From: Thiocapsa rosea
GTDB lineage: Bacteria > Pseudomonadota > Gammaproteobacteria > Chromatiales > Chromatiaceae
Assembly (NCBI RefSeq): GCF_003634315.1
Contig: NZ_RBXL01000001.1
Location: 1,782,501 to 1,846,500 of the forward strand
Reading direction: 5' to 3'
DNA: 64,000 nt
In this document: positions 1-64,000 of the stretch, piece by piece
Numbering within the stretch: the first letter of the stretch is position 1
Layout: every line of letters begins with the position of its first letter
Position numbers and translations under genes: made by a program
Notes under the pieces: model-generated
Database searches by the model: none
Told to the model about the DNA's origin: nothing
The model's input: the letters and a program-made list of their open reading frames with translations, nothing else

Positions 1-105
1 GTATTAAAAAATATATCATTTTAAACCGCGTCTCCGCTAAGGGCCGTGAATGCACCACACGTCGAACTCACTCGAAAGTGAGCATCTCGCTCTGGACGCG
101 GTTTA
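1..105 (-). repeat. 84-bp inverted-end repeat, copy R1 (type A), with AT-rich linker
   Basis: The element spans 22-105 and runs from TAAACCGCG to CGCGGTTTA, with an internal stem CTCAC/GTGAG around 68-82. Its better conserved end lies at 105 and points into the sugar transferase gene. Bases 103-105 (TTA) are the TAA stop codon of that gene. Bases 1-21 are the same AT-rich linker that separates paired copies at 3876-3897, so a partner copy probably lies just outside the window. Confidence 0.85.
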
Positions 106-846
106 GTAGGCACCCCGTCCGAACAACACGGCAGGCACCGTCTGCCAGAGGAGCTTGAGGTCGGTCCACAGGGACTGTGATTCGATATAGCGAACATCCA
201 GCTCGACCTGCTGGGGGAAGGGGATATCGGATCGTCCCGAGACCTGCCAGATACAGGTGATGCCGGGCGTGACCTCCAAGCGCCGCCGGTCGGAGAGCGA
301 GTATTCGTCGACCTCCGCCGGGACCGGCGGGCGCGGACCGACCAGCGACATATCCCCTTTGATCACGTTCCACAACTGCGGCAGCTCGTCGATCGATGCC
401 TTGCGGATGAACCGGCCGATGCGGGTGATGCGCGGGTCGCGTTGCATCTTGAAGGTGACCCCGCCGGACATCTCGTTCTCGTCCTGCAGCTCGGCCTTGC
501 GCGCCTCGGCGTCCATATACATGGAGCGGAACTTGTACATGGTGAAGATCTGGCCCCAGCGCCCGACGCGTGTCTGCTTAAACAACGCCGGACCGGGTGA
601 TTCGAGCCGGATCGCCAGCACCAGCAGACCGAAGATCGGCAACAGCAGGATGAACAAGGGGCCGGCCAGCAGGATATCCAGGGCGCGCTTGAGCAGATAG
701 GCCGAGCGCACGACCGCCACCCAGGCAAACCGCTTGGCACCGATGCGCAATCGGATCAACCACGCGGGCTGGCCGGCGCGGCTGTAGCGGCGCAGCAGCA
801 GCTCTTCCATCGAGGTCTGGCTCGGTCGTTCGTCGCTGCTCGTCAT
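103..846 (-). CDS. Undecaprenyl-phosphate sugar-1-phosphate transferase (WcaJ/PglC type)
   Basis: This 247-residue protein should start EPS repeat-unit assembly by moving a sugar-1-phosphate from a UDP-sugar to undecaprenyl phosphate at the inner membrane. It has one N-terminal hydrophobic segment (about residues 45-70) and the full catalytic domain of the bacterial sugar transferase family: KFRSM, the catalytic pair in SIDELPQLWN, GDMSLVGPRP and RPGIT-like TPGITCIWQVSGR. The short form without extra N-terminal membrane helices resembles monotopic PglC-like enzymes. The ATG at 846 overlaps the stop of the upstream WecG-fusion gene by four bases (ATGA). Its TAA stop is the terminal trinucleotide of repeat R1. 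The sugar specificity cannot be read from the sequence. Confidence 0.93.
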   Translation of the reverse strand: MTSSDERPSQTSMEELLLRRYSRAGQPAWLIRLRIGAKRFAWVAVVRSAYLLKRALDILLAGPLFILLLPIFGLLVLAIRLESPGPALFKQTRVGRWGQIFTMYKFRSMYMDAEARKAELQDENEMSGGVTFKMQRDPRITRIGRFIRKASIDELPQLWNVIKGDMSLVGPRPPVPAEVDEYSLSDRRRLEVTPGITCIWQVSGRSDIPFPQQVELDVRYIESQSLWTDLKLLWQTVPAVLFGRGAY

Positions 847-2171
847 GAGGTCTCCCCGCCGCGCGCCTGTCGCCAGACGCGGTAAAGGAACAAGGGGTTG
901 CCGATCACATAGCGCCGCCACATGCGACCCGGCTCCTGCATCAGCCGCCAGGTCCATTCGAGCCCGATCTCGCGCATCCACACCGGCGCCCGTGGGATGC
1001 GGCCCGAGTAGAAGTCGAAGAGACCGCCGACGCCCATGCGCACCGGCAGTGTCAGGCGCGCATGGTTTCGCGCGAGCCATTTCTCCTGACGCGGCACACC
1101 GAAGGCGACCAGCAGGATCGCGGCGCCCGAGGCGTTGATCCGGTCGATGACGGCGTCCTCGTCGGCCGGGTCGAAATAGCCGTCTTGAACCCCGTCGATG
1201 CGCAGACCCGGAAACTGCGCCTGCATGTTGGCCGCCACCGCCTCGGCGATCCCCGGGCGCGCGCCGAGCAGGAACAGCCCGAGGCCCGTCTGCGCTGCCC
1301 GCTCGCACAGCTGCGGGAAGAGGTCGGTACCGTTGACATTGGCCTGCAGGGCGACCCCGAGCATACGACAGCCAATGTGGATACCGATACCGTCGGGCAG
1401 CACGCGCGCGGCATCGAGCAGGATCCGGCGATACTCGGCATCGACATAGGCGATGTTGAGGCAATCCGGGTTGACGAAGGCCAGCAACGCGGGGTCCCCG
1501 CCGACGGCGCGAGCCGCGATCCAGTCCACCGCCTCGGGCATGGTGGTGTTGACGATCGGGACACCGAAGAACTCGAGGATGGGCGGTGTGGGCGCTTCGC
1601 CTCCGCCGAGAACCTCCCCGATCAGGGAGCGCACCACCAAGCCGGCGTCGCCGCGCGCGCTCTGCCCGTAGGCATAATCGCTGTCGATCTGTGCCTCGGG
1701 CGCATAGGCCACACCGGTGCGGCTCTTGAGTCGGTAGGGCGAGAAGACACCGGGTCTGACCGTGAAGCGTACGGCCGCCTCGACACCGACGACCGCCGCC
1801 TCGCGCGCAGTCAAGGGACGTGGTCCGGCGACGGCCAAGTCCCCGCGCAGGATATTCAGCAGCACCGCAAGACCGCGACCCGGCGTCGAGCCGGCGAAGT
1901 AAAGGCGCTCGAAGGGTGCACGGAAACGCCCGACCAAAGGCTCGCGGTCGAAGATCCGACCCTCGCGCCCGCGTGCCACCACGCCGCGCAACAGCAGCAG
2001 CGGAGCAAGCATCGCCATGAGCAGCAGCGCGAGCATCAGGTCGAGTGCACGCGAGAGCACAACCCCGAGGACGGTGAGCGGCGGCAAGAGACTCCGCAGC
2101 CAGAGTGCGCGCCACGGCCGCTGCCGGCGGCCGAGCGGACCGGGGATCTGCAAGTCGGGCTTGCGCTTCAT
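843..2171 (-). CDS. WecG/TagA/CpsF glycosyltransferase fused to a degenerate sugar-transferase domain
   Basis: The protein has 442 residues. The C-terminal half (about 200-435) is a WecG/TagA/CpsF glycosyltransferase, shown by FVNPDCLNIAY, LPDGIGI, NGTDLFP, FLLGARPG and AFGVPRQEKW. This family adds the second sugar to the lipid-linked primer. The N-terminal half (about 25-190) aligns with the sugar-1-phosphate transferase family (ILRGDLAVAGPRPLT, RPGVFSPYRL). Where active enzymes have DELPQLWN this one reads RGLAVLLN, so the catalytic Asp-Glu is gone and the domain is probably structural or regulatory. Translationally coupled by four-base overlaps to both neighbours, including the intact initiating transferase downstream. 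The glycosyltransferase call is firm; the role of the N-terminal domain is inferred. Confidence 0.88.
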   Translation of the reverse strand: MKRKPDLQIPGPLGRRQRPWRALWLRSLLPPLTVLGVVLSRALDLMLALLLMAMLAPLLLLRGVVARGREGRIFDREPLVGRFRAPFERLYFAGSTPGRGLAVLLNILRGDLAVAGPRPLTAREAAVVGVEAAVRFTVRPGVFSPYRLKSRTGVAYAPEAQIDSDYAYGQSARGDAGLVVRSLIGEVLGGGEAPTPPILEFFGVPIVNTTMPEAVDWIAARAVGGDPALLAFVNPDCLNIAYVDAEYRRILLDAARVLPDGIGIHIGCRMLGVALQANVNGTDLFPQLCERAAQTGLGLFLLGARPGIAEAVAANMQAQFPGLRIDGVQDGYFDPADEDAVIDRINASGAAILLVAFGVPRQEKWLARNHARLTLPVRMGVGGLFDFYSGRIPRAPVWMREIGLEWTWRLMQEPGRMWRRYVIGNPLFLYRVWRQARGGETS

Positions 2172-2752
2172 GACGTCGTCGCCCCGGCTTCGGATCGGGA
2201 GTCTTTCCCGGACGAGATCGCTGCACCGGACGAAGCGCGGATCGATGTCGCATCGCCTCGGGAAATGATGCGGGCCGGGACCCCGACCGCGAGACAGCCG
2301 TCGGGGACGTCCTGAATCACCACCGCATTGGCCCCGATCGCGACGTCTTTGCCGATGCGGATCGGGCCGAGCACCTTGGCGCCGGCCCCGATGTCGACCC
2401 GATCGCCGATCACGGGCGCCCCGCGCACCCCGCGATGACGCAGTCCCACCGTCACCCCGTTGCGCACCACGCAGTCGTCGCCGAAGACGGCGTCTCCGCT
2501 GATGATGATGCCGCCGAAGTGCTCGATCAGGAAGCGCCGGCCGAGCTGCACCTCGCAGGGCAGGTCGATGCCGGTCATGATTTGGGAGAGCACCTTGAGG
2601 AGCTTGTAGAGGAACGAGAACGGCCAGCGCAAAGCGCGGTTCTCGATCCGGTAGCGCCAGCGCCCGAAGCGATAGACGAGCATGACCCAGAACCCTTGGC
2701 GTGCCCAGTCGCGTTCGTAGGTCTGCCAGTCTTCACGAATGTTCTCGAACAT
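2168..2752 (-). CDS. Serine acetyltransferase-like hexapeptide acyltransferase
   Basis: A 194-residue left-handed beta-helix acyltransferase of the CysE/colanic-acid type. The N-terminal helical part (FENIREDWQTYERDW) is followed by hexapeptide turns from about residue 65 to 160, with IEHFGGIIISG, GVTVGLRHRG, GDRVDIGAGAKVLG and IGANAVVIQDVP. The last 25 residues are a low-complexity tail without the fold. Because it lies inside an EPS operon and overlaps the next gene by four bases, a role in acetylating a polysaccharide sugar is more likely than cysteine synthesis. The acceptor is unknown. Confidence 0.85.
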   Translation of the reverse strand: MFENIREDWQTYERDWARQGFWVMLVYRFGRWRYRIENRALRWPFSFLYKLLKVLSQIMTGIDLPCEVQLGRRFLIEHFGGIIISGDAVFGDDCVVRNGVTVGLRHRGVRGAPVIGDRVDIGAGAKVLGPIRIGKDVAIGANAVVIQDVPDGCLAVGVPARIISRGDATSIRASSGAAISSGKDSRSEAGATTS

Positions 2753-2773
2753 GGCGTGCTCCCGACTCGGTAA

Positions 2774-3778
2774 TTACCAGGGTCTCGACGGCGAGCGACG
2801 CCCGCCGGCCGTCTCGCGCCAGGCCCGATCGAGCAGCGCGACGATCGCCGACGACTCGGCGCGCTTGGCCCCGCGCTGCGGGTCGTCGCCGCGATTGCGC
2901 CAGGCGCGGACGCGATGCCAGCTCGCCTCCAGTTGACGCACCGCCCAAGCGCCGAGCCAGCCGTGGTGCTTGCGATAGTAGAGAAGTCCGCTGCGCATCC
3001 GCCAGAGTGTGAGCTGGGCGCCCTTGCCGGCGGCGCTCATGTCCAGGTCGCCATGGGTGCGCGAGGACTCGCCGCCGATATGGACTACGACAACATCCGG
3101 CCAATAGCGGATCCGCAAGCCTGCTGCGCGGATCCGTCGGCACAGATCGACCTCCTCGTAATAGAGAAAAAACGCCTCGTCGAAATCGCCGATGCGGGCC
3201 AGCAGGTCGCGGCGGATGATCGAGAAGGCGCCCGGGACCCAGTCGACGTCCGCCGGCTCCATCGGGTCCGCCCAGGTGCGGTCGAACCGACCGAAGAAGC
3301 GGCTGTGCGGGAAGCGTGCCGCCAGCCCGGAGAGGGTCAGGAGCTCGATGAGCAACGACGGAAACATTCGGGCCGAGGGCTGCCATTCCCCATCGCGTCC
3401 GATCAGCCGTGCCCCGCCCAGACCGATTCCGGGGTCCGCATCCATGTAGCGCACCGCGCGCTCCAGCGCGCCCGGCTCGAGGAAGGCATCCGAGTTGAGC
3501 AGGACCAGATAGCGCCCGCGCGCCGACTCGAATCCCAGGTTGTTGGCCGCCGCGAAGCCGAGATTGGTCGCGCTGCGGATCAGGGTCGCCTGCGGGAAGC
3601 GTTCGGCGATCCGGTCCGCCGAGCCGTCGCGCGAGGCGTTGTCGACCACGATGATCTCGTAGCTGACCGCGCCGGCCTCCGCGATCAGGGTCTCGATACA
3701 GTCCACGAGCAGATCGCGGGTATTGAAGGAGACGATGACGACCGAGACGTCGGGTGTTGTTGGATCGGACATCGACAT
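2774..3778 (-). CDS. Family 2 glycosyltransferase, rhamnosyltransferase-like
   Basis: A 334-residue cytoplasmic glycosyltransferase of the WbbL-like GT2 type. It shows VSVVIVSFNTRDLL at the N-terminus, the nucleotide-binding VVDNASRDGS, the NLGFAAANNLG segment, the LLNSDA metal site (DxD-like) and the acceptor-side YEEVDLCRRIRAAG motif. These features are typical of dTDP-rhamnose transferases, but the sugar is not proven. The ATG at 3778 follows a good ribosome site (AGAGGGAG); a second Met lies two codons in. Its upstream region carries paired repeats R2 and R3, which separate it from the membrane glycosyltransferase gene. Confidence 0.9.
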   Translation of the reverse strand: MSMSDPTTPDVSVVIVSFNTRDLLVDCIETLIAEAGAVSYEIIVVDNASRDGSADRIAERFPQATLIRSATNLGFAAANNLGFESARGRYLVLLNSDAFLEPGALERAVRYMDADPGIGLGGARLIGRDGEWQPSARMFPSLLIELLTLSGLAARFPHSRFFGRFDRTWADPMEPADVDWVPGAFSIIRRDLLARIGDFDEAFFLYYEEVDLCRRIRAAGLRIRYWPDVVVVHIGGESSRTHGDLDMSAAGKGAQLTLWRMRSGLLYYRKHHGWLGAWAVRQLEASWHRVRAWRNRGDDPQRGAKRAESSAIVALLDRAWRETAGGRRSPSRPW

Positions 3779-3788
3779 GGCTCCCTCT

Positions 3789-3875
3789 TACAACCGCGCC
3801 CAGTGCGGTATGCGTCGTTTGTCGGACTGGCTTGGCCGCGCCGGCTCCGATCATTGTCGGAGGCGGCGCGGTTTA
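3789..3875 (+). repeat. Inverted-end repeat copy R2 (type B)
   Basis: An 87-bp element with a slightly decayed left end (ACAACCGCGCCCAG), the type B segment GTGCGGTATGC, an internal GC-rich hairpin (GGCTCCGA/TCGGAGGC) and the right end GGCGCGGTTTA. It forms the first half of a 195-bp inverted pair with R3, across the AT-rich linker 3876-3897. Confidence 0.85.
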
Positions 3876-3897
3876 AAGTATTAAAAAATATAAAATT

Positions 3898-3983
3898 CAA
3901 AACCGCGTCCCCCGCTAAGGGCCGTGGATGCACCAAACGTCGAACTCACGCGAAAGTGAGCATCTCGCCCTGGACGCGGTTTA
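3898..3983 (-). repeat. Inverted-end repeat copy R3 (type A)
   Basis: A near-identical relative of R1, including the core TAAGGGCCGTGGATGCACC and the CTCAC/GTGAG stem. It is in opposite orientation to R2. Its last bases (TTA, 3981-3983) are the TAA stop codon of the membrane glycosyltransferase gene. Confidence 0.9.
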
Positions 3984-5180
3984 GTCCTTCCGCTCGGTAT
4001 CGTTGCGCTCGGTGCGCACCCAGGCGGCATCGGTTCGGGAGGCCCGTCCGATGGCGCGCAGGATGGTGAGCTTCCACAGGATGTAGAACGGTGCCGTCGC
4101 CAGGGCGAGCAGATCGCGCCAACCGCCGCCCCCGATACGAATCGCTGCCAAGACATGCACTGCGACCAGGGTCAGACCCAAAAGCGCATAGGTCCTGGTG
4201 GGTCCGAAGGGCGGCAGGAATGCCACCAGCAGCAACAACACATGAAAGGCCAACGGCAGCAACAATAGCTCGAGCAACGGCTCGATCAGACGACGCTCGC
4301 CGGACATGACGCGGCGCAGCAGGATCGGGGTCCAGTCGAGAATCATCCTGAAGCGACCGCCTTCCCAGCGCGCGCGTTGACCGGCACCGGCCTCGCGAGT
4401 GTAGGGCGCGTCCGACCAAACCCCGGTGTTCGGCGCAAACACCACGCGCCGACCGGCGGCGACCAGGCGCAGATGGTATTCCATGTCCTCCACGACGCTG
4501 GTTGCCTCGTAAGGTTCTTTCAGAAGGGTTTCGCGGGTCAGCCCGAAGCCGTTGCCGAGCAGGCCAACAGAGAGTTTCCAGCGCTCGCGTCCGCGTAACC
4601 GCAGCACGTTGAACGCCATCCAGGCAATGCCCCTTAGCCGCGCCCGGAGGCTATGCTGTGGGTTGTTGATGCGATAGCCGCACTGGATCGCTGCGGCGCC
4701 GCGGCGCATCAGTCGACGCTGTTCGGTCACCAGGTTCGGCGCGACCCGGGTGTCGGCATCGACCACGATGAAGCCATCGAAGGGTTCCTCGAGGAGGATG
4801 CCGAAGGCAAAGTCGAGCGCATAGCCCTTGCCGCGGCGCTGCGGGTCATGACGCTCCAAGACGCGCGCCCCGGCGGAGCGCGCCAGCTCGGCGGTGTCGT
4901 CGGTGCAGTTGTCGGCGATGACCACGACATCGAAACCCGCATCGCCCGGATCGCAGGCGCGCAGCGAGGCGACGGTGCTTGCAATGCCCTCCGCTTCGTC
5001 ATGGGCCGGGACCAGGATGGCGATGGATCCGATGGGCGTCGCCATCTTCGGCTGCGTTTCGCGCCGCGGCGGGAGGATTCCGCCGAGCGTCAGGAGCAGC
5101 AGCTCGATCGTGCCGGGCAGGCTCGGCAGGGCGAGCAGGATGCCGAGCAGCATCCAGGGCCAAAGGGTCTCGTTGATCAC
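3981..5180 (-). CDS. Membrane-bound family 2 glycosyltransferase (BcsA/PgaC-like)
   Basis: A 399-residue inner-membrane glycosyltransferase. One N-terminal helix (about 8-35) precedes a GT2 catalytic domain with AILVPAHDE, VVVIADNCTDDTAE, the metal-binding VVDADTRV, the base in VVEDMEYH and a processive-type QRARW motif. At least three C-terminal membrane helices follow (about 295-370). This layout matches cellulose and poly-GlcNAc synthase relatives that also move single sugars. The start is GTG, overlapping the stop of the glycoside hydrolase gene as GTGA. The stop codon lies in repeat R3. Confidence 0.9.
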   Translation of the reverse strand: MINETLWPWMLLGILLALPSLPGTIELLLLTLGGILPPRRETQPKMATPIGSIAILVPAHDEAEGIASTVASLRACDPGDAGFDVVVIADNCTDDTAELARSAGARVLERHDPQRRGKGYALDFAFGILLEEPFDGFIVVDADTRVAPNLVTEQRRLMRRGAAAIQCGYRINNPQHSLRARLRGIAWMAFNVLRLRGRERWKLSVGLLGNGFGLTRETLLKEPYEATSVVEDMEYHLRLVAAGRRVVFAPNTGVWSDAPYTREAGAGQRARWEGGRFRMILDWTPILLRRVMSGERRLIEPLLELLLLPLAFHVLLLLVAFLPPFGPTRTYALLGLTLVAVHVLAAIRIGGGGWRDLLALATAPFYILWKLTILRAIGRASRTDAAWVRTERNDTERKD

Positions 5181-7453
5181 GGCAGCACCTCCGTCGGGCC
5201 CAAGACGACCAGGCTGTAAGCCGGAACCGTGACCCGGATCCGGTCCTTGCCGATCGGCTGCAAGGCAAGGGGTTGCGGTCGGACCTCATCGGCGGTCTCG
5301 TTGCCTTTGAACGGGTCGGAGGCATCCAGGACCTGCCCGCGGGTCGGCCTAGCGACCTGCGTGTCGGGAAAGCGCAATGTCAGGCGTCGAGACTCGGGGG
5401 CAGCGGAGACGATCGCGACCGACCAGCCATGCGAGCCGCGGAAGGGTGCGACGAGCAATCCGGCGCCCTCGTCGCTCATGGATGCCCGGTGGAGATCGCC
5501 GCCGATGACCTCGTTGAGCATGGCGACCGCCCATCCGGTCGGGCGCAGGCGGTCGCCGCGGGTCAGGTCGCGCGTGACGCCGAACAACGGGACCAGCCCC
5601 GCGTGGCCCTCGAGGCGCGTGTCAAAGCCAGCGAGCGTATAGACGCACTGGCGTCGTGCTCCGAAGGCCATCGCCTCGAGCAACCGCTTGGCCAGGGCAG
5701 GACCTGCGGCGGCGCCGGTGACGATCGCTGCGCGATCCTCGTCGTCGGCGTCGCCTCGCGTCGTGTGCAGGTTAACCTCGTAGACGGCCAATTCCTGTTC
5801 GGCGGGCTGTCTGGCGACGATTTCCTCCAGACGGCCATTGTCATCCGCGAACAACAGCTCGAGCGCCCGATCCCGATCAGCCGCATGCAGGCGCGACAGC
5901 ATGTAGGGCGCGACGGCGAGGATGTCGGCCTTCGTCGTCGCCGCGGCGACCTGACCTGCGGCATAGGGGTTGGCGTGTTGAGCGTTGACGACGCGGCGCA
6001 GTGCCGGATGGTCGCCCGCGCCCTCTTCGAGCGCGGTGAAGAGCCGGTCGGAAGCGGCGCCGTGGTGTGCCGCGTCTTGGATGCCGGCCGGGCGGAAGAT
6101 GGCGTTCCAGTTCTCGTTGCCGAATTCGATCAGGACCTCCTCGAACCCGTCGGTCTCGATGCGCTCGGCGAGCCAGGCGCCGAGACGCCGCGCCTCGTCG
6201 GTCGAAAAGGTTGTCGGCATGACCAGCCACGGGTTGGCCCCGACGCTACGACTGAGGTCGAAAAACTCGGGCAAGCCGTAGCCGTACTCGGCACCTGTGC
6301 CCGGTCGATAACGGCTTGCACGCCTTGCATGCGGCTCGGCCAGGCGGTTGTCGAGCGTGTCGCCGAGTTGACCCTGCCAGTCGCGCAGATAGCCGGGGCG
6401 CAACTGCATCAGTGCGGCGATGACCTCGGGGCGGAAGGCACTCATACCCGGGTTTGCGGGACCGTCGGATTCCGTCGCCGTCTCGTTTTCCGCCGTGATC
6501 GGGCCGAGCCAGATGTCGTCGAGATGGACCTGCCCCGGGCCGCTGACATCGATGGCGAGCTCCAGTGCACCGATCGGCCCCGTGTCCGCGGCTTCGAACC
6601 TCTGCTCGATGTGCTGCCAGCCCGGCTCCGGGCGCAGTGTCAGGTCGAGAAAGGGCGCCGAGCCGTGACGTCGAAAGAAGATGCGCACCTGCGGCGGATC
6701 GCCGGTCTCGGCATGGATCCAGAGCGAGAACAACCACCGCCCCTCGACCGGCAGAAGCTTCCCGGCACGCGTCCCGATGGTGTCGAGATGGCTGCTCAGG
6801 CGCAAGGTCGCGCCGGAGAGCGGTGAGAGTGCCAATGAGCGCCGGCCGGGGCTCTCCGGGGCGATCCGTGCCGGATCCACCTGTACACGCCCCTTCGTGC
6901 TGTCGGGTAGCCACCAATGTGTCGGCGGAAGATCGTCGCGAATACCTGTCAAGGCAACGATGTCTCCGGGGGCGAGTCGATCGTCGAGTCCGTTGGTAAT
7001 CAGCTCCGGAAGACCGTGGCGGCCCACGGCGCGCGAGTCGAAGAGGGTCCCCTGTACGCCGGCCGCAGCACCGGTCAGGATCTCGTAAGTGGCGCCGGAC
7101 CAGAAGCCGTCCTCGCGGGCGAGCCAGGTCTGATCGTCGCTGAAGCGGTCGCGATCGGCGTGGGCAACCCGTACTAATGCGCGGTCGACGATGCCCTCGA
7201 AGCCCGGATTCTTGAGGACGTTGCGCGACAGCTGCTCCGCGCCCCAGTAGTTCGAATGACCGAGATTCATCCCGATGCGCTCGACGTTCGCGACCAAGGG
7301 CGTGTCTTCGACGCGCGCCTCGACCGAGACGGGAGCAGCGGACAGGATCCGCAGATTGGTCGGTGTCTCAAGCAGGGGCTCCGTGCGGGCGACGCCTGTG
7401 CCTGCGATCAGGGCGGCCAGCGCGGCCGCGCTCAGCGATCGCAGATGTGTCAT
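5177..7453 (-). CDS. Secreted glycoside hydrolase, clan GH-A type, with carbohydrate-binding domain
   Basis: A 758-residue protein with a signal peptide (cleavage near VARTEP, residue 25). A CBM4/9-like jelly-roll segment (about 185-330) shows GWQHIEQRF and VHLDDIWLGP. A catalytic domain follows (about 350-650) resembling GH5/GH39/GH51 enzymes, with FGNENWN as the likely acid/base site and YEVNLH as the likely nucleophile region. A small C-terminal beta domain follows. The start at the ATG of 7453 overlaps the stop of the upstream GT4 gene. Within an EPS operon, such an enzyme probably trims or releases the polymer in the periplasm or outside the cell. The exact family and linkage are not resolved. 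Confidence 0.75.
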   Translation of the reverse strand: MTHLRSLSAAALAALIAGTGVARTEPLLETPTNLRILSAAPVSVEARVEDTPLVANVERIGMNLGHSNYWGAEQLSRNVLKNPGFEGIVDRALVRVAHADRDRFSDDQTWLAREDGFWSGATYEILTGAAAGVQGTLFDSRAVGRHGLPELITNGLDDRLAPGDIVALTGIRDDLPPTHWWLPDSTKGRVQVDPARIAPESPGRRSLALSPLSGATLRLSSHLDTIGTRAGKLLPVEGRWLFSLWIHAETGDPPQVRIFFRRHGSAPFLDLTLRPEPGWQHIEQRFEAADTGPIGALELAIDVSGPGQVHLDDIWLGPITAENETATESDGPANPGMSAFRPEVIAALMQLRPGYLRDWQGQLGDTLDNRLAEPHARRASRYRPGTGAEYGYGLPEFFDLSRSVGANPWLVMPTTFSTDEARRLGAWLAERIETDGFEEVLIEFGNENWNAIFRPAGIQDAAHHGAASDRLFTALEEGAGDHPALRRVVNAQHANPYAAGQVAAATTKADILAVAPYMLSRLHAADRDRALELLFADDNGRLEEIVARQPAEQELAVYEVNLHTTRGDADDEDRAAIVTGAAAGPALAKRLLEAMAFGARRQCVYTLAGFDTRLEGHAGLVPLFGVTRDLTRGDRLRPTGWAVAMLNEVIGGDLHRASMSDEGAGLLVAPFRGSHGWSVAIVSAAPESRRLTLRFPDTQVARPTRGQVLDASDPFKGNETADEVRPQPLALQPIGKDRIRVTVPAYSLVVLGPTEVLP

Positions 7454-8694
7454 GGCGTCTCTCCCAGGCGGCGCCGCAAGATGTCCGCCAAGCGTCGGGT
7501 GTTGGTCTCGAGGTCGTACTTCTCGATCACCCGTCGGCGTCCGGCCTCGCCGAGGCGGCGGCGAAGCTCCGGATCCGCGATCAGAACCGCGATCGCCTCG
7601 GCCAGCGCGGTCTCGTCCGAGGGTGCAACCAGCACGCCGTCGACCCCGTCGCGGATCAGCTCGGGATGCCCGGTGATAAAGGTGGTCACGCAGGGGATCT
7701 CCATCGCCATCGCCTCCATCAGGACGACCGGGATGCCTTCGGCGAAGCTCGCCAGCGCGAAACAATCGGCTTCGGCATAAATGGCACGGATGCGATCCTG
7801 GTTGACGACCCCCTCGAAGAGGACGCGATCCTCCAGCCCGAGCCGGCGCACTTGCGCCTCGAGCGACTCACGGTCGGGACCGCCGCCGACCAGTCGCAGG
7901 CGGACGTCGTGACCCGTGCGTACCAGGGCCGCGACCGCATCGACGAGGATGTGCTGCCCTTTGGCCGGGACCAGGCGCCCGACGCACAGGATCTGGAACG
8001 GCGAAGGGTGCTCACGGAAGGGCCGCGGGCCGAAGGCGCTCGGGTCGACCCCGAGCGGGGCGATCTCGAGCTTGGACCAGTGCGCGGGCGTCGAGAGCTT
8101 CATGAGCTGACTGCGGCAGTAATAGCCGATGCAGCAAATAAAGTCGGCGCCCTGGATCTTTTCGGTCAAGCGGTAGCCGGGTGCGTCGTAGAACTCGTCC
8201 GGACCGTGGACCGACATCGAGAATCCGATCGGGAAGATCCGTACGGCGATCAGCCCCACGGTCGCGGCCGGGGTCGCAAAATGGACATGCAGATGACCGA
8301 GCCCACGTCCGGTCAGCCAGTGGCCGATCATGACGGCCTCGACGAAGTAGAAGAGGCTGTAGATGAGCTTGCGGATATCGGTGCCGCCGAGTCTCAGGGC
8401 AAAGAGCAGACCCTTGGCATAGGCGGCGGGGCGCGCGCGCAGGCTCGTCCAATGCGCACGCAGCGCCCCGCGCACACCGTCCGCCTTGACGTAATAGGTC
8501 GCCGCCGCCTCCTCGCGCTCCTCCTCGGCCAAGGACGCGGCGGGGCGGTCGGGACTGTTGATCGAGGCGACGTCGATGCGGATGCCGAGCTCGCGCAGAC
8601 GGCGAACCTCGCGCAGGATAAAGGTGTGCGAGGCAGCCGGGTATTGGCTGACCAGATAGGCCAGCGCGAGAGGCGTACGTACGGTGTCGTTCAT
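7450..8694 (-). CDS. Family 4 glycosyltransferase
   Basis: A 414-residue GT-B fold enzyme. The N-terminal acceptor domain starts ALAYLVSQYPAASHTFI. The C-terminal donor domain has VGRLVPAKGQHILVDA, LRLVGGGPDRESLE and the EX7E-type site in FAEGIPVVLMEAMAMEIP. This pattern is common in EPS glycosyltransferases that take nucleotide hexoses. It starts 47 bp after the preceding GT4 gene and overlaps the hydrolase start by four bases, so the four genes from 10052 to 3981 look like one transcription unit. Confidence 0.9.
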   Translation of the reverse strand: MNDTVRTPLALAYLVSQYPAASHTFILREVRRLRELGIRIDVASINSPDRPAASLAEEEREEAAATYYVKADGVRGALRAHWTSLRARPAAYAKGLLFALRLGGTDIRKLIYSLFYFVEAVMIGHWLTGRGLGHLHVHFATPAATVGLIAVRIFPIGFSMSVHGPDEFYDAPGYRLTEKIQGADFICCIGYYCRSQLMKLSTPAHWSKLEIAPLGVDPSAFGPRPFREHPSPFQILCVGRLVPAKGQHILVDAVAALVRTGHDVRLRLVGGGPDRESLEAQVRRLGLEDRVLFEGVVNQDRIRAIYAEADCFALASFAEGIPVVLMEAMAMEIPCVTTFITGHPELIRDGVDGVLVAPSDETALAEAIAVLIADPELRRRLGEAGRRRVIEKYDLETNTRRLADILRRRLGETP

Positions 8695-8741
8695 GTGTCT
8701 TGCGTCCTTGGCGATTCGAGAGTGCTAAGGTCTGCTGTGGC

Positions 8742-10052
8742 TCATGAGCCGGCGCTGGTCCGGCGCCGGTTGCGGGCCGCGACCGGGTCGGCGAGCAGAT
8801 CCCGATAGAGCTCGATCGTCGACTCCACCTTCGCGTCCCAGGCGTAGCGCTCTTCGGCCCGGCGTCGCCCGGCCTCCCCGCGCTGTCGCCAGCTCTCGGG
8901 GTCGCGGACTAAATCGCGCAGCGCGGCCACGAGTCCCTCGACGACCGCCTCGGGTCCGCTCGGCGGCAGAGCCAGGCCGACCGCCGGGTCGACGATCTCC
9001 GCCGGCCCGCCGAAATCCACCGCGATCACCGGACGGGCGCAGGCCATGGCCTCCAAGAGCACGGCACCGCCGGACTCGCGCACCGAGGGAAGACAGAAGA
9101 CATGTGCCGCGCGGATCTCGGCCGCCACCTCGGGGGGCGGAAGATTGCCGGTAAAACGCACCTGCTCGTCGAGCCCGAGCCGCGTGGTCTGCTCGCGCCA
9201 CTCGCCGGACAAGGGACCCTCCCCGACGATGCAGAGCCGGACCGGCATTTCGGGAGCGAGTCGCGCAACCGCGTCGAGCAACATGCCAACCCCTTTGAAG
9301 GGCACCAGACGTCCGACGAAGACCAACCGCAGCGGCTCGCCCGCCACTCCGGGCGCAGTCGGCCAGGGTGCGGCCGGGAAGGTCTCGAGCTCCACCCCGT
9401 TCTCCAGCACGGGCAGGCAGAGGCGATGATAGCGGCGCGGGATGCCCTCGACTGTGGAGCGCGTCGCAGTCAGGATGGCCGTCGCATGACGCGTCCCGCC
9501 CGTCAGTGCATCGAAGACCCGCCCGAGATGGCGCACCGGGTAGAGCCAGGCCGCGTCCGCACGGAGGATGTCGCGGAACCCGGGCGGCAGACCCAAGTTG
9601 CCGTTCCAGGGTCCGAGCACCACCGGCAGGCCCAGACGGTGGAGGCGCGTGGCCGCGAGCGGCGAGACCGGCGTCGGGGCATGCACGATGTCCCAGGGCG
9701 TGCCGTCCCGTGACTCCTCCCGTGCGATGCGCAGCGCCTCGCGGTCGTAGACATAGAAATCCAGCGAGGAGACCAGGAAGACGGCATGCTCGCTCTTGGG
9801 GAAGATCCGCGAGGCGACCCGGTACAAGGGACCGGCAAACCATTCGGTGTCGATATAGAGGATTCGGCTGTCGGCCACCGGCCCGCCAGCCGCCTCGATG
9901 GCGGGGCGGTTGCGGACATGGGTGAGCAAGGTCGTCGGCAGCCTACGGGCGAGTCGGCTGTACCAGTGCCAGCCGATCTGCGAGACCGAGCCCATGCCGG
10001 GGCCGCATTGGTAGGCGGACAGAAGTAAACGCGGTCCTCGTGCTGCACTCAT
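8742..10052 (-). CDS. Family 4 glycosyltransferase
   Basis: A 436-residue GT-B enzyme. The N-terminal half shows LLLSAYQCGPGMGSVSQIGW, a glycine-rich opening typical of GT4 enzymes that act on lipid-linked sugars. The C-terminal half has FVGRLVPFKGVGMLLDA, LCIVGEGPLSGEW and SVRESGGAVLLEAMACARP. The ATG at 10052 is chosen because the reading frame upstream has no homology-like sequence and GGGA precedes this codon. It is the first gene of the distal EPS unit and is divergent from the pilin gene. Confidence 0.88.
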   Translation of the reverse strand: MSAARGPRLLLSAYQCGPGMGSVSQIGWHWYSRLARRLPTTLLTHVRNRPAIEAAGGPVADSRILYIDTEWFAGPLYRVASRIFPKSEHAVFLVSSLDFYVYDREALRIAREESRDGTPWDIVHAPTPVSPLAATRLHRLGLPVVLGPWNGNLGLPPGFRDILRADAAWLYPVRHLGRVFDALTGGTRHATAILTATRSTVEGIPRRYHRLCLPVLENGVELETFPAAPWPTAPGVAGEPLRLVFVGRLVPFKGVGMLLDAVARLAPEMPVRLCIVGEGPLSGEWREQTTRLGLDEQVRFTGNLPPPEVAAEIRAAHVFCLPSVRESGGAVLLEAMACARPVIAVDFGGPAEIVDPAVGLALPPSGPEAVVEGLVAALRDLVRDPESWRQRGEAGRRRAEERYAWDAKVESTIELYRDLLADPVAARNRRRTSAGS

Positions 10053-10657
10053 GAGCGTTCCCGTCCCGCCGTTGTCGTTGTTCTCATGCTCCCGTACGAT
10101 CAGTGTAGATGCCGGTGATGCCCGGCTCCAGTCCCATCGACAGGATCGGCCCCGGGGTCGATGCCGGCAGTCTCGTTGATATCGTCCGGATTCGGTGTGA
10201 TCCGCAGAACGACCGGGGCGGGCATCGTGCCGATGCGTTCGCCAGTCGTTCCCCGAGAGCATGGACGAGGGCGTCACGCGAACCTGCGACCTGGGTCACA
10301 TTTCGACCGACAGCGGCCCTCTGCCCCCCGACAGGCGGCTGCCCCATTCCCCGGCACTGCGGCCGAGCGGGCAGCACGTTCAAGGCCATGTCCCGATGAG
10401 GAATCAGGCGGCTTGCAGCCCCGTAAGACCCTTGATCGGGTCGATCGGCCGGGTCCGGCACGCTCCGAGGAGATCATTTAGCCGGATTACCTTGTGCAGA
10501 ATGGTCTGTTTTTTGCCTCAAGCCATGAGGCCGTGATGCGGATGGATCGAAGACCGCCGTTTCGATCCCTCGGATGACCTTTGGCTCGTTCGGTGTCGGC
10601 TGCGGAGCGGGTGCTCGAATCGGATCACAACAGCTATTAAAGGGAGTAGGTCTTCGA
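10053..10657. other. Divergent intergenic region before the pilin gene
   Basis: About 600 bp between a minus-strand glycosyltransferase and the plus-strand pilin. No convincing gene is present: short frames here lack ribosome sites and protein-like composition. The plus-strand half contains the sigma-54-like site at 10502-10517 and the pilin leader. The minus-strand half presumably holds the promoter of the distal EPS unit, which I could not locate. Confidence 0.5.
10502..10517 (+). promoter_or_regulatory. Possible sigma-54 promoter for the pilin gene
   Basis: TGGTCTGTTTTTTGCC keeps the GG and GC pairs of a -24/-12 promoter at exact ten-base spacing and matches TTGC at -12, but only TGG at -24. 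It lies about 140 bp before the pilin start codon. Pilin genes are often under sigma-54 and PilR control, which supports the guess. Confidence 0.35.
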
Positions 10658-11536
10658 ATGAATCGTCTAATGAACAGCGCGCAGAAGGGTTTCAATCTCA
10701 TCGAGATCATGGTCGTCGTTGCCGTGATCGGTATACTTGCAGCGATCGCCGTTCCGGCCTATCGGGACTACAGCATTCGCTCCAAGGTCAGCGAAGCCTT
10801 AGGCATGGCGTCTTCGCTGAAGGTCGGCGTGGTCGAACAGGCGGCGAACGGCGGGCTCGCGAGTCTGTCCGGAGATAGCGACGGCGACGGCGACGCGCCG
10901 CAGGTGAGTCGTTATGTCGCAGACCTTGCGATCGAGGGGCTCGGCGTGATTTCGGTGACGACTCAAAACACCGGGGCGACGGTTGATCCCGTGCTGAAAT
11001 TGGTTCCGAGCGAGAACGGCGGCATCGTCTGGCGCTGTCTGAAGACATCGGAAACGCTCGCGAGTCAGGTTCCGCCGAACTGCCGTGAAGATGTTGCCGG
11101 AGACGAGGTCGCCGAGGACGAGATCCCCGAAGGCTACAAGACGTCGACGGATCCAAAGGCCATCGAAGACACTGTCGCGGAGCTTTTTCGAGCGTTTGAG
11201 GATTTCACGAAAAAATTCCTGGCGGGCGGCGGGGCGCTGCCCCTCTTACACCAAGACAGCGGCTCTTATTCATGGAATAACTCGACCGTGTTCATGGACG
11301 GCTTCTTTGAGTTCGCAGGCATCACTGACTTCAATCGCAGCGGATATGAGCCGATCTCGAATTTCAAGGTCTTCTACAAGCGCGACGCAAATGGCAAACC
11401 GACATCGGAGGTGTCTGGCGTCTATTTGCAGATCGGCGGTACACAACACATTCGCTTCTCAAACGGCACGACGGTCTCGGGAAAGCATTACAGCAATTAC
11501 ATCGACAACGACTCGAAACAGCTCAGGTTGCCTTGA
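10658..11536 (+). CDS. Type IV pilin-like protein with a long C-terminal extension
   Basis: A 292-residue prepilin. The leader [11 protein letters not shown] is followed by the peptidase site KG/FNLIEIM, the essential Glu at mature position 5 and the hydrophobic alpha-1 helix. The start at 10658 follows AAAGGGAGTAGG; upstream in-frame codons would spoil the short leader. Typical PilA subunits are 140-170 residues; this one goes on with an acidic segment (about 155-200) and an aromatic-rich domain to the end that I do not recognise. One cysteine pair (about 127 and 145) could form the usual disulfide. The gene lies alone on the plus strand inside the EPS locus and looks less GC-rich than its neighbours, which may point to transfer. 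It could be a minor pilin or adhesin. Confidence 0.82.
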
Positions 11537-11579
11537 CGCAGACTCGAATCGAGTGCCTGGCGGGCGCGCGTACGCACAT

Positions 11580-13109
11580 TCAGGTTAAGCCATCGAGGTA
11601 AGACGCGACACGACCTTCAATGGGTAGCAGGAGCCCGCCGCCGGAGGTCGGGTCACCGGCGATCGGCGTTCGGATGCCGTCGAGTTCTTCCCAGCGCCGA
11701 GCGAGGTAGCTGAACCACAAGGCCGGAGCGTCGCCGGTCGGAAGGTGCATGCGCACGAGGTAGTCGCCGAGACAGCGGCGTGCCAGCGCCTTCGGCGCGC
11801 GAGCGGAGCAGAGCAGGTAGGCGAGGTCCCCGAGCGGGATGCCCTCGAAGGTCGAAGAGCCCCAGTCGAGCACACGAAAATCCGAGCCGTCGGCGCGCGT
11901 CAGGCGCGTATTGTAGATGCCTAGATCGCCGTGCTCGAGGACCATCGGGAGAGATGGCGCGAGGCGCTGCAGGTCATCCAGTGCGGTCTCGGCCCGGTGC
12001 TGGACATTGCGGGGCAAGATACCGCGCGCAACTAAGCGCTGCAGGGGGGCGACGTGACGGGCCTGGATGTTTGCCCGCGTGGGCTGCTGTCGGGTTGTAT
12101 ATCCGAGCGTCGCCAACCAATCGGCCATGGCCAGGCAAAAACGTGTGCGGCTGCGCAGACGCCAGCGAATCCCGAAAAAGGCGTGCGTGGGCTCGTAGGT
12201 ATATGCGAGTGCCCAGCGTCCCGCCACCACGGCGGAGTCGGTCGGGCGGATGACTCGGACGGCTTCGGCCGGACCCAAGGCCCGCTCGATCCGATCGAGC
12301 TGCTCGGCCTCGGCCTGCAGGTGTTGCCCGCCGGCAAAGCGTGCGGCCTTGATCAGGCGTCGAGGTCGTCCGTCCTCGTCCAAACTGAAGGCCAGGATCG
12401 GGTTGCCCGGCCCAAGGCGACCCGAGGCCAACAACCAGCGCTCCGGGGGCGTCGATCGGATGGCGTCCTCTCCGATGGAAGCCAGAGCCAGGCGCAGGGC
12501 TGCGAGCAGTGTCGGAAGCGGCTCGCCGCCATCGCGACGATAGAGCGCGATCCCGAGCTCGGGCAGAAGCCGCGCCGCGGCGCGGGGCCACAGACGTGCA
12601 CGCAGACCTGTCGCGGAGCGCGACGGGAAGAGCCGAAGGTCGCGCGCGGCGGCACGCCAGCCAGCGAGGTTGTCGGGGATCAGCACCCGGAAGGCGGGCC
12701 AGTCCGGATAGGCGCGCCAGCGACCGACCGGTGTCAATCCAGCCGGTGCCGCAACGACCTTCAGGCCGATAAATCGGCACAGGACACCACCCGGGCGCAG
12801 GTAACGTCCGGCCGCGATGTCGTCCGAGAAGACAAGGTCATAGGGACCTTCGGGTGCCTCGATTCGGCGTACGCGCTCGGGTGCCGCGAGGGCGGCCATC
12901 GCTGCGAGCGTGTTTTCCTGCAATCTGTCGTGCGGGGGCTCGACGACCAGATCGATCGTGCCGAGCTCCCCGGCGAGATGGGGGAGAAAGGCCGGCTCGC
13001 GCACGCCGAGGACCAGGGTGCGGATCTCGGGGCCGATCGGAAGGAGTAGCTTGAAGTCGGCGAGACGATAGTCTTCGACGCGCGCCGAGGCCCGCAGATC
13101 AATGCTCAT
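11580..13109 (-). CDS. Two-domain protein with C-terminal APH-like phosphotransferase fold
   Basis: This 509-residue protein is only partly recognised. The C-terminal part (about 225-500) has the aminoglycoside/choline kinase-like catalytic loop LEHGDLGIYNTRL and the metal site FRVLDWGSSTFEG, so it probably phosphorylates a small hydroxylated substrate or a sugar. The N-terminal part (about 25-200) has a Rossmann-like beginning (IRTLVLGVREPAFL) and a DLVFSDD segment, reminiscent of a methyltransferase, but without a clear SAM motif. It overlaps the end of the flippase gene by 11 bp and closes the proximal EPS unit. Related kinase-like proteins occur in other EPS loci without a proven role. 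Confidence 0.7.
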   Translation of the reverse strand: MSIDLRASARVEDYRLADFKLLLPIGPEIRTLVLGVREPAFLPHLAGELGTIDLVVEPPHDRLQENTLAAMAALAAPERVRRIEAPEGPYDLVFSDDIAAGRYLRPGGVLCRFIGLKVVAAPAGLTPVGRWRAYPDWPAFRVLIPDNLAGWRAAARDLRLFPSRSATGLRARLWPRAAARLLPELGIALYRRDGGEPLPTLLAALRLALASIGEDAIRSTPPERWLLASGRLGPGNPILAFSLDEDGRPRRLIKAARFAGGQHLQAEAEQLDRIERALGPAEAVRVIRPTDSAVVAGRWALAYTYEPTHAFFGIRWRLRSRTRFCLAMADWLATLGYTTRQQPTRANIQARHVAPLQRLVARGILPRNVQHRAETALDDLQRLAPSLPMVLEHGDLGIYNTRLTRADGSDFRVLDWGSSTFEGIPLGDLAYLLCSARAPKALARRCLGDYLVRMHLPTGDAPALWFSYLARRWEELDGIRTPIAGDPTSGGGLLLPIEGRVASYLDGLT

Positions 13110-14754
13110 TCGGATGCCCTCTCTTGCGTTGACGCCGAGTACCGCTCAAGCGTCCGACCAAACCCCTGAGCTTGCCCGCAACGAAGTCCTTTTCGCCCGC
13201 ATCGAGTTGAACGAGCCACAGAAAGCCCGCCTGGAGTGTGCAGTAGGTGATGCCGGCGACCAAGACCAGCAGGACGCTGCCCCAACGATCGTCGCCGACC
13301 GACTCGACCCAGGGCCGAGCCAGCAAATAGAGTGCGAATCCGGTCAGATAGGGCCAGAGACCGGGCAGGAGGGCGTCGCGCATAAAACGGTACTGGCCCA
13401 GTGCCAGGAACCGATTGGTATAGATCATATAGATCAGCGCACTCAGGATCATGGCCAGGGCAACCGCCACGGTGATCACCACCACATCGATCCCGAACAT
13501 CAGGAAGCCGATACCCACCAAGATGATCACCAGCGCAAGCTGCGATAGCGGGTAGATCAGCTCGCGTGCCGGGATCCCCATACCGCGGTAGATATTCGAG
13601 GCCGGACCGGTCAGGACGTTGAGCTGGAAGGGCAGGGTGAAGCAGGCCAGGATCAGCGGGGCCAGGGCAAATTCCGGATTCGGACCGAGCCAGGCGACGA
13701 TCAGGGGAGCGGCGAAGGCAGCCATGAAGCCCATCATGAAGCCGGTCACCAGATTGATGTAACGCGCGCCCTTCAGATAAAGCGCAAGCAGCTCGCCGCG
13801 GCGCTCCTGCGTGTGCATGTAGGAGGTTGCCGGCAAGAGGACGGCGTTCATGGAGGACGGGATGGATGTCGCCATCACCGGAAATTTCTGGGCGACGTCG
13901 AACAGTCCGGTCGCCTGCACATTGATGAAGAGTCCCGCGATCAGCTTTTCGATCGAACGCAGAAACATGCCGAGAAAGCCCGAGAGCTGCACGATCCCGC
14001 CGTAGCGGTAAAAGAGCGCGAGATCGGCCCGGTTGAAGCGCCGCAGCGAGAGCCTCAAGCCCGGGAGGTTGCGGAAGCAGAGCAGGACATTGACGCTGAT
14101 CGATATCAGATAGCGGATCGCGAAGGCATACAGCAGGCCATAGACGCCGAATCCAGCCAGCAGGAAGACCACGACCAGCAGGGTCTCGAGCAGGAAGGTC
14201 CCGACCCAGACCTGATTCTGCTGCACGATACGTTGCAGCCCGGTGAGAACATAGGCAAAGGCGCCCCAGCTCAGCTCGAGCACGAAGATGGCTGCGCTGC
14301 CGAAGATGAGCACGAACGCGGTGGTCTGCAGCTCGGGCGAGACCGAGAGGGCCTCGATCAGGGTCGGCAGTCCGATCCAGAGAAGCCCGAGCGCGACGAC
14401 ACCGATGAGACTGACCAGCGTCACCCCGGTCGAGAGGAGATCGCCGATCCGGTGCTCCTCGCCTTGGGCATGATACTGGGCCACGTAGCGGATGTAGACG
14501 TTGGAGACCCCGAAAGCGCTCATCCCCAAATAGCCGATCAGGATGAAGCACATCGCCCAAATGCCGTATTCCTCCAGACTGATGTAGGCCAGGATGATCG
14601 GCGGGAGAAAGAAGCGGGTGGCCAGATAGAGGAGCTTGGCGCCGACCGAGCTGAAGATGTTGCGGCTCACGAGACGGTTCATACCGCCCGCGTCGAGCGG
14701 CTCGCCGCGGGCTGCCGCGGAGGTGCTGTCCTTGGGTGAATCGCTGTCCGTCAT
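13099..14754 (-). CDS. Polysaccharide flippase, Wzx/MATE-like
   Basis: A 551-residue inner-membrane protein with about 12-14 hydrophobic helices, opening SVGAKLLYLATRFFLPPIILAYISLEEYGIW, which is typical of the polysaccharide biosynthesis exporter family. It should flip lipid-linked repeat units across the inner membrane for Wzy polymerisation. The first 25 residues and the last 35, rich in Arg and Lys, are cytoplasmic tails. The gene overlaps the downstream kinase-like gene by 11 bp. A 172-bp gap separates it from the polymerase gene upstream; I see no feature in that gap. Confidence 0.9.
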   Translation of the reverse strand: MTDSDSPKDSTSAAARGEPLDAGGMNRLVSRNIFSSVGAKLLYLATRFFLPPIILAYISLEEYGIWAMCFILIGYLGMSAFGVSNVYIRYVAQYHAQGEEHRIGDLLSTGVTLVSLIGVVALGLLWIGLPTLIEALSVSPELQTTAFVLIFGSAAIFVLELSWGAFAYVLTGLQRIVQQNQVWVGTFLLETLLVVVFLLAGFGVYGLLYAFAIRYLISISVNVLLCFRNLPGLRLSLRRFNRADLALFYRYGGIVQLSGFLGMFLRSIEKLIAGLFINVQATGLFDVAQKFPVMATSIPSSMNAVLLPATSYMHTQERRGELLALYLKGARYINLVTGFMMGFMAAFAAPLIVAWLGPNPEFALAPLILACFTLPFQLNVLTGPASNIYRGMGIPARELIYPLSQLALVIILVGIGFLMFGIDVVVITVAVALAMILSALIYMIYTNRFLALGQYRFMRDALLPGLWPYLTGFALYLLARPWVESVGDDRWGSVLLVLVAGITYCTLQAGFLWLVQLDAGEKDFVAGKLRGLVGRLSGTRRQRKRGHPNEH

Positions 14755-14926
14755 AATTGTCGGCTCGTTGTGCTACGGCCTCGGTGGCCCGGGTCGGTTG
14801 CCCTGAATCCCTGTCACGCTGTCGGTGTTTGTCGCCCGAGATACGGCCTGCGTCCGAGTCGATGCCTGGACGCCACACTGACCGCGGACCAAAGAATACA
14901 GGATGCAGACGGCATCGAGAGGTGAC

Positions 14927-16303
14927 TCATGTCATGACTCGGCGGAACCGATGGGCCGGTTTCGGCTCGGGCGGCACGGCTGTCTCGGTGCCGATGCCTT
15001 CCACGCCCGAGTCCATATAGGCGATACCCCATCCGGTGATCAGGAAAAGGAGCGGCACGGTCTGCAGTCCGAGGTAGACGGTGGCGATCGAGAAGGCGAT
15101 CGCCAGATAAAGGCTCGCCAGGGTAAAGGCCAGAGAGCTCCCGCGAGGCTCTGCGAGCGGTTGGCGCATCCCGTGCGCGGTCAGGCGCACCAGCATGATC
15201 AGGATGATCGCGAGCAGGCAGACCAGGGCGATCAGCCCGTGCATCAAGAGCAGCAGCAGATAGTAGTTGTCGATCGAGGGCATCCCCGGCACCTTCGGCC
15301 AAGCGGTCAGGCCCCAGCCGAACCAGCGCTTCTCGGATGCGATCTCGGAGTATTCGGTCAAGAGCTCCCAGCGGTAGGCGGCCGATTCTTGGGCGACTGT
15401 TTCCGCGCCCTCGCGCCCGACCGAGACATAGTCGAGGAACCAAATGACACCGGGTATGCCGACGAAGACGAGGACCGCAATGACGGCACCGATCGCCGCA
15501 ACCCGTTGGCGCGAGCGCCCGATTATGACCAGCATCGCCGCCAGGATGGCCGCCATCCAGGGTCCGCGCACCATGGTCATGATGACACCGGCAAGCAGCC
15601 CGAGGGTGATGAGCCGGCTCTGACTGATCGGCAGCCAAGGGGCGAAACGGGGTTTCGGCTCCCAGGCGCCGCTCCATTCGAGCCAGCGCTGGATCCGGTA
15701 GCCGATCACCAAGACGACGCCGGCCAGGATGGCATGACCGTAGGGGCCGGCGACCCGTGCGAAACCCCAGCGGAAGGTCGTGACCCAACGCGCCTGACCG
15801 GGAAAAAAGGGATCCAGGATCATCCGCCAAGGCGTGGTGCCGAAGCGAAACTCGTAGACCGAGACCGCCGAGATGATGAAGAGACAGACCACCAGGATCT
15901 TGGCGAACCGCACCCGATTCCCGGCCGGCTCGATCAGGCTTTTTGCGAAGATGTAGGGCAGCACCACCCAGGTCAGCATGTTGAACATGAGGTTCTGGGC
16001 ATCGCTGTAACCCGATGCACGGTATTCGGAAATGCTCGCGGCGAGCGCAAAGCCGTAGACCAGGAGATCCATCGCGTGAAAGCGAAACCCCGGCATTCCT
16101 CGCGCGAAGAAGGCGAATGCGGTTCCGACGGCAGCGGCTTGACCGAAGGTCGGATCCGGCAGCCCCGGTGCGTTCCACCGATAGTATTCCGGCAGAAGGA
16201 GCATGGTCGGGAGATAGACCATCAGGAATGCCGCGTGGGGTCCGCGGGTGAGTCCGATCCAGGCCGCCAGAAGGCCCGGAATCAGCGCAATGATGGCAAG
16301 CAC
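14927..16303 (-). CDS. O-antigen ligase/polymerase family protein (Wzy-like)
   Basis: A 458-residue membrane protein with about 10-12 helices and one large periplasmic loop (about 285-345, with SVGREGAETVAQESAAYRWE and FGWGLTAWP). This is the usual architecture of the Wzy_C family of polymerases and ligases. Given the adjacent flippase and the Wza and Wzc homologues, polymerisation of the EPS repeat unit in the periplasm is the likely job. Such proteins diverge fast, so the call rests on topology and the loop motifs. Confidence 0.8.
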   Translation of the reverse strand: MLAIIALIPGLLAAWIGLTRGPHAAFLMVYLPTMLLLPEYYRWNAPGLPDPTFGQAAAVGTAFAFFARGMPGFRFHAMDLLVYGFALAASISEYRASGYSDAQNLMFNMLTWVVLPYIFAKSLIEPAGNRVRFAKILVVCLFIISAVSVYEFRFGTTPWRMILDPFFPGQARWVTTFRWGFARVAGPYGHAILAGVVLVIGYRIQRWLEWSGAWEPKPRFAPWLPISQSRLITLGLLAGVIMTMVRGPWMAAILAAMLVIIGRSRQRVAAIGAVIAVLVFVGIPGVIWFLDYVSVGREGAETVAQESAAYRWELLTEYSEIASEKRWFGWGLTAWPKVPGMPSIDNYYLLLLLMHGLIALVCLLAIILIMLVRLTAHGMRQPLAEPRGSSLAFTLASLYLAIAFSIATVYLGLQTVPLLFLITGWGIAYMDSGVEGIGTETAVPPEPKPAHRFRRVMT

Positions 16304-16333
16304 CGGGTCGGCTCCCTCAGTCGAGGAGGGTTG

Positions 16334-16963
16334 TCAGCTCGACGGCTCGGTCCGTTGGGCCGTCGAGGACGACTTGATGAGGCGTGCCGGGATCCCGACC
16401 GCGACCGCACCGGCCGGGATATCCCGGGTCACCACGGCGTTGGCGCCGATGACGGCACCGTCGCCGATCGTCACCCCCGGCAGCACGGTGACCCCTCGCC
16501 CGATCCAAACCTGACGCCCGATCGCGATCGGACGGCTCTCGTGTCCGGACCAACGCAACGCCCGATCCGTCCCGGTACGATGGTTGGCGTCGCGGATGCT
16601 GCTGTATTCGCCGATCATGCTGCCCTCGCCGATGTGGATCCGCTCGAAGGCGACCAGATGAACCCCACGCGAGATCACCACCTCGTCGCCGATCCGGATC
16701 TCGCCCGCCCCTTGGGTCTCGAGGTAGAGACCGGGGTAGAGATAGAGCTGGCGGCCCAAGCGGATGTTGCCCGTGCCGTGGATCTCGGGGACACCGAGTA
16801 CCACGACCGAGGGATCCAGCGCGGACGTGATCCGCTCGCGCAGACGCGCATGGTTCCAAAGACGTCCGAGGGGCTCCAGAAGCCGACGTCGCAGCCGCGC
16901 GAGCGGAGTCAGCGCGGAAACCGCAAGACCTTTGATGCCTTTGCTCATTGCGCGTTCTCCCAT
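16334..16963 (-). CDS. Hexapeptide-repeat acetyltransferase (WcaF/Maa type)
   Basis: A 209-residue beta-helix acyltransferase. Repeats run from about residue 60 to 195, including IGEGSMIGEYSSI, the active-site region DANHRTG, the coil VWIGRGVTVLPGVTIGDGAVIGANAVV and the closing AVGIPARLIK. The C-terminal tail is very like that of the acetyltransferase at 2168-2752, so the locus encodes two acetyl-decorating enzymes. Start at 16963, or at the Met five codons later. It sits 30 bp before the polymerase gene. Confidence 0.85.
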   Translation of the reverse strand: MGERAMSKGIKGLAVSALTPLARLRRRLLEPLGRLWNHARLRERITSALDPSVVVLGVPEIHGTGNIRLGRQLYLYPGLYLETQGAGEIRIGDEVVISRGVHLVAFERIHIGEGSMIGEYSSIRDANHRTGTDRALRWSGHESRPIAIGRQVWIGRGVTVLPGVTIGDGAVIGANAVVTRDIPAGAVAVGIPARLIKSSSTAQRTEPSS

Positions 16964-16988
16964 GCCTCGTGCGCGACCGATATGTGGG

Positions 16989-17999
16989 CTATTTGTACTC
17001 GATCAGGCGTCGTCGGCGTCCGGCGCGACGATCGCGGTAGAAGCTCAACTGGCCGATCAAAATCGGAATTTGCTGCAGGTGCGAATGCACGCCGTACAGC
17101 AGCCGGGTGACCAGGCTCGGATCCTTCCACTCCACCCGCCGCGCGGTGCGCACGATCAGCCCGAGATAAAAGACAACCGGCAGAAGCAGCGGCCAGAGAC
17201 TCTCCTCGACGACCGCGAAGACGATCCCGCCCAGCGCGGCAAGGATCAGGATGGCCGCATGGATTCGATTGCGACGAACCTCCGCCGACCAGAGCGGATA
17301 GTCGCTGTCGCGGAATCGCGACGCGACCTCCGCATAAGCATGGCCGGCGCGCTCGGCACGACGCCAATACTGTTCCCAGCGGGTCATCGCGAGATCATGC
17401 AGGGTCATCGGCTGGTCGATGTGCTCGATGCGGTAACCGAGCGTGCGCAGCCGCTGGCAGAGCTCGGGCTCCTCGCCAGCGATCAGGCGCTCGTCGAAGC
17501 CGTTCACGCGCTCCAAGGCGGCGCGGCGCATGAGGGCATCGCCGCCGCAGAACTCGCTCGGACCCGGTGGATAGATCCAGTCCAGATCCAGCACCCGGTT
17601 GTAGATCGACGCCTCCGGGTGCAGCTCGCGTCGGTGTCCCCAGACGACGGCGACGTTTGGATCCTTCAGCAGCGGCAACGCGCTCGCGACGAAATCCGGA
17701 TCCAGGAGGGTGTCGCCGTCGAGGAAGAGGACCACGGGCGCCTGTGCGGCGCGCCACCCGGCATTGCGACCGAGCGCGGCGGACGGGCGTTGCGGATGGA
17801 CAACGATGACCTGTGCTCCGAGTGCCTTGGCCCGTTCGGCGCTGCCGTCCTTGGAGTCCGAGTCTACGTAGATGATCTCGATCCTGCCGCGGACCCCGCG
17901 AATCGCCTGCACGGAACGCAGGCAGCGCATGAGGCGCGAACCTTCATTGCGGCCGATGACGACGACCGAGAGCGCACAGCTGGATCCGTTCGGGTTCAT
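16989..17999 (-). CDS. Family 2 glycosyltransferase with C-terminal membrane segment
   Basis: A 336-residue enzyme. The GT2 domain shows LSVVVIGRNEGSRL, IIYVDSDSKDGSAE, the metal site VLFLDGDTLLDPDF and IAGEEPELCQRLR. One or two hydrophobic helices follow at about 245-280 (HAAILILAALGGIVFAVV), which anchor it to the inner membrane. The start codon overlaps the stop of the preceding GT4 gene (ATGA), so the pair is translationally coupled. Sugar specificity is unknown. Confidence 0.9.
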   Translation of the reverse strand: MNPNGSSCALSVVVIGRNEGSRLMRCLRSVQAIRGVRGRIEIIYVDSDSKDGSAERAKALGAQVIVVHPQRPSAALGRNAGWRAAQAPVVLFLDGDTLLDPDFVASALPLLKDPNVAVVWGHRRELHPEASIYNRVLDLDWIYPPGPSEFCGGDALMRRAALERVNGFDERLIAGEEPELCQRLRTLGYRIEHIDQPMTLHDLAMTRWEQYWRRAERAGHAYAEVASRFRDSDYPLWSAEVRRNRIHAAILILAALGGIVFAVVEESLWPLLLPVVFYLGLIVRTARRVEWKDPSLVTRLLYGVHSHLQQIPILIGQLSFYRDRRAGRRRRLIEYK

Positions 18000-19054
18000 G
18001 TCTCGACTCCATTGAAAATCCGCCGATAATCAGCGATGCGTGCCGCAGCGGAGAAGCGGGTCGCCAGCTGCCGATCGGCACCCGCGACCAAGCCGTTGAG
18101 CGTGTCGCCGTCTGCGCAGTCTATGGCCGCGAGACGGCGTGCGAGTGCGTCGGCGTCGTCGGCGCGAAACCGCAGGCCGCTTACCCCGTCGTCCACCAAG
18201 GACCCGGCGCCGCCGCTGTCCGGGACGAGCACGGGTACGCCTGCCGCCATCGCCTCGAGGATTGCAAGCCCGAAGGGCTCGACGGGACACAGATGCAGGA
18301 GCAGGTCGCTGCGGGCCAGCTCGCCCGGAACATCGTCCGAGAAGCCGGCGAAGGTGACGTTCGGATGGGTCTTTTCGGCGCGCGCGCGCAGGACATCCAG
18401 ATCCCATCCGGTGCCGAGGATCCGAAACGCGAGTGCCCGCGGCTCAGGGTGACGGTCGAGACAGTCCAGCAACAGATCGATGCGCTTGATCGGATCCACG
18501 CGCGAAACGATCAGGACGCGCCGGATCCCTGCGGCGTTGAACGGCGTGCGTCGCGGTCGCGAGGCGACATCCTCGGGGCTCAGGAAATTCTCGATGACTT
18601 GGATCCGCGAAGCTCTGACCCCGTTTGCAATCAGGCGCTCGCGCACATAGTCGGAGACCGCGACGAAGCGGATCCCGGCATGATTCAGGAGCTTCTTACG
18701 CCCGTAGCTGTCGCGCTCGTCGGTCCCGCCGTGAACCATGTGGAGATGGACGCCGGGCCGGCGGTAGAGTGCATTGAGTGCAACGAAAAGAAGTGAATGC
18801 GTGACCGCCGTCGCGGCGAAGGAGACCTCTCGGTGCGCCGCCAGCTCGCGACGCATCAGGGCGGCGAGATCCCGAGGTCCCGTAAAGGCGATGCCGGGTA
18901 TCCCCCGTCGAGCGGATTCCGCGAGTGCCGGACCCGGCGGCGCGCACAGCAGTGGATCGACGTCCTCGCGCAGCCCTTCGAGCGTTGCCAAGGCCATGCG
19001 CTCGGTGCCGTAGAGATTGCCGCTGTGCAGGGCGTACAAGAGCCGGGGCTTCAT
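17996..19054 (-). CDS. Family 4 glycosyltransferase
   Basis: A 352-residue GT-B enzyme starting LLYALHSGNLYGTERMALATL. The donor domain has VLIVSRVDPIKRIDLLLDCL, ILGTGWDLDVL and PVEPFGLAILEAMAAGVPVLV. The start at 19054 is set by the four-base overlap with the Wzc-like gene; the frame upstream is an alternative frame of that gene. It acts on the cytoplasmic face in repeat-unit assembly. Confidence 0.9.
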   Translation of the reverse strand: MKPRLLYALHSGNLYGTERMALATLEGLREDVDPLLCAPPGPALAESARRGIPGIAFTGPRDLAALMRRELAAHREVSFAATAVTHSLLFVALNALYRRPGVHLHMVHGGTDERDSYGRKKLLNHAGIRFVAVSDYVRERLIANGVRASRIQVIENFLSPEDVASRPRRTPFNAAGIRRVLIVSRVDPIKRIDLLLDCLDRHPEPRALAFRILGTGWDLDVLRARAEKTHPNVTFAGFSDDVPGELARSDLLLHLCPVEPFGLAILEAMAAGVPVLVPDSGGAGSLVDDGVSGLRFRADDADALARRLAAIDCADGDTLNGLVAGADRQLATRFSAAARIADYRRIFNGVET

Positions 19055-21192
19055 GTGGGTGCTCCATTGCGTCCGTGTTGTGTCTTCGCGAGCAGAGACC
19101 TTCGATATTCCTTCAGGATGGCCCCATAATAGCCGCCGCCCAAAAAGACCGTAAGACCAGTCATGATCAGTCCCACGGCCGGAGGCGATGCCTTCTCGAG
19201 CCGTGCGGCCGAGCCCTTCACCTCGCCGATCTGTGCCAGCCGCGCCCTGACCACCAGCCAGGTCGCGTCGCAGATCCCGGCAAGATATTCCGTGTCGGCG
19301 GAGAGTCGGATGGGCGCCGCGTCGATGAGCACCATGTCGTAATCGGCGTCCAGACGCTCCAGAAAACCCTGCAGATGCCGACAGTCGCTCAGTTGACCTT
19401 CCGCGGACGCTCCGGTGCCGATCCGGTCGGGCAAGTTTGCATCTCCCGGCACGATCGCCGCCGCGGGTTCCAGATCGTCCTTCAGGATGTCCAATAGTCC
19501 GGGACGTTCGGGTGTTGTTCGGTAGCGCGGGTCGGTGACGAATAGATTTGCCTCGACGACCAGGACGCGCAAGCCTTGCCGCTCGAGCTCGCACGCCAAG
19601 TCGAGCACGATCGTAGTCGCACCGCAACCGTGGCGGACCGCCGTGACAAGGAGGCGGCGCACACCGTTTGCGTCGCGCTCGCGTCTCAGTGCAAGGGCGA
19701 GCCGCCGCATCTGATCAGCGAGCAACGCTCGGTGCGCCGGATCCGAGGAGGGTTCGAGAAAGGCCGCCAATGCCGGAAACCCGACGAGCGATTGTACCTG
19801 TCGACTCGTCTGGATACGCCGGTCGAGCAGGTCGACCGCAATCGCCGCCACCAGGCCCAGGATGCCGCCGAGCGCGGCGAAGATGACCGCGAGCTTGGTG
19901 CGCCCGCCGCTCACCGGCAGGATCGGCGGCATGGCCCAGGTCGAGACGCGGAGGTAGCCGGGTGCGGTGGCCTCGATCTCCAGGAACTCGACGCGATCGT
20001 CGATCGCGTCCAATGCCTTGCGCTCGCGTGCGATCTCGTTGCTGACGTCCAGCGCATCGTTGTAATGGTTTGCGAACCAGGCCGCCTGGTCCTGTTGCCC
20101 GCGAAGCTGCGCGCGCAACACCTCCTCCACCGCGGCACGTTCGCGCACGCGCGCCCTGCGCTCCTCGAGAAGCATCGCGGATTTCTCGGCGATCAGGTGT
20201 GCCGAGGCGCTCGTAACCTCGCGCTCCAGATCATCGAGTTCGCGCTGAGCGATGCGTCTGACCGGATGGTTCTCCGTGAGGCCGGTGGTCTGCTCGAGGA
20301 CCTCGCTGCGTCGCTTGTAGAGATTGGCCTTAAGGCTGTTGAGCCCGGGATCCTTCGAGGCCAGCTCGCTCGCCGCCGCGGTCAATGCCAGCCGGGCTGC
20401 CTCGCCGCCCGTCGCGGCGTCGTAGGTCGCCAGCTCGGCATCCGCCGAGATACGCGCGCGCTCGGCTTGGAGCAGGGCGCTCGTGCTCTCGATCAAGAGG
20501 GTATCGTAGGGATTGAGCGCGCCATCGACGAAGGTGGTGACGCCCAGGGTCTGCGACAGCTCGCCACGCCGCTTCGTGAGCGCCTGGATCCGCAGCACAT
20601 GCGCCCCGCGTCGCGCAGAGAGGATTTCGATGCGATCCTCTCCGGCATAGATCTCCTCCCTTTTCGCCTTCTCCAAGTAAACCTTTACGACGCTGTTGAC
20701 GATCTCGTCGAGCCCGTTCGGATTCTCGGACTCGAGGCTGACGGTAATCAGATAGGTATCTCGGACGTCACGCACCTGCAGTTGTTGCTGCAGGCGCTCG
20801 GCGGCCTGCCGATCGGTTTCATCGGGCCTACGCCAAAGGTCGTCAGCGCGCTTGCCGAGCCGCGCAAGTGCCTCGAGCACGATGTCGTACCGATTGATGG
20901 TGCGCGCCTGTTGCTTCATGAACTGCTGAAATTGGCTGAAGGACTGGAACTCGAGTTCCTTGGAGTCCTCCAGGATATTGGCGAACCGAGGCGCGACATA
21001 GATGACCGCTGTCGCGCGATAGACCGCCGTACCCTTGATGTAGGCGACATAGGTCCCGCCGACCGCGACGATGAAGGCAACCAGGATGACCAGAAGCTTG
21101 TGATTCCAGATGCTGTTGAGCGGCTGGAAGGCACCGGAGGAGGCCGGCTGTGCGGGCGGTGCGCTCACGGACGAGCCTCCGTGTCGTCGCAC
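19051..21192 (-). CDS. Wzc-like chain-length protein with a degenerate BY-kinase domain
   Basis: A 713-residue inner-membrane protein of the Wzz/GumC-Wzc type. The first membrane helix is at about 30-50, a long coiled-coil periplasmic domain runs from about 95 to 430, and the second helix is at about 437-460 (LAVIFAALGGILGLVAAIAVDL). The cytoplasmic domain follows. In active tyrosine autokinases the Walker A reads GEGKST; here the aligned stretch is HGCGATT, lacking the ATP-binding lysine. Walker A' reads VVEAN instead of a DAD-type motif. Walker B (MVLIDAAP) is kept. The C-terminus has only three tyrosines and no dense cluster. It probably works as a co-polymerase without kinase activity. 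Confidence 0.88.
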   Translation of the reverse strand: MRRHGGSSVSAPPAQPASSGAFQPLNSIWNHKLLVILVAFIVAVGGTYVAYIKGTAVYRATAVIYVAPRFANILEDSKELEFQSFSQFQQFMKQQARTINRYDIVLEALARLGKRADDLWRRPDETDRQAAERLQQQLQVRDVRDTYLITVSLESENPNGLDEIVNSVVKVYLEKAKREEIYAGEDRIEILSARRGAHVLRIQALTKRRGELSQTLGVTTFVDGALNPYDTLLIESTSALLQAERARISADAELATYDAATGGEAARLALTAAASELASKDPGLNSLKANLYKRRSEVLEQTTGLTENHPVRRIAQRELDDLEREVTSASAHLIAEKSAMLLEERRARVRERAAVEEVLRAQLRGQQDQAAWFANHYNDALDVSNEIARERKALDAIDDRVEFLEIEATAPGYLRVSTWAMPPILPVSGGRTKLAVIFAALGGILGLVAAIAVDLLDRRIQTSRQVQSLVGFPALAAFLEPSSDPAHRALLADQMRRLALALRRERDANGVRRLLVTAVRHGCGATTIVLDLACELERQGLRVLVVEANLFVTDPRYRTTPERPGLLDILKDDLEPAAAIVPGDANLPDRIGTGASAEGQLSDCRHLQGFLERLDADYDMVLIDAAPIRLSADTEYLAGICDATWLVVRARLAQIGEVKGSAARLEKASPPAVGLIMTGLTVFLGGGYYGAILKEYRRSLLAKTQHGRNGAPT

Positions 21193-21229
21193 GGCCGATA
21201 TGGCGGGGAGCTGTGGGTCCGGCGACTCA

Positions 21230-22294
21230 TCAATCGCCGCTCATCAGCTGATTGATGATCAGGATCGAGCTGAACGGATTGAAGTTTTCCAGGATATAGC
21301 CGATCTGCGAGATGCCGCTGCGCGGCACATAGACAATGTCGCCCTCCTTCATGGCGACGTTCAGCCCGGGATCCGGCTTCAGGATCTCCATGAAGGAGAA
21401 GCTGAAATTGACTCGATCGGCCGGACGGATGACATGAATTCGATTGAGATTCGCATCCCGGGTCGGGCCGCCGGCCTGGCTCAAGGCATCCAGGAACGAC
21501 ATCTGCGGCGTCAGGCGATAGACACCCGGCGTCTGGACCTCGCCGAGGACATAGACCGGTGTGTCGGTGGAGTCCGGGATGTAGACGATGTCGTTGCGCT
21601 GCAAACGGATGTTCAGCGACAGGTCGCCGGTGAGCAGGCGGGCGACATCCACCCAGAGGATGCTGTCGCCGCGAATCACGGCGCAGCGCGTCAGCAGCTG
21701 CTCGGGACGCAGAAGCGGCAGGCCGCCGGCTTGGGCCAAGGTTTCAAGCAGATTCGGCGGGGAGTCGAACTGCAGGACGCCCGGATTCTCCACACGCCCG
21801 AGGACCACGATCCGATTCGAGCCGTAGCGTGTCACGCCGACCGTCACCGACAGATCGAGATAGTAGGGCTCGAGCGCCTCGACGACCCGCGATGCGGCCT
21901 CTTCGCGTGTCAGATCGCCGATGAGCACGGGACCGGCAAAGGGTATCGTGATGATGCCGTCCGGGCCTACAAGATGCGGGCCGGAGATTTCCGGTCGAGC
22001 TGCGACCGAGACGACGAGTTCGTCGCCCGGACCAAACCGATACATCGGCTCGCCGGCTTGCTCGAACTGCTTGAGGAGCTCGAAGCTCGATGCCTCGATC
22101 CGTCGTTCAGGCACCTCGAAATCCGATGCCGCCGACGGGGTCGAACCGGGGACGATTTCCCAAGCGCCGCATCCGCTCAGGATGGACGCCCACAGAAGAA
22201 CGAGCCCGATTCGGATCACGCGATGTGAAAGGGGACGCAGACGCCCGAGTCGGCCCAAGTCCCCCGACTTGATCGAGTGCTTGATCCCGTTCAT
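21230..22294 (-). CDS. Outer-membrane polysaccharide export lipoprotein (Wza family)
   Basis: A 354-residue protein with a lipoprotein signal (LLWASILSGC, Cys about 42) after a long basic N-terminus. A poly-export domain follows (about 85-165, YRFGPGDELVVSV, GPDGIITIPFAG), then two SLBB domains (RIVVLGRVENPGVLQF and PVYVLGEVQTPGVYRL). It should form the outer-membrane channel for the EPS, partnered by the Wzc-like protein encoded next. The start used is the first ATG; a later Met would shorten the basic leader. The gap to the Wzc-like gene is 37 bp. Confidence 0.9.
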   Translation of the reverse strand: MNGIKHSIKSGDLGRLGRLRPLSHRVIRIGLVLLWASILSGCGAWEIVPGSTPSAASDFEVPERRIEASSFELLKQFEQAGEPMYRFGPGDELVVSVAARPEISGPHLVGPDGIITIPFAGPVLIGDLTREEAASRVVEALEPYYLDLSVTVGVTRYGSNRIVVLGRVENPGVLQFDSPPNLLETLAQAGGLPLLRPEQLLTRCAVIRGDSILWVDVARLLTGDLSLNIRLQRNDIVYIPDSTDTPVYVLGEVQTPGVYRLTPQMSFLDALSQAGGPTRDANLNRIHVIRPADRVNFSFSFMEILKPDPGLNVAMKEGDIVYVPRSGISQIGYILENFNPFSSILIINQLMSGD

Positions 22295-22324
22295 CCGGAC
22301 GAGTGTTTGCCCGGCAATATCGAC

Positions 22325-22684
22325 CTAACCCATTCGCGCGGCGGCGACCTCTGCGTCGTCGAAGATCTCGAAGACCTGCTGGAGGCGGGTCAGCTCGATG
22401 AGCGCGCGAACCGAGGGTGTGAGTCCGGCCAACGAGACGTTGCCGCCGTTGCCGCGCGCCGCCTTGAGTGCGGAGATCAGCACCGAGAGGCCGCTCGAAT
22501 CGCAGAAGGTCATCTCCGACAGGTCAAGGACGACGCGCGCGTTGCCGCGCTCCATGACCTGGAGGATCTCTTGCCGAACGGTCGGTGCCTCGGCGGCGGT
22601 CAAGCGTCCGGCGATGGCGACGCTGTCGACGTTGCCGATCGTTCGATGGGTAACGGTTGCCTTCATCCTCATGTACTCCAGCAC
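22325..22684 (-). CDS. STAS-domain protein (anti-sigma factor antagonist type)
   Basis: A 119-residue single STAS domain: VDSVAIAGRLTAAEAP, ARVVLDLSEMTFCDSSGLSV with the phosphorylatable serine in DSSG, and a C-terminal helix. Such proteins switch partners according to phosphorylation. The adjacent PP2C-type response regulator is a natural phosphatase for it, but no RsbW-like kinase gene is seen nearby. Start at 22684, or at a Met four or six codons later. It lies 30 bp before the Wza gene. Confidence 0.88.
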   Translation of the reverse strand: MLEYMRMKATVTHRTIGNVDSVAIAGRLTAAEAPTVRQEILQVMERGNARVVLDLSEMTFCDSSGLSVLISALKAARGNGGNVSLAGLTPSVRALIELTRLQQVFEIFDDAEVAAARMG

Positions 22685-22769
22685 TCGGGCGGTAGTATTC
22701 GCCTCGGGATTCGTGCGTTTGCACGACGCTTGCCGAGCAGGTCGACGTGCGCCCGAATCAGGTCGGCAA

Positions 22770-23156
22770 TCATGGTAGGGATCCCTCCTCGAGATGCCTC
22801 TCCAGCGCCTCCTTTGCGCGTTCGAACTGGACGCGGGCCGCGGCCGCTTCTGCCTCCGCGCCGGCGAGAACCCCCGAGCGACCGAGAGCCTCCAGATGCT
22901 TGGCGCGGTCGGAGAGAGTCAGCGCGCCGAGGGCCGCGGAGCTCGATTTGAGCGTATGGGCCGCGTGGTGCACCGAATCGGCATCGCCGCGGGCGATGCC
23001 TTGATCCAGTTGAGCGAGCAGATCGGACGAATCCGCGAGAAAACGCCGCACCAAGTCGGGAAAATCATCCTCCATCAGATCACGGATGTCTTCAAGGACG
23101 TTTGTGTCGATGACGGTCTCGACTCGATCTTCTCCTGAACCTGACATGCTGTCCAT
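22770..23156 (-). CDS. Histidine phosphotransfer (HPt) protein
   Basis: A 128-residue helical protein with the HPt signature HHAAHTLKSSSAALGA at about residues 58-73, where the second histidine pair carries the phosphoryl group. It would relay phosphate between a hybrid kinase and a receiver. The natural receiver is the REC domain encoded immediately upstream. No dedicated kinase is encoded here. I take the Met at 23156; a longer frame reaching 23234 is possible but its extra residues are not protein-like, and a Met three codons later also fits. Confidence 0.82.
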   Translation of the reverse strand: MDSMSGSGEDRVETVIDTNVLEDIRDLMEDDFPDLVRRFLADSSDLLAQLDQGIARGDADSVHHAAHTLKSSSAALGALTLSDRAKHLEALGRSGVLAGAEAEAAAARVQFERAKEALERHLEEGSLP

Positions 23157-23390
23157 CCGATATCTATTGTGGTCGTCGCGCGAGACCCCGGGCGTCGTGT
23201 GACCGATCCGAGGCCCTGCGGTGATCGAATACACCGGGCCGCTCGCGCACTCGAGCCGCTTTGATGTCGGTGGTGTTCGGTTGCGAGGCGAGGCGAGGCG
23301 CTTAAACCTAAGGATAGCGCTCCGGGCGGGCGTTGGGCAGTGTCTTGGTTCACTTTCCGGGGCAGGGGGTTCGCGCCTGCGCCCGATCGC

Positions 23391-24587
23391 TCATCGCCGC
23401 TGGAGCACCAACAGCGAGATGTCGTCCTCGATTTCTCCCGCTCCGCGCCAGCGTCTTAAGGTGTCGTCCACCCGCGTCGTCAAGCTCGCCGGAGGCGTAT
23501 CGATGCAGTTGCCGGCCAGGCCGATGAGACGCTCGAGCTCGAAGCTCTCGCCCTCGGCATTGCGACAATCCGTGATGCCGTCCGAGTAGAGGATCAGTCG
23601 GTCGCCGGACTCCAACGTGAAGTCGACCGAGTCATAGGGGACGCCTTCGAGCATCCCGACGGCGAAGCCGCCGTGTCCGACCTGCTCGACGCGTCCGTCG
23701 TGGCGGGCCAGCAGCGGATGGGGGTGACCCGCCTGACAAAGCTCGCCGCGGCCCGAGTGGGTGTCGATGTAGCCATACACCATGGTGAAGTAGGGTGCAT
23801 TCTCGCCGGATTGGAAACGCCGGTTGAGGTCGGCGACGACGGCATCCGGAGCTTTGACGCGACGCTCGTCTGCGGGTGGGGCGGCCAGATGACCCTCGCC
23901 GAGCTCCGCGGACAGGGTTCGGCTCAGGGTGACGGACATCATCGCCGAGGGAACGCCATGCCCCGCGACATCGAGATGATAGAACCCGAGATCGCGGTCG
24001 TTTAAACGGAAAAAATCGAAGATGTCTCCGCCGATCTCGGTTGCGGGCAGAAACAGCCAAGCCAAAGCCACGGCGGGCGAGACGTTCGGATCTTTCGGCA
24101 GGAGGCTGGCCTGCAGGGCGGCGGCGGCACGCAGGTCCTGCTGGATTCGGTCGAGTGCGGCGTGGAGCTTGCCGTTGGTCTCTTCGAGCTTGCTGTTGCG
24201 CGAGGCGAGTTGGCTTTCGAGGCTCAGGATGCGCTCGGCGGCACGCAGCCGGACACGCAGTTCTTCGAAATTGAATGATTTGGTCAGAAAGTCATCGGCA
24301 CCCGCCGTCATGCCTTCGATCAGATCTTCCTTGTCGTCGCGGGCTGTCAGGAGGATGAAGTAGACGTAGTGTTCCCACTGGGCTTCGCGAACGCGCCGGC
24401 AGAGTTCAAGGCCGTCGATCTCGGGCATCATCCAATCGCTGATGACCAGGCGGAGCGGCTCTTGCCTCAGGATCTCCCACGCCTCCCGGCCATTGCTGGC
24501 GGTGACGACCTCATGACCCCAACGCTTGAGAAGACGTCCGAGGATCTCTCTCGCGTCGCTGGCGTCGTCGGCTATCAGGATACGCAT
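23391..24587 (-). CDS. Response regulator with PP2C (RsbU/SpoIIE-type) phosphatase output
   Basis: A 398-residue cytoplasmic protein. The REC domain (1-120) has the acidic pair in IADDASD, the phosphoacceptor in ISDWMMPEIDG and the lysine in FLTKSF. A coiled coil (about 130-165) connects to a PP2C phosphatase domain with metal sites GGDIFDFF, DVAGHGVPSAMM and YSDGITD. It should dephosphorylate a STAS protein when its receiver is phosphorylated. It is the first gene of the run leading into EPS export, so it likely controls EPS production. A plausible promoter lies at 24627-24655. Confidence 0.92.
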   Translation of the reverse strand: MRILIADDASDAREILGRLLKRWGHEVVTASNGREAWEILRQEPLRLVISDWMMPEIDGLELCRRVREAQWEHYVYFILLTARDDKEDLIEGMTAGADDFLTKSFNFEELRVRLRAAERILSLESQLASRNSKLEETNGKLHAALDRIQQDLRAAAALQASLLPKDPNVSPAVALAWLFLPATEIGGDIFDFFRLNDRDLGFYHLDVAGHGVPSAMMSVTLSRTLSAELGEGHLAAPPADERRVKAPDAVVADLNRRFQSGENAPYFTMVYGYIDTHSGRGELCQAGHPHPLLARHDGRVEQVGHGGFAVGMLEGVPYDSVDFTLESGDRLILYSDGITDCRNAEGESFELERLIGLAGNCIDTPPASLTTRVDDTLRRWRGAGEIEDDISLLVLQRR

Positions 24588-24626
24588 GGCCTAAAAACTG
24601 GCTCCGCAAAGACCGGCTAGCCGTGC

Positions 24627-24655
24627 CTTATACCATAGGCGCGCAGGTGTCCTAA
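24627..24655 (-). promoter_or_regulatory. Possible sigma-70 promoter of the EPS regulatory genes
   Basis: On the minus strand, TTAGGA and TATAAG are 17 bp apart. The -10 matches five of six consensus bases, the -35 three of six. Transcription would start about 33 bases before the response-regulator start codon. It overlaps the hairpin that follows glgP. Confidence 0.4.
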
Positions 24656-24671
24656 CGGACACGTGCGCGCC
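24638..24671 (-). terminator. Strong stem-loop just after glgP
   Basis: GGCGCGCA pairs with TGCGCGCC and TGTCC with GGACA around a TAAC loop, giving a 13-bp stem with one internal mismatch pair, seven bases past the glgP stop. There is no T-tract, so it may stabilise the glgP 3' end or attenuate rather than terminate. Confidence 0.45.
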
Positions 24672-24678
24672 GCCTCGC

Positions 24679-27189
24679 TCAGCCCGGGGCCTTGGGGGAA
24701 ACCGGGGTCAGTTTCCAGATGTCTCGGTTGTACTCCGCAATGGTGCGGTCCGAGGAGAAATGGCCGCTGTAAGCGGTATTGAGGATGCTCATGCGCAGCC
24801 AACGCTCCCGGTCTCGGTAGGCGACATCGACCTGCTCTTGTGCGTCGATATAGCTGCGGAAATCCGCGGCGGTCATCCACGGGTCATGGGCGTTGCGGAT
24901 CGAGAGGATGATCGGATCGAAGATCCCCGGCTCGAACTGGTTGAAATGCCCGGACTCCAGCAAACTCATCACCTCGAGGAGCGCGGAGTCGCTGGCGATG
25001 ATGCCGTTCGGGTCATAGTGGGCGCGCCGAGACTCGACCCCGGCTGCCGTGAGGCCGAACAGGAAGAAGTTCTCGTCCCCGACCTGCTCGCGGATCTCGA
25101 TGTTGGCCCCGTCCAAGGTGCCGATGGTGATGGCGCCGTTCATCATGAACTTCATGTTCCCTGTACCGGAGGCCTCCTTGCCGGCGGTGGAGATCTGCTC
25201 GGAGAGGTCCGTGCCGGGTGCGATGACTTCCATCAGCGAGACGCAGTAGTCCGGGATGAAGGCGACCCGCAGCAGACCTTCGGTCTCCGGATCACCGTTG
25301 ATCGCGCGGGCGACGTTGTTGACCAGCTTGATGATCTGCTTGGCCATCTGATAGCCGGGCGCGGCCTTGCCGCCGATCAGCACGCAGCGCGGGGTCCAGT
25401 CACGCGTGTCGCCGCGCTTGATGCGGTTGTAGAGATGAATCACGTGCAGGACGTTGAGCAACTGTCGCTTGTACTCGTGGATGCGCTTGACCTGGACGTT
25501 GAAGAGCGCGTCGAGAGGGAAGGATACCCGACAGACCTGCTCGACCGTCTCGGCCAGACGGCGCTTGTTGTGTTGCTTGATTGCGTGCCAGCGTTCTCTG
25601 AAGGCGGGGTCGTCGGCATAGGGCGCGAGGCGTTCGAGCTCGCTTAGATTGTTGACCCAGTCGGTGCCGATGGTCTCGTCGATCAGTTCGCGCAGTCCGG
25701 GATTGCACATGGCCAACCAGCGACGCGGGGTCACGCCGTTGGTCTTGTTGTTGAACTTTTCGGGCCAGAGTTCGTAGAAGTCGCGGAAGAGGCCTTCGAC
25801 TAAGAGCTGTGAATGGAGCCCTGCGACGCCGTTGACCGAGAAGCTGCCGACAATCGCCAGATAGGCCATCCTGACCTGAGACTCGTAGCCTTCTTCGATC
25901 AGGGACATGCGCCTGAGGCGATCGTTGTCGCCGGGCCAACGGGTCGCCACTTCCCCGAGGAAGCGGGCATTGATCTCGTAGATAATCTGCAGGATGCGCG
26001 GCAGCAGTCGCTCGAAGAGACGCACCGGCCAACGTTCGAGTGCCTCCGGCAGCAAGGTGTGGTTCGTATAGGCCATGGTCTTGCGGGTGATGGCCCAGGC
26101 CTGCGTCCATTCTAGACCATGATCGTCCATGAGTTGGCGCATCAGCTCCGCGACCGAGACGGCGGGGTGCGTGTCGTTGAGCTGGAAGCAGTTCTTCTCG
26201 GCGAAGGTGCTGAAGTCTTGCCCGTGCAGACGAATCCAATCGCGCAGCACGTCCTTGATGCTGGCGCTGGCCAGGAAGAACTGCTGGCGCAGGCGCAGCT
26301 CCTTGCCGTTCTCGCTCGCATCGTTGGGGTAGAGCACCATGGTGATGTGCTCGGCGGCGTTCTTCTGCGCGACCGACTCGGGATAACTGCCCGAGTTGAA
26401 CTCACCGAGATCGAACTCGTCGGTCGCGGCGGCCTTCCAGAGCCGTAGGGTATTGATGGTGCCGTTGCGATAGCCGGGGATCGGGATATCGTAGGGGACG
26501 GCGAGCACGTCGTTGGTATTGACCCAGCGCACGACATCGCGGCCCGCGTGGTCTTTGTGGGTCTCGGTATGGCCGCCGAACTGGATGCGTTGGGTGAACT
26601 CGGGGCGTTCCAGCTCCCAGGGGTTGCCGTCGCGCACCCAGTGATCGGGCTCCTCGATCTGGTTGCCGTTCTCGATGACTTGACGAAACATCCCGTACTC
26701 GTAGTGCAGTCCGTAGCCCCTGACCGGAAGCTGCAAGGTGGCGCAGGAGTCGAGAAAACAGGCCGCAAGTCGGCCGAGACCGCCATTGCCCAGTCCGGCA
26801 TCGGGCTCGTTGCCGGCGATCTCTTCGAGTGCGATCCCCAGGTCGTAGAGGCCTTTGGCGGCGGCATCGCTGACCCCGAGATTCAGCATCGCGTTTGATA
26901 GGGTACGTCCCATCAGGAATTCGAGCGACAGGTAATAGGTGCGCTTGCAGCCGGAGTCTTCATACGCATGACGCGTATCTTTCCAGCGCTCCATGAGACG
27001 GTCGCGCAGGGCGATGGCGAGCGCCTTGTAAGGATAGTAAGCGGACTGGCAGTCGCGGTCCCGGCCGAAGGTGTAGGCGTAGTAGTGCTGAAAATCGCGT
27101 GCGATACCCTCCGGGGTCATCGGTAGCGGGGGGAGGTCGAAGAATTGCTCGTTCGGTCGGGCACTGATGAGATTTTTAAACGGTGACAT
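24679..27189 (-). CDS. glgP: Glycogen/alpha-glucan phosphorylase
   Basis: A GT35 enzyme of 836 residues, the usual length. It releases glucose-1-phosphate from stored glycogen with pyridoxal phosphate. Visible signatures are YYLSLEFLMGRTLSNAM, NGGLGRLAACFLDS, VKRIHEYKRQLLN and the cofactor-lysine region EASGTGNMKFMMNG. The frame runs further upstream, but MSPFKNLISARPNEQ at 27189 is the natural start and the extra residues look non-coding. A strong stem-loop follows the stop. It could supply glucose-1-phosphate for sugar nucleotides used by the EPS genes downstream, or simply serve storage metabolism. Confidence 0.96.
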   Translation of the reverse strand: MSPFKNLISARPNEQFFDLPPLPMTPEGIARDFQHYYAYTFGRDRDCQSAYYPYKALAIALRDRLMERWKDTRHAYEDSGCKRTYYLSLEFLMGRTLSNAMLNLGVSDAAAKGLYDLGIALEEIAGNEPDAGLGNGGLGRLAACFLDSCATLQLPVRGYGLHYEYGMFRQVIENGNQIEEPDHWVRDGNPWELERPEFTQRIQFGGHTETHKDHAGRDVVRWVNTNDVLAVPYDIPIPGYRNGTINTLRLWKAAATDEFDLGEFNSGSYPESVAQKNAAEHITMVLYPNDASENGKELRLRQQFFLASASIKDVLRDWIRLHGQDFSTFAEKNCFQLNDTHPAVSVAELMRQLMDDHGLEWTQAWAITRKTMAYTNHTLLPEALERWPVRLFERLLPRILQIIYEINARFLGEVATRWPGDNDRLRRMSLIEEGYESQVRMAYLAIVGSFSVNGVAGLHSQLLVEGLFRDFYELWPEKFNNKTNGVTPRRWLAMCNPGLRELIDETIGTDWVNNLSELERLAPYADDPAFRERWHAIKQHNKRRLAETVEQVCRVSFPLDALFNVQVKRIHEYKRQLLNVLHVIHLYNRIKRGDTRDWTPRCVLIGGKAAPGYQMAKQIIKLVNNVARAINGDPETEGLLRVAFIPDYCVSLMEVIAPGTDLSEQISTAGKEASGTGNMKFMMNGAITIGTLDGANIEIREQVGDENFFLFGLTAAGVESRRAHYDPNGIIASDSALLEVMSLLESGHFNQFEPGIFDPIILSIRNAHDPWMTAADFRSYIDAQEQVDVAYRDRERWLRMSILNTAYSGHFSSDRTIAEYNRDIWKLTPVSPKAPG

Positions 27190-27337
27190 GGCGCCGCTGG
27201 ATCCTTGATCGGTTGGGGTTGAGCGCGAGCCGAGGTGTCGATTCGCATCGGGTGCGAGAGATATCGACAGCTTGGTCGAGCGGGATCTGTCGCTGAGTGA
27301 AGGTCTCCTTGACGGTCTCGTCGAGTCAATTAAGCAA

Positions 27338-29245
27338 CTATCGGGCCTGCTCGATCGCTTCGTTGATCTCGAGCCAGGCCTCCTCGGTTGCTTCCAGGTC
27401 GGCGCTGACCTGGCGTTGCTCTTCGAGCAGCGCGAGCAGTCTGACCTTGGCCTCCGCGGCATAAAGGTCCGGATCGGCGAGTGACTGCTCAAGGGCTGCG
27501 CGGCGGGTCGTTAGCGCCTCCATGCGCTTCTCCAGCGTTCTCTCCTGCTGTCGCAACGGCTGCAAGGTCTGACGCGATTGTGCCGCCTGCCGACGCTGTT
27601 GCTTGCGGTCGCTGCCGTCGCCGGGGGCAATCGACAGCGCCCCGTTCGGGCGCGCACCCTCGGAGCCGCGACTCGGATCGTTGTTGGCCAGCCAGGCGGG
27701 GTAGTCGTCCAGATCGCCGTCGAACGCCCGCACTGCACCGGCGTCGACCAAGAGCAGCGTGTCGGCGGTGACCCGCAGCAGGTGACGGTCATGGGAGACG
27801 AGCACCAAGGCCCCATCGAAGCCCTGGAGCGCCTCGGTCAAGGCATGGCGCATCTCGAGATCCAAATGGTTCGTCGGCTCGTCGAGCAGCAGCAGATTGG
27901 GCCGCTGGCGGATGAGCAGCGCGAGCACCAGCCGCGCCTTCTCGCCGCCCGAGAGCGGGCCGACCGGGCCAAGTGCGCGATCGCCTTCGAAGCCGAATCC
28001 GCCCAGATAGCTGCGCAGACTCTGCTCGGTCGCGCCCGGATCCTGACGCCGCAGATGGCCGAGCGGGCTGTCGTCCAGATGCAGTTGGTGGATCTGGTGT
28101 TGGGCGAAATAGCCGATCTTCAGGGCTTGAGCGCGTTCCAGACGCCCGCTCGACGGGGTCAGCTCGCCGGCCAGGACCTTGATGAAGGTGGATTTGCCGG
28201 CGCCGTTGCGGCCCAGAAGTCCGATGCGATCCCCGGGGTTGAGGCTGAGTCCAACCCCCTCGATCACGGGTTTGTCGCCGTAGCCTGCCGTTATTTCGTC
28301 CAGGCGCAGCAACGGCCGCGGCAGGTTCTCGGCCGGGGCGAACTCGAAGCGAAAGGGTGAGTCCACGTGGGCCGGCGCGATCAGCTCCATGCGCTCGAGC
28401 GCCTTGAGTCGGCTCTGCGCTTGCCGCGCCTTGGTGGCTTGGGCGCGGAAGCGGTCGACGAAGCTGCGCATGTGCGCGATCTCGCGCTGCTGGCGTTCGC
28501 TTGCGGCCTGTTGCTGGGCGAGCCGCTCGGCGCGTTGGCGCTCGAAGGCCGAGTAGTTGCCCGCATAGAGCGTCAACCGCTGACGCTCGAGATGCAGGAT
28601 GTGTCCGGTCACGGCGTCGAGAAAGTCGCGGTCGTGCGAGATCAAGAGCAGCGTGCCGGGATACGCCTTCAACCAGCCTTCGAGCCAGATCACGGCATCG
28701 AGATCCAGATGGTTGGTCGGCTCGTCGAGCAGCAAGAGGTCCGAGCGGCACATCAGGGTACGCGCCAAGGCGAGACGCATCCGCCAGCCGCCCGAGTAGC
28801 TGTTCACCGGGCGGCGCTCGTCGCCGGGAGCGAAGCCGAGCCCGTGCAGGAGTCGCGCGGCACGGCTTTCGGCCCCGTAGGCGTCGATGGCCTCCAGCCG
28901 CCCCAGCAGCTCGCCCTGATGCAGACCGTCGCCGGCCGCCTCGGCCCGCGCCAGCTCGGCCTGGATGCGGCGCAGCTCCGCGTCGCCGTCGAGCACGAAG
29001 TCGATTGCCGGGCCCTCGCTGTCCGGGGTGTGCTGGGCGACGTGGGCAACCTCCCAGCCGGTCGGGATCTTCGCTTCGCCGGCGTCGGCGTGGAGATCCC
29101 CGAGCAACAGCGCGAAAAGGCTCGACTTGCCGCAGCCGTTGTAGCCGACCAGGCCGACCTTTTGACCCGGATACACGGTAACGTCCGCACTCTCGATCAA
29201 GAGTTGCGGGCCGCGGCGCAGGCTGAGTGATTGGAGCTGGAGCAT
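27338..29245 (-). CDS. yheS: ABC-F family ATPase (YheS type)
   Basis: A 635-residue soluble protein with two ABC domains: Walker A GYNGCGKSS (about 35) and GRNGAGKST (about 335), signatures NSYSGGWRMRL and PLSGGEKARLVL, and Walker B plus LLLDEPTNHLDLD in both halves. The linker between them and the C-terminal coiled coil (about 550-635) match the YheS branch of ribosome-associated ABC-F proteins. No membrane segments are present, so it is not a transporter. Repeat R4 starts 11 bp upstream of its start codon, which leaves little room for its own promoter. Confidence 0.93.
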   Translation of the reverse strand: MLQLQSLSLRRGPQLLIESADVTVYPGQKVGLVGYNGCGKSSLFALLLGDLHADAGEAKIPTGWEVAHVAQHTPDSEGPAIDFVLDGDAELRRIQAELARAEAAGDGLHQGELLGRLEAIDAYGAESRAARLLHGLGFAPGDERRPVNSYSGGWRMRLALARTLMCRSDLLLLDEPTNHLDLDAVIWLEGWLKAYPGTLLLISHDRDFLDAVTGHILHLERQRLTLYAGNYSAFERQRAERLAQQQAASERQQREIAHMRSFVDRFRAQATKARQAQSRLKALERMELIAPAHVDSPFRFEFAPAENLPRPLLRLDEITAGYGDKPVIEGVGLSLNPGDRIGLLGRNGAGKSTFIKVLAGELTPSSGRLERAQALKIGYFAQHQIHQLHLDDSPLGHLRRQDPGATEQSLRSYLGGFGFEGDRALGPVGPLSGGEKARLVLALLIRQRPNLLLLDEPTNHLDLEMRHALTEALQGFDGALVLVSHDRHLLRVTADTLLLVDAGAVRAFDGDLDDYPAWLANNDPSRGSEGARPNGALSIAPGDGSDRKQQRRQAAQSRQTLQPLRQQERTLEKRMEALTTRRAALEQSLADPDLYAAEAKVRLLALLEEQRQVSADLEATEEAWLEINEAIEQAR

Positions 29246-29256
29246 GGTGTCGGGTC

Positions 29257-29340
29257 TAAACCGCGCCTAGCGCGGTATGGGATGTTTTTGGATGGGATCG
29301 ACCTCGGCAGACTTGACGTCCGCTGGAGTCGGCGCGGTTA
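29257..29340 (+). repeat. Inverted-end repeat copy R4 (type B)
   Basis: An 84-bp type B copy, nearly identical to R13 (GCGCGGTATGGGATGTTTTT; GGCAGAC; CCGCTGGAG), with ends TAAACCGCGCC and GGCGCGGTTA. It pairs with R5 across the AT-rich linker 29341-29364. Confidence 0.88.
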
Positions 29341-29364
29341 AGAATCTTATATTTTTTCATACTT

Positions 29365-29450
29365 TAAACCGCGCCAACTCCGACAGTCGTCGGAGCTGGC
29401 GCGGCCAAGCCATTCCAGCACATGACGCATACCGCACCGGGCGCGGTTTA
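29365..29450 (-). repeat. Inverted-end repeat copy R5 (type B, hairpin variant)
   Basis: An 86-bp copy in reverse orientation, most like R2 (core GGCCAAGCC and stem CTCCGACAG/TCGTCGGAG). Together with R4 it forms a 194-bp unit with both conserved ends outward. Confidence 0.88.
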
Positions 29451-29497
29451 AGGTCCGTGGATGCATCAAACAGTGCATGTCTTGCCGGACGCGGTTT
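29451..29497 (-). repeat. Truncated inverted-end repeat R6 (type A right part)
   Basis: Only the outer half of a type A element remains (GGTCCGTGGATGCATCAAAC and CCGGACGCGGTTT), attached directly to R5. It ends two bases before the comM stop codon at 29500-29502. Confidence 0.75.
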
Positions 29498-29499
29498 GA

Positions 29500-31020
29500 T
29501 CACGGCGTCGGGTTGCCGCGATCGAGTCGACGATAACCGATCGCCTCGCCGAGATGTCGCTGCTCGATCCGCGGCAGCCCGTCGAGATCGGCAATCGTTC
29601 GGGCCACCTTCAGGATCCGGTGGTAGGCCCGTGCCGATAGGGCCAGGCGAGTGATCGCCTGTTGGATCATGCGTTGGCCGTCGGGCTCCAGGGCGCAGTC
29701 GCGCTCGATCTCGGCGGGTCCGAGGACATGATTGGCCTTGCCTGCGCGCCCGATCTGACGGGCGCGAGCGCAATCCACGCGTTGTCGCACCAGCGCTGTC
29801 GTTTCCCGCGTCTCCGAGGCGGATTCGCCGAGCCGAGAGAGATCCAGCCGGGGGACCTCGACGTGCATGTCGATCCGGTCGAGCAGCGGTCCGGAGATAC
29901 GCCCGCGATAGCGTGCCACCTGGTCAAGGGTACAACGACAGCGCCCGCTGTTGTCCCCGAGATAACCGCATGGACAGGGGTTCATCGCCGCAACCAATTG
30001 GAATCGCGCCGGAAAGCGCGCCTGCCGCGCGGCTCGCGAGATGTCGATATGACCGGACTCCAAGGGCTCGCGCAAGACCTCCAGGACCTTGCGGTCGAAC
30101 TCGGGCAGCTCGTCGAGAAACAAGACCCCTTGGTGCGCGAGCGAGATCTCGCCGGGTCGCGGGTTGCTGCCCCCGCCCACCAGCGCGACGCCCGATGCCG
30201 TGTGGTGCGGCGAGCGAAACGGACGCTCGCGCCAGCGCGCCGGCTCGAACAGGTCGCGGTCGCTCACCGAGCGGATCGCCGCCGCCTCCAGCGCCTCGTC
30301 CTCGCTCAACGGCGGCAAGAGTCCGGGGAGTCGGTTCGCCAACATCGACTTTCCGGTGCCGGGCGGACCGATCAACAGCAGGCTGTGGCCGCCCGCGGCA
30401 GCGATTTCCAAGGCCCGCTTCGCATGCTCTTGACCCCTGACCTCCGCGAGCTCGGGATAGACGGGTTCGACGAAATCCCGCTCGCCCGCAACGAAGGTCG
30501 GCAGCACACGCGTCCCGTTCAGATGCTCGCACACCTCCATCAGGTGTCGCGCCGGCCGGATCTCGAGTCCTGAGACCAGGGACGCCTCGGCGGCATTCTC
30601 GGCGGGCAAGATCAGCTCGCGGCCCGCCTCGCGTGCCGCCACGGCGACGGGCAGGACGCCGTTGACCGGCCGCAAGGCCCCCGAGAGCGCGAGCTCGCCG
30701 ATCCACTCGTGCTGCTCGAGCCGCTCGGTGAGGATCTGTCCGGAGGCGCCGAGGATGCCGAGCGCGATCGGCAGATCGAAGCGCCCGCCCTCCTTGGGAA
30801 GGTCTGCCGGTGCAAGGTTGATGGTGACCCGGCCGATCGGAAACTGGAACCGGCCATTCAGCAAGGCGCCGCGCACGCGGTCCTTGCTCTCTTTGACCGC
30901 CATCTCGGGCAGCCCGACCATCGACAGATAGGGCAGCCCTCCGGAGAGATGGACCTCGACCGTGACGGCGGGGGCGTGGATGCCGACCCGGGCGCGGCTG
31001 TGCAGGATACAGAGGGCCAC
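29500..31020 (-). CDS. comM: YifB/ComM family magnesium chelatase-like AAA+ ATPase
   Basis: A 506-residue protein of standard length. The N-terminal domain has the Lon-protease-like fold (SMVGLPEMAVKESKDRV). The AAA+ core has Walker A GPPGTGKSM, Walker B GVLFLDELPEF and sensor AAMNPCPCG. A zinc-like site lies in CPCGYLGDNSGRCRC. ComM homologues are hexameric helicases that help branch migration during natural transformation. The stop is flush with repeat R6. It is likely expressed from the same divergent region as ubiK. Confidence 0.94.
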   Translation of the reverse strand: MALCILHSRARVGIHAPAVTVEVHLSGGLPYLSMVGLPEMAVKESKDRVRGALLNGRFQFPIGRVTINLAPADLPKEGGRFDLPIALGILGASGQILTERLEQHEWIGELALSGALRPVNGVLPVAVAAREAGRELILPAENAAEASLVSGLEIRPARHLMEVCEHLNGTRVLPTFVAGERDFVEPVYPELAEVRGQEHAKRALEIAAAGGHSLLLIGPPGTGKSMLANRLPGLLPPLSEDEALEAAAIRSVSDRDLFEPARWRERPFRSPHHTASGVALVGGGSNPRPGEISLAHQGVLFLDELPEFDRKVLEVLREPLESGHIDISRAARQARFPARFQLVAAMNPCPCGYLGDNSGRCRCTLDQVARYRGRISGPLLDRIDMHVEVPRLDLSRLGESASETRETTALVRQRVDCARARQIGRAGKANHVLGPAEIERDCALEPDGQRMIQQAITRLALSARAYHRILKVARTIADLDGLPRIEQRHLGEAIGYRRLDRGNPTP

Positions 31021-31041
31021 GACCGGCTCGGTATCGTGACC

Positions 31042-31308
31042 TCAATCCGCTCCCGGCCGCCCGGGCGAGAGCGCACGCTCCAGCTCGGCAATGCGCGCTT
31101 CAAGCACCGCCAGCTTCTCGCGGCTGCGCGCCAGGACGGCGGACTGGACGTCGAACTCTTCGCGGGTGACCAGGTCGAGCTTGTCCAGGCCGGATTCGAG
31201 CGACGCCCGAAGATTGCGGCCGATGTCTTCCTGCAACATCTGAAGGCCCTTGGGCATCGCCGATGCGAGGCGCTGGGCGAGATCGTCGAGCTGTTTTGGA
31301 TCCAACAT
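31042..31308 (-). CDS. ubiK: UbiK family accessory factor
   Basis: An 88-residue coiled-coil protein (MLDPKQLDDLAQRLASAMP; C-terminal REEFDVQSAVLARSREKLAVLE). Family members bind UbiJ and support ubiquinone synthesis under aerobic conditions. The ATG at 31308 has GAGGAA upstream; an in-frame ATG at 31425 would add 39 atypical residues. The gap to comM is 21 bp, so the two are probably cotranscribed. Confidence 0.88.
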   Translation of the reverse strand: MLDPKQLDDLAQRLASAMPKGLQMLQEDIGRNLRASLESGLDKLDLVTREEFDVQSAVLARSREKLAVLEARIAELERALSPGRPGAD

Positions 31309-31480
31309 GGAGGTTCCTCTGTGCTGCGGTCTGTGCTTGACCCGTGGGTCCAACCTGGATGCGAGTGCCGAATCCGCGGCGACTCCATGGTCGCGAGCGC
31401 CGTCGTGACTCGCTGCAGCCGCCATTATAGGACGGCCCGGCGGGCAAGTGGGCCGGCTTTCGATCGGAGTCCGCGGCGAC

Positions 31481-31495
31481 GCACCTTTCTGGTGC
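31481..31495 (+). promoter_or_regulatory. NtrC-type enhancer site
   Basis: GCACCTTTCTGGTGC is a perfect GCAC-N7-GTGC dyad, the core of the NtrC consensus. A weaker match, GCTTCGTCGTGGTGC, lies at 31522-31536, centred 41 bp away, about four helical turns. Both lie 65-120 bp before the sigma-54 promoter, the usual distance for enhancers. Confidence 0.7.
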
Positions 31496-31601
31496 GGTCG
31501 TTCTTTTGGGTGCCTGCTTATGCTTCGTCGTGGTGCGGCGCGGCGTTGTGTCTTTGCAACATGATGCCGAAATACCTCTTTTTGGCGGGTGTGCTTGCGC
31601 C

Positions 31602-31617
31602 TGGCATGCTATCTGCT
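31602..31617 (+). promoter_or_regulatory. Sigma-54 promoter of the torF-glnK-amt operon
   Basis: TGGCATGCTATCTGCT matches the -24/-12 consensus except for one base in each box, with GG and GC exactly ten bases apart. Transcription would begin near 31629, giving a 91-base leader to the porin gene. The 31309-31719 gap otherwise holds the divergent ubiK start and the NtrC-type sites. Confidence 0.7.
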
Positions 31618-31719
31618 TTCACGACTTTACAACGTCACAACCGGCGAGGTCACTCGGGCACCAACCGGTCTTCTTCCAACCTCGACACGCAAGCCCGCAT
31701 CATCGAGAGGCACACAGCA

Positions 31720-32918
<1,199 letters not shown>

Positions 32919-32941
32919 TCGTCGCCGAGAGGATCGCAACG

Positions 32942-34279
32942 ATGTACACATTGGAACCGCGACGACTGGCCGTGCCGGCCTTGGCGGCTCTCGCGCTGCT
33001 GACGCCTGCACTGGCATTGGCCGAGGAGGTCCCTGTTCTGAACAGCGGCGATACGGCCTGGATGCTGACCGCGACTGCACTCGTTCTATTCATGACCATC
33101 CCGGGTTTGGCGCTCTTCTACGGCGGAATGGTCCGCGCGAAGAACGTACTGTCGGTCTTGATGCAGTGTTTCGCCATTGCTGCGCTCATGACGATCCTCT
33201 GGGTTCTCTATGGCTATAGCTTGGCTTTCTCGGCGCAGGGTATGGAGCAGGGCGCCATCAATATCAATACCTTCATCGGCGGGTTGGACAAGGTGCTGCT
33301 CGGTGGCGTGACACGCGAGAGTCTCACGGAAGCGATCCCCGAGACGGTTTTTGCGACCTTCCAAATGACCTTCGCCATCATCACCCCGGCATTGATCGTC
33401 GGCGCCTTCGCCGAGCGAATGAAGTTCTCCGCATTGCTCTGGTTTATGGCGATCTGGTTCACCATCGTCTATCTGCCGATTGCCCATATGGTTTGGGGCG
33501 GCGACGGGGCGCTGATGTGGGACTGGGGCGTTTTGGATTTCGCCGGCGGCACGGTGGTGCATATCAATGCCGGCATCGCGGGTCTCGTCACCGCTCTGGT
33601 CTTGGGCAAACGTCGGGGCTATCCGAACACGGCCATGCCTCCGCATAACCTGGGCTACACCCTGTTGGGTGCCTCGATGCTTTGGGTCGGGTGGTTCGGC
33701 TTTAATGCCGGCAGTGCGCTTGCGGCAAACGAGAGCGCCGGAATGGCCATGCTGGTGACTCAAGTCGCCACGGCGGCTGCGGCTCTGACCTGGATGTTTT
33801 CCGAGTGGTTGGCGCACGGCAAGCCGAGCGTACTGGGGATCGCGACCGGCGCCGTCGCCGGACTCGTCGCGATCACGCCTGCGGCCGGAACGGCCGGCCC
33901 GCTCGGTGCTCTCGCCATCGGTGCCGCCTCGGGCATCATCTGTTTCTTGGCTTCAACCAAGCTTAAACGGGCCTTGGGCTATGACGACTCGCTCGATGTC
34001 TTCGGCGTCCATGCCGTCGGGGGGATCGTCGGCGCCATCCTGACCGGCGTCTTTGTTTCCGCCGCACTCGGCGGGGCGGGTCTGGAGGAGGGCCTCAGTA
34101 TGCTCGGGCAGGTCTGGATCCAGATCAAGGGGGTTCTCTTCACCCTGGTTTACACCGTGATCTTGACCTACATCATCCTCAAGCTTGTCGACCTGGTCAT
34201 CGGGCTGCGCGTCACCGAGGAGCAGGAAACCGAAGGTCTCGATCTTTCCCAGCACGGCGAGCGCGGTTACATCCTTTAA
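32942..34279 (+). CDS. amtB: Ammonium transporter AmtB
   Basis: A 445-residue channel with a cleavable signal peptide (cleavage near ALAEE, residue 28) and 11 membrane helices. Both pore histidines are visible: His182 in PIAHMVWGG and His357 in VFGVHAVGG. The phenylalanine and tryptophan gate regions also fit. The C-terminal tail (LRVTEEQETEGLDLSQHGE) is the GlnK-responsive tail. It starts 23 bp after glnK. A 9-bp stem hairpin at 34287-34312 separates it from the second amt gene. Confidence 0.96.
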   Translation: MYTLEPRRLAVPALAALALLTPALALAEEVPVLNSGDTAWMLTATALVLFMTIPGLALFYGGMVRAKNVLSVLMQCFAIAALMTILWVLYGYSLAFSAQGMEQGAININTFIGGLDKVLLGGVTRESLTEAIPETVFATFQMTFAIITPALIVGAFAERMKFSALLWFMAIWFTIVYLPIAHMVWGGDGALMWDWGVLDFAGGTVVHINAGIAGLVTALVLGKRRGYPNTAMPPHNLGYTLLGASMLWVGWFGFNAGSALAANESAGMAMLVTQVATAAAALTWMFSEWLAHGKPSVLGIATGAVAGLVAITPAAGTAGPLGALAIGAASGIICFLASTKLKRALGYDDSLDVFGVHAVGGIVGAILTGVFVSAALGGAGLEEGLSMLGQVWIQIKGVLFTLVYTVILTYIILKLVDLVIGLRVTEEQETEGLDLSQHGERGYIL

Positions 34280-34286
34280 GCCGCTA

Positions 34287-34312
34287 GCCGAGGCGGATGC
34301 GTTCGCCTCGGC
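34287..34312 (+). other. Hairpin between the two amt genes
   Basis: GCCGAGGCG pairs perfectly with CGCCTCGGC around an 8-base loop, seven bases after the amtB stop. It has no T-run, so it more likely protects the upstream message or lowers expression of the second transporter. Confidence 0.6.
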
Positions 34313-34347
34313 GCCTGCCTCGCCTCGAACCTCTTGGAGATTCTTAC

Positions 34348-35607
34348 GTGGAAGCAATTACCGAGTTGAGCTACGCGCTCGATACCTTTTATTTTCTCAT
34401 CTCCGGCGCACTGGTCATGTGGATGGCCGCCGGCTTCGCGATGCTCGAGGCCGGGATGGTCCGTGCCAAGAACACCGCCGAAATCTTGACCAAGAACATC
34501 GCACTCTTCGCGATCGCCTCGATCATGTACATGCTGGTGGGATACGGGATCATGTATCCGGCCGACGGCAACGGTTTTATCCCCGCCATCGATTGGGGCT
34601 TCATGTTCGGCGGCGACAACAGCGTCGACGAGGTCATGGGCAGCGACGGAGAGACCTACTACTCCGCAATGGCCGACTTCTTCTTCCAAGTGGTCTTCGT
34701 GGCGACCGCCATGTCGATCGTCTCGGGTGCCGTGGCCGAGCGTATGAAGCTCTGGGCCTTCCTGCTCTTCGCGGTCGTGATGACCGGCTTCATCTACCCG
34801 ATGCAGGGTTACTGGAAGTGGGGCGGCGGGTTCCTCGACGAGCTGGGCTTCCTTGACTTCGCAGGCTCCGGCGTCGTGCATCTGGCCGGCGCCTCGGCCG
34901 CACTCGCCGGCGTCCTCCTGCTGGGCGCGCGCAAGGGCAAGTACGGCAAAGACGGCTCCATCAACGCCATCCCCGGCGCCAACATGCCGATCGCCACGCT
35001 CGGCACCTTCATCCTCTGGCTTGGCTGGTTCGGCTTCAACGGCGGCTCGCAGCTGGTGATTTCGAACATCGAGGATGCCAATGCGGTGGCGGCGGTCTTC
35101 GTCAACACCAACATGGCCGCAGCCGGCGGTACCATCTTCGGTCTGATCACGGCGCGGCTGTTGTTCGGCAAGGCCGATCTTACGATGGCCCTCAACGGTG
35201 CTCTCGCCGGGCTGGTCGCGATCACGGCCGAGCCACTGACGCCTTCGCCCTTGCTCGCGACCATGATCGGGGCCATCGGCGGCGTGATCGTCGTGTTTGC
35301 GATCGTGACCATGGACAAGCTGCGGGTCGATGATCCGGTCGGTGCTATCTCCGTGCACGGCGTGGTCGGGATGTGGGGCCTGATGGCGGTGCCCATCACG
35401 AACAGTGACGCCAGCTTTGCCGCGCAGGGAATCGGCCTCGGTACCATTCTGGCGTGGGTCTTCGTGACCTCCTTTGTCGTCTGGCTGATCCTCAAGCTCA
35501 TCATGGGCATCCGGGTCAGCGAGGAAGAGGAATACGAGGGTGTCGACATCGGGGAGTGCGGGCTGGAGGCCTATCCCGAGTTTGTCGGAGCTCGCGGCGC
35601 CTCATAA
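34348..35607 (+). CDS. Second ammonium transporter, lacking the first pore histidine
   Basis: A 419-residue Amt family protein without a signal peptide. The GTG at 34348 is chosen for its well-spaced GGAG and because MEAITELSYALDTFYFLIS begins directly with the first helix. Family signatures include GAVAERMKLWAF, GSGVVHLAGA and the C-terminal GIRVSEEEEYEGVDIGECG, a PII-type tail. Aligned without gaps to AmtB, the first twin-histidine position is Tyr155 (PMQGYWKWGGG), while the second histidine is kept (SVHGVVG). A subfamily with this change is known to me from other proteobacteria. The role may be uptake under different ammonium levels, or sensing. Confidence 0.92.
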   Translation: MEAITELSYALDTFYFLISGALVMWMAAGFAMLEAGMVRAKNTAEILTKNIALFAIASIMYMLVGYGIMYPADGNGFIPAIDWGFMFGGDNSVDEVMGSDGETYYSAMADFFFQVVFVATAMSIVSGAVAERMKLWAFLLFAVVMTGFIYPMQGYWKWGGGFLDELGFLDFAGSGVVHLAGASAALAGVLLLGARKGKYGKDGSINAIPGANMPIATLGTFILWLGWFGFNGGSQLVISNIEDANAVAAVFVNTNMAAAGGTIFGLITARLLFGKADLTMALNGALAGLVAITAEPLTPSPLLATMIGAIGGVIVVFAIVTMDKLRVDDPVGAISVHGVVGMWGLMAVPITNSDASFAAQGIGLGTILAWVFVTSFVVWLILKLIMGIRVSEEEEYEGVDIGECGLEAYPEFVGARGAS

Positions 35608-35637
35608 TCGCCTGATTTGCGCTGTTGTGAATTCTTC

Positions 35638-35662
35638 GGGGCCCGTCGGGCCCCATTTTTTT
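35638..35662 (+). terminator. Rho-independent terminator of the nitrogen operon
   Basis: GGGGCCC and GGGCCCC pair around a CGTC-like loop and are followed by ATTTTTTT. It lies 30 bases past the second amt stop. It faces the 3' end of speE and may serve both strands only weakly. Confidence 0.9.
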
Positions 35663-35709
35663 GCCCCCGCCCGACGTCGTCGGATGGGTAGGAGCGCAGC
35701 GAAACGCGT

Positions 35710-36567
35710 TTAAACCTCGGCGAGCGCGCGGCGAAAGAACTCCGGTTGCGCCAGGGCGGCGCGATGGATCTCGGCGTTGTAGTAGAGGGTGTCGAAGGTC
35801 TTGCGAGCAGCGTCTTCGACACGAAAATCTGCGAGCGACAGGTCGGTGCCCGCCATCGTCGCGCTCCACCAGCCGGAGGGATAGATCGCTTGGGGGAAAA
35901 AGAGGGTGCGGGTGTCGCGGAAGCCGGCGCTGCGCATCGCGGTGTGCATCTCGGTCAGGATGCGCATGTGATACAGGGGGGATTCGCTCTGCTGAACCAG
36001 GATGCCGCCCGGGCCCAAGGCGCGTCGGCAGTGGGCGTAGAAGTCGCTGGTGAAGAGGCCGACCGCAGGCCCGACGGGGTCGGTACTGTCGACGATGATG
36101 ATGTCGAGACTGCCGGCATCCGCTTCCTGGATCCAACGCACCCCGTCCTCGAACAACAGGTGTGCGCGCGCATCGCCGTTGGAGGCCGTGAGCTCCGGAA
36201 AAAACATCTCGGCGAGACGCGTCACCCGCTCGTCGATGTCGATCTGAACCGCTTGCTCGACGCCGGGGTGCTTCAACACCTCGCGCAAGGTGCCGCAGTC
36301 GCCGCCCCCGATGATGCAAACCCGCTTGGGATCCGGATGTGTGAAGAGCGCCGGGTGCGACATCATCTCGTGATAGAGAAAATTGTCGCGGGTCGAGAGC
36401 ATGGTGCAGCCGTCGATGACCATGAGATTGCCGAAGCCCTCGGTCTCGTAGATCTCGATGTGCTGATAGGGACTCTGCTCCTCGTGGAGTTTCGAGGAGA
36501 TACGAAGCGAGAAGGCGGCACCGTCCGCGGCGGCAACCTCGGAGAACCAGGTGTTGGGGTCGAGCAT
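35710..36567 (-). CDS. speE: Spermidine synthase (polyamine aminopropyltransferase)
   Basis: A 285-residue enzyme that makes spermidine from putrescine and decarboxylated SAM. It shows WFSE near the N-terminus, SPYQHIEIYET, the SAM site CIIGGGDCGTLREVLKH, VQIDIDERV, the catalytic DSTDPVGPA and QSESPLYH. Length is standard. It is the last gene of a possible minus-strand run after the ArsR regulator (65-bp gap). A perfect inverted repeat lies 31-47 bases upstream of its start codon. Confidence 0.96.
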   Translation of the reverse strand: MLDPNTWFSEVAAADGAAFSLRISSKLHEEQSPYQHIEIYETEGFGNLMVIDGCTMLSTRDNFLYHEMMSHPALFTHPDPKRVCIIGGGDCGTLREVLKHPGVEQAVQIDIDERVTRLAEMFFPELTASNGDARAHLLFEDGVRWIQEADAGSLDIIIVDSTDPVGPAVGLFTSDFYAHCRRALGPGGILVQQSESPLYHMRILTEMHTAMRSAGFRDTRTLFFPQAIYPSGWWSATMAGTDLSLADFRVEDAARKTFDTLYYNAEIHRAALAQPEFFRRALAEV

Positions 36568-36597
36568 GAGGGCAGTGTCCTGAGTGGGGTGGGCGGT

Positions 36598-36614
36598 CGT
36601 TCTCTATAAGAACG
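36598..36614. promoter_or_regulatory. Inverted repeat between the arsR-type gene and speE
   Basis: CGTTCT-CTATA-AGAACG is a perfect 6-5-6 dyad in the speE leader. Size and position suit an operator for a dimeric winged-helix repressor such as the one encoded just upstream. It could also form a small RNA hairpin. Confidence 0.4.
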
Positions 36615-36632
36615 GTACAAAAGACGCGCGGC

Positions 36633-36971
36633 CTATTTGGGGAATCGGTCGTCCAGGTTCGCTGGGCACAGCACGTCGCGCATGATGCCGATGAGGTCGA
36701 GCAACTGATCGTTGCGGATGCGGTAATAGATGCGATTGGCCTCTTTGCGGGCGACCACGATGTTCTTGTTGCGCAGTTGTTCCAAGTGCTGGGAGATGTT
36801 GCTTTGCGAGGTCCCGGTGCGGTCGACGATCTCGCCGACGGAGAGTTCCTTGTCGCCGAGCGAGCAGAGGATCTTCCAGCGCAGCGGGTGGGCCATGGCT
36901 TTCAGGGCGTTGGCGGTCAGGGTCGTGTTTTCATCGTCTTCGGGGGTCTCGGGGACCATCGGTTCACTCAT
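36633..36971 (-). CDS. ArsR family repressor with SqrR/BigR-like cysteine pair
   Basis: A 112-residue winged-helix protein: ANALKAMAHPLRWKILCSLGDKE, the recognition helix TSQSNISQHLEQLRN and the wing ANRIYYRI. Only two cysteines occur, Cys36 in helix 2 (KILCSL) and Cys102 near the C-terminus (DVLCPA). Their spacing of 66 residues equals, from memory, that of Cys41/Cys107 in SqrR and Cys42/Cys108 in BigR, which sense persulfide. No metal-site CxC motif is seen. GGGAGGAG precedes the ATG. In a sulfide-oxidising bacterium a reactive-sulfur sensor is plausible, but its targets are unknown. Confidence 0.85.
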   Translation of the reverse strand: MSEPMVPETPEDDENTTLTANALKAMAHPLRWKILCSLGDKELSVGEIVDRTGTSQSNISQHLEQLRNKNIVVARKEANRIYYRIRNDQLLDLIGIMRDVLCPANLDDRFPK

Positions 36972-37013
36972 TCTTGCTCCTCCCTAGGGGCTTCAATCTT
37001 ATCGTCTCGTTGC

Positions 37014-37886
37014 TTATCCCCCTGTCGGCAGGGCTCTCGCGTTCCCGTTCTCTCCGACCCGCACGTAGCCGGTCATATCCTTGGCGATACAGATGATATC
37101 GCTGATCCGCCCCTCGGTATCCTTTACCGCGGTGCGCGAGAAGAGGATCGGGACCCGCCGCCCGTCGCGAGCGATGAATCGGGCCTCGATCCGGCTCAAG
37201 GCCCCGGTGCGGATCAGCGCTTCCAGCCAGGTTCCCATAAAGGCCCCTGCTTCGGCGTCGCCTTCCTCTTCGAAGACGTCTCCGATGGGCATGCCGCGCA
37301 GATCCTCCCCGCGGTAGCCGAGCATCCTCCACGCCGCCGGATTGGTGTGCGTGATGGTGCCGCTCGGATCCAAGACCAAGAGCGCTTCGCCCATGTGCGT
37401 GATGATGTTCTCCAGGTACTGCCGTGCTTCGGCGAGCTCTCTCGTGCGTTCCGCGACCGTGTGCTCCAGGGTGCGGTTGAGCTCGCGCTCCTTTTCGATC
37501 AGCCTGAAGTAGGTGCTGATCTTATTGATCAGAAGGTTGTCGTCGATCGGTTTGAGCAGATAGTCGACGGCGCCGACGGCGAATCCGCGTTGTTGAAACT
37601 CTTCCGATTTGAAGGCCGCGGTCAGGAAGATGATCGGGATATCGCGCGTGCGCTTGCGCAATTTGAGCATGGACGCGGTCTCGAAGCCGTCCATCTCGGG
37701 CATCTGAACATCGAGGATGATCAGATCGATGTCCGGATACCTGTGGGTCAGGTCGATGGCGTCCTGACCCGACGTGGCCTCGAGAACCTCGACATCCATC
37801 TCGCTCTCGATCAGGGTTCGGAGCGTGAAGAGATTGTGAGCGTGGTCGTCGACGATCAGCAGCTTGAAGCCGGCGTAGCGGGTCAT
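37014..37886 (-). CDS. Response regulator with C-terminal PAS domain
   Basis: A 290-residue protein. The REC domain (1-125) has LLIVDDHAHN, the acceptor in LIILDVQMPEMDG and the lysine in DYLLKPID. A coiled coil (about 135-165, LEHTVAERTRELAEA) leads to a PAS domain (about 165-280) with LLVLDPSGTITHTNPAAWRML. No output enzyme or DNA-binding domain is present, so it may act through protein contacts. It starts 49 bp after the hybrid kinase gene, its likely partner. Confidence 0.88.
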   Translation of the reverse strand: MTRYAGFKLLIVDDHAHNLFTLRTLIESEMDVEVLEATSGQDAIDLTHRYPDIDLIILDVQMPEMDGFETASMLKLRKRTRDIPIIFLTAAFKSEEFQQRGFAVGAVDYLLKPIDDNLLINKISTYFRLIEKERELNRTLEHTVAERTRELAEARQYLENIITHMGEALLVLDPSGTITHTNPAAWRMLGYRGEDLRGMPIGDVFEEEGDAEAGAFMGTWLEALIRTGALSRIEARFIARDGRRVPILFSRTAVKDTEGRISDIICIAKDMTGYVRVGENGNARALPTGG

Positions 37887-37935
37887 GTCGTCTGCCCTTG
37901 TGCGCCCGGAACCGTCGCGAGCTGGACTCGGCGGC

Positions 37936-40458
37936 TCAAACGATCGGTTCGCGGATCGCTGCGGATGGTTCCGGGACGTATCTGTCCGGCAGAACGTCGG
38001 CGAGCAGCGCCGTGAGTTGATCGGGATCGATGGGTTTCGATAAAAATTCGACGGCACCCGCACCCAAGCAGTCGGCAACCCGGGTCTTGGCCGATCGATC
38101 GCCGAGCACGGCAACGGCCGGGTGAGGCCCCGTATTTCGGCTCAACAGTGTTCGAATCGTAGCACAGGTCATTTCGTCGGACACCCCGGCGGCCAGCAGC
38201 ACCAGCTCGCAGCCTTCGCCCTCGTCCTGCAGGGTTTCGAGTGCCTCGTCCAGATCGGCCGCGGTTTGAACGCGCAGGTCGCGCCGCGACAGCTCGGAGG
38301 CGAGCTGAACGAGGGTTTTGACGTCGCGCTCGACGATCAGTACCCAGCCGCCGCTCGAACCTGAGCCGTTACCTCGGGCCGAGGTCGGACGCAGCGCAGC
38401 GGGAGAGTCCTCGGGAGAGTCCTCCACCGGAAGGGGCGTGGCGTGTGCGCTCGCGGGAGCGGCCGCCGAGACCCCTTCCGGCTCGACGGCCACCGCGGCG
38501 ACGGGCATGTAGAGGGTGAAGCAGGCGCCGGCTCCGGGTGAGCTCTCGACCTGGATCCGTCCGCCGAGCAACAACGCAAGTTCGCGGCTGATCGAGAGTC
38601 CCAACCCCGTGCCGCCGTAGCGGCGGCGCGTCGATCCGTCGGCCTGCTGGAATGCCTCGAAGATGATCTCCTGTTTGTCGTGGGGGATCCCGATTCCGCT
38701 GTCGGCGACGCTGAGCGCGACCTCTTTTTGGGGGTCTCCTCCCGCGTTGACCGCCAGGGTGATGCGACCCTGCTCGGTGAACTTCACGGCATTCGAGAGA
38801 AAGTTCTTGAGGATCTGGCGCAGTTTGTCGCGGTCCGTGTAGACCCGCGTCGCGGCGCGCGGGTCGATCTCGAGGTCGAGCACCACCGGTTTCTCCGCCA
38901 CCATCGGTTCAACCAGCTCGATCAGCTCCTCGAGCATCGGACGCAGCTCGACCCAGTCGGAGGTCACGGCAACGTGCCCGGCCTCGATCCGCGAGATGTC
39001 CAGGATGTTGTCGATCATGGTCCGCAGATCGCGCCCGGCTTCGTGGATCACCTGCGCTTGGCGTCGCTGCCCCGGATTGAGTCCGCTGGTCTCGGCGGCC
39101 AACATCTTCGAGAGCAGGAGGATCGAGTTCAGCGGCGTGCGCAGCTCGTGGCTGACATTGGCCAGGAACTCGGACTTGTACCGATTGGATCGCTCCAGCT
39201 CGCGGGTATGGGCTTGCGCCGCCTGCAGGTGCTCGGCGTGGGTCTGCGCCAGTACGGTGAGCTGCTCGCCGAGCTCGCGGATCTCCCGCGGACCGCGCCA
39301 ACTAAAGCGCAGCGGCCGACCGTCGCGCAGCACCTGTCCGATTCCGCCCCGGAGTTCCTGGCCGAAATGCTCGGCACGGGCCGCGATCCACCGCGCCAGC
39401 ACCATCACCACCAAGACCAGGAGGAAGATGATCGAGAGGACGCGCACGATCAAGGCGTCGCGAAACTCCTCGATCGGCGAAGGGTCCACCGCGCGGCCGA
39501 CCCAGAGCGGGACCCCGTCCTCGGTTAGAAACATCGGCACCCAGAGCAGTTGGCGTCCTTGTCGGCCCTTCCAGACGGCAAGGGTGCCGCCGGCAAAGAT
39601 CTCGGCCAAGCCGGGGAAGGCGTCGAAGGCTTCCGGCTGGCCGCTTGCTGGCTGACCGGGACGCAGATAGCTGCCGTCGTGATTCACCCAAAGCGTGTCC
39701 CGATAGAACTGGGCGAGTCCGCCGACATCGATGGTCATCACGACCACTCCTCGCGGGTCTTCAGGCTTCTCCCCGCCGATTCGGCTCACGAGACTCAGCG
39801 TCATGAGCTGGCGCGCGTCATCGACACCCGCAAAGGGGTCGATACGGATTCGACTCACCATCACCGCGCCGGATTGCAGATCGAGCCCCGCGGTCAGGAA
39901 CTCGCGATTCGGGACCTGCGGGGGCGCGGCGGTCGGTCGCCATTCCTGCGTGCGCGCATCGCGAGCCAGCCAGAAACGCTCCTGACCGTCGTCGCCGACG
40001 AAGAGGATCTGGATGATGTCGCGTTGATCGGCGAGGATTTGATTGATCCACGCGGTGTAGCGTGCGCGTGCGACATCGATCTGATCCGCATCACCCTGCT
40101 CGCCTAGAATCAGGCCGGGTTCGGGGAGCTTCGAGAGCAGCCTGATCATCTCGTGCCGACTGGCTAGATGTTGGTCGAGATCACGAAAGTCCGCGCGTAG
40201 ATTCTGCAGATAGGCGCGCTGGTAGAACATCGCGGTGCGATCCAGCACCAGCGGGAGGTTGATCAGCACCGCCAACACCAGCGGGGTCAGGCCGAAAATC
40301 AGGAGAAAGATCAGGATGTAGGCGCGCAGCTTCACGCTTCGCGAGGTCTCCGAGCGTGGCTCGGAGTCGAGCGCCGGAGAACCCGAACCCGAACCCGACG
40401 CGAATCCCGACTCGACCGAGGAGATCGGGCTTCTCTCCTCGGTTGGCGGCGAGAGCAT
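37936..40458 (-). CDS. Membrane hybrid histidine kinase with a degenerate receiver
   Basis: A kinase of about 840 residues. Two membrane helices (about 45-70 and 345-370) flank a periplasmic sensor domain of the dCache type. A HAMP-like linker follows, then HisKA with FLANVSHELRTPLNS, and HATPase with NFLSNAVKF, DSGIGIP and GTGLGLSIS. In the C-terminal receiver the acidic pocket reads VERD and the phosphoacceptor position is Ala (ELVLLAAGVSDEM), though the lysine in FLSKPID is kept. It is probably not phosphorylated there. I prefer the Met at 40458, which avoids the 38-bp overlap with bcp that an ATG at 40521 would give. Confidence 0.85.
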   Translation of the reverse strand: MLSPPTEERSPISSVESGFASGSGSGSPALDSEPRSETSRSVKLRAYILIFLLIFGLTPLVLAVLINLPLVLDRTAMFYQRAYLQNLRADFRDLDQHLASRHEMIRLLSKLPEPGLILGEQGDADQIDVARARYTAWINQILADQRDIIQILFVGDDGQERFWLARDARTQEWRPTAAPPQVPNREFLTAGLDLQSGAVMVSRIRIDPFAGVDDARQLMTLSLVSRIGGEKPEDPRGVVVMTIDVGGLAQFYRDTLWVNHDGSYLRPGQPASGQPEAFDAFPGLAEIFAGGTLAVWKGRQGRQLLWVPMFLTEDGVPLWVGRAVDPSPIEEFRDALIVRVLSIIFLLVLVVMVLARWIAARAEHFGQELRGGIGQVLRDGRPLRFSWRGPREIRELGEQLTVLAQTHAEHLQAAQAHTRELERSNRYKSEFLANVSHELRTPLNSILLLSKMLAAETSGLNPGQRRQAQVIHEAGRDLRTMIDNILDISRIEAGHVAVTSDWVELRPMLEELIELVEPMVAEKPVVLDLEIDPRAATRVYTDRDKLRQILKNFLSNAVKFTEQGRITLAVNAGGDPQKEVALSVADSGIGIPHDKQEIIFEAFQQADGSTRRRYGGTGLGLSISRELALLLGGRIQVESSPGAGACFTLYMPVAAVAVEPEGVSAAAPASAHATPLPVEDSPEDSPAALRPTSARGNGSGSSGGWVLIVERDVKTLVQLASELSRRDLRVQTAADLDEALETLQDEGEGCELVLLAAGVSDEMTCATIRTLLSRNTGPHPAVAVLGDRSAKTRVADCLGAGAVEFLSKPIDPDQLTALLADVLPDRYVPEPSAAIREPIV

Positions 40459-40483
40459 CTCGAGGGCCGCTTCGGATTGCGGG

Positions 40484-40948
40484 TCAGAGCGCCTGGACCA
40501 GTTCCAGGATCTGGGCGGCATGACCCTTGGGTTTGACGTCGTAGAGCGCGTGTCGGATCACGCCGCTCTTGTCGACGACGAAGGTCGAACGAACGATCCC
40601 CATGCGCTTCTCGCCGTGCGCCTCCTTCTCGCGCCACACGCCGTAAGCCTCGCACGCCTCGCCCTCGGTATCGGCGAGCAGTTGGACGGTCAAGCCGTAT
40701 TTGTCGCGGAAGGCACCGTGACTGGTGCAGGTATCGCGGCTGATGCCCACGACATCGGTCTCGGCGGCGTCGAAGTCGGCTTGCAGATCGGTGAAGTCGA
40801 GCGCCTCCATCGTGCAGCCCGGCGTGTCGTCCTTCGGGTAGAAGTAGATCACCAGGTTGCGTTGCCCGAGGAGCCGATCGAGGCTCACCCGCCCCATGTC
40901 CGCGTTGGGGAGTGTGAAGACGGGCGCGTGATCGCCAGGTTGCAGCAT
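40484..40948 (-). CDS. bcp: Peroxiredoxin, BCP/PrxQ type
   Basis: A 154-residue thiol peroxidase that reduces hydroperoxides. It has PVFTLPNADMGRVSL, the peroxidatic cysteine in YPKDDTPGCTMEAL and FVVDKSGVIRHALYDV. The cysteine that follows five residues later in two-cysteine members is Leu here, so it works with the single Cys or with another thiol partner. Start at 40948 because residues before MLQPGDHAP do not resemble the family and GGAG precedes this ATG. It is upstream of the hybrid kinase gene. Confidence 0.93.
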   Translation of the reverse strand: MLQPGDHAPVFTLPNADMGRVSLDRLLGQRNLVIYFYPKDDTPGCTMEALDFTDLQADFDAAETDVVGISRDTCTSHGAFRDKYGLTVQLLADTEGEACEAYGVWREKEAHGEKRMGIVRSTFVVDKSGVIRHALYDVKPKGHAAQILELVQAL

Positions 40949-40998
40949 CGCGAAGGGCTCCGGGTGGTCGAGCGGATTGATGGATGTCAGGGCGGAAT

Positions 40999-42369
40999 TT
41001 AGGCACCCTCGCACGGCACGTCAACCGCCTTGCCGTTGCGAAGCGCAAGGGCAGGCTCGGGCTCGAGCGGTGGCAAGCGAACGCTCGCGACGGTGCCGCC
41101 GCCGCGACGCGTGTCCAGATGAAGCTCCATCTGGTTGGACAAGGCGAGCTGATAAGCCACGGCAAGACCCAAGCCCGTGCCGCCGGTCAGTCGGCTGCGC
41201 GAGGTTTCCAGTCGGTAATAGGGACGAAAGACGGCCTCGCGTTCGGCTTCCGGGATCCCCGGCCCGCGATCGAGCACGAAGATCACGGGTGTTGCTGTCT
41301 TGCAGTCGAGATGGATCTCGACCAGATCTTGACTGTAGCGCAGGGCGTTTTCGAGCAGATTGCTCAGGATGCGGCGCAACGCCAACGCGTCGGCGCGATA
41401 ACGGCACGATCGACCGCGTTGCCAGATCACCCGCGGTCGACCGGCGGCCAGGTCGTCGATCAAGGCGGCAAGATCGACGTCCTCGCGATTGCCTGTTTCG
41501 AGGCTCTTTCCGAAATCGATCGCCTGGGTGATGAGTGCGTTCATCTCCTCGATGTCGCGCTCCATCCGGGCGACGAGCGCCGGTGCGGTGCCGCGCGGCA
41601 GCATCTCCACGGCGAGACGCAGGCGCGTCAGCGGCGTGCGTAGATCGTGCGAGATCCCGGCCAGCAGCAGGGTGCGATTGGCGATCAGCTCGCGGATACG
41701 TCGACTGGTGGTATTGAACTGACGCGCGAGGTTTGCGAGCTCTTTGGGGCCGCTTTCCGACAAGACAGCCGGCGAGTAGCCGAGCGCGACCTGCTCGGCG
41801 GCCTTGGAGAGGCGGTTGAGCGGCTGGGTGACGCGGCCCGCCAGGATCAGCGCACTCCCGACGATCAAGAGCACCGCGACACCGATGATGACGGAAAGGC
41901 CCTCGATCGGGCGCGTCTCGACCCGGCTGCGGGGGAACCCTGCCCAGAGCGTTTCTCCGCTCGCATCCAGTGCGACCCAGAACCACCGCTCGTTGTTGGC
42001 GACACTGGTCACGATTTCCACCTCGCCGCCGAGCCGGTCTTCCAGGGCGCGTTTGAGCTGGCCGATATACGGGAAGAAGAACTGGTTCACATCCGTGAGC
42101 GGACGCTCCTCGGCCAGTCGGATCTGGTACTCCCGCGCCAGCCGCGAGCGATAGTCGTCGCGCATCTCGGCGGGCAGCTGACGCAACGTCCGAGCCGAGA
42201 GCACCATGATGCTCGCCAGGTCCGAGGCGGAGCGCTGCGCGACCGGCGTCAGCGCGTACGAGACGATGACCCAGAAGGTGATGAGTCCGAACAATCCGAA
42301 CGTGAAGACCAAGGTCAGCAGCGCGCGCCCGAACAGGCTTGCCGGGATCAACTTGGCAAAAAGCGTCAT
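40999..42369 (-). CDS. Sensor histidine kinase, EnvZ-like
   Basis: A 456-residue inner-membrane kinase. The first helix (about 15-38) precedes a periplasmic domain of about 120 residues, and the second helix is at about 160-180. HAMP (GRVTQPLNRLSKAAEQVALGY), HisKA with LAGISHDLRTPLTRL and HATPase with LSNLLENALRYS, DRGPGIP and GTGLGLAV follow. It overlaps its regulator gene by four bases. The layout matches EnvZ, which suggests an envelope or osmotic signal, though that is not shown. Confidence 0.93.
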   Translation of the reverse strand: MTLFAKLIPASLFGRALLTLVFTFGLFGLITFWVIVSYALTPVAQRSASDLASIMVLSARTLRQLPAEMRDDYRSRLAREYQIRLAEERPLTDVNQFFFPYIGQLKRALEDRLGGEVEIVTSVANNERWFWVALDASGETLWAGFPRSRVETRPIEGLSVIIGVAVLLIVGSALILAGRVTQPLNRLSKAAEQVALGYSPAVLSESGPKELANLARQFNTTSRRIRELIANRTLLLAGISHDLRTPLTRLRLAVEMLPRGTAPALVARMERDIEEMNALITQAIDFGKSLETGNREDVDLAALIDDLAAGRPRVIWQRGRSCRYRADALALRRILSNLLENALRYSQDLVEIHLDCKTATPVIFVLDRGPGIPEAEREAVFRPYYRLETSRSRLTGGTGLGLAVAYQLALSNQMELHLDTRRGGGTVASVRLPPLEPEPALALRNGKAVDVPCEGA

Positions 42370-43082
42370 GCGTCGCCGGCCGGCGTGAACATGTAACCCT
42401 TGCCCCAGATGGTGCGGATGTAGCGCGGGCGCTTCGTATCCGGCTCGATCTTTGCGCGTAAACGCGCGATCTGCACATCGATGCTGCGATCGAAGGGCGA
42501 GCGCTCGTAGCCCTTGAGCAGATCGAGCAGCAGGTCGCGATCCAGGACGCGGTCCGGATGCTCGGCAAGGATCCGCAGCAGCGCAAACTCGCCGGAGGTG
42601 AGCACGACGGCTTGATCGCCGCGGCGCAGCTCGCGTTGGCCGAAGTCGAACCGATAGGGTCCGAAGCGGATAACCCCCTCGTCCTCGCGGGGCTCGGCTG
42701 GCGCGCTCGGGGTGCGGCGGCGCAATACCGCACGGATTCGCGCCAAAAGCTCCCGCGGATTGAAGGGCTTGGGCATGTAGTCGTCGGCGCCGACCTCCAG
42801 GCCGACGATCCGATCGATGTCGTCGCCGCGGGCCGACAACATGATGATCGGGGTATCGGCGCGGGCGCGCAGTCGGCGTGCCAGGGTCAGTCCGTCGTCG
42901 CCCGGGAGCATCAGGTCGAGGATCACCAGGTCCGTCTCATGCTCCGCCAGCCAGGCGTCCATCGCCACGCCGTCCTCGGCTCCGGCCACGCTGAAGCCCT
43001 CCCCGGCGAGATAGTCTCCGAGCAGGGCGCGCAGGGCCGAATCGTCGTCGACAACCAGGATTTGGATCGGTGTATCGGGCAT
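42366..43082 (-). CDS. OmpR-family response regulator
   Basis: A 238-residue regulator. The REC domain has LVVDDDSALRALL, the acceptor in LVILDLMLPGDDG and the lysine in YMPKPFNPREL. The winged-helix output domain (about 130-235) ends with IRTIWGKGYMFTP. The ATG at 43082 is preferred over an in-frame TTG ten codons upstream. A perfect palindrome lies 37 bases before the start, and a small membrane protein gene is divergent, so self-regulation and control of that gene are likely. Confidence 0.93.
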   Translation of the reverse strand: MPDTPIQILVVDDDSALRALLGDYLAGEGFSVAGAEDGVAMDAWLAEHETDLVILDLMLPGDDGLTLARRLRARADTPIIMLSARGDDIDRIVGLEVGADDYMPKPFNPRELLARIRAVLRRRTPSAPAEPREDEGVIRFGPYRFDFGQRELRRGDQAVVLTSGEFALLRILAEHPDRVLDRDLLLDLLKGYERSPFDRSIDVQIARLRAKIEPDTKRPRYIRTIWGKGYMFTPAGDA

Positions 43083-43118
43083 CTCGGCAGGCTCTCGTTC
43101 AGCCGGAGTCAACGGACC

Positions 43119-43133
43119 GTAACAACTTGTTAC
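43119..43133. promoter_or_regulatory. Palindromic operator-like site
   Basis: GTAACAACTTGTTAC is a perfect 15-bp palindrome in the divergent space between the OmpR-type gene and the small membrane protein gene. It resembles binding sites of RstA-like OmpR-family regulators (GTTACA halves), from memory. Confidence 0.5.
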
Positions 43134-43275
43134 AAGATTGGGCTAAGTAGAAATACTCTGGCGATCACACGCGTGCAAGATGGCAGCGTACTCGGAGGCT
43201 CGAGATCGAGACCGATGGGATCTCCGGGTCTGCGGATCTTTGGAGCAGTTGTCCGATGGAGACAGGAGAGCACGC

Positions 43276-43431
43276 ATGAGCTTCGATGCACTCACGATCA
43301 CGGGTTTGATCGCCGCCGTCCTTTGCGCCGGCTTTCTGATTGCACTCATCAACCGCGACGATGCCGACGCGCCTCGTCGTTCACCGATATCCGGTGCCGG
43401 GCAGACCGATGGATCCGACCGTCGGTCCTGA
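43276..43431 (+). CDS. Small single-helix membrane protein (KdpF-like)
   Basis: A 51-residue protein with one hydrophobic helix (about 6-25, LTITGLIAAVLCAGFLIALIN) and a charged C-terminal tail. The helix and the ALIN ending resemble KdpF, but no kdpABC genes follow. Support for a real gene: a good CAGGAG site before the ATG at 43276, a long terminator hairpin just downstream, and a divergent regulator with an operator-like palindrome. The function is unknown; a small membrane regulator of the neighbouring kinase is one idea. Confidence 0.65.
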   Translation: MSFDALTITGLIAAVLCAGFLIALINRDDADAPRRSPISGAGQTDGSDRRS

Positions 43432-43466
43432 GTCGGAACCGCAAACGAGCAGCAAGCCAGTAGTTA

Positions 43467-43510
43467 GGTCGCCACGGCAGCTACACACCCTGCCGTCGCG
43501 ACCTTTTTTT
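43467..43510 (+). terminator. Rho-independent terminator
   Basis: GGTCGCCACGGCAG pairs with CTGCCGTCGCGACC (one mismatch in 14) around a 9-base loop and is followed by seven T. It closes the transcript of the small membrane protein gene. Confidence 0.92.
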
Positions 43511-43561
43511 GTGCGCGGCCCGACCACCGAACCCTCCGAGCGGACCGACGCTCCTCGCCTC

Positions 43562-43645
43562 TAAACCGCGTCCAGAGCGAGATGCTCACTTTCGCGTGAG
43601 CTCGACGTTTGGTGCATCTACGGCCCTTAGCGGCGACGCGGTTTA
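43562..43645 (+). repeat. Inverted-end repeat copy R7 (type A)
   Basis: An 84-bp copy that is the reverse complement of R1 and R3, with the same CTCAC/GTGAG stem and core. It stands alone, just beyond the terminator at 43467-43510 and 168 bp before the TPR gene. Nothing else is seen in 43646-43812. Confidence 0.92.
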
Positions 43646-43812
43646 GCACAGACAAGGTCGCGTCTGCGCACGAGGACGGCCGTCGGCTTGCTCGGCGATC
43701 TGCCGGTCGTCACCCCGCCGCTTCGGAGTGCGCCGGTTGGCCCGGTTTGACAGGCATCGCCCGTCTTCCTAGGATCGCGCGACCCCTTCCTCCTCAATGC
43801 GCCCTCAATCCC

Positions 43813-44382
43813 ATGCCCAGACTCTCGCCGCTGCAGTGGCTGCTCTTCGCCGTGTTGATGTTTTTCTACGGCTTCACGGTTTTTGCGGTCACGCGCGACT
43901 ACTACATCCGCCACGCCGCGCGTCCTGCCGTCGCCGCCGCGCCGTCCGTTCCCCACGGGATGCCGCCTCAGACCGCTCCGCGCCCGGCGCCGACCGTGAT
44001 CCCGAAGACCATCACCGAGACCAACCCCGATCTCTTGGCGCAACAGGCCGACGCGCTCTTCGTAGAGCGCCGCTACAGCGAGGCCGTGCCCGTCTATCGT
44101 CGTCTCCTCGAGCTCAGGCCGGACGATGTCGAGGCTCACAACGATCTCGGTTTGGCACTGCACTACATGGGCGACTCCGACGGCGCACGCACACAACTGC
44201 GCGCCGGTGCAGCCAAAGACGTGGCGCACCAGCGGATCTGGCTGACCCTTGGCTTCGTGAGCCTGCAGGCCGGCGATGCAGCCGAGGCCCGCACGGCGCT
44301 CGAGCGCGCCCGCGACCTGGGTGCCGACACGGGTGTCGGTCAGGAGGCGACCCGGTTGCTGGACCTGATCGAGGAGCAGTGA
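43813..44382 (+). CDS. Membrane-anchored TPR protein
   Basis: A 189-residue protein. One N-terminal helix (about 6-26, LQWLLFAVLMFFYGFTVFAV) is followed by a Pro/Ala-rich linker and two to three TPR repeats (ALFVERRYSEAVPVYRRLLELRPDDVEAHNDLG onward in pieces). It probably displays the TPR domain in the periplasm as a protein-protein scaffold. No clear ribosome site precedes the ATG at 43813, and longer in-frame starts exist but would read through repeat R7. Function unknown. Confidence 0.75.
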   Translation: MPRLSPLQWLLFAVLMFFYGFTVFAVTRDYYIRHAARPAVAAAPSVPHGMPPQTAPRPAPTVIPKTITETNPDLLAQQADALFVERRYSEAVPVYRRLLELRPDDVEAHNDLGLALHYMGDSDGARTQLRAGAAKDVAHQRIWLTLGFVSLQAGDAAEARTALERARDLGADTGVGQEATRLLDLIEEQ

Positions 44383-44457
44383 TCCGGATCGACGGCCGTC
44401 GTCGTCGCGGCGGCCCTCCTCAAACGTCCGACCCGGCCCCGCCGCGCGACGTAACCA

Positions 44458-45063
44458 CTAACCACTAACCACTCTAGCCCGCTCGGCGAGCGCCACCGTG
44501 TAATGCGCCCCCTGCTTGAGCTTGTCGTAATTGCCGAAGACCTCGGTCAGGTTGCGTTTCATGTACTGGCGCAACCCGTTGATGGTCACAAGATAGAGCC
44601 GCCCGCCCGGGCGCAGGCGGGCGTGCGCGTCGTGCAGCAAGAGCGCAAGCAGCTCCTTGCCGACCTTCGCCGGGATATTGCTCGCGATCAGGTCGAACCG
44701 CAACTCGGGGTCGACCTGATCGAACCCGTTGCTGAGCTGCGCGCGTGCGTTCTCCAGCCGGTTGAGCTTGAGGTTGCGCGCGGCGTAATCCACCGCCACG
44801 AAATCCTTATCGACCATCAGCGTTTGGCCCTGCGGGGCAAGCGTTGCCATTGCCAAGCCGATCGCACCATATCCGCAGCCGAGATCGAAGCAGTCGTCGT
44901 CCGGTCGGACCTGAAGATGCGACAGCAGTAGACGGGTGCCCTCGTCGATCTCGCGCGGCGAGAACAGACCCCAGGTGCTGTGCAGCGTCAGGTCGCGTCC
45001 GCCGAGCTCGGCATTGAAGACGATGTCTCGGCGAAGGGCAGCGAGTTGTTCGGGCGTCAGCAC
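44458..45063 (-). CDS. Class I SAM methyltransferase, RsmC/RlmG-like
   Basis: A 201-residue methyltransferase with FDLGCGYGAIGLAMA as SAM site, LMVDKDFVAVDYA and the catalytic-loop equivalent ASNIPAK, followed by GGRLYLVTINGL. The 'small-domain' family methylates guanines in rRNA, usually with NPPF; here the loop is NIPA, so the substrate is open. Starts with GTG at 45063. Convergent with the TPR gene; the 291-bp gap upstream contains repeat R8. Confidence 0.82.
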   Translation of the reverse strand: MLTPEQLAALRRDIVFNAELGGRDLTLHSTWGLFSPREIDEGTRLLLSHLQVRPDDDCFDLGCGYGAIGLAMATLAPQGQTLMVDKDFVAVDYAARNLKLNRLENARAQLSNGFDQVDPELRFDLIASNIPAKVGKELLALLLHDAHARLRPGGRLYLVTINGLRQYMKRNLTEVFGNYDKLKQGAHYTVALAERARVVSG

Positions 45064-45200
45064 GTGGGATTGTCCTGCCGGGAGGTGATGTGGTTGGGCG
45101 ATCGGCGATACTGCGCCGGGAACGAGAAATTCTGCGATGGTTTGTCAGAGACTTGCGGTGTAGGGGACGAAGGCATCAACCCCAGCGCTTTTCAGATCCT

Positions 45201-45285
45201 TAAACCGCGTCAGCTCCAAGTCATTCGGGTTGCACCGTGCGTTGTCTCTCAATCTCCTGTCCCACCCGGACCACGGACGCGGTTT
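45201..45285 (-). repeat. Inverted-end repeat copy R8 (divergent core)
   Basis: An 85-bp element with ends TAAACCGCGTC and GGACGCGGTTT but a core unlike types A-C. It lies between the methyltransferase and hupK start regions. The rest of 45064-45354 shows no further feature apart from a GGAGG near 45338. Confidence 0.75.
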
Positions 45286-45354
45286 GAGCTATCCTGCAGC
45301 CCGATCGGCTACACTGCAAGCATTGCATCGCCAATCCGGAGGTCCGCAAGCCGC

Positions 45355-46530
45355 ATGTCCGATCCGGGTGGAAGTCTCGACATCCAATTGACGCCGTCTT
45401 CGGGTGGTCTCGTCTGCACGATCGGCTCGACACGCCCGGTCGCTGCCGCGTCGGCCTTCATCGGGCGCTCGCCCGAAGAGACGACGGCGCGCCTGCCGCT
45501 GCTCTTCTCGATCTGCGCACGCGCTCAAGCCGGCGCCTGTGCGGCGGCATTCGAGCACGCCTCCGGGTGGGTTGCGAGCCCGATCCTCCGCGGACGGCGC
45601 GAGGCGGCGATCGCCGCGGAGACGATCCGCGAGCACCTGTGGCGAATCCTGCTTGATTGGCCCCCGATCTTGGGCGAGTCGCCCAGTCGTGACGACATGG
45701 CTGCGGTCCTTGCACTATCGAACCGCATCCTGGCGCGGATCGACCCCGCCGGCGATCTGTTCCGCGCCGGAGCGAGTGCGGCGGCGGGTCAAGCCCCCGC
45801 TCCCGCCCCCGCCCCCGGCCTCGATGTCCTGCTCACCGATCTGACCGACCTGCTGACGCACAAGGTCCTCGGGGTCTCGCCCGAGCATTGGTTGAGCCTG
45901 ATCGGCGACCCGTCGGGCTTCGCGCGCTGGTGTCGCGCGACGGAGACGGTCGCGGCTCGCCTGTTGCGCTCACTGCTGGAATCGGGCGAGGCATCGCTCG
46001 GACAGACCCCGATTACTGCGTTGCCGCGACTCTCCGCCGAGGATCTGATCGCACGGATGAGCGCACCGGATTGGGCCGATTTCGTCGCCCGTCCGACCTG
46101 GCAGGGCCAACCGCGCGAGACCAGCCCCTTCACGCGTGTGAACCCGCTGCCGCTGATCGAGGTTTACGGGACGGGCCTCTTGGTCCGTCTTGCCGCTCAA
46201 CTCACGGAGGTCGCAACCGGCTTGCGCCTCCTCGGCGGCAACGTCTCGGGGCGTGCCGTCCCGGCAGCTCCGAGCGCGGAAGGCAACGGGATCGGACTCG
46301 GGCGCGTCTTCGCGGCACGCGGGCTTCTGGCTCATTTCGTCCACGTCGAGGACGGCCGGGTCCGCGAGTATCGAATCCTTGCGCCGACCGAGTGGAATTT
46401 TCACCCGCGCGGCGTCGTTGCCCGAGCGCTGGAGAGTCTGCCGCCCGGCCCCGAGGAGCAGTTGCGTCGACAAGCCGAACTCTTGATCACGGCGATCGAT
46501 CCCTGTGTCGCCTTCAAGCTCACCTGTTAA
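45355..46530 (+). CDS. hupK: Hydrogenase maturation protein HupK
   Basis: A 391-residue paralogue of the [NiFe] hydrogenase large subunit. The C-terminal end aligns with the nickel ligand region but reads DPCVAFKLTC instead of DPCxxCxxH, and the N-terminal CxxC pair is absent, so it cannot hold the active site. HupK proteins are thought to act as scaffold with HypC and HypD when the Fe(CN)2CO group is built. It precedes hypCDE, the order known from Thiocapsa roseopersicina. A Pro/Ala-rich stretch at about 143-152 is a linker. The TAA stop is the first trinucleotide of repeat R9. Confidence 0.85.
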   Translation: MSDPGGSLDIQLTPSSGGLVCTIGSTRPVAAASAFIGRSPEETTARLPLLFSICARAQAGACAAAFEHASGWVASPILRGRREAAIAAETIREHLWRILLDWPPILGESPSRDDMAAVLALSNRILARIDPAGDLFRAGASAAAGQAPAPAPAPGLDVLLTDLTDLLTHKVLGVSPEHWLSLIGDPSGFARWCRATETVAARLLRSLLESGEASLGQTPITALPRLSAEDLIARMSAPDWADFVARPTWQGQPRETSPFTRVNPLPLIEVYGTGLLVRLAAQLTEVATGLRLLGGNVSGRAVPAAPSAEGNGIGLGRVFAARGLLAHFVHVEDGRVREYRILAPTEWNFHPRGVVARALESLPPGPEEQLRRQAELLITAIDPCVAFKLTC

Positions 46531-46612
46531 AACGCGCCCCGAGCGACATGTGATGTCGTCGTTCGGCGCAGGGTGGCTGCGAGTCTGATACCCTCGTGGA
46601 TGGCGCGTTTTA
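46528..46612 (+). repeat. Inverted-end repeat copy R9
   Basis: An 85-bp copy with altered matching ends, TAAAACGCGCC and GGCGCGTTTTA: the C-to-A change at one end is mirrored at the other. The core keeps CGAGCGACATG near the conserved end. Its first three bases are the hupK stop codon. Confidence 0.85.
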
Positions 46613-46632
46613 AGATTTTTAATTTATTGATA

Positions 46633-46715
46633 TAAAGCGCGTCCAGGCAGACATCGTTGTTTTCATTTTGCCTTTGGCCTCGGAGATGTCCTCCATTCCG
46701 TTGAGACGCGGTTTA
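46633..46715 (+). repeat. Inverted-end repeat copy R10 (type C)
   Basis: An 83-bp element sharing its core with R16 (TCGTTGTTTTCA..TTTGGC, GGAGA..TCCTC). Left end TAAAGCGCGTCCAG is decayed. It is separated from R9 by the AT-rich linker 46613-46632. Confidence 0.82.
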
Positions 46716-46720
46716 GAATT

Positions 46721-46804
46721 TAAAACGCGTCTCGCCAAGGTTCCGGTTGGCGAGGAGGTTCGTCCCGATCTATACGCTTCATTGATCACCCTGGACGCGT
46801 TTTA
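46721..46804 (-). repeat. Inverted-end repeat copy R11
   Basis: An 84-bp element with the A-variant ends TAAAACGCGTC and GGACGCGTTTTA and an internal stem CTCGCCAA/TTGGCGAG. It ends 20 bp before the hypC start, so the hypC promoter or leader must lie inside this array. Confidence 0.85.
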
Positions 46805-46824
46805 TCCTGCGAGGTCTTTTGTTT

Positions 46825-47115
46825 ATGTGTCTTGCCATTCCTGCGCGCATTACCTCCATCGATGTCGCCGCCGATACCGCGAAGGTTGCGCTCGGACCCG
46901 TCTGCAAAGAGATCTCGTTGGCCCTGATCGAGGACGCGGCCGTCGGCGATTATGTCCTCGTCCATGTGGGTTACGCCCTGAATAAGATCAGTGAAGAGGA
47001 GGCGCAGCGAACGCTCGAGCTGATCGCGGAGATGGGGCTGCTCGAGGAGGAGCTGGAACTCGAGCCCGAGTCCGAGCCGACATCGGCCACCGCGGGGACC
47101 GGGGACCAGCGGTGA
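46825..47115 (+). CDS. hypC: Hydrogenase maturation chaperone HypC
   Basis: A 96-residue protein starting MCLAIPARI, where Cys2 is the iron-carrying residue of the family. The OB-fold core (VALGPVCKEISLALIEDAAVGDYVLVHVGYAL) is followed by a helix and an acidic tail of about 25 residues, longer than usual. I use the ATG at 46825 because Cys must be residue 2. It brings the Fe(CN)2CO group from HypD to the hydrogenase large subunit. Its stop overlaps the hypD start (GTGA). Confidence 0.95.
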   Translation: MCLAIPARITSIDVAADTAKVALGPVCKEISLALIEDAAVGDYVLVHVGYALNKISEEEAQRTLELIAEMGLLEEELELEPESEPTSATAGTGDQR

Positions 47116-48257
47116 AATACATCGACGAGTTCCGCGACAAGGGGCTCGCCCGCCGGCTCGCCGAGACGATCGCTGCCGAGGCACATCCCGGGCGCGACTA
47201 TCGCTTGATGGAGTTCTGCGGCGGTCATACCCATGCCATCTTCCGCTACGGCGTGCAGCATCTGATGCCGCCGAACCTGCGGTTTATCCACGGCCCCGGC
47301 TGTCCGGTCTGTGTGCTGCCGATGGCCCGGATCGACCATGCGATCGCGCTCGCCACACAGCATGCTGTCACGCTCTGCACCTACGGCGACCTGATGCGCG
47401 TACCGGCCAGCGAGCGCAAGAGTCTGCTCAAGGCCAAGGCCGATGGCGCGGATATCCGCATGATCTACTCGACCCAAGACGTCCTGCGGATCGCGCGCGA
47501 CAACCCCGATCGTCAGGTCGTCTTCTTTGCCATCGGCTTCGAGACCACCACGCCGCCGACCGCGGTGGCCGTGAAGACGGCGCGTGCCGAGGGGCTGACC
47601 AATTTCTCGGTCTTCTGCAATCATGTACTGACCCCGTCGGCACTGCAGACGATCCTGAGCACCGCCGGACCCGACGGGGTGCAGCTCGACGGCATCCTCG
47701 GCCCCTCCCATGTGAGCACGCTCATCGGCAGCCGGCCCTATCGCTTCGTGGCCGAGCAGTTCGGCGTGCCTGTCGTGATCGCCGGTTTCGAGCCCCTCGA
47801 TGTGATGCAGTCTGCCTTGATGCTGGTCAGGCAGCTCAACGAGGGCCGCTGCGAGGTCGAGAACCAGTACACCCGCGCGGTGAGCGAAGAGGGCAACCGC
47901 AAGGCGCAGGACCTGATCGAGGAGGTCTTTCGGATCCGCCCCGAGTTCGAATGGCGCGGGCTCGGCTTCCTGCCCAACAGCGCCCTGGCGCTGGCCGACG
48001 CCTACGCGGACCTGGATGCCGAGCAGCGCTTTCCGGTCGAGATCGCCCCGGCCAAAGAGATCAAAGGCTGCGAGTGCCCGGCCATCCTGCGTGGCGTGAA
48101 GACACCGACCGAGTGCAAGCTCTTCGGCAACCCCTGCACACCCGACAACCCCATGGGATCCTGTATGGTGTCCTCCGAAGGCGCCTGTGCGGCCTATTGG
48201 AGTTACGGGCGGTTCAGAGCCACCAGCACCCAGCCTCCGGCTTTGATGCTCGACTGA
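47112..48257 (+). CDS. hypD: Hydrogenase maturation protein HypD
   Basis: A 381-residue iron-sulfur protein of standard length that assembles the Fe(CN)2CO moiety with HypC and HypE. It shows FCGGHTHAIFRYG, HGPGCPVCVLP with the active-site cysteine, FFAIGFETTTPPTA and the C-terminal [4Fe-4S] ligands in GCECPAILRG, CKLFGNPCTPDNPMGSCMVS and GACAA. Starts with GTG, translationally coupled to hypC. Heptamer repeats lie between it and hypE. Confidence 0.97.
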   Translation: MKYIDEFRDKGLARRLAETIAAEAHPGRDYRLMEFCGGHTHAIFRYGVQHLMPPNLRFIHGPGCPVCVLPMARIDHAIALATQHAVTLCTYGDLMRVPASERKSLLKAKADGADIRMIYSTQDVLRIARDNPDRQVVFFAIGFETTTPPTAVAVKTARAEGLTNFSVFCNHVLTPSALQTILSTAGPDGVQLDGILGPSHVSTLIGSRPYRFVAEQFGVPVVIAGFEPLDVMQSALMLVRQLNEGRCEVENQYTRAVSEEGNRKAQDLIEEVFRIRPEFEWRGLGFLPNSALALADAYADLDAEQRFPVEIAPAKEIKGCECPAILRGVKTPTECKLFGNPCTPDNPMGSCMVSSEGACAAYWSYGRFRATSTQPPALMLD

Positions 48258-48303
48258 GTGTCGCCGAGGATGCAACGACTTGATCGTCTCAAAGCACAAG
48301 ACT

Positions 48304-48387
48304 GGCGGCTGATAGCTGATAGCTGATAGCTGATAGCTGGCGGCAGGAGGCAGGAGGCAGGAGGCAGGAGGCAGGAGGCAGGAGGCA
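48304..48387 (+). repeat. Heptanucleotide tandem repeats between hypD and hypE
   Basis: Twelve contiguous 7-bp units: GGCGGCT, four GATAGCT, GGCGGCA and six GGAGGCA, with no interruption. Two different heptamers share one phase. The tract ends 40 bp before the hypE start. It is likely to vary in copy number by strand slippage. Confidence 0.95.
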
Positions 48388-48427
48388 TCCCCCGGCCGAC
48401 CTAGTCGTCTCACAACGAGGTCTCAGA

Positions 48428-49474
48428 ATGACATCCGATCGGCGCTTTCCCGTGCGGCTCGATCTCAAGAAGGGCGCCGTGGACATGAGTCATGGCTCCG
48501 GCGGGCGCGCCATGGCACAGCTCATCGGCGAGCTCTTTCAGCGGTATCTGGACCACGAGCTGCTGACGCTGGGCAACGATCAGGCGCTCTTCACGCCGCC
48601 GCCCGGTCGTCTGGTGATGAGCACCGACGGTCATGTGATCTCGCCGCTCTTTTTTCCGGGCGGCGACATCGGCTCGCTCGCCGTGCACGGCACCATCAAC
48701 GATGTGGCCATGTCCGGTGCTCGGCCGCTCTATCTGGCTGCCGGCTTTATCCTCGAGGAGGGCTTCCCGCTCGGCGATTTGGCCCGTATCGTCGAGAGCA
48801 TGGCGCAAGCCGCGAATGCCGCGGGCGTGCCGGTGGTGACGGGTGATACAAAGGTCGTGGAGCGCGGCAAGGGCGACGGGGTCTTCATCACCACCACCGG
48901 GATCGGCGTGGTTCCGGAGGGCATCCTGATCTCGGGCGATCGTGCCGAGCCGGGCGATGTGATCCTGGTCAGCGGGAGCATGGGTGACCACGGTGTCGCC
49001 ATCCTCTCCAAGCGCGAGAACCTCGGCTTCGAGACCGAGATCCGCTCTGACAGCGCCGCGCTGCATGAGTTGGTCGCCGCCATGATCGCGGCTGTTCCGG
49101 ACATCCACTGTCTGCGCGACCCCACCCGCGGCGGCTTGGCAACGACGCTCAACGAGTTGGCCCATCAGTCCGGCGTCGGCATGCAGATCCGCGAGGATGC
49201 CATCCCGGTTCGCTCCGAAGTAGCCGCCGCCTGCGAGCTGCTCGGGCTCGACCCGCTCTATGTCGCCAACGAAGGTAAGCTGATCGCCATCTGCCCGCCC
49301 GATCAGGCCGAGCGTCTTCTCGCAGCCATGCGTGCCCATCCGCTTGGGGCGGAATCCGCCATCATCGGCGAGGTCGTCGAGGACCCGCATCGTTTCGTGC
49401 AGATGGAGACCGGTTTCGGCGGAAGCCGGATCGTCGATTGGCTCGCAGGAGAGCAGCTGCCGCGGATCTGCTGA
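48428..49474 (+). CDS. hypE: Hydrogenase maturation protein HypE
   Basis: A 348-residue enzyme that dehydrates the carbamoylated C-terminal cysteine to a thiocyanate for the cyanide ligands. It has MSHGSGGRAMAQLI, the ATP-binding GDIGSLAVHGTINDVAMSGA, GDTKVVERGKGDG, DPTRGGLATTLNE and the essential C-terminal PRIC. The 170-bp gap from hypD, filled with heptamers, is unusual because hyp genes normally lie close together. HypF, HypA and HypB are not in this window. Confidence 0.97.
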   Translation: MTSDRRFPVRLDLKKGAVDMSHGSGGRAMAQLIGELFQRYLDHELLTLGNDQALFTPPPGRLVMSTDGHVISPLFFPGGDIGSLAVHGTINDVAMSGARPLYLAAGFILEEGFPLGDLARIVESMAQAANAAGVPVVTGDTKVVERGKGDGVFITTTGIGVVPEGILISGDRAEPGDVILVSGSMGDHGVAILSKRENLGFETEIRSDSAALHELVAAMIAAVPDIHCLRDPTRGGLATTLNELAHQSGVGMQIREDAIPVRSEVAAACELLGLDPLYVANEGKLIAICPPDQAERLLAAMRAHPLGAESAIIGEVVEDPHRFVQMETGFGGSRIVDWLAGEQLPRIC

Positions 49475-49762
49475 TCCGCGGCCGTTCGAGACGCGCGTTC
49501 CGACCCTCCGGACACTCCGAGACACGCGTGAGTTTGATTTTTTCGCGTTGATGTGGTGTCTTCGCAACGAGGCGCGAGCCTGCTCCCCGACCGTCAAAGT
49601 GTCCCCGTGTCGCCTCTCCAACATAGACGGCGCCGAGTGGATCGACGCGACGGTGGAGGGCAAGGTTTGTAACACGGGTCTCGTTTTGCCTCCCGAGCCT
49701 GCCGCAGATGGCGCTCGGGTGCCGTGCACGAAGAAGAGCCCGCCGAGGGTGAGGAGGCGAGG

Positions 49763-50188
49763 GTGACGATCAATATGAGTTGGGTCGAGGCCCATCAGGG
49801 CCTGTTGCTGTCCTTGGCCGGACTTTCGGTCCTGATGTTCGTGGGATCTTTGATCGCCTTGCCGTTCCTCTTGGCGCGGATCCCGGAGGATTATTTCGCG
49901 GACCCGCACCGGCATTCCGCGCGGCTAAAAAGCCTCCATCCGCTCGTCTATCTCGGCCTGTGGTTGCTCAAGAACCTGGTCGGCTGGGTCTTGGTCCTGG
50001 CGGGCATCCTGATGCTGGTGCTCCCCGGGCAGGGCATCCTCACCATCATCATGGGCTTGGTGCTGAGCGATTTCCCCGGGAAGTACGCGCTCGAGCGCCG
50101 ACTCGCAAGCAACCGGCGCATCCTCAGCGGAATCAATTGGATTCGCCGACGCAGCGGCCATGCCCCCCTGGCGCCGCCGCGAATATAA
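49763..50188 (+). CDS. PGPGW-family membrane protein
   Basis: A 141-residue protein with two or three membrane helices (about 12-36 and 72-100) and the family hairpin LPGQGILTIIMGLVLSDFPGK, then a basic C-terminus. I choose the GTG at 49763, which lies five bases after GAGGAGG; an ATG four codons on has no good site. Function unknown. The 288-bp gap before it (49475-49762) shows no clear feature. Repeat R12 follows 35 bp after its stop. Confidence 0.75.
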   Translation: MTINMSWVEAHQGLLLSLAGLSVLMFVGSLIALPFLLARIPEDYFADPHRHSARLKSLHPLVYLGLWLLKNLVGWVLVLAGILMLVLPGQGILTIIMGLVLSDFPGKYALERRLASNRRILSGINWIRRRSGHAPLAPPRI

Positions 50189-50223
50189 AACCCAACCAAT
50201 TGATTCTTTTGCTTTTAATCTTC

Positions 50224-50309
50224 TAAACCGCGTCAACGAAAAGGGTAATTGTCGCGCGAGCGGCCCCGTTTCCCGCCGACGCAGTCTGTTGCTCAAGCGA
50301 CGCGGTTTA
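50224..50309. repeat. Inverted-end repeat copy R12 (unique core)
   Basis: An 86-bp copy with perfect ends TAAACCGCGTC and GACGCGGTTTA; orientation cannot be assigned because neither end shows the extended motif. Its last bases (50307-50309) are the TAA stop codon of the DUF6544-like gene. Confidence 0.82.
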
Positions 50310-51164
50310 GGCCGAGAACTTGTACATCACCTCGGTCACCCGACCCCGCCAGTAAGGCGTGCGCCCCTCCGGCAGGATCCAGGCGACCTCGGCCCGCACC
50401 GGGATCTGCATCTCGCTGCGGTTCTTGTAATCCGAGAAGCTGGCCTCCCAGGGCGTTTGGACCATCTTCCCGTCCAACGCACGGTAACGCCCGCTTGCGC
50501 GCACGCCGCAGATCAAGCCGGCCTCGTCGAAATCGAAGACGAGCGACACGCTCAGATCGCCGTCGGCGAGCGTGGCGCGGGCGGAGCGATCGTCGATCGG
50601 CTCCCAAACGACACCTTGGCTCGGCAAGAGCTTGGTCGGGTACAGGGGTGCCTCGGCGAGGAAACGCATCAGCTCGGCATGTGTGAGTTCAGGGCTGCTC
50701 GGGATCTTCACGATCGGGAAGAGACCGAAGAGCGCGGCCTTCAAGACGCCCGTGCCGGCGATATAGGCATCGAGCACGAAGATCTTCGTCGCCGGAGCGA
50801 TGCGTACCCGGGCGTCCCAATGGAATCCCGGACGTTGCATGACCACCGATTGGGTCGCTCTGGCGGAGGACCACTTGCCCTGACCGCGGCCGAGGTCGAT
50901 CTCGCCTTCGAGCCCCAGCTCGGCAGCGGAAATGATGGGTTGGCCGTCCGTCAAGCTCGCGAGGAAGTAGCGTTGCACGGGCGCGGGCAGCCCTTCCAGC
51001 TCGCTCGACTCATAGGTGTTGGGAATGATCCTGCCGCGCCCGGCCTCGAGGCGCGATTGCAGGCGTGTCGTGCCGGACTGCCAGCGCGAAATCCCCAGGA
51101 GCAGAACGGCCGTGGGCATGATGATCAGGGCGAGCAACAACAGGAAAACCAGGTTCAGCCACAT
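50307..51164 (-). CDS. DUF6544-like membrane-anchored protein
   Basis: A 285-residue protein with one N-terminal helix (about 3-24) and a large probable beta-rich domain. It shows LEGLPAPVQRYFLASLTDGQPII, RPGFHWDARVRIAPATKI and LLPSQGVVWEPIDDRSARATL, the recognisable core of the DUF6544 family, for which I know no function. The domain may face the periplasm. Its upstream region contains repeats R13 and R14; its stop codon is inside R12. Monocistronic by position. Confidence 0.8.
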   Translation of the reverse strand: MWLNLVFLLLLALIIMPTAVLLLGISRWQSGTTRLQSRLEAGRGRIIPNTYESSELEGLPAPVQRYFLASLTDGQPIISAAELGLEGEIDLGRGQGKWSSARATQSVVMQRPGFHWDARVRIAPATKIFVLDAYIAGTGVLKAALFGLFPIVKIPSSPELTHAELMRFLAEAPLYPTKLLPSQGVVWEPIDDRSARATLADGDLSVSLVFDFDEAGLICGVRASGRYRALDGKMVQTPWEASFSDYKNRSEMQIPVRAEVAWILPEGRTPYWRGRVTEVMYKFSA

Positions 51165-51191
51165 GTTTTATTCTCTGCTCCGGGGGTCTGC

Positions 51192-51277
51192 TAAACCGCG
51201 CTCAGCGCGGTATGGGATGTTTTTTGGATGAGATCGGCCCCGGCAGACGTGACGACCGCTGGAGCCGGCGCGGTTTA
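51192..51277 (+). repeat. Inverted-end repeat copy R13 (type B)
   Basis: An 86-bp copy almost identical to R4 (GCGCGGTATGGGATGTTTTT, GGCAGACGTGACG, GGCGCGGTTTA). Forms a 193-bp inverted pair with R14 across the AT-rich linker 51278-51300. Confidence 0.9.
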
Positions 51278-51300
51278 AGATTTTAAGAAAAAGATCATTT

Positions 51301-51384
51301 TAAACCGCGTCCCCCTAAGGGCCGTGGAGGCACCAAACGTCGAGCCCACTCGAAAATCTAGCATCTCGCTCTGGACGCGGTTTA
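51301..51384 (-). repeat. Inverted-end repeat copy R14 (type A)
   Basis: An 84-bp copy of the R1/R3 type (CTAAGGGCCGTGGAGGCACC), with the internal stem weakened (CCCACTCGAAAATCTAG). It ends 130 bp before the ABC ATPase start; that interval contains a GC-rich CCCGCTCGAGGCGGGGG hairpin at 51393-51410. Confidence 0.9.
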
Positions 51385-51513
51385 AGGTGGGCCCCGCTCG
51401 AGGCGGGGGTCGGGGCGAGTCCCCGACATTATTCAAGGTGATCGTCGATCCGTCCACCGTCCGATAGGGGGCGGTTTGGCAATGCCGCACGCACAGGGTA
51501 TCGTTCCCTCGTC

Positions 51514-52449
51514 ATGGACACACTCGCCCGCGTCACCGATCTCAGCCGCCGCTTCGGAGCCCGTCGGGCCTTGTGCGGCCTCGATCTCGAGCTGCGGCAG
51601 GGCGAGGTGCTGGGCCTGCTCGGGCCGAACGGGGCGGGCAAGACAACCTGTCTGCGCCTGCTGAGCGGGACACTTGCGCCCAGCGGTGGGCGGGTCCAGA
51701 TCCTGGATATCGATCTTGCGCGGCACCCGGTCGCGGCCAAGCGGCATCTGGGCTATCTGCCGGAGCGCCCGCCGCTCTATCCCGAGCTGCGTGTCGACGA
51801 GTATCTGCGCCACTGCGCCCGGTTGCATCGCGTCCCGCGCGCCGATGTCGCCGATGCCGTGGATGGGGCGAAGCAGCGCTGCGGGCTCGATGCTGTCGGG
51901 CGGACGCTCATTGCCAAGCTGTCCAAGGGTTTTCGCCAGCGGCTCGGGATCGCCCAAGCGATCCTGCATCGACCGAAGCTCCTGATCCTCGACGAGCCGA
52001 CCGAGGGACTCGATCCCGTGCAGATCCGCGAGGTCCGCGGTCTGATCCGAGACCTGTCGCGCGACTGCGGCATCATCCTGTCGAGCCATATCCTCTCGGA
52101 GGTCCAAGCGGTCTGCGATCGTGTCCTGGTGCTCTATCAGGGCCGGATGCTGCGCAGCGAGCGGTTCGGCGCGCTCGGTCCGACCGTGCTCTGGCGGGTG
52201 CGTCTGCGCCCGCGGGGCGACTCCGGTAGGTCTGCGCAGGCCGCGCGACTCGAGCGCCTGCCCTGTGTCGAGGCTGCAATCGCACAGGATTCGGAGCGAT
52301 TTCGGGTGATCCTGACCGAGGGGGCCGAGTCTGCCGATCTGGCCCGCCAGATCCTGACCGCCGGCTTGGATCTCTGCGAGCTGGGTCCGGAGCGACCGGA
52401 CCTGGAACGCGTCTTCTTCGATCTGATCGGCGCGGGAGGGACGGCATGA
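51514..52449 (+). CDS. ABC transporter ATP-binding protein (GldA-like)
   Basis: A 311-residue ATPase with Walker A GPNGAGKTT (about 38), signature LSKGFRQRLGIAQ, Walker B LLILDEPTEGLDP and the switch SSHILSEV. The last 85 residues are the C-terminal domain seen in export-type ATPases of the NatA/GldA group. It overlaps the permease gene by four bases and starts a five-gene coupled run to mutM. Substrate unknown. Confidence 0.92.
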   Translation: MDTLARVTDLSRRFGARRALCGLDLELRQGEVLGLLGPNGAGKTTCLRLLSGTLAPSGGRVQILDIDLARHPVAAKRHLGYLPERPPLYPELRVDEYLRHCARLHRVPRADVADAVDGAKQRCGLDAVGRTLIAKLSKGFRQRLGIAQAILHRPKLLILDEPTEGLDPVQIREVRGLIRDLSRDCGIILSSHILSEVQAVCDRVLVLYQGRMLRSERFGALGPTVLWRVRLRPRGDSGRSAQAARLERLPCVEAAIAQDSERFRVILTEGAESADLARQILTAGLDLCELGPERPDLERVFFDLIGAGGTA

Positions 52450-53183
52450 TCGGGGTGATCGCGGGTCGCGAGCTGCGCAGTGCGCTGGTCTCGCCTTTGC
52501 CCTGGATCCTGCTCGGCGGCAGTCAGGTCGTGCTCGCCTGGATCTTTCTGAAGGTGGTCGACGACTTCACGGGTCTGGGGGCCGACGAGCGGGTCGCGAG
52601 TCTGACGGTGGAGCTGGCCCTGAACCTGTTCGGATTCGCTGCGGTGATCCTCATGCTCGCGGCGCCGCTGATGGCGATGCGGATGCTGAGCGGGGAGTTT
52701 CGCGACGGCAGCTTCGAGCTGGTGGCCGCCGCGCCGGTGCGTATCGCCGAGCTGGTGGCGGGGAAGTTTCTCGCGTTGACGCTCCTGATGACGCCGCTGT
52801 GTGTGCTGCCGGTCCTCAACATCGCGCTGCTGGCCGGCAGCGCCCAGCTCGACGCGGGGCAGATCGCCGCCGCAACACTCGGGCTCTGGCTGGTCGGCCT
52901 GATGTTTTGCGCGGTGGGGCTCTATGCCTCCAGCCTGAGCGCTCAGACGGGTGCATCCGTGATTGCCGCCTTCGCGATCCTGCTGGTCCTCTCCGTCATC
53001 GGTCGGGTCGAGACGTTGGGCGCGCGTGATCTCTCGCTCTTCGGCTGGCTTTCTTGGAACGAGCATCTCTTGTGGTTTCTGCTCGGGGCGGTGCGTTTGA
53101 GCGATCTGGCGTATCTGCTCGGGTTTTCCGGTCTCTTTCTGGCCCTGACCCACCGTCGGCTCGCGAACCGGGTTCTGCAGTGA
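52446..53183 (+). CDS. ABC transporter permease (GldF-like)
   Basis: A 245-residue membrane protein with six helices and the ABC-2 type pattern (LMLAAPLMAMRMLSGEFRDGSFELVAAAPVRIAELV). It is the GldF-like partner of the ATPase encoded before it. The start overlaps the ATPase stop (ATGA) and its stop overlaps the next start (GTGA). Confidence 0.9.
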   Translation: MIGVIAGRELRSALVSPLPWILLGGSQVVLAWIFLKVVDDFTGLGADERVASLTVELALNLFGFAAVILMLAAPLMAMRMLSGEFRDGSFELVAAAPVRIAELVAGKFLALTLLMTPLCVLPVLNIALLAGSAQLDAGQIAAATLGLWLVGLMFCAVGLYASSLSAQTGASVIAAFAILLVLSVIGRVETLGARDLSLFGWLSWNEHLLWFLLGAVRLSDLAYLLGFSGLFLALTHRRLANRVLQ

Positions 53184-54553
53184 GACGCATCCTGCCTTTC
53201 GCGACGGCGCAGCTCCGTCGGCTCGAGCGACCGCTCGCGGATGTCCTGTTCCTCGTGCTTCTGCTGGCCGTCCTGATCGCGGGCGGCTGGTTGGTTGCCC
53301 GCCATGACCGCTATTGGGATTGGACCGCCGTCGGCACCAACAGCCTGGCGCCCGAGAGTCTGGCCATCCTCGGTCGACTCGACGGACCGCTGCGCGCCAC
53401 CGTCTTTGCCGATCCCGCGAGTCCGCTCGGCAAGGGGATCGAGCGGCTGCTCATGCGCTATCGACAGGCGCAGCCCGGCATGCTGATCGAGGTCGTGGAC
53501 CCGCAGCTCTTCCCGGAGCGCACCCGCGATGCCGATGTCACGCTGATCGGCCAGATCCTGCTCGACTATCGCGGACGGCGCGAGACCCTCGCGGAGGTCA
53601 GCGAGCGGGCGATCAGCGCCGCCATCGCACGGCTCGGCGCCAGCCGTGTCCCCTGGGTCGCCGTGATCGAGGGTCACGGCGAACGCGCCATTCAGGGCGA
53701 GGCGGGTGCGGACCTCGGGCGTCTGGGTCGCGAGCTGTCCGAGCGCGGATTTCTCGCCCGTCCGCTCGATCTCGGCCGGGTCGAGGAGGTGCCGATCAAC
53801 ACCCGGATCCTGGTCCTCTCCACGCCGCGTATCCCGCTCTTTCCGGGCGTGGTCGAGCGCCTGATCCGGTATCTGGATCGGGGCGGCAATCTGCTTTGGC
53901 TCATGGATCCAGGAGCACTCAACGGACTTGAGCCCCTGGCCGACACTCTGGGTCTGAGGATCCTGCCCGGCACGGTCGTCGATGCGGACGCCGCCGCCTT
54001 GGGTGTCGCGATCCCGGCCGTCGCGGTCATCGCCGAGTATCCGGATCACCCCTTTTCGGTCGATCTCGACGTCCCGGCCCTGCTGCCCGGCAGTATCGCC
54101 TTCGGAACCGAGCTCGCACCCGGTTGGCTTCTGGATACCTACCTGGCGACCGGCGCGCGGAGCTGGAACGAGGTCGGTCGGCTGGACGGCCCGATCGACC
54201 GCGACGAGGTCATCGGCGAGCAGGCCGGTCCGCTCCCGGTCGTCTTGGCCATGAGTCGCCCGGTGCCGGAGGATGGCCGCGAGCAGCGCGTCCTGGTGGT
54301 CGGCGACGGCGACTTCGCGAGCAACGCCCAGATCGGCGCCTACGGAAACCGGGCGCTCGCGCTCGCCCTGCTGGCCTGGCTGAGCGATCCCGGCGACCTC
54401 ACGGTGCTCCCGCCCGACCCGCGCGAGCCCGCTGCGCTCATCCTCGACGAGCAGCAACGGCTGCGCATCGGGCTCGGATCTTTGGTCATCTTTCCCGGGC
54501 TCTTCCTCTTGATCGGGCTCGGTATCCGCTGGCTGCGCTGGAGGGGGACATGA
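53180..54553 (+). CDS. GldG-like ABC auxiliary protein
   Basis: A 457-residue protein with N-terminal (about 20-42) and C-terminal (about 433-452) helices around a large periplasmic domain: WDWTAVGTNSLAPESL, GLLM-type IERLLMRYRQAQPGMLIEVVDP and VAVIEGHGER. This is the auxiliary subunit that accompanies GldA/GldF-like systems widely outside gliding bacteria. GTG start, coupled to the permease. Confidence 0.88.
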   Translation: MRRILPFATAQLRRLERPLADVLFLVLLLAVLIAGGWLVARHDRYWDWTAVGTNSLAPESLAILGRLDGPLRATVFADPASPLGKGIERLLMRYRQAQPGMLIEVVDPQLFPERTRDADVTLIGQILLDYRGRRETLAEVSERAISAAIARLGASRVPWVAVIEGHGERAIQGEAGADLGRLGRELSERGFLARPLDLGRVEEVPINTRILVLSTPRIPLFPGVVERLIRYLDRGGNLLWLMDPGALNGLEPLADTLGLRILPGTVVDADAAALGVAIPAVAVIAEYPDHPFSVDLDVPALLPGSIAFGTELAPGWLLDTYLATGARSWNEVGRLDGPIDRDEVIGEQAGPLPVVLAMSRPVPEDGREQRVLVVGDGDFASNAQIGAYGNRALALALLAWLSDPGDLTVLPPDPREPAALILDEQQRLRIGLGSLVIFPGLFLLIGLGIRWLRWRGT

Positions 54554-55722
54554 GGTCGCGCTGGATCCTGAATCTGGTCTTGATCCTCGTCCTCTCGGCA
54601 CTCGTCTGGGCCATTCGTCACGAGCTTGCCGTCACGCGAGCCCCGCCGACATTGGGCGGCTCCGGCGCACCCGAGCCCCACCTGATCGAGATCGCCCGCG
54701 AGGGCGAGCCGACCATCGCGCTCGAGCGTCTCGCCTCCGGCTGGCGGATGCGCTCTCCTTGGGACGTCGATGCGGACCCGGGACGCGTCGCCGCTCTGCT
54801 GGCGATCCGCGATGCGCCGCTCCTGCGCAGCGTGCCGGCGCAGGCCGCCGCGCTCGACACGCTGGGTCTGGACCCGGTCAAGCTGCGTCTGCGCCTGGAT
54901 ACGACCGACATCGCGATGGGCGGTCTGGACCCGATCGCGCAATGGCGTTATGTCGCGAGCGACAACCTGGTCCACCTCATCCCGGACCGTTTCCAGCATC
55001 TGTTGATCGCGCCGCCGATCGACTATGTGGCTTGCATGCCGCTCCCGCGCGATCCCGTGCCTGTCTTCGCGACGCGCGACACCGTCCCGTTGAGTAGCGA
55101 CACCTTGGCCCGGCTCTCGGGCCTGATCGCCGAACGCATCGAGCCCTTGGTCGGCGAGCCCGCCGGCGCGCCGCTCGAGCTGGTCGCAATGGACGGGACG
55201 CGGATGCTCTTCCGGGTCTCCGAGGACGGTCGACGTTGGACACGCCCGGATCTGAGGCTCACCTACGTGCTCGGCGAGGCCCCCGAGCTGATCGAGGACC
55301 CGAGTGCGATCGACCCGACGCCGCCGGTCTCGCTTGCGGTGCCTTTTGCCGACCCCGATGGCGACACGGACGCCGCGCCGATCCACACCGTTTGGCCGGA
55401 GTCCCCCTTGAGTCCGGGGTCGGATGTCTTTGCCCCGGAACCCGAGTGGCGGGAATCGCCGGGCACGTTGGATGCGCTGATGGATCCGGACGCCCCCCTC
55501 TCCGGTGAACTTCCGCTCGGCTCTCCACCCGAGGTCCGGCTGCGTCCGCATGATGTGATTCGCGAGGAGGTGCTGACGCGGGACGATTTCGAGCGGGAGG
55601 GATTCGGGGTCGAGGAGGGGCGAGAACTCCCGGAGGGATTCGGTCTGGATCCCTTCGCCCCGGATCCTGCGGATGCCGATCTCGCAGTCCCGGAGCCCGA
55701 TCCGCCGAGGGGACAACCCTGA
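54550..55722 (+). CDS. DUF4340-like protein of the Gld-type ABC system
   Basis: A 390-residue protein with a signal-anchor (about 5-25) and a beta-rich domain (about 40-255) like DUF4340 proteins, which regularly follow GldG-like genes. The last 130 residues are rich in Pro, Asp and Glu and look disordered, longer than usual for the family. The start overlaps the GldG-like stop and the stop overlaps the mutM start (TGATG). Confidence 0.78.
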   Translation: MRSRWILNLVLILVLSALVWAIRHELAVTRAPPTLGGSGAPEPHLIEIAREGEPTIALERLASGWRMRSPWDVDADPGRVAALLAIRDAPLLRSVPAQAAALDTLGLDPVKLRLRLDTTDIAMGGLDPIAQWRYVASDNLVHLIPDRFQHLLIAPPIDYVACMPLPRDPVPVFATRDTVPLSSDTLARLSGLIAERIEPLVGEPAGAPLELVAMDGTRMLFRVSEDGRRWTRPDLRLTYVLGEAPELIEDPSAIDPTPPVSLAVPFADPDGDTDAAPIHTVWPESPLSPGSDVFAPEPEWRESPGTLDALMDPDAPLSGELPLGSPPEVRLRPHDVIREEVLTRDDFEREGFGVEEGRELPEGFGLDPFAPDPADADLAVPEPDPPRGQP

Positions 55723-56549
55723 TGCCCGAGCTTCCGGAGGTCGAGACCACGCTCCGCGGCATCCGCCCCTATCTGGAGGGCAGTCGCATCGAGCGTCTGA
55801 TCGTGCGCGACCCGAGACTGCGCCAGCCAATCCCGCCCGAGACCGCCGAGCGGGTGGCGGGTCAGGGCGTGCGGTCCTTGTCCAGGCGCAGCAAATATCT
55901 CTTGATCGGATTGGAGCAGGGTAGTCTCCTCATCCATCTGGGGATGTCCGGCAGCCTGCGGGTCGTCCCCGCGGACAGCCCGCCGAAGAAACACGACCAC
56001 CTCGATCTGGTGCTGGGCGATCGGCGTTGTCTTCGGTTTCACGACCCTCGCCGCTTCGGTCTTTTTCTGTGGCTCCCGGAGACCCCCGAGCTTGCCGAGA
56101 GCCGTCATCCGCTGCTGCGCGGCCTCGGCCCCGAGCCGCTGGGGACGGCGTTCGACGGCGATCATCTCCATCGCCTGAGCCGAGAACGGCGGGTCGCCGT
56201 GAAGATCTTCCTGATGGATGCCTCGGTGGTGGTGGGGGTCGGGAACATCTATGCGAACGAGTCGCTTTTTCTGGCCGGGATCCATCCCGCTCGCGCCTGC
56301 CATCGAATCGGTCTGGAGCGCTACCGCCGTTTGGCCGAGGTGATCCGCGGCGTGCTCCAAGCCTCCATCACACAAGGCGGTACCACGCTGCGCGACTTCG
56401 TGCAGGAGGACGGCAACCCCGGCTATTTCGCCCAATCGCTGCGGGTTTACGGCCGCACCGGCGAGCCCTGCGTCGCCTGCGGTGTGCCTGTTCGCCAGCG
56501 GCGCATCGGGCAACGCTCAAGTTTTTTTTGCATCCATTGCCAACACTGA
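55722..56549 (+). CDS. mutM: Formamidopyrimidine-DNA glycosylase
   Basis: A 275-residue base-excision repair enzyme that removes 8-oxoguanine. The N-terminal MPELPEVETT supplies catalytic Pro2 and Glu3, Lys is in the SRRSKYLL region, IYANESLF is the helix-two-turn-helix and the zinc finger is CVACGVPVRQRRIGQRSSFFCIHC. Translation is coupled to the DUF4340-like gene, an unexplained but tight link to the ABC system. Confidence 0.97.
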   Translation: MPELPEVETTLRGIRPYLEGSRIERLIVRDPRLRQPIPPETAERVAGQGVRSLSRRSKYLLIGLEQGSLLIHLGMSGSLRVVPADSPPKKHDHLDLVLGDRRCLRFHDPRRFGLFLWLPETPELAESRHPLLRGLGPEPLGTAFDGDHLHRLSRERRVAVKIFLMDASVVVGVGNIYANESLFLAGIHPARACHRIGLERYRRLAEVIRGVLQASITQGGTTLRDFVQEDGNPGYFAQSLRVYGRTGEPCVACGVPVRQRRIGQRSSFFCIHCQH

Positions 56550-56638
56550 TCCGATCGAGGTGACCTCGCGACGGTACGCCGTCGAATCTGCCCGCCCGGC
56601 GCGTGCCCCGGGTCGTACGCAGACCGCCCGGAGAGAAG

Positions 56639-58183
56639 ATGATCCTATTCGAACGACTGGCTCAACTGCATTGGCCCATTTTACTGGGAGTGGCTTTCGT
56701 GCTCATGCTCTGGCGCCTCGGGTCGGGGCCGCTTCAGGGCCGCTGGCTGCGCAAGCGCGTTCCGATCATGCTCGCCGTCGGCGATCTGCTCTTGTGGCCT
56801 CTCCTGGTGTTGGTGGCGGGGAGCCTGCTCCTGTTGCTCACGCCGTGGCTGGAAGTCGAGAATGCCAACACCGGGGTGCGCACCGCGACCCTGGTCGTGT
56901 GCTATTTGGTCGCCAGTTGGCTGCTCGCGCGCCTGATCGAGGTGATGATCCTGCGCAAGGCCGACGATACCCTACCCGAGCGCGTGCCGAAGCTGGTCGT
57001 CGGCTTGATCTATGTCGCGCTCATGCTCGTGGGTATTGCGATCGTGCTCTGGCAGCGCGGTTATTCCTTCGCCGGGATTTGGCTCTCCACGGGTGTCGCC
57101 GCGGCGGTGCTCGGTCTTGCGCTCCAGCGCACGCTCGGGGATCTCTTCTCCGGGATCGCACTCGGCATCGAGCGGCCGTTCAAGATGGGGGATTGGGTGG
57201 AGCTGCGCGACGGCACCGTCGGTCAGGTCATCGACCTCAACTGGCGTGCCACCCGCCTACGTGGCTGGGACAATGCCACGCATGTCATCCCGAATTCCAA
57301 GATGGCGGGCGAGCCGCTGAAAAATCTGCACGACGACCAGCATCTCTTCGCCCCATGGTATTTCGTCCGGATCCCGGCCGAGGTCGATCCGCGCTTCGCC
57401 ACGGCACTTATTCTCGACGCGGCCTTGCGGTGTGAAAGCGTTCTGAAGTTCCCCTATCCGATCGTTCGCCTCGCGGATGCGACGACCATCCCTTACCAGT
57501 ACATGGTGTGGGTCCATTTGAAGAACTATCCCGCGGTGTTTCGCGGTCGCGAGGAGCTGTTCCGCGAGATTCATTGGGCCATGCAACGCGCGGGGATCAG
57601 CATCGCGCCGGAGGTCCACGAGCTTCACACACGTCGAGCCGCCGTGGTCCAGGCCGAGCCGCCGACGATCCTGCTCGCGCTCAAGGGTCTGGATGTGGCC
57701 GGTTTGCTCACGCAGGAGGAGCTCGAGCAGGTGGCCGCGCGCAGCGTCTATTCTCACTTCGACAGCGGGCATGTCATCCTCGCCGAAGGCGCCCCGAGCG
57801 ATGCCTTTTACGTGATCGTCGGCGGACTCGTGGAGGCCGCCATTACGCTGCCGGATCGCACTCGCAAGGTCACGGAGGTCATCGGTCCCGGCCATCACCT
57901 GGGGATTACATCCATGTTGACCGACGAACCCTCCTTCCTGGAGCTGCGGGCCAAGAGCGATGTGAACCTGATCCGGATCGACCTGGATTGCCTGCGGTCG
58001 TTGTTGGCCAAACGCCCCGAGCTGGCCGAGCGTTTCGCCCGCATCGTGAAGGAGCGGGTCGATGCCGCGGATGCGGCCAGGGCTGCGAGCCGCCAGCCGG
58101 TCGGGCGCCTGAGTCTACGCGACATCCGCCAGCGCATCGAAGGACTCATGGCCCGCCAATCACGCTTTACGCGGCGACCCTAA
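56639..58183 (+). CDS. MscS-type channel with C-terminal cyclic-nucleotide-binding-like domain
   Basis: A 514-residue protein. Four hydrophobic helices (about 10-165) lead to the MscS pore and beta domain (GVAAAVLGLALQRTLGDL, RPFKMGDWVELRDGTVGQV, VIPNSKMAGEPLKN). A cNMP-binding fold follows (about 365-470, FDSGHVILAEGAPSDAFYVIVGG). In its phosphate-binding loop the usual Gly-Glu and Arg are replaced (HLGITSMLTDEPSFLEL), so cyclic nucleotide binding is doubtful. ATG at 56639 has GGAGAG before it. The stop codon is the first trinucleotide of repeat R15. It may relieve osmotic pressure, which suits the nearby betaine genes. Confidence 0.9.
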   Translation: MILFERLAQLHWPILLGVAFVLMLWRLGSGPLQGRWLRKRVPIMLAVGDLLLWPLLVLVAGSLLLLLTPWLEVENANTGVRTATLVVCYLVASWLLARLIEVMILRKADDTLPERVPKLVVGLIYVALMLVGIAIVLWQRGYSFAGIWLSTGVAAAVLGLALQRTLGDLFSGIALGIERPFKMGDWVELRDGTVGQVIDLNWRATRLRGWDNATHVIPNSKMAGEPLKNLHDDQHLFAPWYFVRIPAEVDPRFATALILDAALRCESVLKFPYPIVRLADATTIPYQYMVWVHLKNYPAVFRGREELFREIHWAMQRAGISIAPEVHELHTRRAAVVQAEPPTILLALKGLDVAGLLTQEELEQVAARSVYSHFDSGHVILAEGAPSDAFYVIVGGLVEAAITLPDRTRKVTEVIGPGHHLGITSMLTDEPSFLELRAKSDVNLIRIDLDCLRSLLAKRPELAERFARIVKERVDAADAARAASRQPVGRLSLRDIRQRIEGLMARQSRFTRRP

Positions 58184-58206
58184 ACCGCGCCCGGCGCGGT
58201 ATGCGA
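58181..58206 (+). repeat. Truncated inverted-end repeat R15 (type B left end)
   Basis: Only the conserved outer end remains: TAAACCGCGCCCGG then CGCGGTATGCG. Its first three bases are the MscS-gene stop. The rest is replaced by the 3' end of the BCCT gene, whose stop lies at 58216. Confidence 0.75.
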
Positions 58207-58215
58207 CTCGGACCG

Positions 58216-60213
58216 TCACCGCATCGTCTGCAGGAAATGCATATGCCGCTCGTACTGGTCGAGAACGTCGCCGATGATGTCCTGCGCGCTCCAACCCATG
58301 AGGTCGTAGTCTTGGCCGCCTTCGCGCAGGTGGACCTCCGCGCGGAAATACTCGAGTGCCTTCGCCCGGCTGGCGCGGGTGTCGCGCATCACGAAGCTGG
58401 GTGCCTCGTAGGGGCGCGGTCGGACCGAATAGAAGAAATCGATCTCGGCGCCATGACGGACCTCGACCCAGACGCGACCGTCCTCGCCTTCCACGAGCCC
58501 GGCATCCAGGCGCATCTTGCCCAATTCCTCCACGACCTCGCCCAAGGCCGGTTTGACGGTGTCGCGGATGAAACGCAACACCTCGTCGTGGGTCGGCTGG
58601 TGCACGAGTGCGCGCAGTCGGCGGCGCCAGTTCACCGGGCTCTGCGGGCCGCCGGGTGTCACCCGCGCCTCGCGCAGGCTCAGATGCTTGATCGCGTCGA
58701 TGCGCAGCGCCCGCAGCAAGCCCCAGCACATGAGAATCATCACGACCGTAAAGGGCAGTGCGCTGGCGATGGTGGCGGTCTGCAGTGCGGCCAGCCCACC
58801 TGCGACCAACAAGGCTGCGGCGACCACGCCTTCGACGACCGCCCAGAAGATGCGCTGCCAGAGCGGTGATTCCTCTTTGCCGCCCGAGGTCAGGATGTCC
58901 ACCACCAGGGATCCGGAGTCCGACGAGGTCACGAAGAAGGTGACGACCAGGAGGGTCGCGAGCAGCGCGGATACGCTCGAAAACGGCAGATGCTCGAAGA
59001 ACTGGAAGAGCGCCACCGAGGTATCGGCCGACACCGCAGCGGCGAGCGAGCCGATCCCTTGGATCATGATCATGTGGATGGCTGTGCCGCCGAAGAAGGT
59101 CATCCACATGAAGGTAAAGCCCAGCGGCACCAGCAGGACGCCGGTGACGAACTCACGGATGGTGCGTCCGCGCGAGACGCGCGCGATGAACATGCCGACG
59201 AAGGGCGCCCAGGCGATCCACCAGCCCCAATAGAAGAGCGTCCAGCCGCCGATCCAGTCGGTCGGCTCGTAGGCGTAAAGATTGAACGTCATCTCGAACA
59301 GACTGGACAGATACATCCCGGTGTTCTGAACAAGTGACTGAAGCAGAAAGACGGTCGGTCCGGCGATCAGGACGAATGCCATCAAGGCCACGGCCAGGAT
59401 CATGTTCAATTCCGAGATGCGCCGGATCCCCGAGTCGAGTCCGAGACCCACGGAGAGGGTCGCAATGGCCGTGATGCCGGCGATCAACATCACCTGGACG
59501 CCGATCGATGTCGGCACATCGAAGAGATAGTTGAGCCCCGAGTTGATCTGAATCACCCCGAATCCGAGCGAGGTCGCCACGCCGAAGATGGTCCCCAAGA
59601 CGGCGAAGATATCGACCGTATGGCCGATCGGGCCGTAGATACGATCGCCGATGAGCGGGTAGAGCGAGGAGCGGATGGTCAGGGGCAGGCCGTGCCTGAA
59701 CGCGAAGTAGGCCAACGAGAGCGCCACGACGGCGTAGATGGCCCAGGCATGTACGCCCCAATGGAAGAAGGTGATGCGCATGGCTTGGCGGGCGGCCTCG
59801 GCGACCTCCGGGTCGCCGACCGGCGGGGCGACGAAGTGCATCACCGGCTCGGCCACCCCGAAGAACATCAGACCGATCCCCATGCCGGCGGAGAACAGCA
59901 TCGCGAACCAGGACACATAGCTGTAGTCCGGCTCGGAGTGATCGGGTCCGAGCTTGATTCGCCCGAGGCTCGAGACGGCGAGCGCGATCACGAAGACGAC
60001 AAAACCGGCCACGGCCATCACGTAAAACCAACCGGCCGATCCGATCACCCAGCCCTGAATGGATTTGAACAGGGGCTCGGCGGTCTCCGTGGCGAGGGTG
60101 GCGAAGAGCACCAAGGCCAGCGTCAGCACCGCCGAGATGATGAAGACCGGGGGATTCCACTGAATCCAGGGTTTGGTCTCCGCGGCCGGGTCCGATTCGT
60201 TCGTGTCGTTCAT
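58216..60213 (-). CDS. BCCT-family betaine/choline transporter
   Basis: A 665-residue inner-membrane transporter with 12 helices and the family signature WTLFYWGWWIAWAPFVGMF followed by ARVSRGRTIREF. A cytoplasmic C-terminal domain of about 150 residues (from about 510) is of the BetT type that responds to osmotic stress. It takes up glycine betaine or choline with a cation gradient. It lies on the same strand 100 bp after the betaine-synthesis genes, separated by repeat R16, which leaves only 19 bp before its start codon. Confidence 0.93.
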   Translation of the reverse strand: MNDTNESDPAAETKPWIQWNPPVFIISAVLTLALVLFATLATETAEPLFKSIQGWVIGSAGWFYVMAVAGFVVFVIALAVSSLGRIKLGPDHSEPDYSYVSWFAMLFSAGMGIGLMFFGVAEPVMHFVAPPVGDPEVAEAARQAMRITFFHWGVHAWAIYAVVALSLAYFAFRHGLPLTIRSSLYPLIGDRIYGPIGHTVDIFAVLGTIFGVATSLGFGVIQINSGLNYLFDVPTSIGVQVMLIAGITAIATLSVGLGLDSGIRRISELNMILAVALMAFVLIAGPTVFLLQSLVQNTGMYLSSLFEMTFNLYAYEPTDWIGGWTLFYWGWWIAWAPFVGMFIARVSRGRTIREFVTGVLLVPLGFTFMWMTFFGGTAIHMIMIQGIGSLAAAVSADTSVALFQFFEHLPFSSVSALLATLLVVTFFVTSSDSGSLVVDILTSGGKEESPLWQRIFWAVVEGVVAAALLVAGGLAALQTATIASALPFTVVMILMCWGLLRALRIDAIKHLSLREARVTPGGPQSPVNWRRRLRALVHQPTHDEVLRFIRDTVKPALGEVVEELGKMRLDAGLVEGEDGRVWVEVRHGAEIDFFYSVRPRPYEAPSFVMRDTRASRAKALEYFRAEVHLREGGQDYDLMGWSAQDIIGDVLDQYERHMHFLQTMR

Positions 60214-60232
60214 GGTCGTGATCCTTCCGTAT

Positions 60233-60313
60233 TAAACCGCGCCCAGAGCGAAATGCGTCGTTTTCACGTTGCGTTTGGCTTTGGAGAAATCCTCGATCTC
60301 GGTAAGGCGCGGT

Positions 60314-60316
<3 letters not shown>
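60233..60316 (+). repeat. Inverted-end repeat copy R16 (type C)
   Basis: An 84-bp copy with perfect ends TAAACCGCGCC and GGCGCGGTTTA and the type C core shared with R10. It fills the gap between two genes of the betaine cluster; bases 60314-60316 are the stop codon of the dimethylglycine methyltransferase gene. Confidence 0.9.
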
Positions 60317-61152
<836 letters not shown>

Positions 61153-61156
<4 letters not shown>

Positions 61157-61971
61157 GCGTCGTCGCCTCCCTCCACGTAGCTTTTCTCGGCAACGTGGAT
61201 AAAGAAGTCCGGCTCGTCGTCGCGATAGGTTTCTTTGAAGTCGCCATAGGTCGTGACGCGCTGAAATCCCACCTCGTGGAGCAGTCGGCGCGTGTAATTT
61301 TTGCGCAAGGGAAACATGTTGAGATGGAAGACATGGTCGCCGGGGAACTCGTAGCGAAAACGCGCAAGCGTGTCGTCGACATGCTCGGGCTGAGCACGGA
61401 CATTTTCGCCGCAGTAATAGTAGTTGTGCGTCGGGGGAATCTGATGATCCAGAATCGCGTCGTAGTTGCGCTGATCGAGGATCAGAATGCCGTCGTGTCG
61501 CAAGGTGGCATAGAATTCGGCCAATGCCTTGCGGCGGTCGTTCTCGTCGTGCAGATGGGTGAATGAGTTGCCCAGACAGATGACGGCGTCGTAGTAATCG
61601 TGGACATCGCGATTGAGCCATCGCCAGTCCGCTTGCACGGTGCGCAGGATCTTCTCGCGGCGTCGTGCATTTTCGAAGGCCTTCGCCAGCATGACCGGAT
61701 TGCCGTCGGCACTGGTCACCTCGAACCCGGCCCGCAGCAGTTGCACCGAATGGAATCCGGTTCCGGTGGCAACGTCAAGGACCTTGCGCGCGCCGTGCTC
61801 TTCGAGGAGCCGAATGAAGAAGTCGCCTTCGCTCTGGGCACGTCCGTCCCAGTCGATCAGCTCGTCCCATTTCTCCACGAACGATTGGATGTATTCGGCT
61901 TGGTAATGATTCGTGTCGCGGACCTTCAGCGGATTGGTCCCGTAGTCTTGCTTGGTGCGTTCGAGCTTCAT
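61153..61971 (-). CDS. gsmt: Glycine/sarcosine N-methyltransferase
   Basis: A 272-residue enzyme that methylates glycine to sarcosine and dimethylglycine using SAM, the first steps of de novo betaine synthesis. It shows YQAEYIQSFVEKWDELIDW, the SAM site VLDVATGTGFHSVQLLRAGF, VTSADGN, CLGNSFTHLHD and ILDQRNYDAIL. Start at 61971, directly behind a perfect GGAGGTG. The route is known from halophilic phototrophs such as Halorhodospira, so the cell probably faces salt stress. Confidence 0.95.
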
Positions 61972-61983
61972 GTCACCTCCTGG

Positions 61984-62077
61984 CTCCCGGAACGGGAGTG
62001 ATGTTGGTGGCTGAAGACGCCGTCGGATCTGAGCAAGCGCCTCACCGCTGCGTGAGCGGAGCCGCCCGAGTCGGGCG
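61984..62077 (-). promoter_or_regulatory. Hairpins in the leader of the betaine-synthesis genes
   Basis: Three dyads lie in the 194-bp gap between porin and gsmt: CTCCCG/CGGGAG (61984-61998, next to the ribosome site), CCGCT/AGCGG (62045-62059) and the perfect CGCCCGAGTCGGGCG (62063-62077). One or more may end the porin message or control betaine gene expression; no T-tract follows any of them. Confidence 0.45.
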
Positions 62078-62157
62078 ATAAACCAGTGAGTGCGTGAGCG
62101 GTGCGACGTGACGAACCGACGTCTTCGACAGGTGTCCGAAACCTGAATCCCGCACCG

Positions 62158-62168
62158 CACGCGATTTA
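62158..62168 (-). repeat. Decayed solo end of the inverted-end repeat (R17)
   Basis: On the minus strand TAAATCGCGTGCGG then TGCGG matches the conserved end with few changes and no second end. The first three bases are the stop codon of the porin gene, as at the intact copies. Confidence 0.45.
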
Positions 62169-63671
62169 GAAGTAGTACCCGAGATTAAGGTTGAAGCGAT
62201 AGTTCCATTTGTCGTTTCCGTTCACGCCGAAATCCCCGACGCCGTCGATGCGTCCGTAATCATCCATGCCGCCTCCGGCGGCCTCGTTCCCGACAAAGTA
62301 ATTGCCGTTGGAGTAGGCGAGATCACTGTAGATGTACCAGCCACCGCTGGCCCATGCCGCTCCGGCCACCCACATCTGGCTGTCGTTGAACGTGCTTTCG
62401 TCCTTCACGATACTGCTGTACTCGATGTAGGGCAGCACGGAGTCGAGCCAGGAGATCTGCGGCGTTTCCACCAAGTAGCTGACGGAGACCGCCGGAATCC
62501 ACGCCTTGGTCGCGACCGGCCAAGCAAAGTCATACGCGCCCATCGGGATCAAGGTATCCGTGCCCCAGGGATTGTCGCTATCGATATCGAATTCGTAGCG
62601 GGTCAGTTGCGAGGCGAGGGTGAGCGGCCCCATCCGGTTGACCATGTGTGCCGAGGCTGCCCAATGGCTGCCGTCGTCGGTCCGCTGGCCCTTGAGTTGA
62701 CCGTATTGGAGCGAGACGCCTAGATCGGTCGGGATCGTGGTGTCGGCGAAGCTGTAGATGGCGCGCAGGTTGAGCTGATTACGCTCGTCGAAGCCGTTGT
62801 GCTCGCCGCCGAACGACACATTGCCGTCGCCATCGACCGACTCCTCCCAACGCACCGCGTCGTAGCTGTAGCGGGTGCTGTTGAGGCTACGACCGAAATA
62901 GCTGCCTTCGCTCGACGGATAGTAGGCCACGTCCAGCGTCCATTGATCGATGGCGGTGCTGTACTTGATGCCGAGATCCATGTCGTCGGACAGCCCGACA
63001 TAATAGTGCTGATCGAAGAACCAGCTTTGCGAGACGCCGTAGGGTCCGGGGCCGAACGGCACGCGATTGACACCGACCTGGACCTCGCTGTCGTCCGCAA
63101 ACCGATAGCCGAGCCAGCCGGTATGCAGAAAGTTGTAGCTCTTGCCGGTCCCCGCCGCATACCAACGGTACTCGAGCCGACCAATGATGTTTTCATAGTC
63201 GAGCGCGAGATTGATCCGAAAGGTATCCAGCTCGATATTGCCGCCGTTGCCGCCGCGGTTCGGTCCGGCGACGGCCTCCTGCACCTTGTAGCTGCCCAGG
63301 ACATAGTTGACGCGCATGGCGCCGCCCACGGTCAGGGGTCCGATCTTGAGCACCGTGCTTTCCGGGGCGGATTCGTCCAGTGCCGCATCGGTTTCGGCGA
63401 CGACGCCCGGGGCAATCATCTTCTGAGAGACAACCGCCGCGTCGTCTGCTCCGGTATCGAGTGCGCCCGTGCCGATGGGTTCGCCCTTCGCTGCGGCGAG
63501 TGTGCGCCGAGCCTCTTCGAGCTGGCGTGTGAGCTCAGCAACGCGCTGCTCGAGCGCATCGACATCGGCCGAGGCCGCCGCCGGGAGTGCGCACAGCATC
63601 CCGAAGAGGAAGGCCCCGATTGCTCGGGTGAGACCGCGCACGGCGATCTTGACGGATTGTTCTGCGGGCAT
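62166..63671 (-). CDS. Outer-membrane porin with N-terminal coiled coil (DcaP-like)
   Basis: A 501-residue protein. After a signal peptide (cleavage near AAASADV, residue 34) comes a coiled coil (VDALEQRVAELTRQLEEARRTL in part), a linker, then a beta-barrel from about 110 to the C-terminal YYF that fits outer-membrane sorting. Such porins form trimers and pass small anionic or dicarboxylic solutes. The Met at 63671 is chosen because the frame before it lacks signal-peptide character. It lies upstream of the betaine genes on the same strand. Substrate unknown. Confidence 0.82.
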   Translation of the reverse strand: MPAEQSVKIAVRGLTRAIGAFLFGMLCALPAAASADVDALEQRVAELTRQLEEARRTLAAAKGEPIGTGALDTGADDAAVVSQKMIAPGVVAETDAALDESAPESTVLKIGPLTVGGAMRVNYVLGSYKVQEAVAGPNRGGNGGNIELDTFRINLALDYENIIGRLEYRWYAAGTGKSYNFLHTGWLGYRFADDSEVQVGVNRVPFGPGPYGVSQSWFFDQHYYVGLSDDMDLGIKYSTAIDQWTLDVAYYPSSEGSYFGRSLNSTRYSYDAVRWEESVDGDGNVSFGGEHNGFDERNQLNLRAIYSFADTTIPTDLGVSLQYGQLKGQRTDDGSHWAASAHMVNRMGPLTLASQLTRYEFDIDSDNPWGTDTLIPMGAYDFAWPVATKAWIPAVSVSYLVETPQISWLDSVLPYIEYSSIVKDESTFNDSQMWVAGAAWASGGWYIYSDLAYSNGNYFVGNEAAGGGMDDYGRIDGVGDFGVNGNDKWNYRFNLNLGYYF

Positions 63672-64000
63672 GGCCCTGATGGTCCTGACGGAAGTTTGAT
63701 GTGCGCGGCCGGGGTTGGCCCCGCAACTTGATTTGCGGCAAAAGACGCCGCGTGTCCCGATCGACCGGCAGGGCGAGCCTGAGCATCCGGCGGGCATGGG
63801 GACGATGAATCGCGCCGGATCGTCCAGGTCAAGACCCGAACTCCGACGACAGCTTTTTTACCCTACAGGGCTACGGGTCTGAGTTCAACCCAAGGGCTTG
63901 GCCCTAGTGACGGTTCGTAAACATAGTGTGCAGATGGGTGAGCGCCATCATCTTGATTCACGGTAGACGGTTGGATGGGTTTCGCTGTGTTCTGTTGGTG
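63672..64000. other. Upstream region of the porin gene
   Basis: About 330 bp without a convincing gene. It should contain the porin promoter, but I see no strong -10/-35 pair. A GGATGGGTTTCGCT stretch at 63972-63985 resembles the reverse complement of AGCGCAGCGAAAC seen near 35693, maybe a short dispersed repeat. Confidence 0.35.

Follow-up and report, generated by a model that had tools for sequence, protein, structure and literature searches.

Correia/NEMIS and ERIC sequences and other MITEs found at TA sites are small intergenic repeats with inverted ends that carry no gene of their own, and the Thiocapsa elements studied here resemble them in these respects. REPINs and BIMEs are assembled from units of 20–40 bp that carry a GTAG or GGAG tag (PMC3116915, PMC2817692). 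Y1 proteins of subclass 2.1 were present in 14.9% of the strains of one survey, which in its treatment of this subclass describes no REP-like sequences near the genes (PMC6006769).

We analysed a stretch of 64,000 nucleotides (the window) from a Thiocapsa species whose genome carries hundreds of small inverted-end repeats, many of them paired. A sequence-only reading of the window had counted 14 full-length and three partial copies. The coordinates bear this out, and 14 elements of our cleaned set likewise lie in the window. The full-length copies (n = 14) measure 83–86 bp, and the following features were located:

22..105, minus strand: beta element, forming the right half of an alpha-beta pair; the alpha half is outside the window, to its left
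103–105: TAA stop of the Bac_transf gene, formed by the end of this beta element
3790..3875, plus strand: alpha element, first bases mutated (ACAACCGCG)
3876..3898: AT-rich pair spacer, 23 bp
3899..3983, minus strand: beta element; its end, 3981–3983, is the TAA stop of the gene at 3981–5180 (minus strand)
29257..29341, plus strand: delta element; site filled in G001, G002, G004, G005, G008 and G009
29342..29364: AT-rich spacer, 23 bp
29365..29450, minus strand: alpha element, which displaced part of an older partner in its own genome
29451..29498, minus strand: remnant of the older partner, one arm only (partial)
43562..43645, plus strand: single beta element; G001 and G002 are empty here (CGCCTC-AA-GCA)
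45201..45286: single element, core untyped; the site is filled in G001, G002, G003, G008 and G009
46528..46612, plus strand: C-class element, old, with TAAAACGCG ends; the ORF at 44980–46530 (plus strand; start codon of the gene provisional) stops at the first TAA of the element
46633..46715, plus strand: gamma element, inserted between the spacer and the second element of the old pair
46721..46804, minus strand: partner of the T class, likewise old and with TAAAACGCG ends
50224..50309: single element, core untyped; the DUF6920 gene at 50307–51164 (minus strand) has its TAA stop at 50307–50309
51192..51277, plus strand: delta element
51278..51300: AT-rich spacer, 23 bp
51301..51384, minus strand: beta element
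58181..58206, plus strand: partial element, a single delta-type end that supplies the TAA stop of the gene at 56603–58183 (plus strand, MS_channel and cNMP-binding domains)
60233..60316, plus strand: single gamma element; 60314–60316 is the TAA stop of the methyltransferase gene at 60314–61621 (minus strand)
62145..62168, minus strand: degenerate single end (TAAATCGCGTGCGGTGCGG..., partial) at the stop of the ORF at 62166–63797 (minus strand)

Four inverted pairs with AT-rich spacers of 20–23 bp (3790/3899, 29257/29365, 46528/46721 and 51192/51301) had gone unremarked in the earlier reading, and some of them were pairs only before a later insertion. Also missed were the place of 22–105 in a pair and the six outer ends in the window that are the stop codons of genes with Pfam matches.

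The proposed enrichment of the ends was confirmed: TAAACCGCG matched 20 times in the window against 0.30 expected from shuffles. Genome-wide, the pattern TAAACCGCGYCN{50,80}GRCGCGGTTTA gave 517 copies (0 with the reversed pattern) and looser ends (TRAAMCGCGYC) gave 593. Copies decayed at their ends go uncounted in such a search. An initial 277 hits, selected within 78–92 bp on end score only, include chance hits that lie mostly in coding DNA (2 of the 16 hits in the window). Keeping hits of 82–88 bp with no fewer than 8 of the 11 end pairs removed 34 hits (29 untyped, 2 alpha, 2 beta and 1 gamma) and left a cleaned set of 243 elements in 162 blocks, 73 of them pairs. As a negative control, about 290 kb of G006 and 80 kb of G102 (about 370 kb in all) gave 4 hits of 78–92 bp, no pairs and no hits at stops.

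Copy length, claimed to be constant, is so: most copies in the genome measure 84–86 bp, 83, 97 and 40 of the 277 hits are 84, 85 and 86 bp long, and in 80 kb of another genus, searched at 60–110 bp, 19 of 26 hits measured 84–85 bp. The core types are also real, with four recurrent types (alpha, beta, gamma and delta) and untyped cores in 83 of the 243 cleaned elements. Among 25 untyped elements of G000 there are 24 core clusters, and ends and length are common to unrelated cores. The better conserved end, which gives each copy a direction, carries the motif GCGRNATGCG; TG...CA ends are found in 40 of the 243 elements, and the GTAG tag is absent from the elements. The outcomes that the sequence-only reading had named as refuting did not occur: the ends are enriched, length is constant, and no Rfam family matched the window at gathering score. 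The pair at 3790–3983 had no match in the plasmid and phage collections, nor did the strict end pattern in viral contigs. We saw no sign of current movement; among the matches listed, the best full-length relative of the window pair (3792–3984) is 93% identical.

The pairs follow rules of class and orientation. The unit of about 193 bp consists of an {alpha, delta} hairpin, an AT-rich spacer of about 23 bp and an inverted {beta, gamma} hairpin. This class rule applies to 48 of 49 fully typed pairs in the cleaned set (50 of 51 uncleaned), and orientation is '+-' in 53 of the 54 pairs with both halves orientable, the other 19 of the 73 being not orientable (55 of 56 uncleaned). The spacer, with a mean AT content of 83%, is exactly 23 bp long in 39 of 73 pairs. 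Moreover, every one of the 8 element-rich Thiocapsa genomes has the pair dispersed as a single piece. In old pairs the class rule is weaker, and end position 10 reads C/T in 44 of the 73 pairs, T/T in 11, C/C in 1 and mixed in 17. In the second genus (G143, an 80-kb stretch chosen for its listed elements) we found 22 elements and 8 pairs, with '+-' orientation in 7/7 oriented pairs. An inverted doublet is thus the unit, as in REPINs and BIMEs, though 85 of 162 blocks are singles.

The outer ends lie at Y|TRA. When the 180 bases preceding each stop were scored directly, the first element triplet was itself the coding stop (offset 0) in 67 of the 121 stops near 323 outer ends of the cleaned set (next highest offset 5; 73 of 132 at offset 0 uncleaned); one of 324 ends was excluded for lying less than 200 bases from a stretch edge. 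The base before the element is a pyrimidine at 66 of the 67 stop ends and at 186 of 202 ends without a called stop, compared to 54% of 813 element-free genes (56% of those ending in TAA or TGA). In 98 of 162 blocks no end is at a called stop, and the gene callers are imperfect (103–2253 and 60314–61621, for example, were missed); 16 of the 56 uncleaned blocks lie mostly inside called genes. If YTRA sites were used uniformly, 12% of blocks would lie at stops; the own genome has 18 of 44 there (p = 9e-7; 21 of 56 uncleaned), an excess for which the tetranucleotide by itself does not account. The G143 stretch behaves likewise, with 8 of 10 coding stops at offset 0 and 8/8 of these preceded by T.

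Comparison of orthologous sites, as the sequence-only reading had proposed, revealed precise filled and empty sites; collinear copies in different species are partly the same insertion, so the counts are not of independent events. The whole pair at 3790–3983 is missing at the same site in G002, G004, G005, G009 and G008, and the empty site reads TAA in the first four of these and not in G008. The pair at 51192–51384 is present in G003, G004 and G005 and in part in G008, and missing in G001 and G002, and the gamma element at 46633..46715 was not found at that place in the relatives compared. Read by eye, 6 of 10 distinct clean empty sites have a stop-type triplet at the junction, as at G004x 172067, which reads TGA in the own genome and G001. 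Three have none (51192, GC-AAC-GG; 43562, CTC-AA-GCA; and G001x 37978) and one is ambiguous. In genus g51, an element stands at the cupin stop in G123, and G144 (TGA) and G153 (TAA) are without it. These sites, together with covarying ends and the ends and length common to unrelated cores, support both earlier suggestions, a selected nucleic-acid form and mobilisation in trans by an end-reading enzyme; the heterodimeric unit, the YTRA/stop junction and a co-occurring, unflanked RAYT gene had been missed.

The ends also covary. Among 249 hits of 83–87 bp, taken with no stem filter, position 2 had changed alike on both arms in 43 cases (12.8 expected) and position 5 in 23 (4.1 expected), and with one element per untyped G000 core cluster (28) the effect persisted (p = 6e-6 and 2e-5, respectively). 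In 24 orthologous comparisons, divergence was 0.077 in the ends versus 0.185 in the cores (p = 6e-13) and 0.218 in the spacers; the uncleaned set gave 0.121 versus 0.182 (51 comparisons). 'Filled' sites were judged by length, and G006 was dropped from this count because three of its accepted sites lacked element ends. The pairing of the ends with compensatory changes is as in REPINs and BIMEs, and weak within orthologous copies, where one-sided, pair-breaking stem changes (37) were commoner than two-sided, pair-keeping ones (3). Internal folds had weak support except for the alpha 3′ hairpin, and a conserved internal RNA fold was dropped.

The elements might be kept for an mRNA or DNA function (a 3′ end structure, an exonuclease barrier, a gyrase or nucleoid-protein site), with spread secondary and the stop simply the best place in a 3′ UTR. 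The low divergence of the ends fits this, and so do untyped G000 copies, which in G001, where comparable, are filled at 9 sites and empty at 0 (15 filled, 0 empty and 1 other uncleaned). In addition, the release-factor gene and the lysyl-type tRNA-synthetase gene have a pair between them in the 8 element-rich Thiocapsa genomes (gene families taken from the G000 copy), and blocks are over-represented in convergent gaps, which take 17 of 56 uncleaned blocks and make up 40 of 257 gaps, on rough gene calls. However, neither an exact offset of 0 nor a preceding pyrimidine is required for an RNA function, the elements are missing from many genomes in the genus and the wider family, and internal structure is not conserved across types. 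Among the terminator-like calls in 43400–60400 (16 versus 8.5 expected), just one falls inside one of the nine full elements there. We therefore consider function as the primary explanation unlikely; function and mobility are not mutually exclusive.

Inverted ends, small size and high copy number would also suit a MITE with ends AACCGCG...CGCGGTT next to TA, mobilised by a TA-duplicating DDE transposase of the IS630/Tc1-mariner type. Most ends do read TA|AACC...GGTT|TA, and several empty sites contain TA. Against this, no TA is left in the 40 of 243 elements with TG...CA ends, the site G003a 9991 is one base off a TA duplication, and the clean empty site at G004x 172067 (GAC-TGA-TGTCC) is without TA. 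TA duplication was rejected on this TGA site, and we rate an IS630-type origin as rather improbable. Correia/NEMIS, ERIC and TA-site MITEs differ from the Thiocapsa elements, which are without TA duplication at the TGA site and have the heterodimer rule and the stop junction. There is even less to recommend folded single-strand recombination sites of the attC kind, spread after stops by an integron-type tyrosine recombinase. The overall logic is that of integrons, with an imperfect palindrome, conserved ends, a free core and a place near stops, but the ends (TAAACCGCG) do not have RYYYAAC/GTTRRRY in the right place (judged by eye against the consensus), and the copies are scattered genome-wide with no array and form inverted heterodimers. 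Finally, random insertion that truncates genes in their 3′ ends is scarcely credible and is refuted for most stop-abutting copies: an element TAA at both ends would indeed stop frame-0 reading, but random frames should close within the element at roughly twice the rate at which they close at its first triplet (8 stops observed beyond it versus 67 at offset 0), and several empty alleles have their stop at the same codon.

The elements are probably non-autonomous mobile elements of the REP/BIME/REPIN kind that move as a heterodimer of about 193 bp, in single-stranded form and in trans, by an HuH/RAYT-type enzyme that inserts them at YTRA. The mobile unit would comprise an 85–86 bp C-class hairpin (alpha/delta), the spacer of about 23 bp and an inverted 84-bp T-class hairpin (beta/gamma), and singles would be half-units or else copies of greater age. 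Pairing between the first and the last ~11 bases would close each hairpin when the DNA is single-stranded. Cleavage at Y|T and insertion of the strand at YTRA, with no target duplication, would be the work of an HuH-type Y1 enzyme with its gene elsewhere; the likeliest candidate is the class-2 (RAYT/TnpA_REP-like) protein whose gene adjoins that of the release factor. The element would thereby keep or re-supply the stop triplet TAA or TGA, and insertions at stop codons would survive because the protein is left unchanged. The junction offers a simple, measurable case of a mobile element sparing its host by its place of insertion.

The candidate RAYT gene adjoins the release-factor gene. Its product of 238 aa has, as read by eye, the HuH motif NHFH, WE and Y..xNP; it matches PF01797 (45 bits) and TnpA_REP (PDB 4er8, E = 0.006), and scores 64–68 bits against NF047646, under that model's cut-off of 80. 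An ortholog (71–100% identity) was found in 14/14 genomes with at least 10 elements. In 20 genomes of the family the best RAYT match did not exceed 51% or was lacking at E 1e-20; G089, G101 and G107 had no PF01797 match. None of these 23 is element-rich. Thus 14 of 24 genomes with the ortholog are element-rich and 0 of 23 without it (G068, with 1 element, left out; Fisher p = 8e-6, uncorrected for kinship or genome choice). G006, G007, G010, G025, G031, G032, G075, G102, G109 and G160 have an ortholog (66–85%), yet 0–2 elements. No substitute repeat family was found in 380 kb of G006, where a CRISPR-like array and GC-rich words were all that appeared. The co-occurrence is an unproven link. The sequence-only reading had called for a search for a RAYT flanked by the same ends; the search did find a RAYT that co-occurs with the family, but no elements directly flank it as in a classic REPtron, and the nearest conserved pair lies about 1.3 kb off, past the release-factor gene. 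Variant-end pairs occur near RAYT in four genomes, but with the release-factor gene between, and in G123 alone does the cupin gene after RAYT have an element at its stop. A second RAYT (G000, 3.70 Mb) was rejected as the enzyme: of 34 genomes, G001 alone has a full-length ortholog of >70%. Now that the unit and the junction motif are clear and there is a candidate Y1 enzyme, the question of a subclass 2.1 partner becomes testable in vitro. The patchy distribution and collinear filled and empty sites lend themselves to measuring the persistence of such populations.

How do the elements compare with known systems? The described features of REPINs and BIMEs (PMC3116915, PMC2817692) are shared in several respects: hundreds of extragenic copies (517–593 here, diverged), an inverted doublet, two partner classes as in Y/Z BIMEs, end pairing with compensatory changes, length conserved over core sequence, and a class-2 Y1 protein in the genome. 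The Thiocapsa elements differ in their size of about 85 bp, the YTRA junction, the AT-rich spacer of about 23 bp and a Y1 gene without flanking repeats. REPs, as palindromes of 20–40 bp tagged GTAG, GGAG or CGTC, do not cover units of 84–86 bp at YTRA; compared with the GTAG/CGTC-tagged REPs described in PMC3733652, both tag and size are unlike, and the junction is TAA/TGA after a pyrimidine, at 67 of 121 coding stops. Since tag, unit size and partner rule are unlike those of GTAG REPs, the elements are a variant within the known REP-type kind. The RAYT, placed by motif and length rather than by a tree, probably belongs to TIRYT/TnpA_Y1 subclass 2.1: it has the median length listed for that subclass (238 aa) and, by eye, the same NHFH, WE and Y..xNP motifs, and like those genes it is not flanked by REPs (PMC6006769). 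It differs in that the subclass, as described there, has no REP-like partner, whereas here a repeat family co-occurs. We tentatively suggest that the elements could be REPINs of a kind not described before, in which two ~85-bp hairpins form an obligate heterodimer inserted as a single strand at stops (YTRA), a placement that would give it a built-in harmlessness to the host, and that they may perhaps supply the substrates that the orphan RAYTs of subclass 2.1 have lacked.

The repeat family of the window belongs to a much larger set. The sequence TAAACCGCG was matched 20 times in the window against 0.30 expected, and the sequence-only reading's count of 14 full copies and three partial ones was upheld. 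The whole-genome search that it proposed showed the ends to be enriched: a strict search pattern for the element ends found 517 matches in the 6.11-Mb genome of T. rosea (G000), where the window spans C1:1782501-1846500, and none when the pattern was read backwards. We then collected elements from about 1.9 Mb of T. rosea and relatives (genomes are given G numbers here), and the initial list of 277 was reduced to 243 once chance-like hits were dropped. These measure mostly 84 bp (79/243), 85 bp (97/243) or 86 bp (39/243). They make up 162 blocks, of which 85 are singles, 73 are pairs and 4 are triples. By core, 54 are delta, 42 gamma, 38 beta and 26 alpha, while 83 are untyped; the 25 untyped elements of T. 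rosea split into 24 core clusters.

Other repeats were also noticed. Words of ACGACAACGACA recur 47 times in 400 kb of T. rosea (0-400 kb, stretches L009-L028) and about 30 times in 80 kb of G102 (L269-L272), and words of CTGGAGGCTGGAGG are repeated in L009-L028; both are apparently simple-repeat arrays. In G006 (L104-L107 and L253-L268), about 15 copies of the word set CGGTTCATCCCCGCAGGCGCGGGGAACAC look like a CRISPR array. The window also holds one tRNA gene:

Window 7810-7900, minus strand: tRNA-Leu (gag)

The pairs follow two rules. In 53 of the 54 pairs with both halves orientable (19 of the 73 fall outside this count), the ends carrying the GCGRNATGCG motif face outward. When the 24 pairs with an untyped member are left out, 48 of the 49 fully typed pairs join one element of {alpha, delta} to one of {beta, gamma} (25 beta-delta, 12 alpha-gamma, 9 delta-gamma and 2 alpha-beta, against 1 alpha-delta). 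At end position 10, 44 of all 73 pairs are C/T, but 11 are T/T, 1 is C/C and 17 are mixed, so the class rule is looser among older pairs. Spacers measure 23 bp in 39/73 pairs, and their mean AT content is 83%. Among the BLAST matches listed, the whole pair of about 193 bp was scattered as a single piece.

The outer ends of the blocks have an exact relation to stop codons. Using a coding model trained on these genomes, we searched for coding frames ending between -60 and +91 bases from each outer end and found one near 121 of the 323 ends. In 67 of the 121, the stop codon is the element's first triplet (offset 0; TAA 52, TGA 15); any other single offset accounts for at most five, and in 8 cases the stop comes after that triplet. 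At least one end lies at a coding stop in 64 of the 162 blocks, and 98 have none. Six window genes with Pfam support end at elements (ends at 22-105, 3983, 46528, 50309, 58181 and 60316). The triplet is preceded by C or T at 66/67 stop ends and 186/202 ends without a called stop, compared to 54% of 813 genes touching no element, or 56% when only those ending in TAA or TGA are counted. Since 400 kb of T. rosea contain 159 genes whose stop reads Y-TAA or Y-TGA and 1193 noncoding sites of the junction motif YTRA, uniform use of YTRA predicts 12% of blocks at stops, whereas 18/44 T. rosea blocks were found there (p = 9e-7). Selection against promoter insertions may account for part of this excess. 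At window 44980-46530, a 516-aa ORF with a C-terminal match to the NiFe-hydrogenase large subunit (residues 437-511) has its stop supplied by an element and overlaps another, 45201-45286, near its assumed start.

The comparison of filled and empty orthologous sites proposed earlier yielded clean empty alleles for 12 blocks at 10 distinct sites. Read by eye, a stop-type triplet on either strand is present at the empty junction of 6/10, absent at three (51192, 43562 and G001x 37978) and ambiguous at G005 60154. Empty sites with such a triplet are:

G004x 172067: TGA in T. rosea and G001
G003a 9991: TTA in G002
Window 3790-3983: TAA in G002, G004, G005 and G009, absent in G008
G005 102041, which corresponds to window 22-105: TAA in G008; further relatives compared
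T. rosea 64909: TGA in G001, less clean
G004x 318151: TAG in T. rosea, less clean

In genus g51, an element of G123 sits at the stop of a cupin gene behind the RAYT gene, where G144 and G153 have only a bare TGA or TAA. No target duplication was consistent across the sites compared. Elements also entered older elements: at window 46633-46715 a gamma lies at the junction of spacer and second element, and at the G008 counterpart a delta is inserted within the second element.

Between T. rosea and G001, untyped blocks were filled in 9 cases and empty in none, and typed blocks were filled in 4, empty in 4 and in some other state in 5. Untyped cores are therefore old and vertically inherited, and elements of the four types are younger, with presence still varying from species to species. 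The 8 element-rich Thiocapsa genomes share a pair located between the release-factor gene and the gene of a class II (D, K, N) tRNA synthetase, by our reading prfB and lysS. In some species, single element ends of 15-17 bp are tandemly duplicated beside the full element at this site:

L041:4475-4489
L171:4526-4541
L058, just before 1394
L045:1253-1267

The strict pattern occurs in 10/56 genomes (T. rosea included); eight of the 11 Thiocapsa genomes carry 100-509 copies each, and the remaining three carry none. A looser pattern was found in 23/147 genomes of the order, for example 243 copies in G143, 82, 70 and 32 in three g51 genomes, 52 in G028 and 47 in G146. The pair and stop rules hold in another genus, as seen in an uncleaned list from 80 kb of G143: 22 elements formed 14 blocks with 8 pairs, all 7 oriented pairs were '+-', 7/8 spacers were 21-23 bp, 8/10 coding stops lay at offset 0 (T before all eight) and 8/14 blocks lay at a stop.

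The two ends vary together. Among 249 hits of 83-87 bp, taken with no stem filter, like changes on both arms numbered 43 at position 2 (12.8 expected), 23 at position 5 (4.1) and 88 at position 10 (49.5). The coupling stayed significant with one element per untyped core cluster of T. rosea (n=28; p = 6e-6, 2e-5 and 0.002). TG...CA ends are nearly confined to untyped elements (38/40). Over 24 orthologous comparisons, divergence was 0.077 in the terminal 9+9 bases, 0.185 in cores and 0.218 in spacers. One-sided changes broke 37 stem pairs and mended 12, whereas two-sided changes kept 3 and broke 1, so compensation is rare within orthologs. Compared with shuffles, single-strand DNA folds of seven sequences were lower by 2.0 to 7.5 standard deviations; an internal fold common to the elements is not well supported.

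We found nine PF01797 matches in T. rosea. One, a 238-aa protein, is RAYT-like, and its gene adjoins and diverges from the release-factor gene just named. A gene of this kind also adjoins it in G075, G109, G146 and G160 and was not found in the stretches read from the other genomes compared. Another T. rosea locus (C1:5556915-5560271, L038) carries an IS200-like PF01797 copy with internal stop codons. All 14 genomes that carry 10 or more elements have an ortholog of the RAYT at no less than 71% identity, and 10 genomes that carry only 0-2 elements have one at 66-85%. For 20 further genomes of the family, the best match was at most 51% or absent and strict elements numbered 0; G089, G101 and G107 gave no PF01797 match. 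The association of ortholog and element richness (Fisher 8e-6) is only a guide, because several of the 20 assemblies are incomplete and some genomes were chosen for having elements. A search for a RAYT or transposase gene flanked by the same ends had been proposed; the RAYT is present, but none of the elements flank its gene, and the link is thus circumstantial.

It is nearly certain that the elements are mobile in one way or another, a single-strand pathway is likely, and we hypothesise that this RAYT is the mobilising enzyme. Among the open-access papers searched, screened by title and start of abstract, none described such a family in Thiocapsa or Chromatiaceae. For comparison we drew on PMC3116915, PMC3733652, PMC8266576, PMC6006769 and PMC2817692. 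The part of PMC6006769 on subclass 2.1 states that REP-like sequences near the gene were found neither automatically nor manually, and the Thiocapsa RAYT gene resembles these genes in having none that flank it. The family is a large, old and patchily distributed set of non-autonomous elements working like REPINs/BIMEs, from which it differs in its tag, its unit size and its partner rule; its junction with stop codons is exact.
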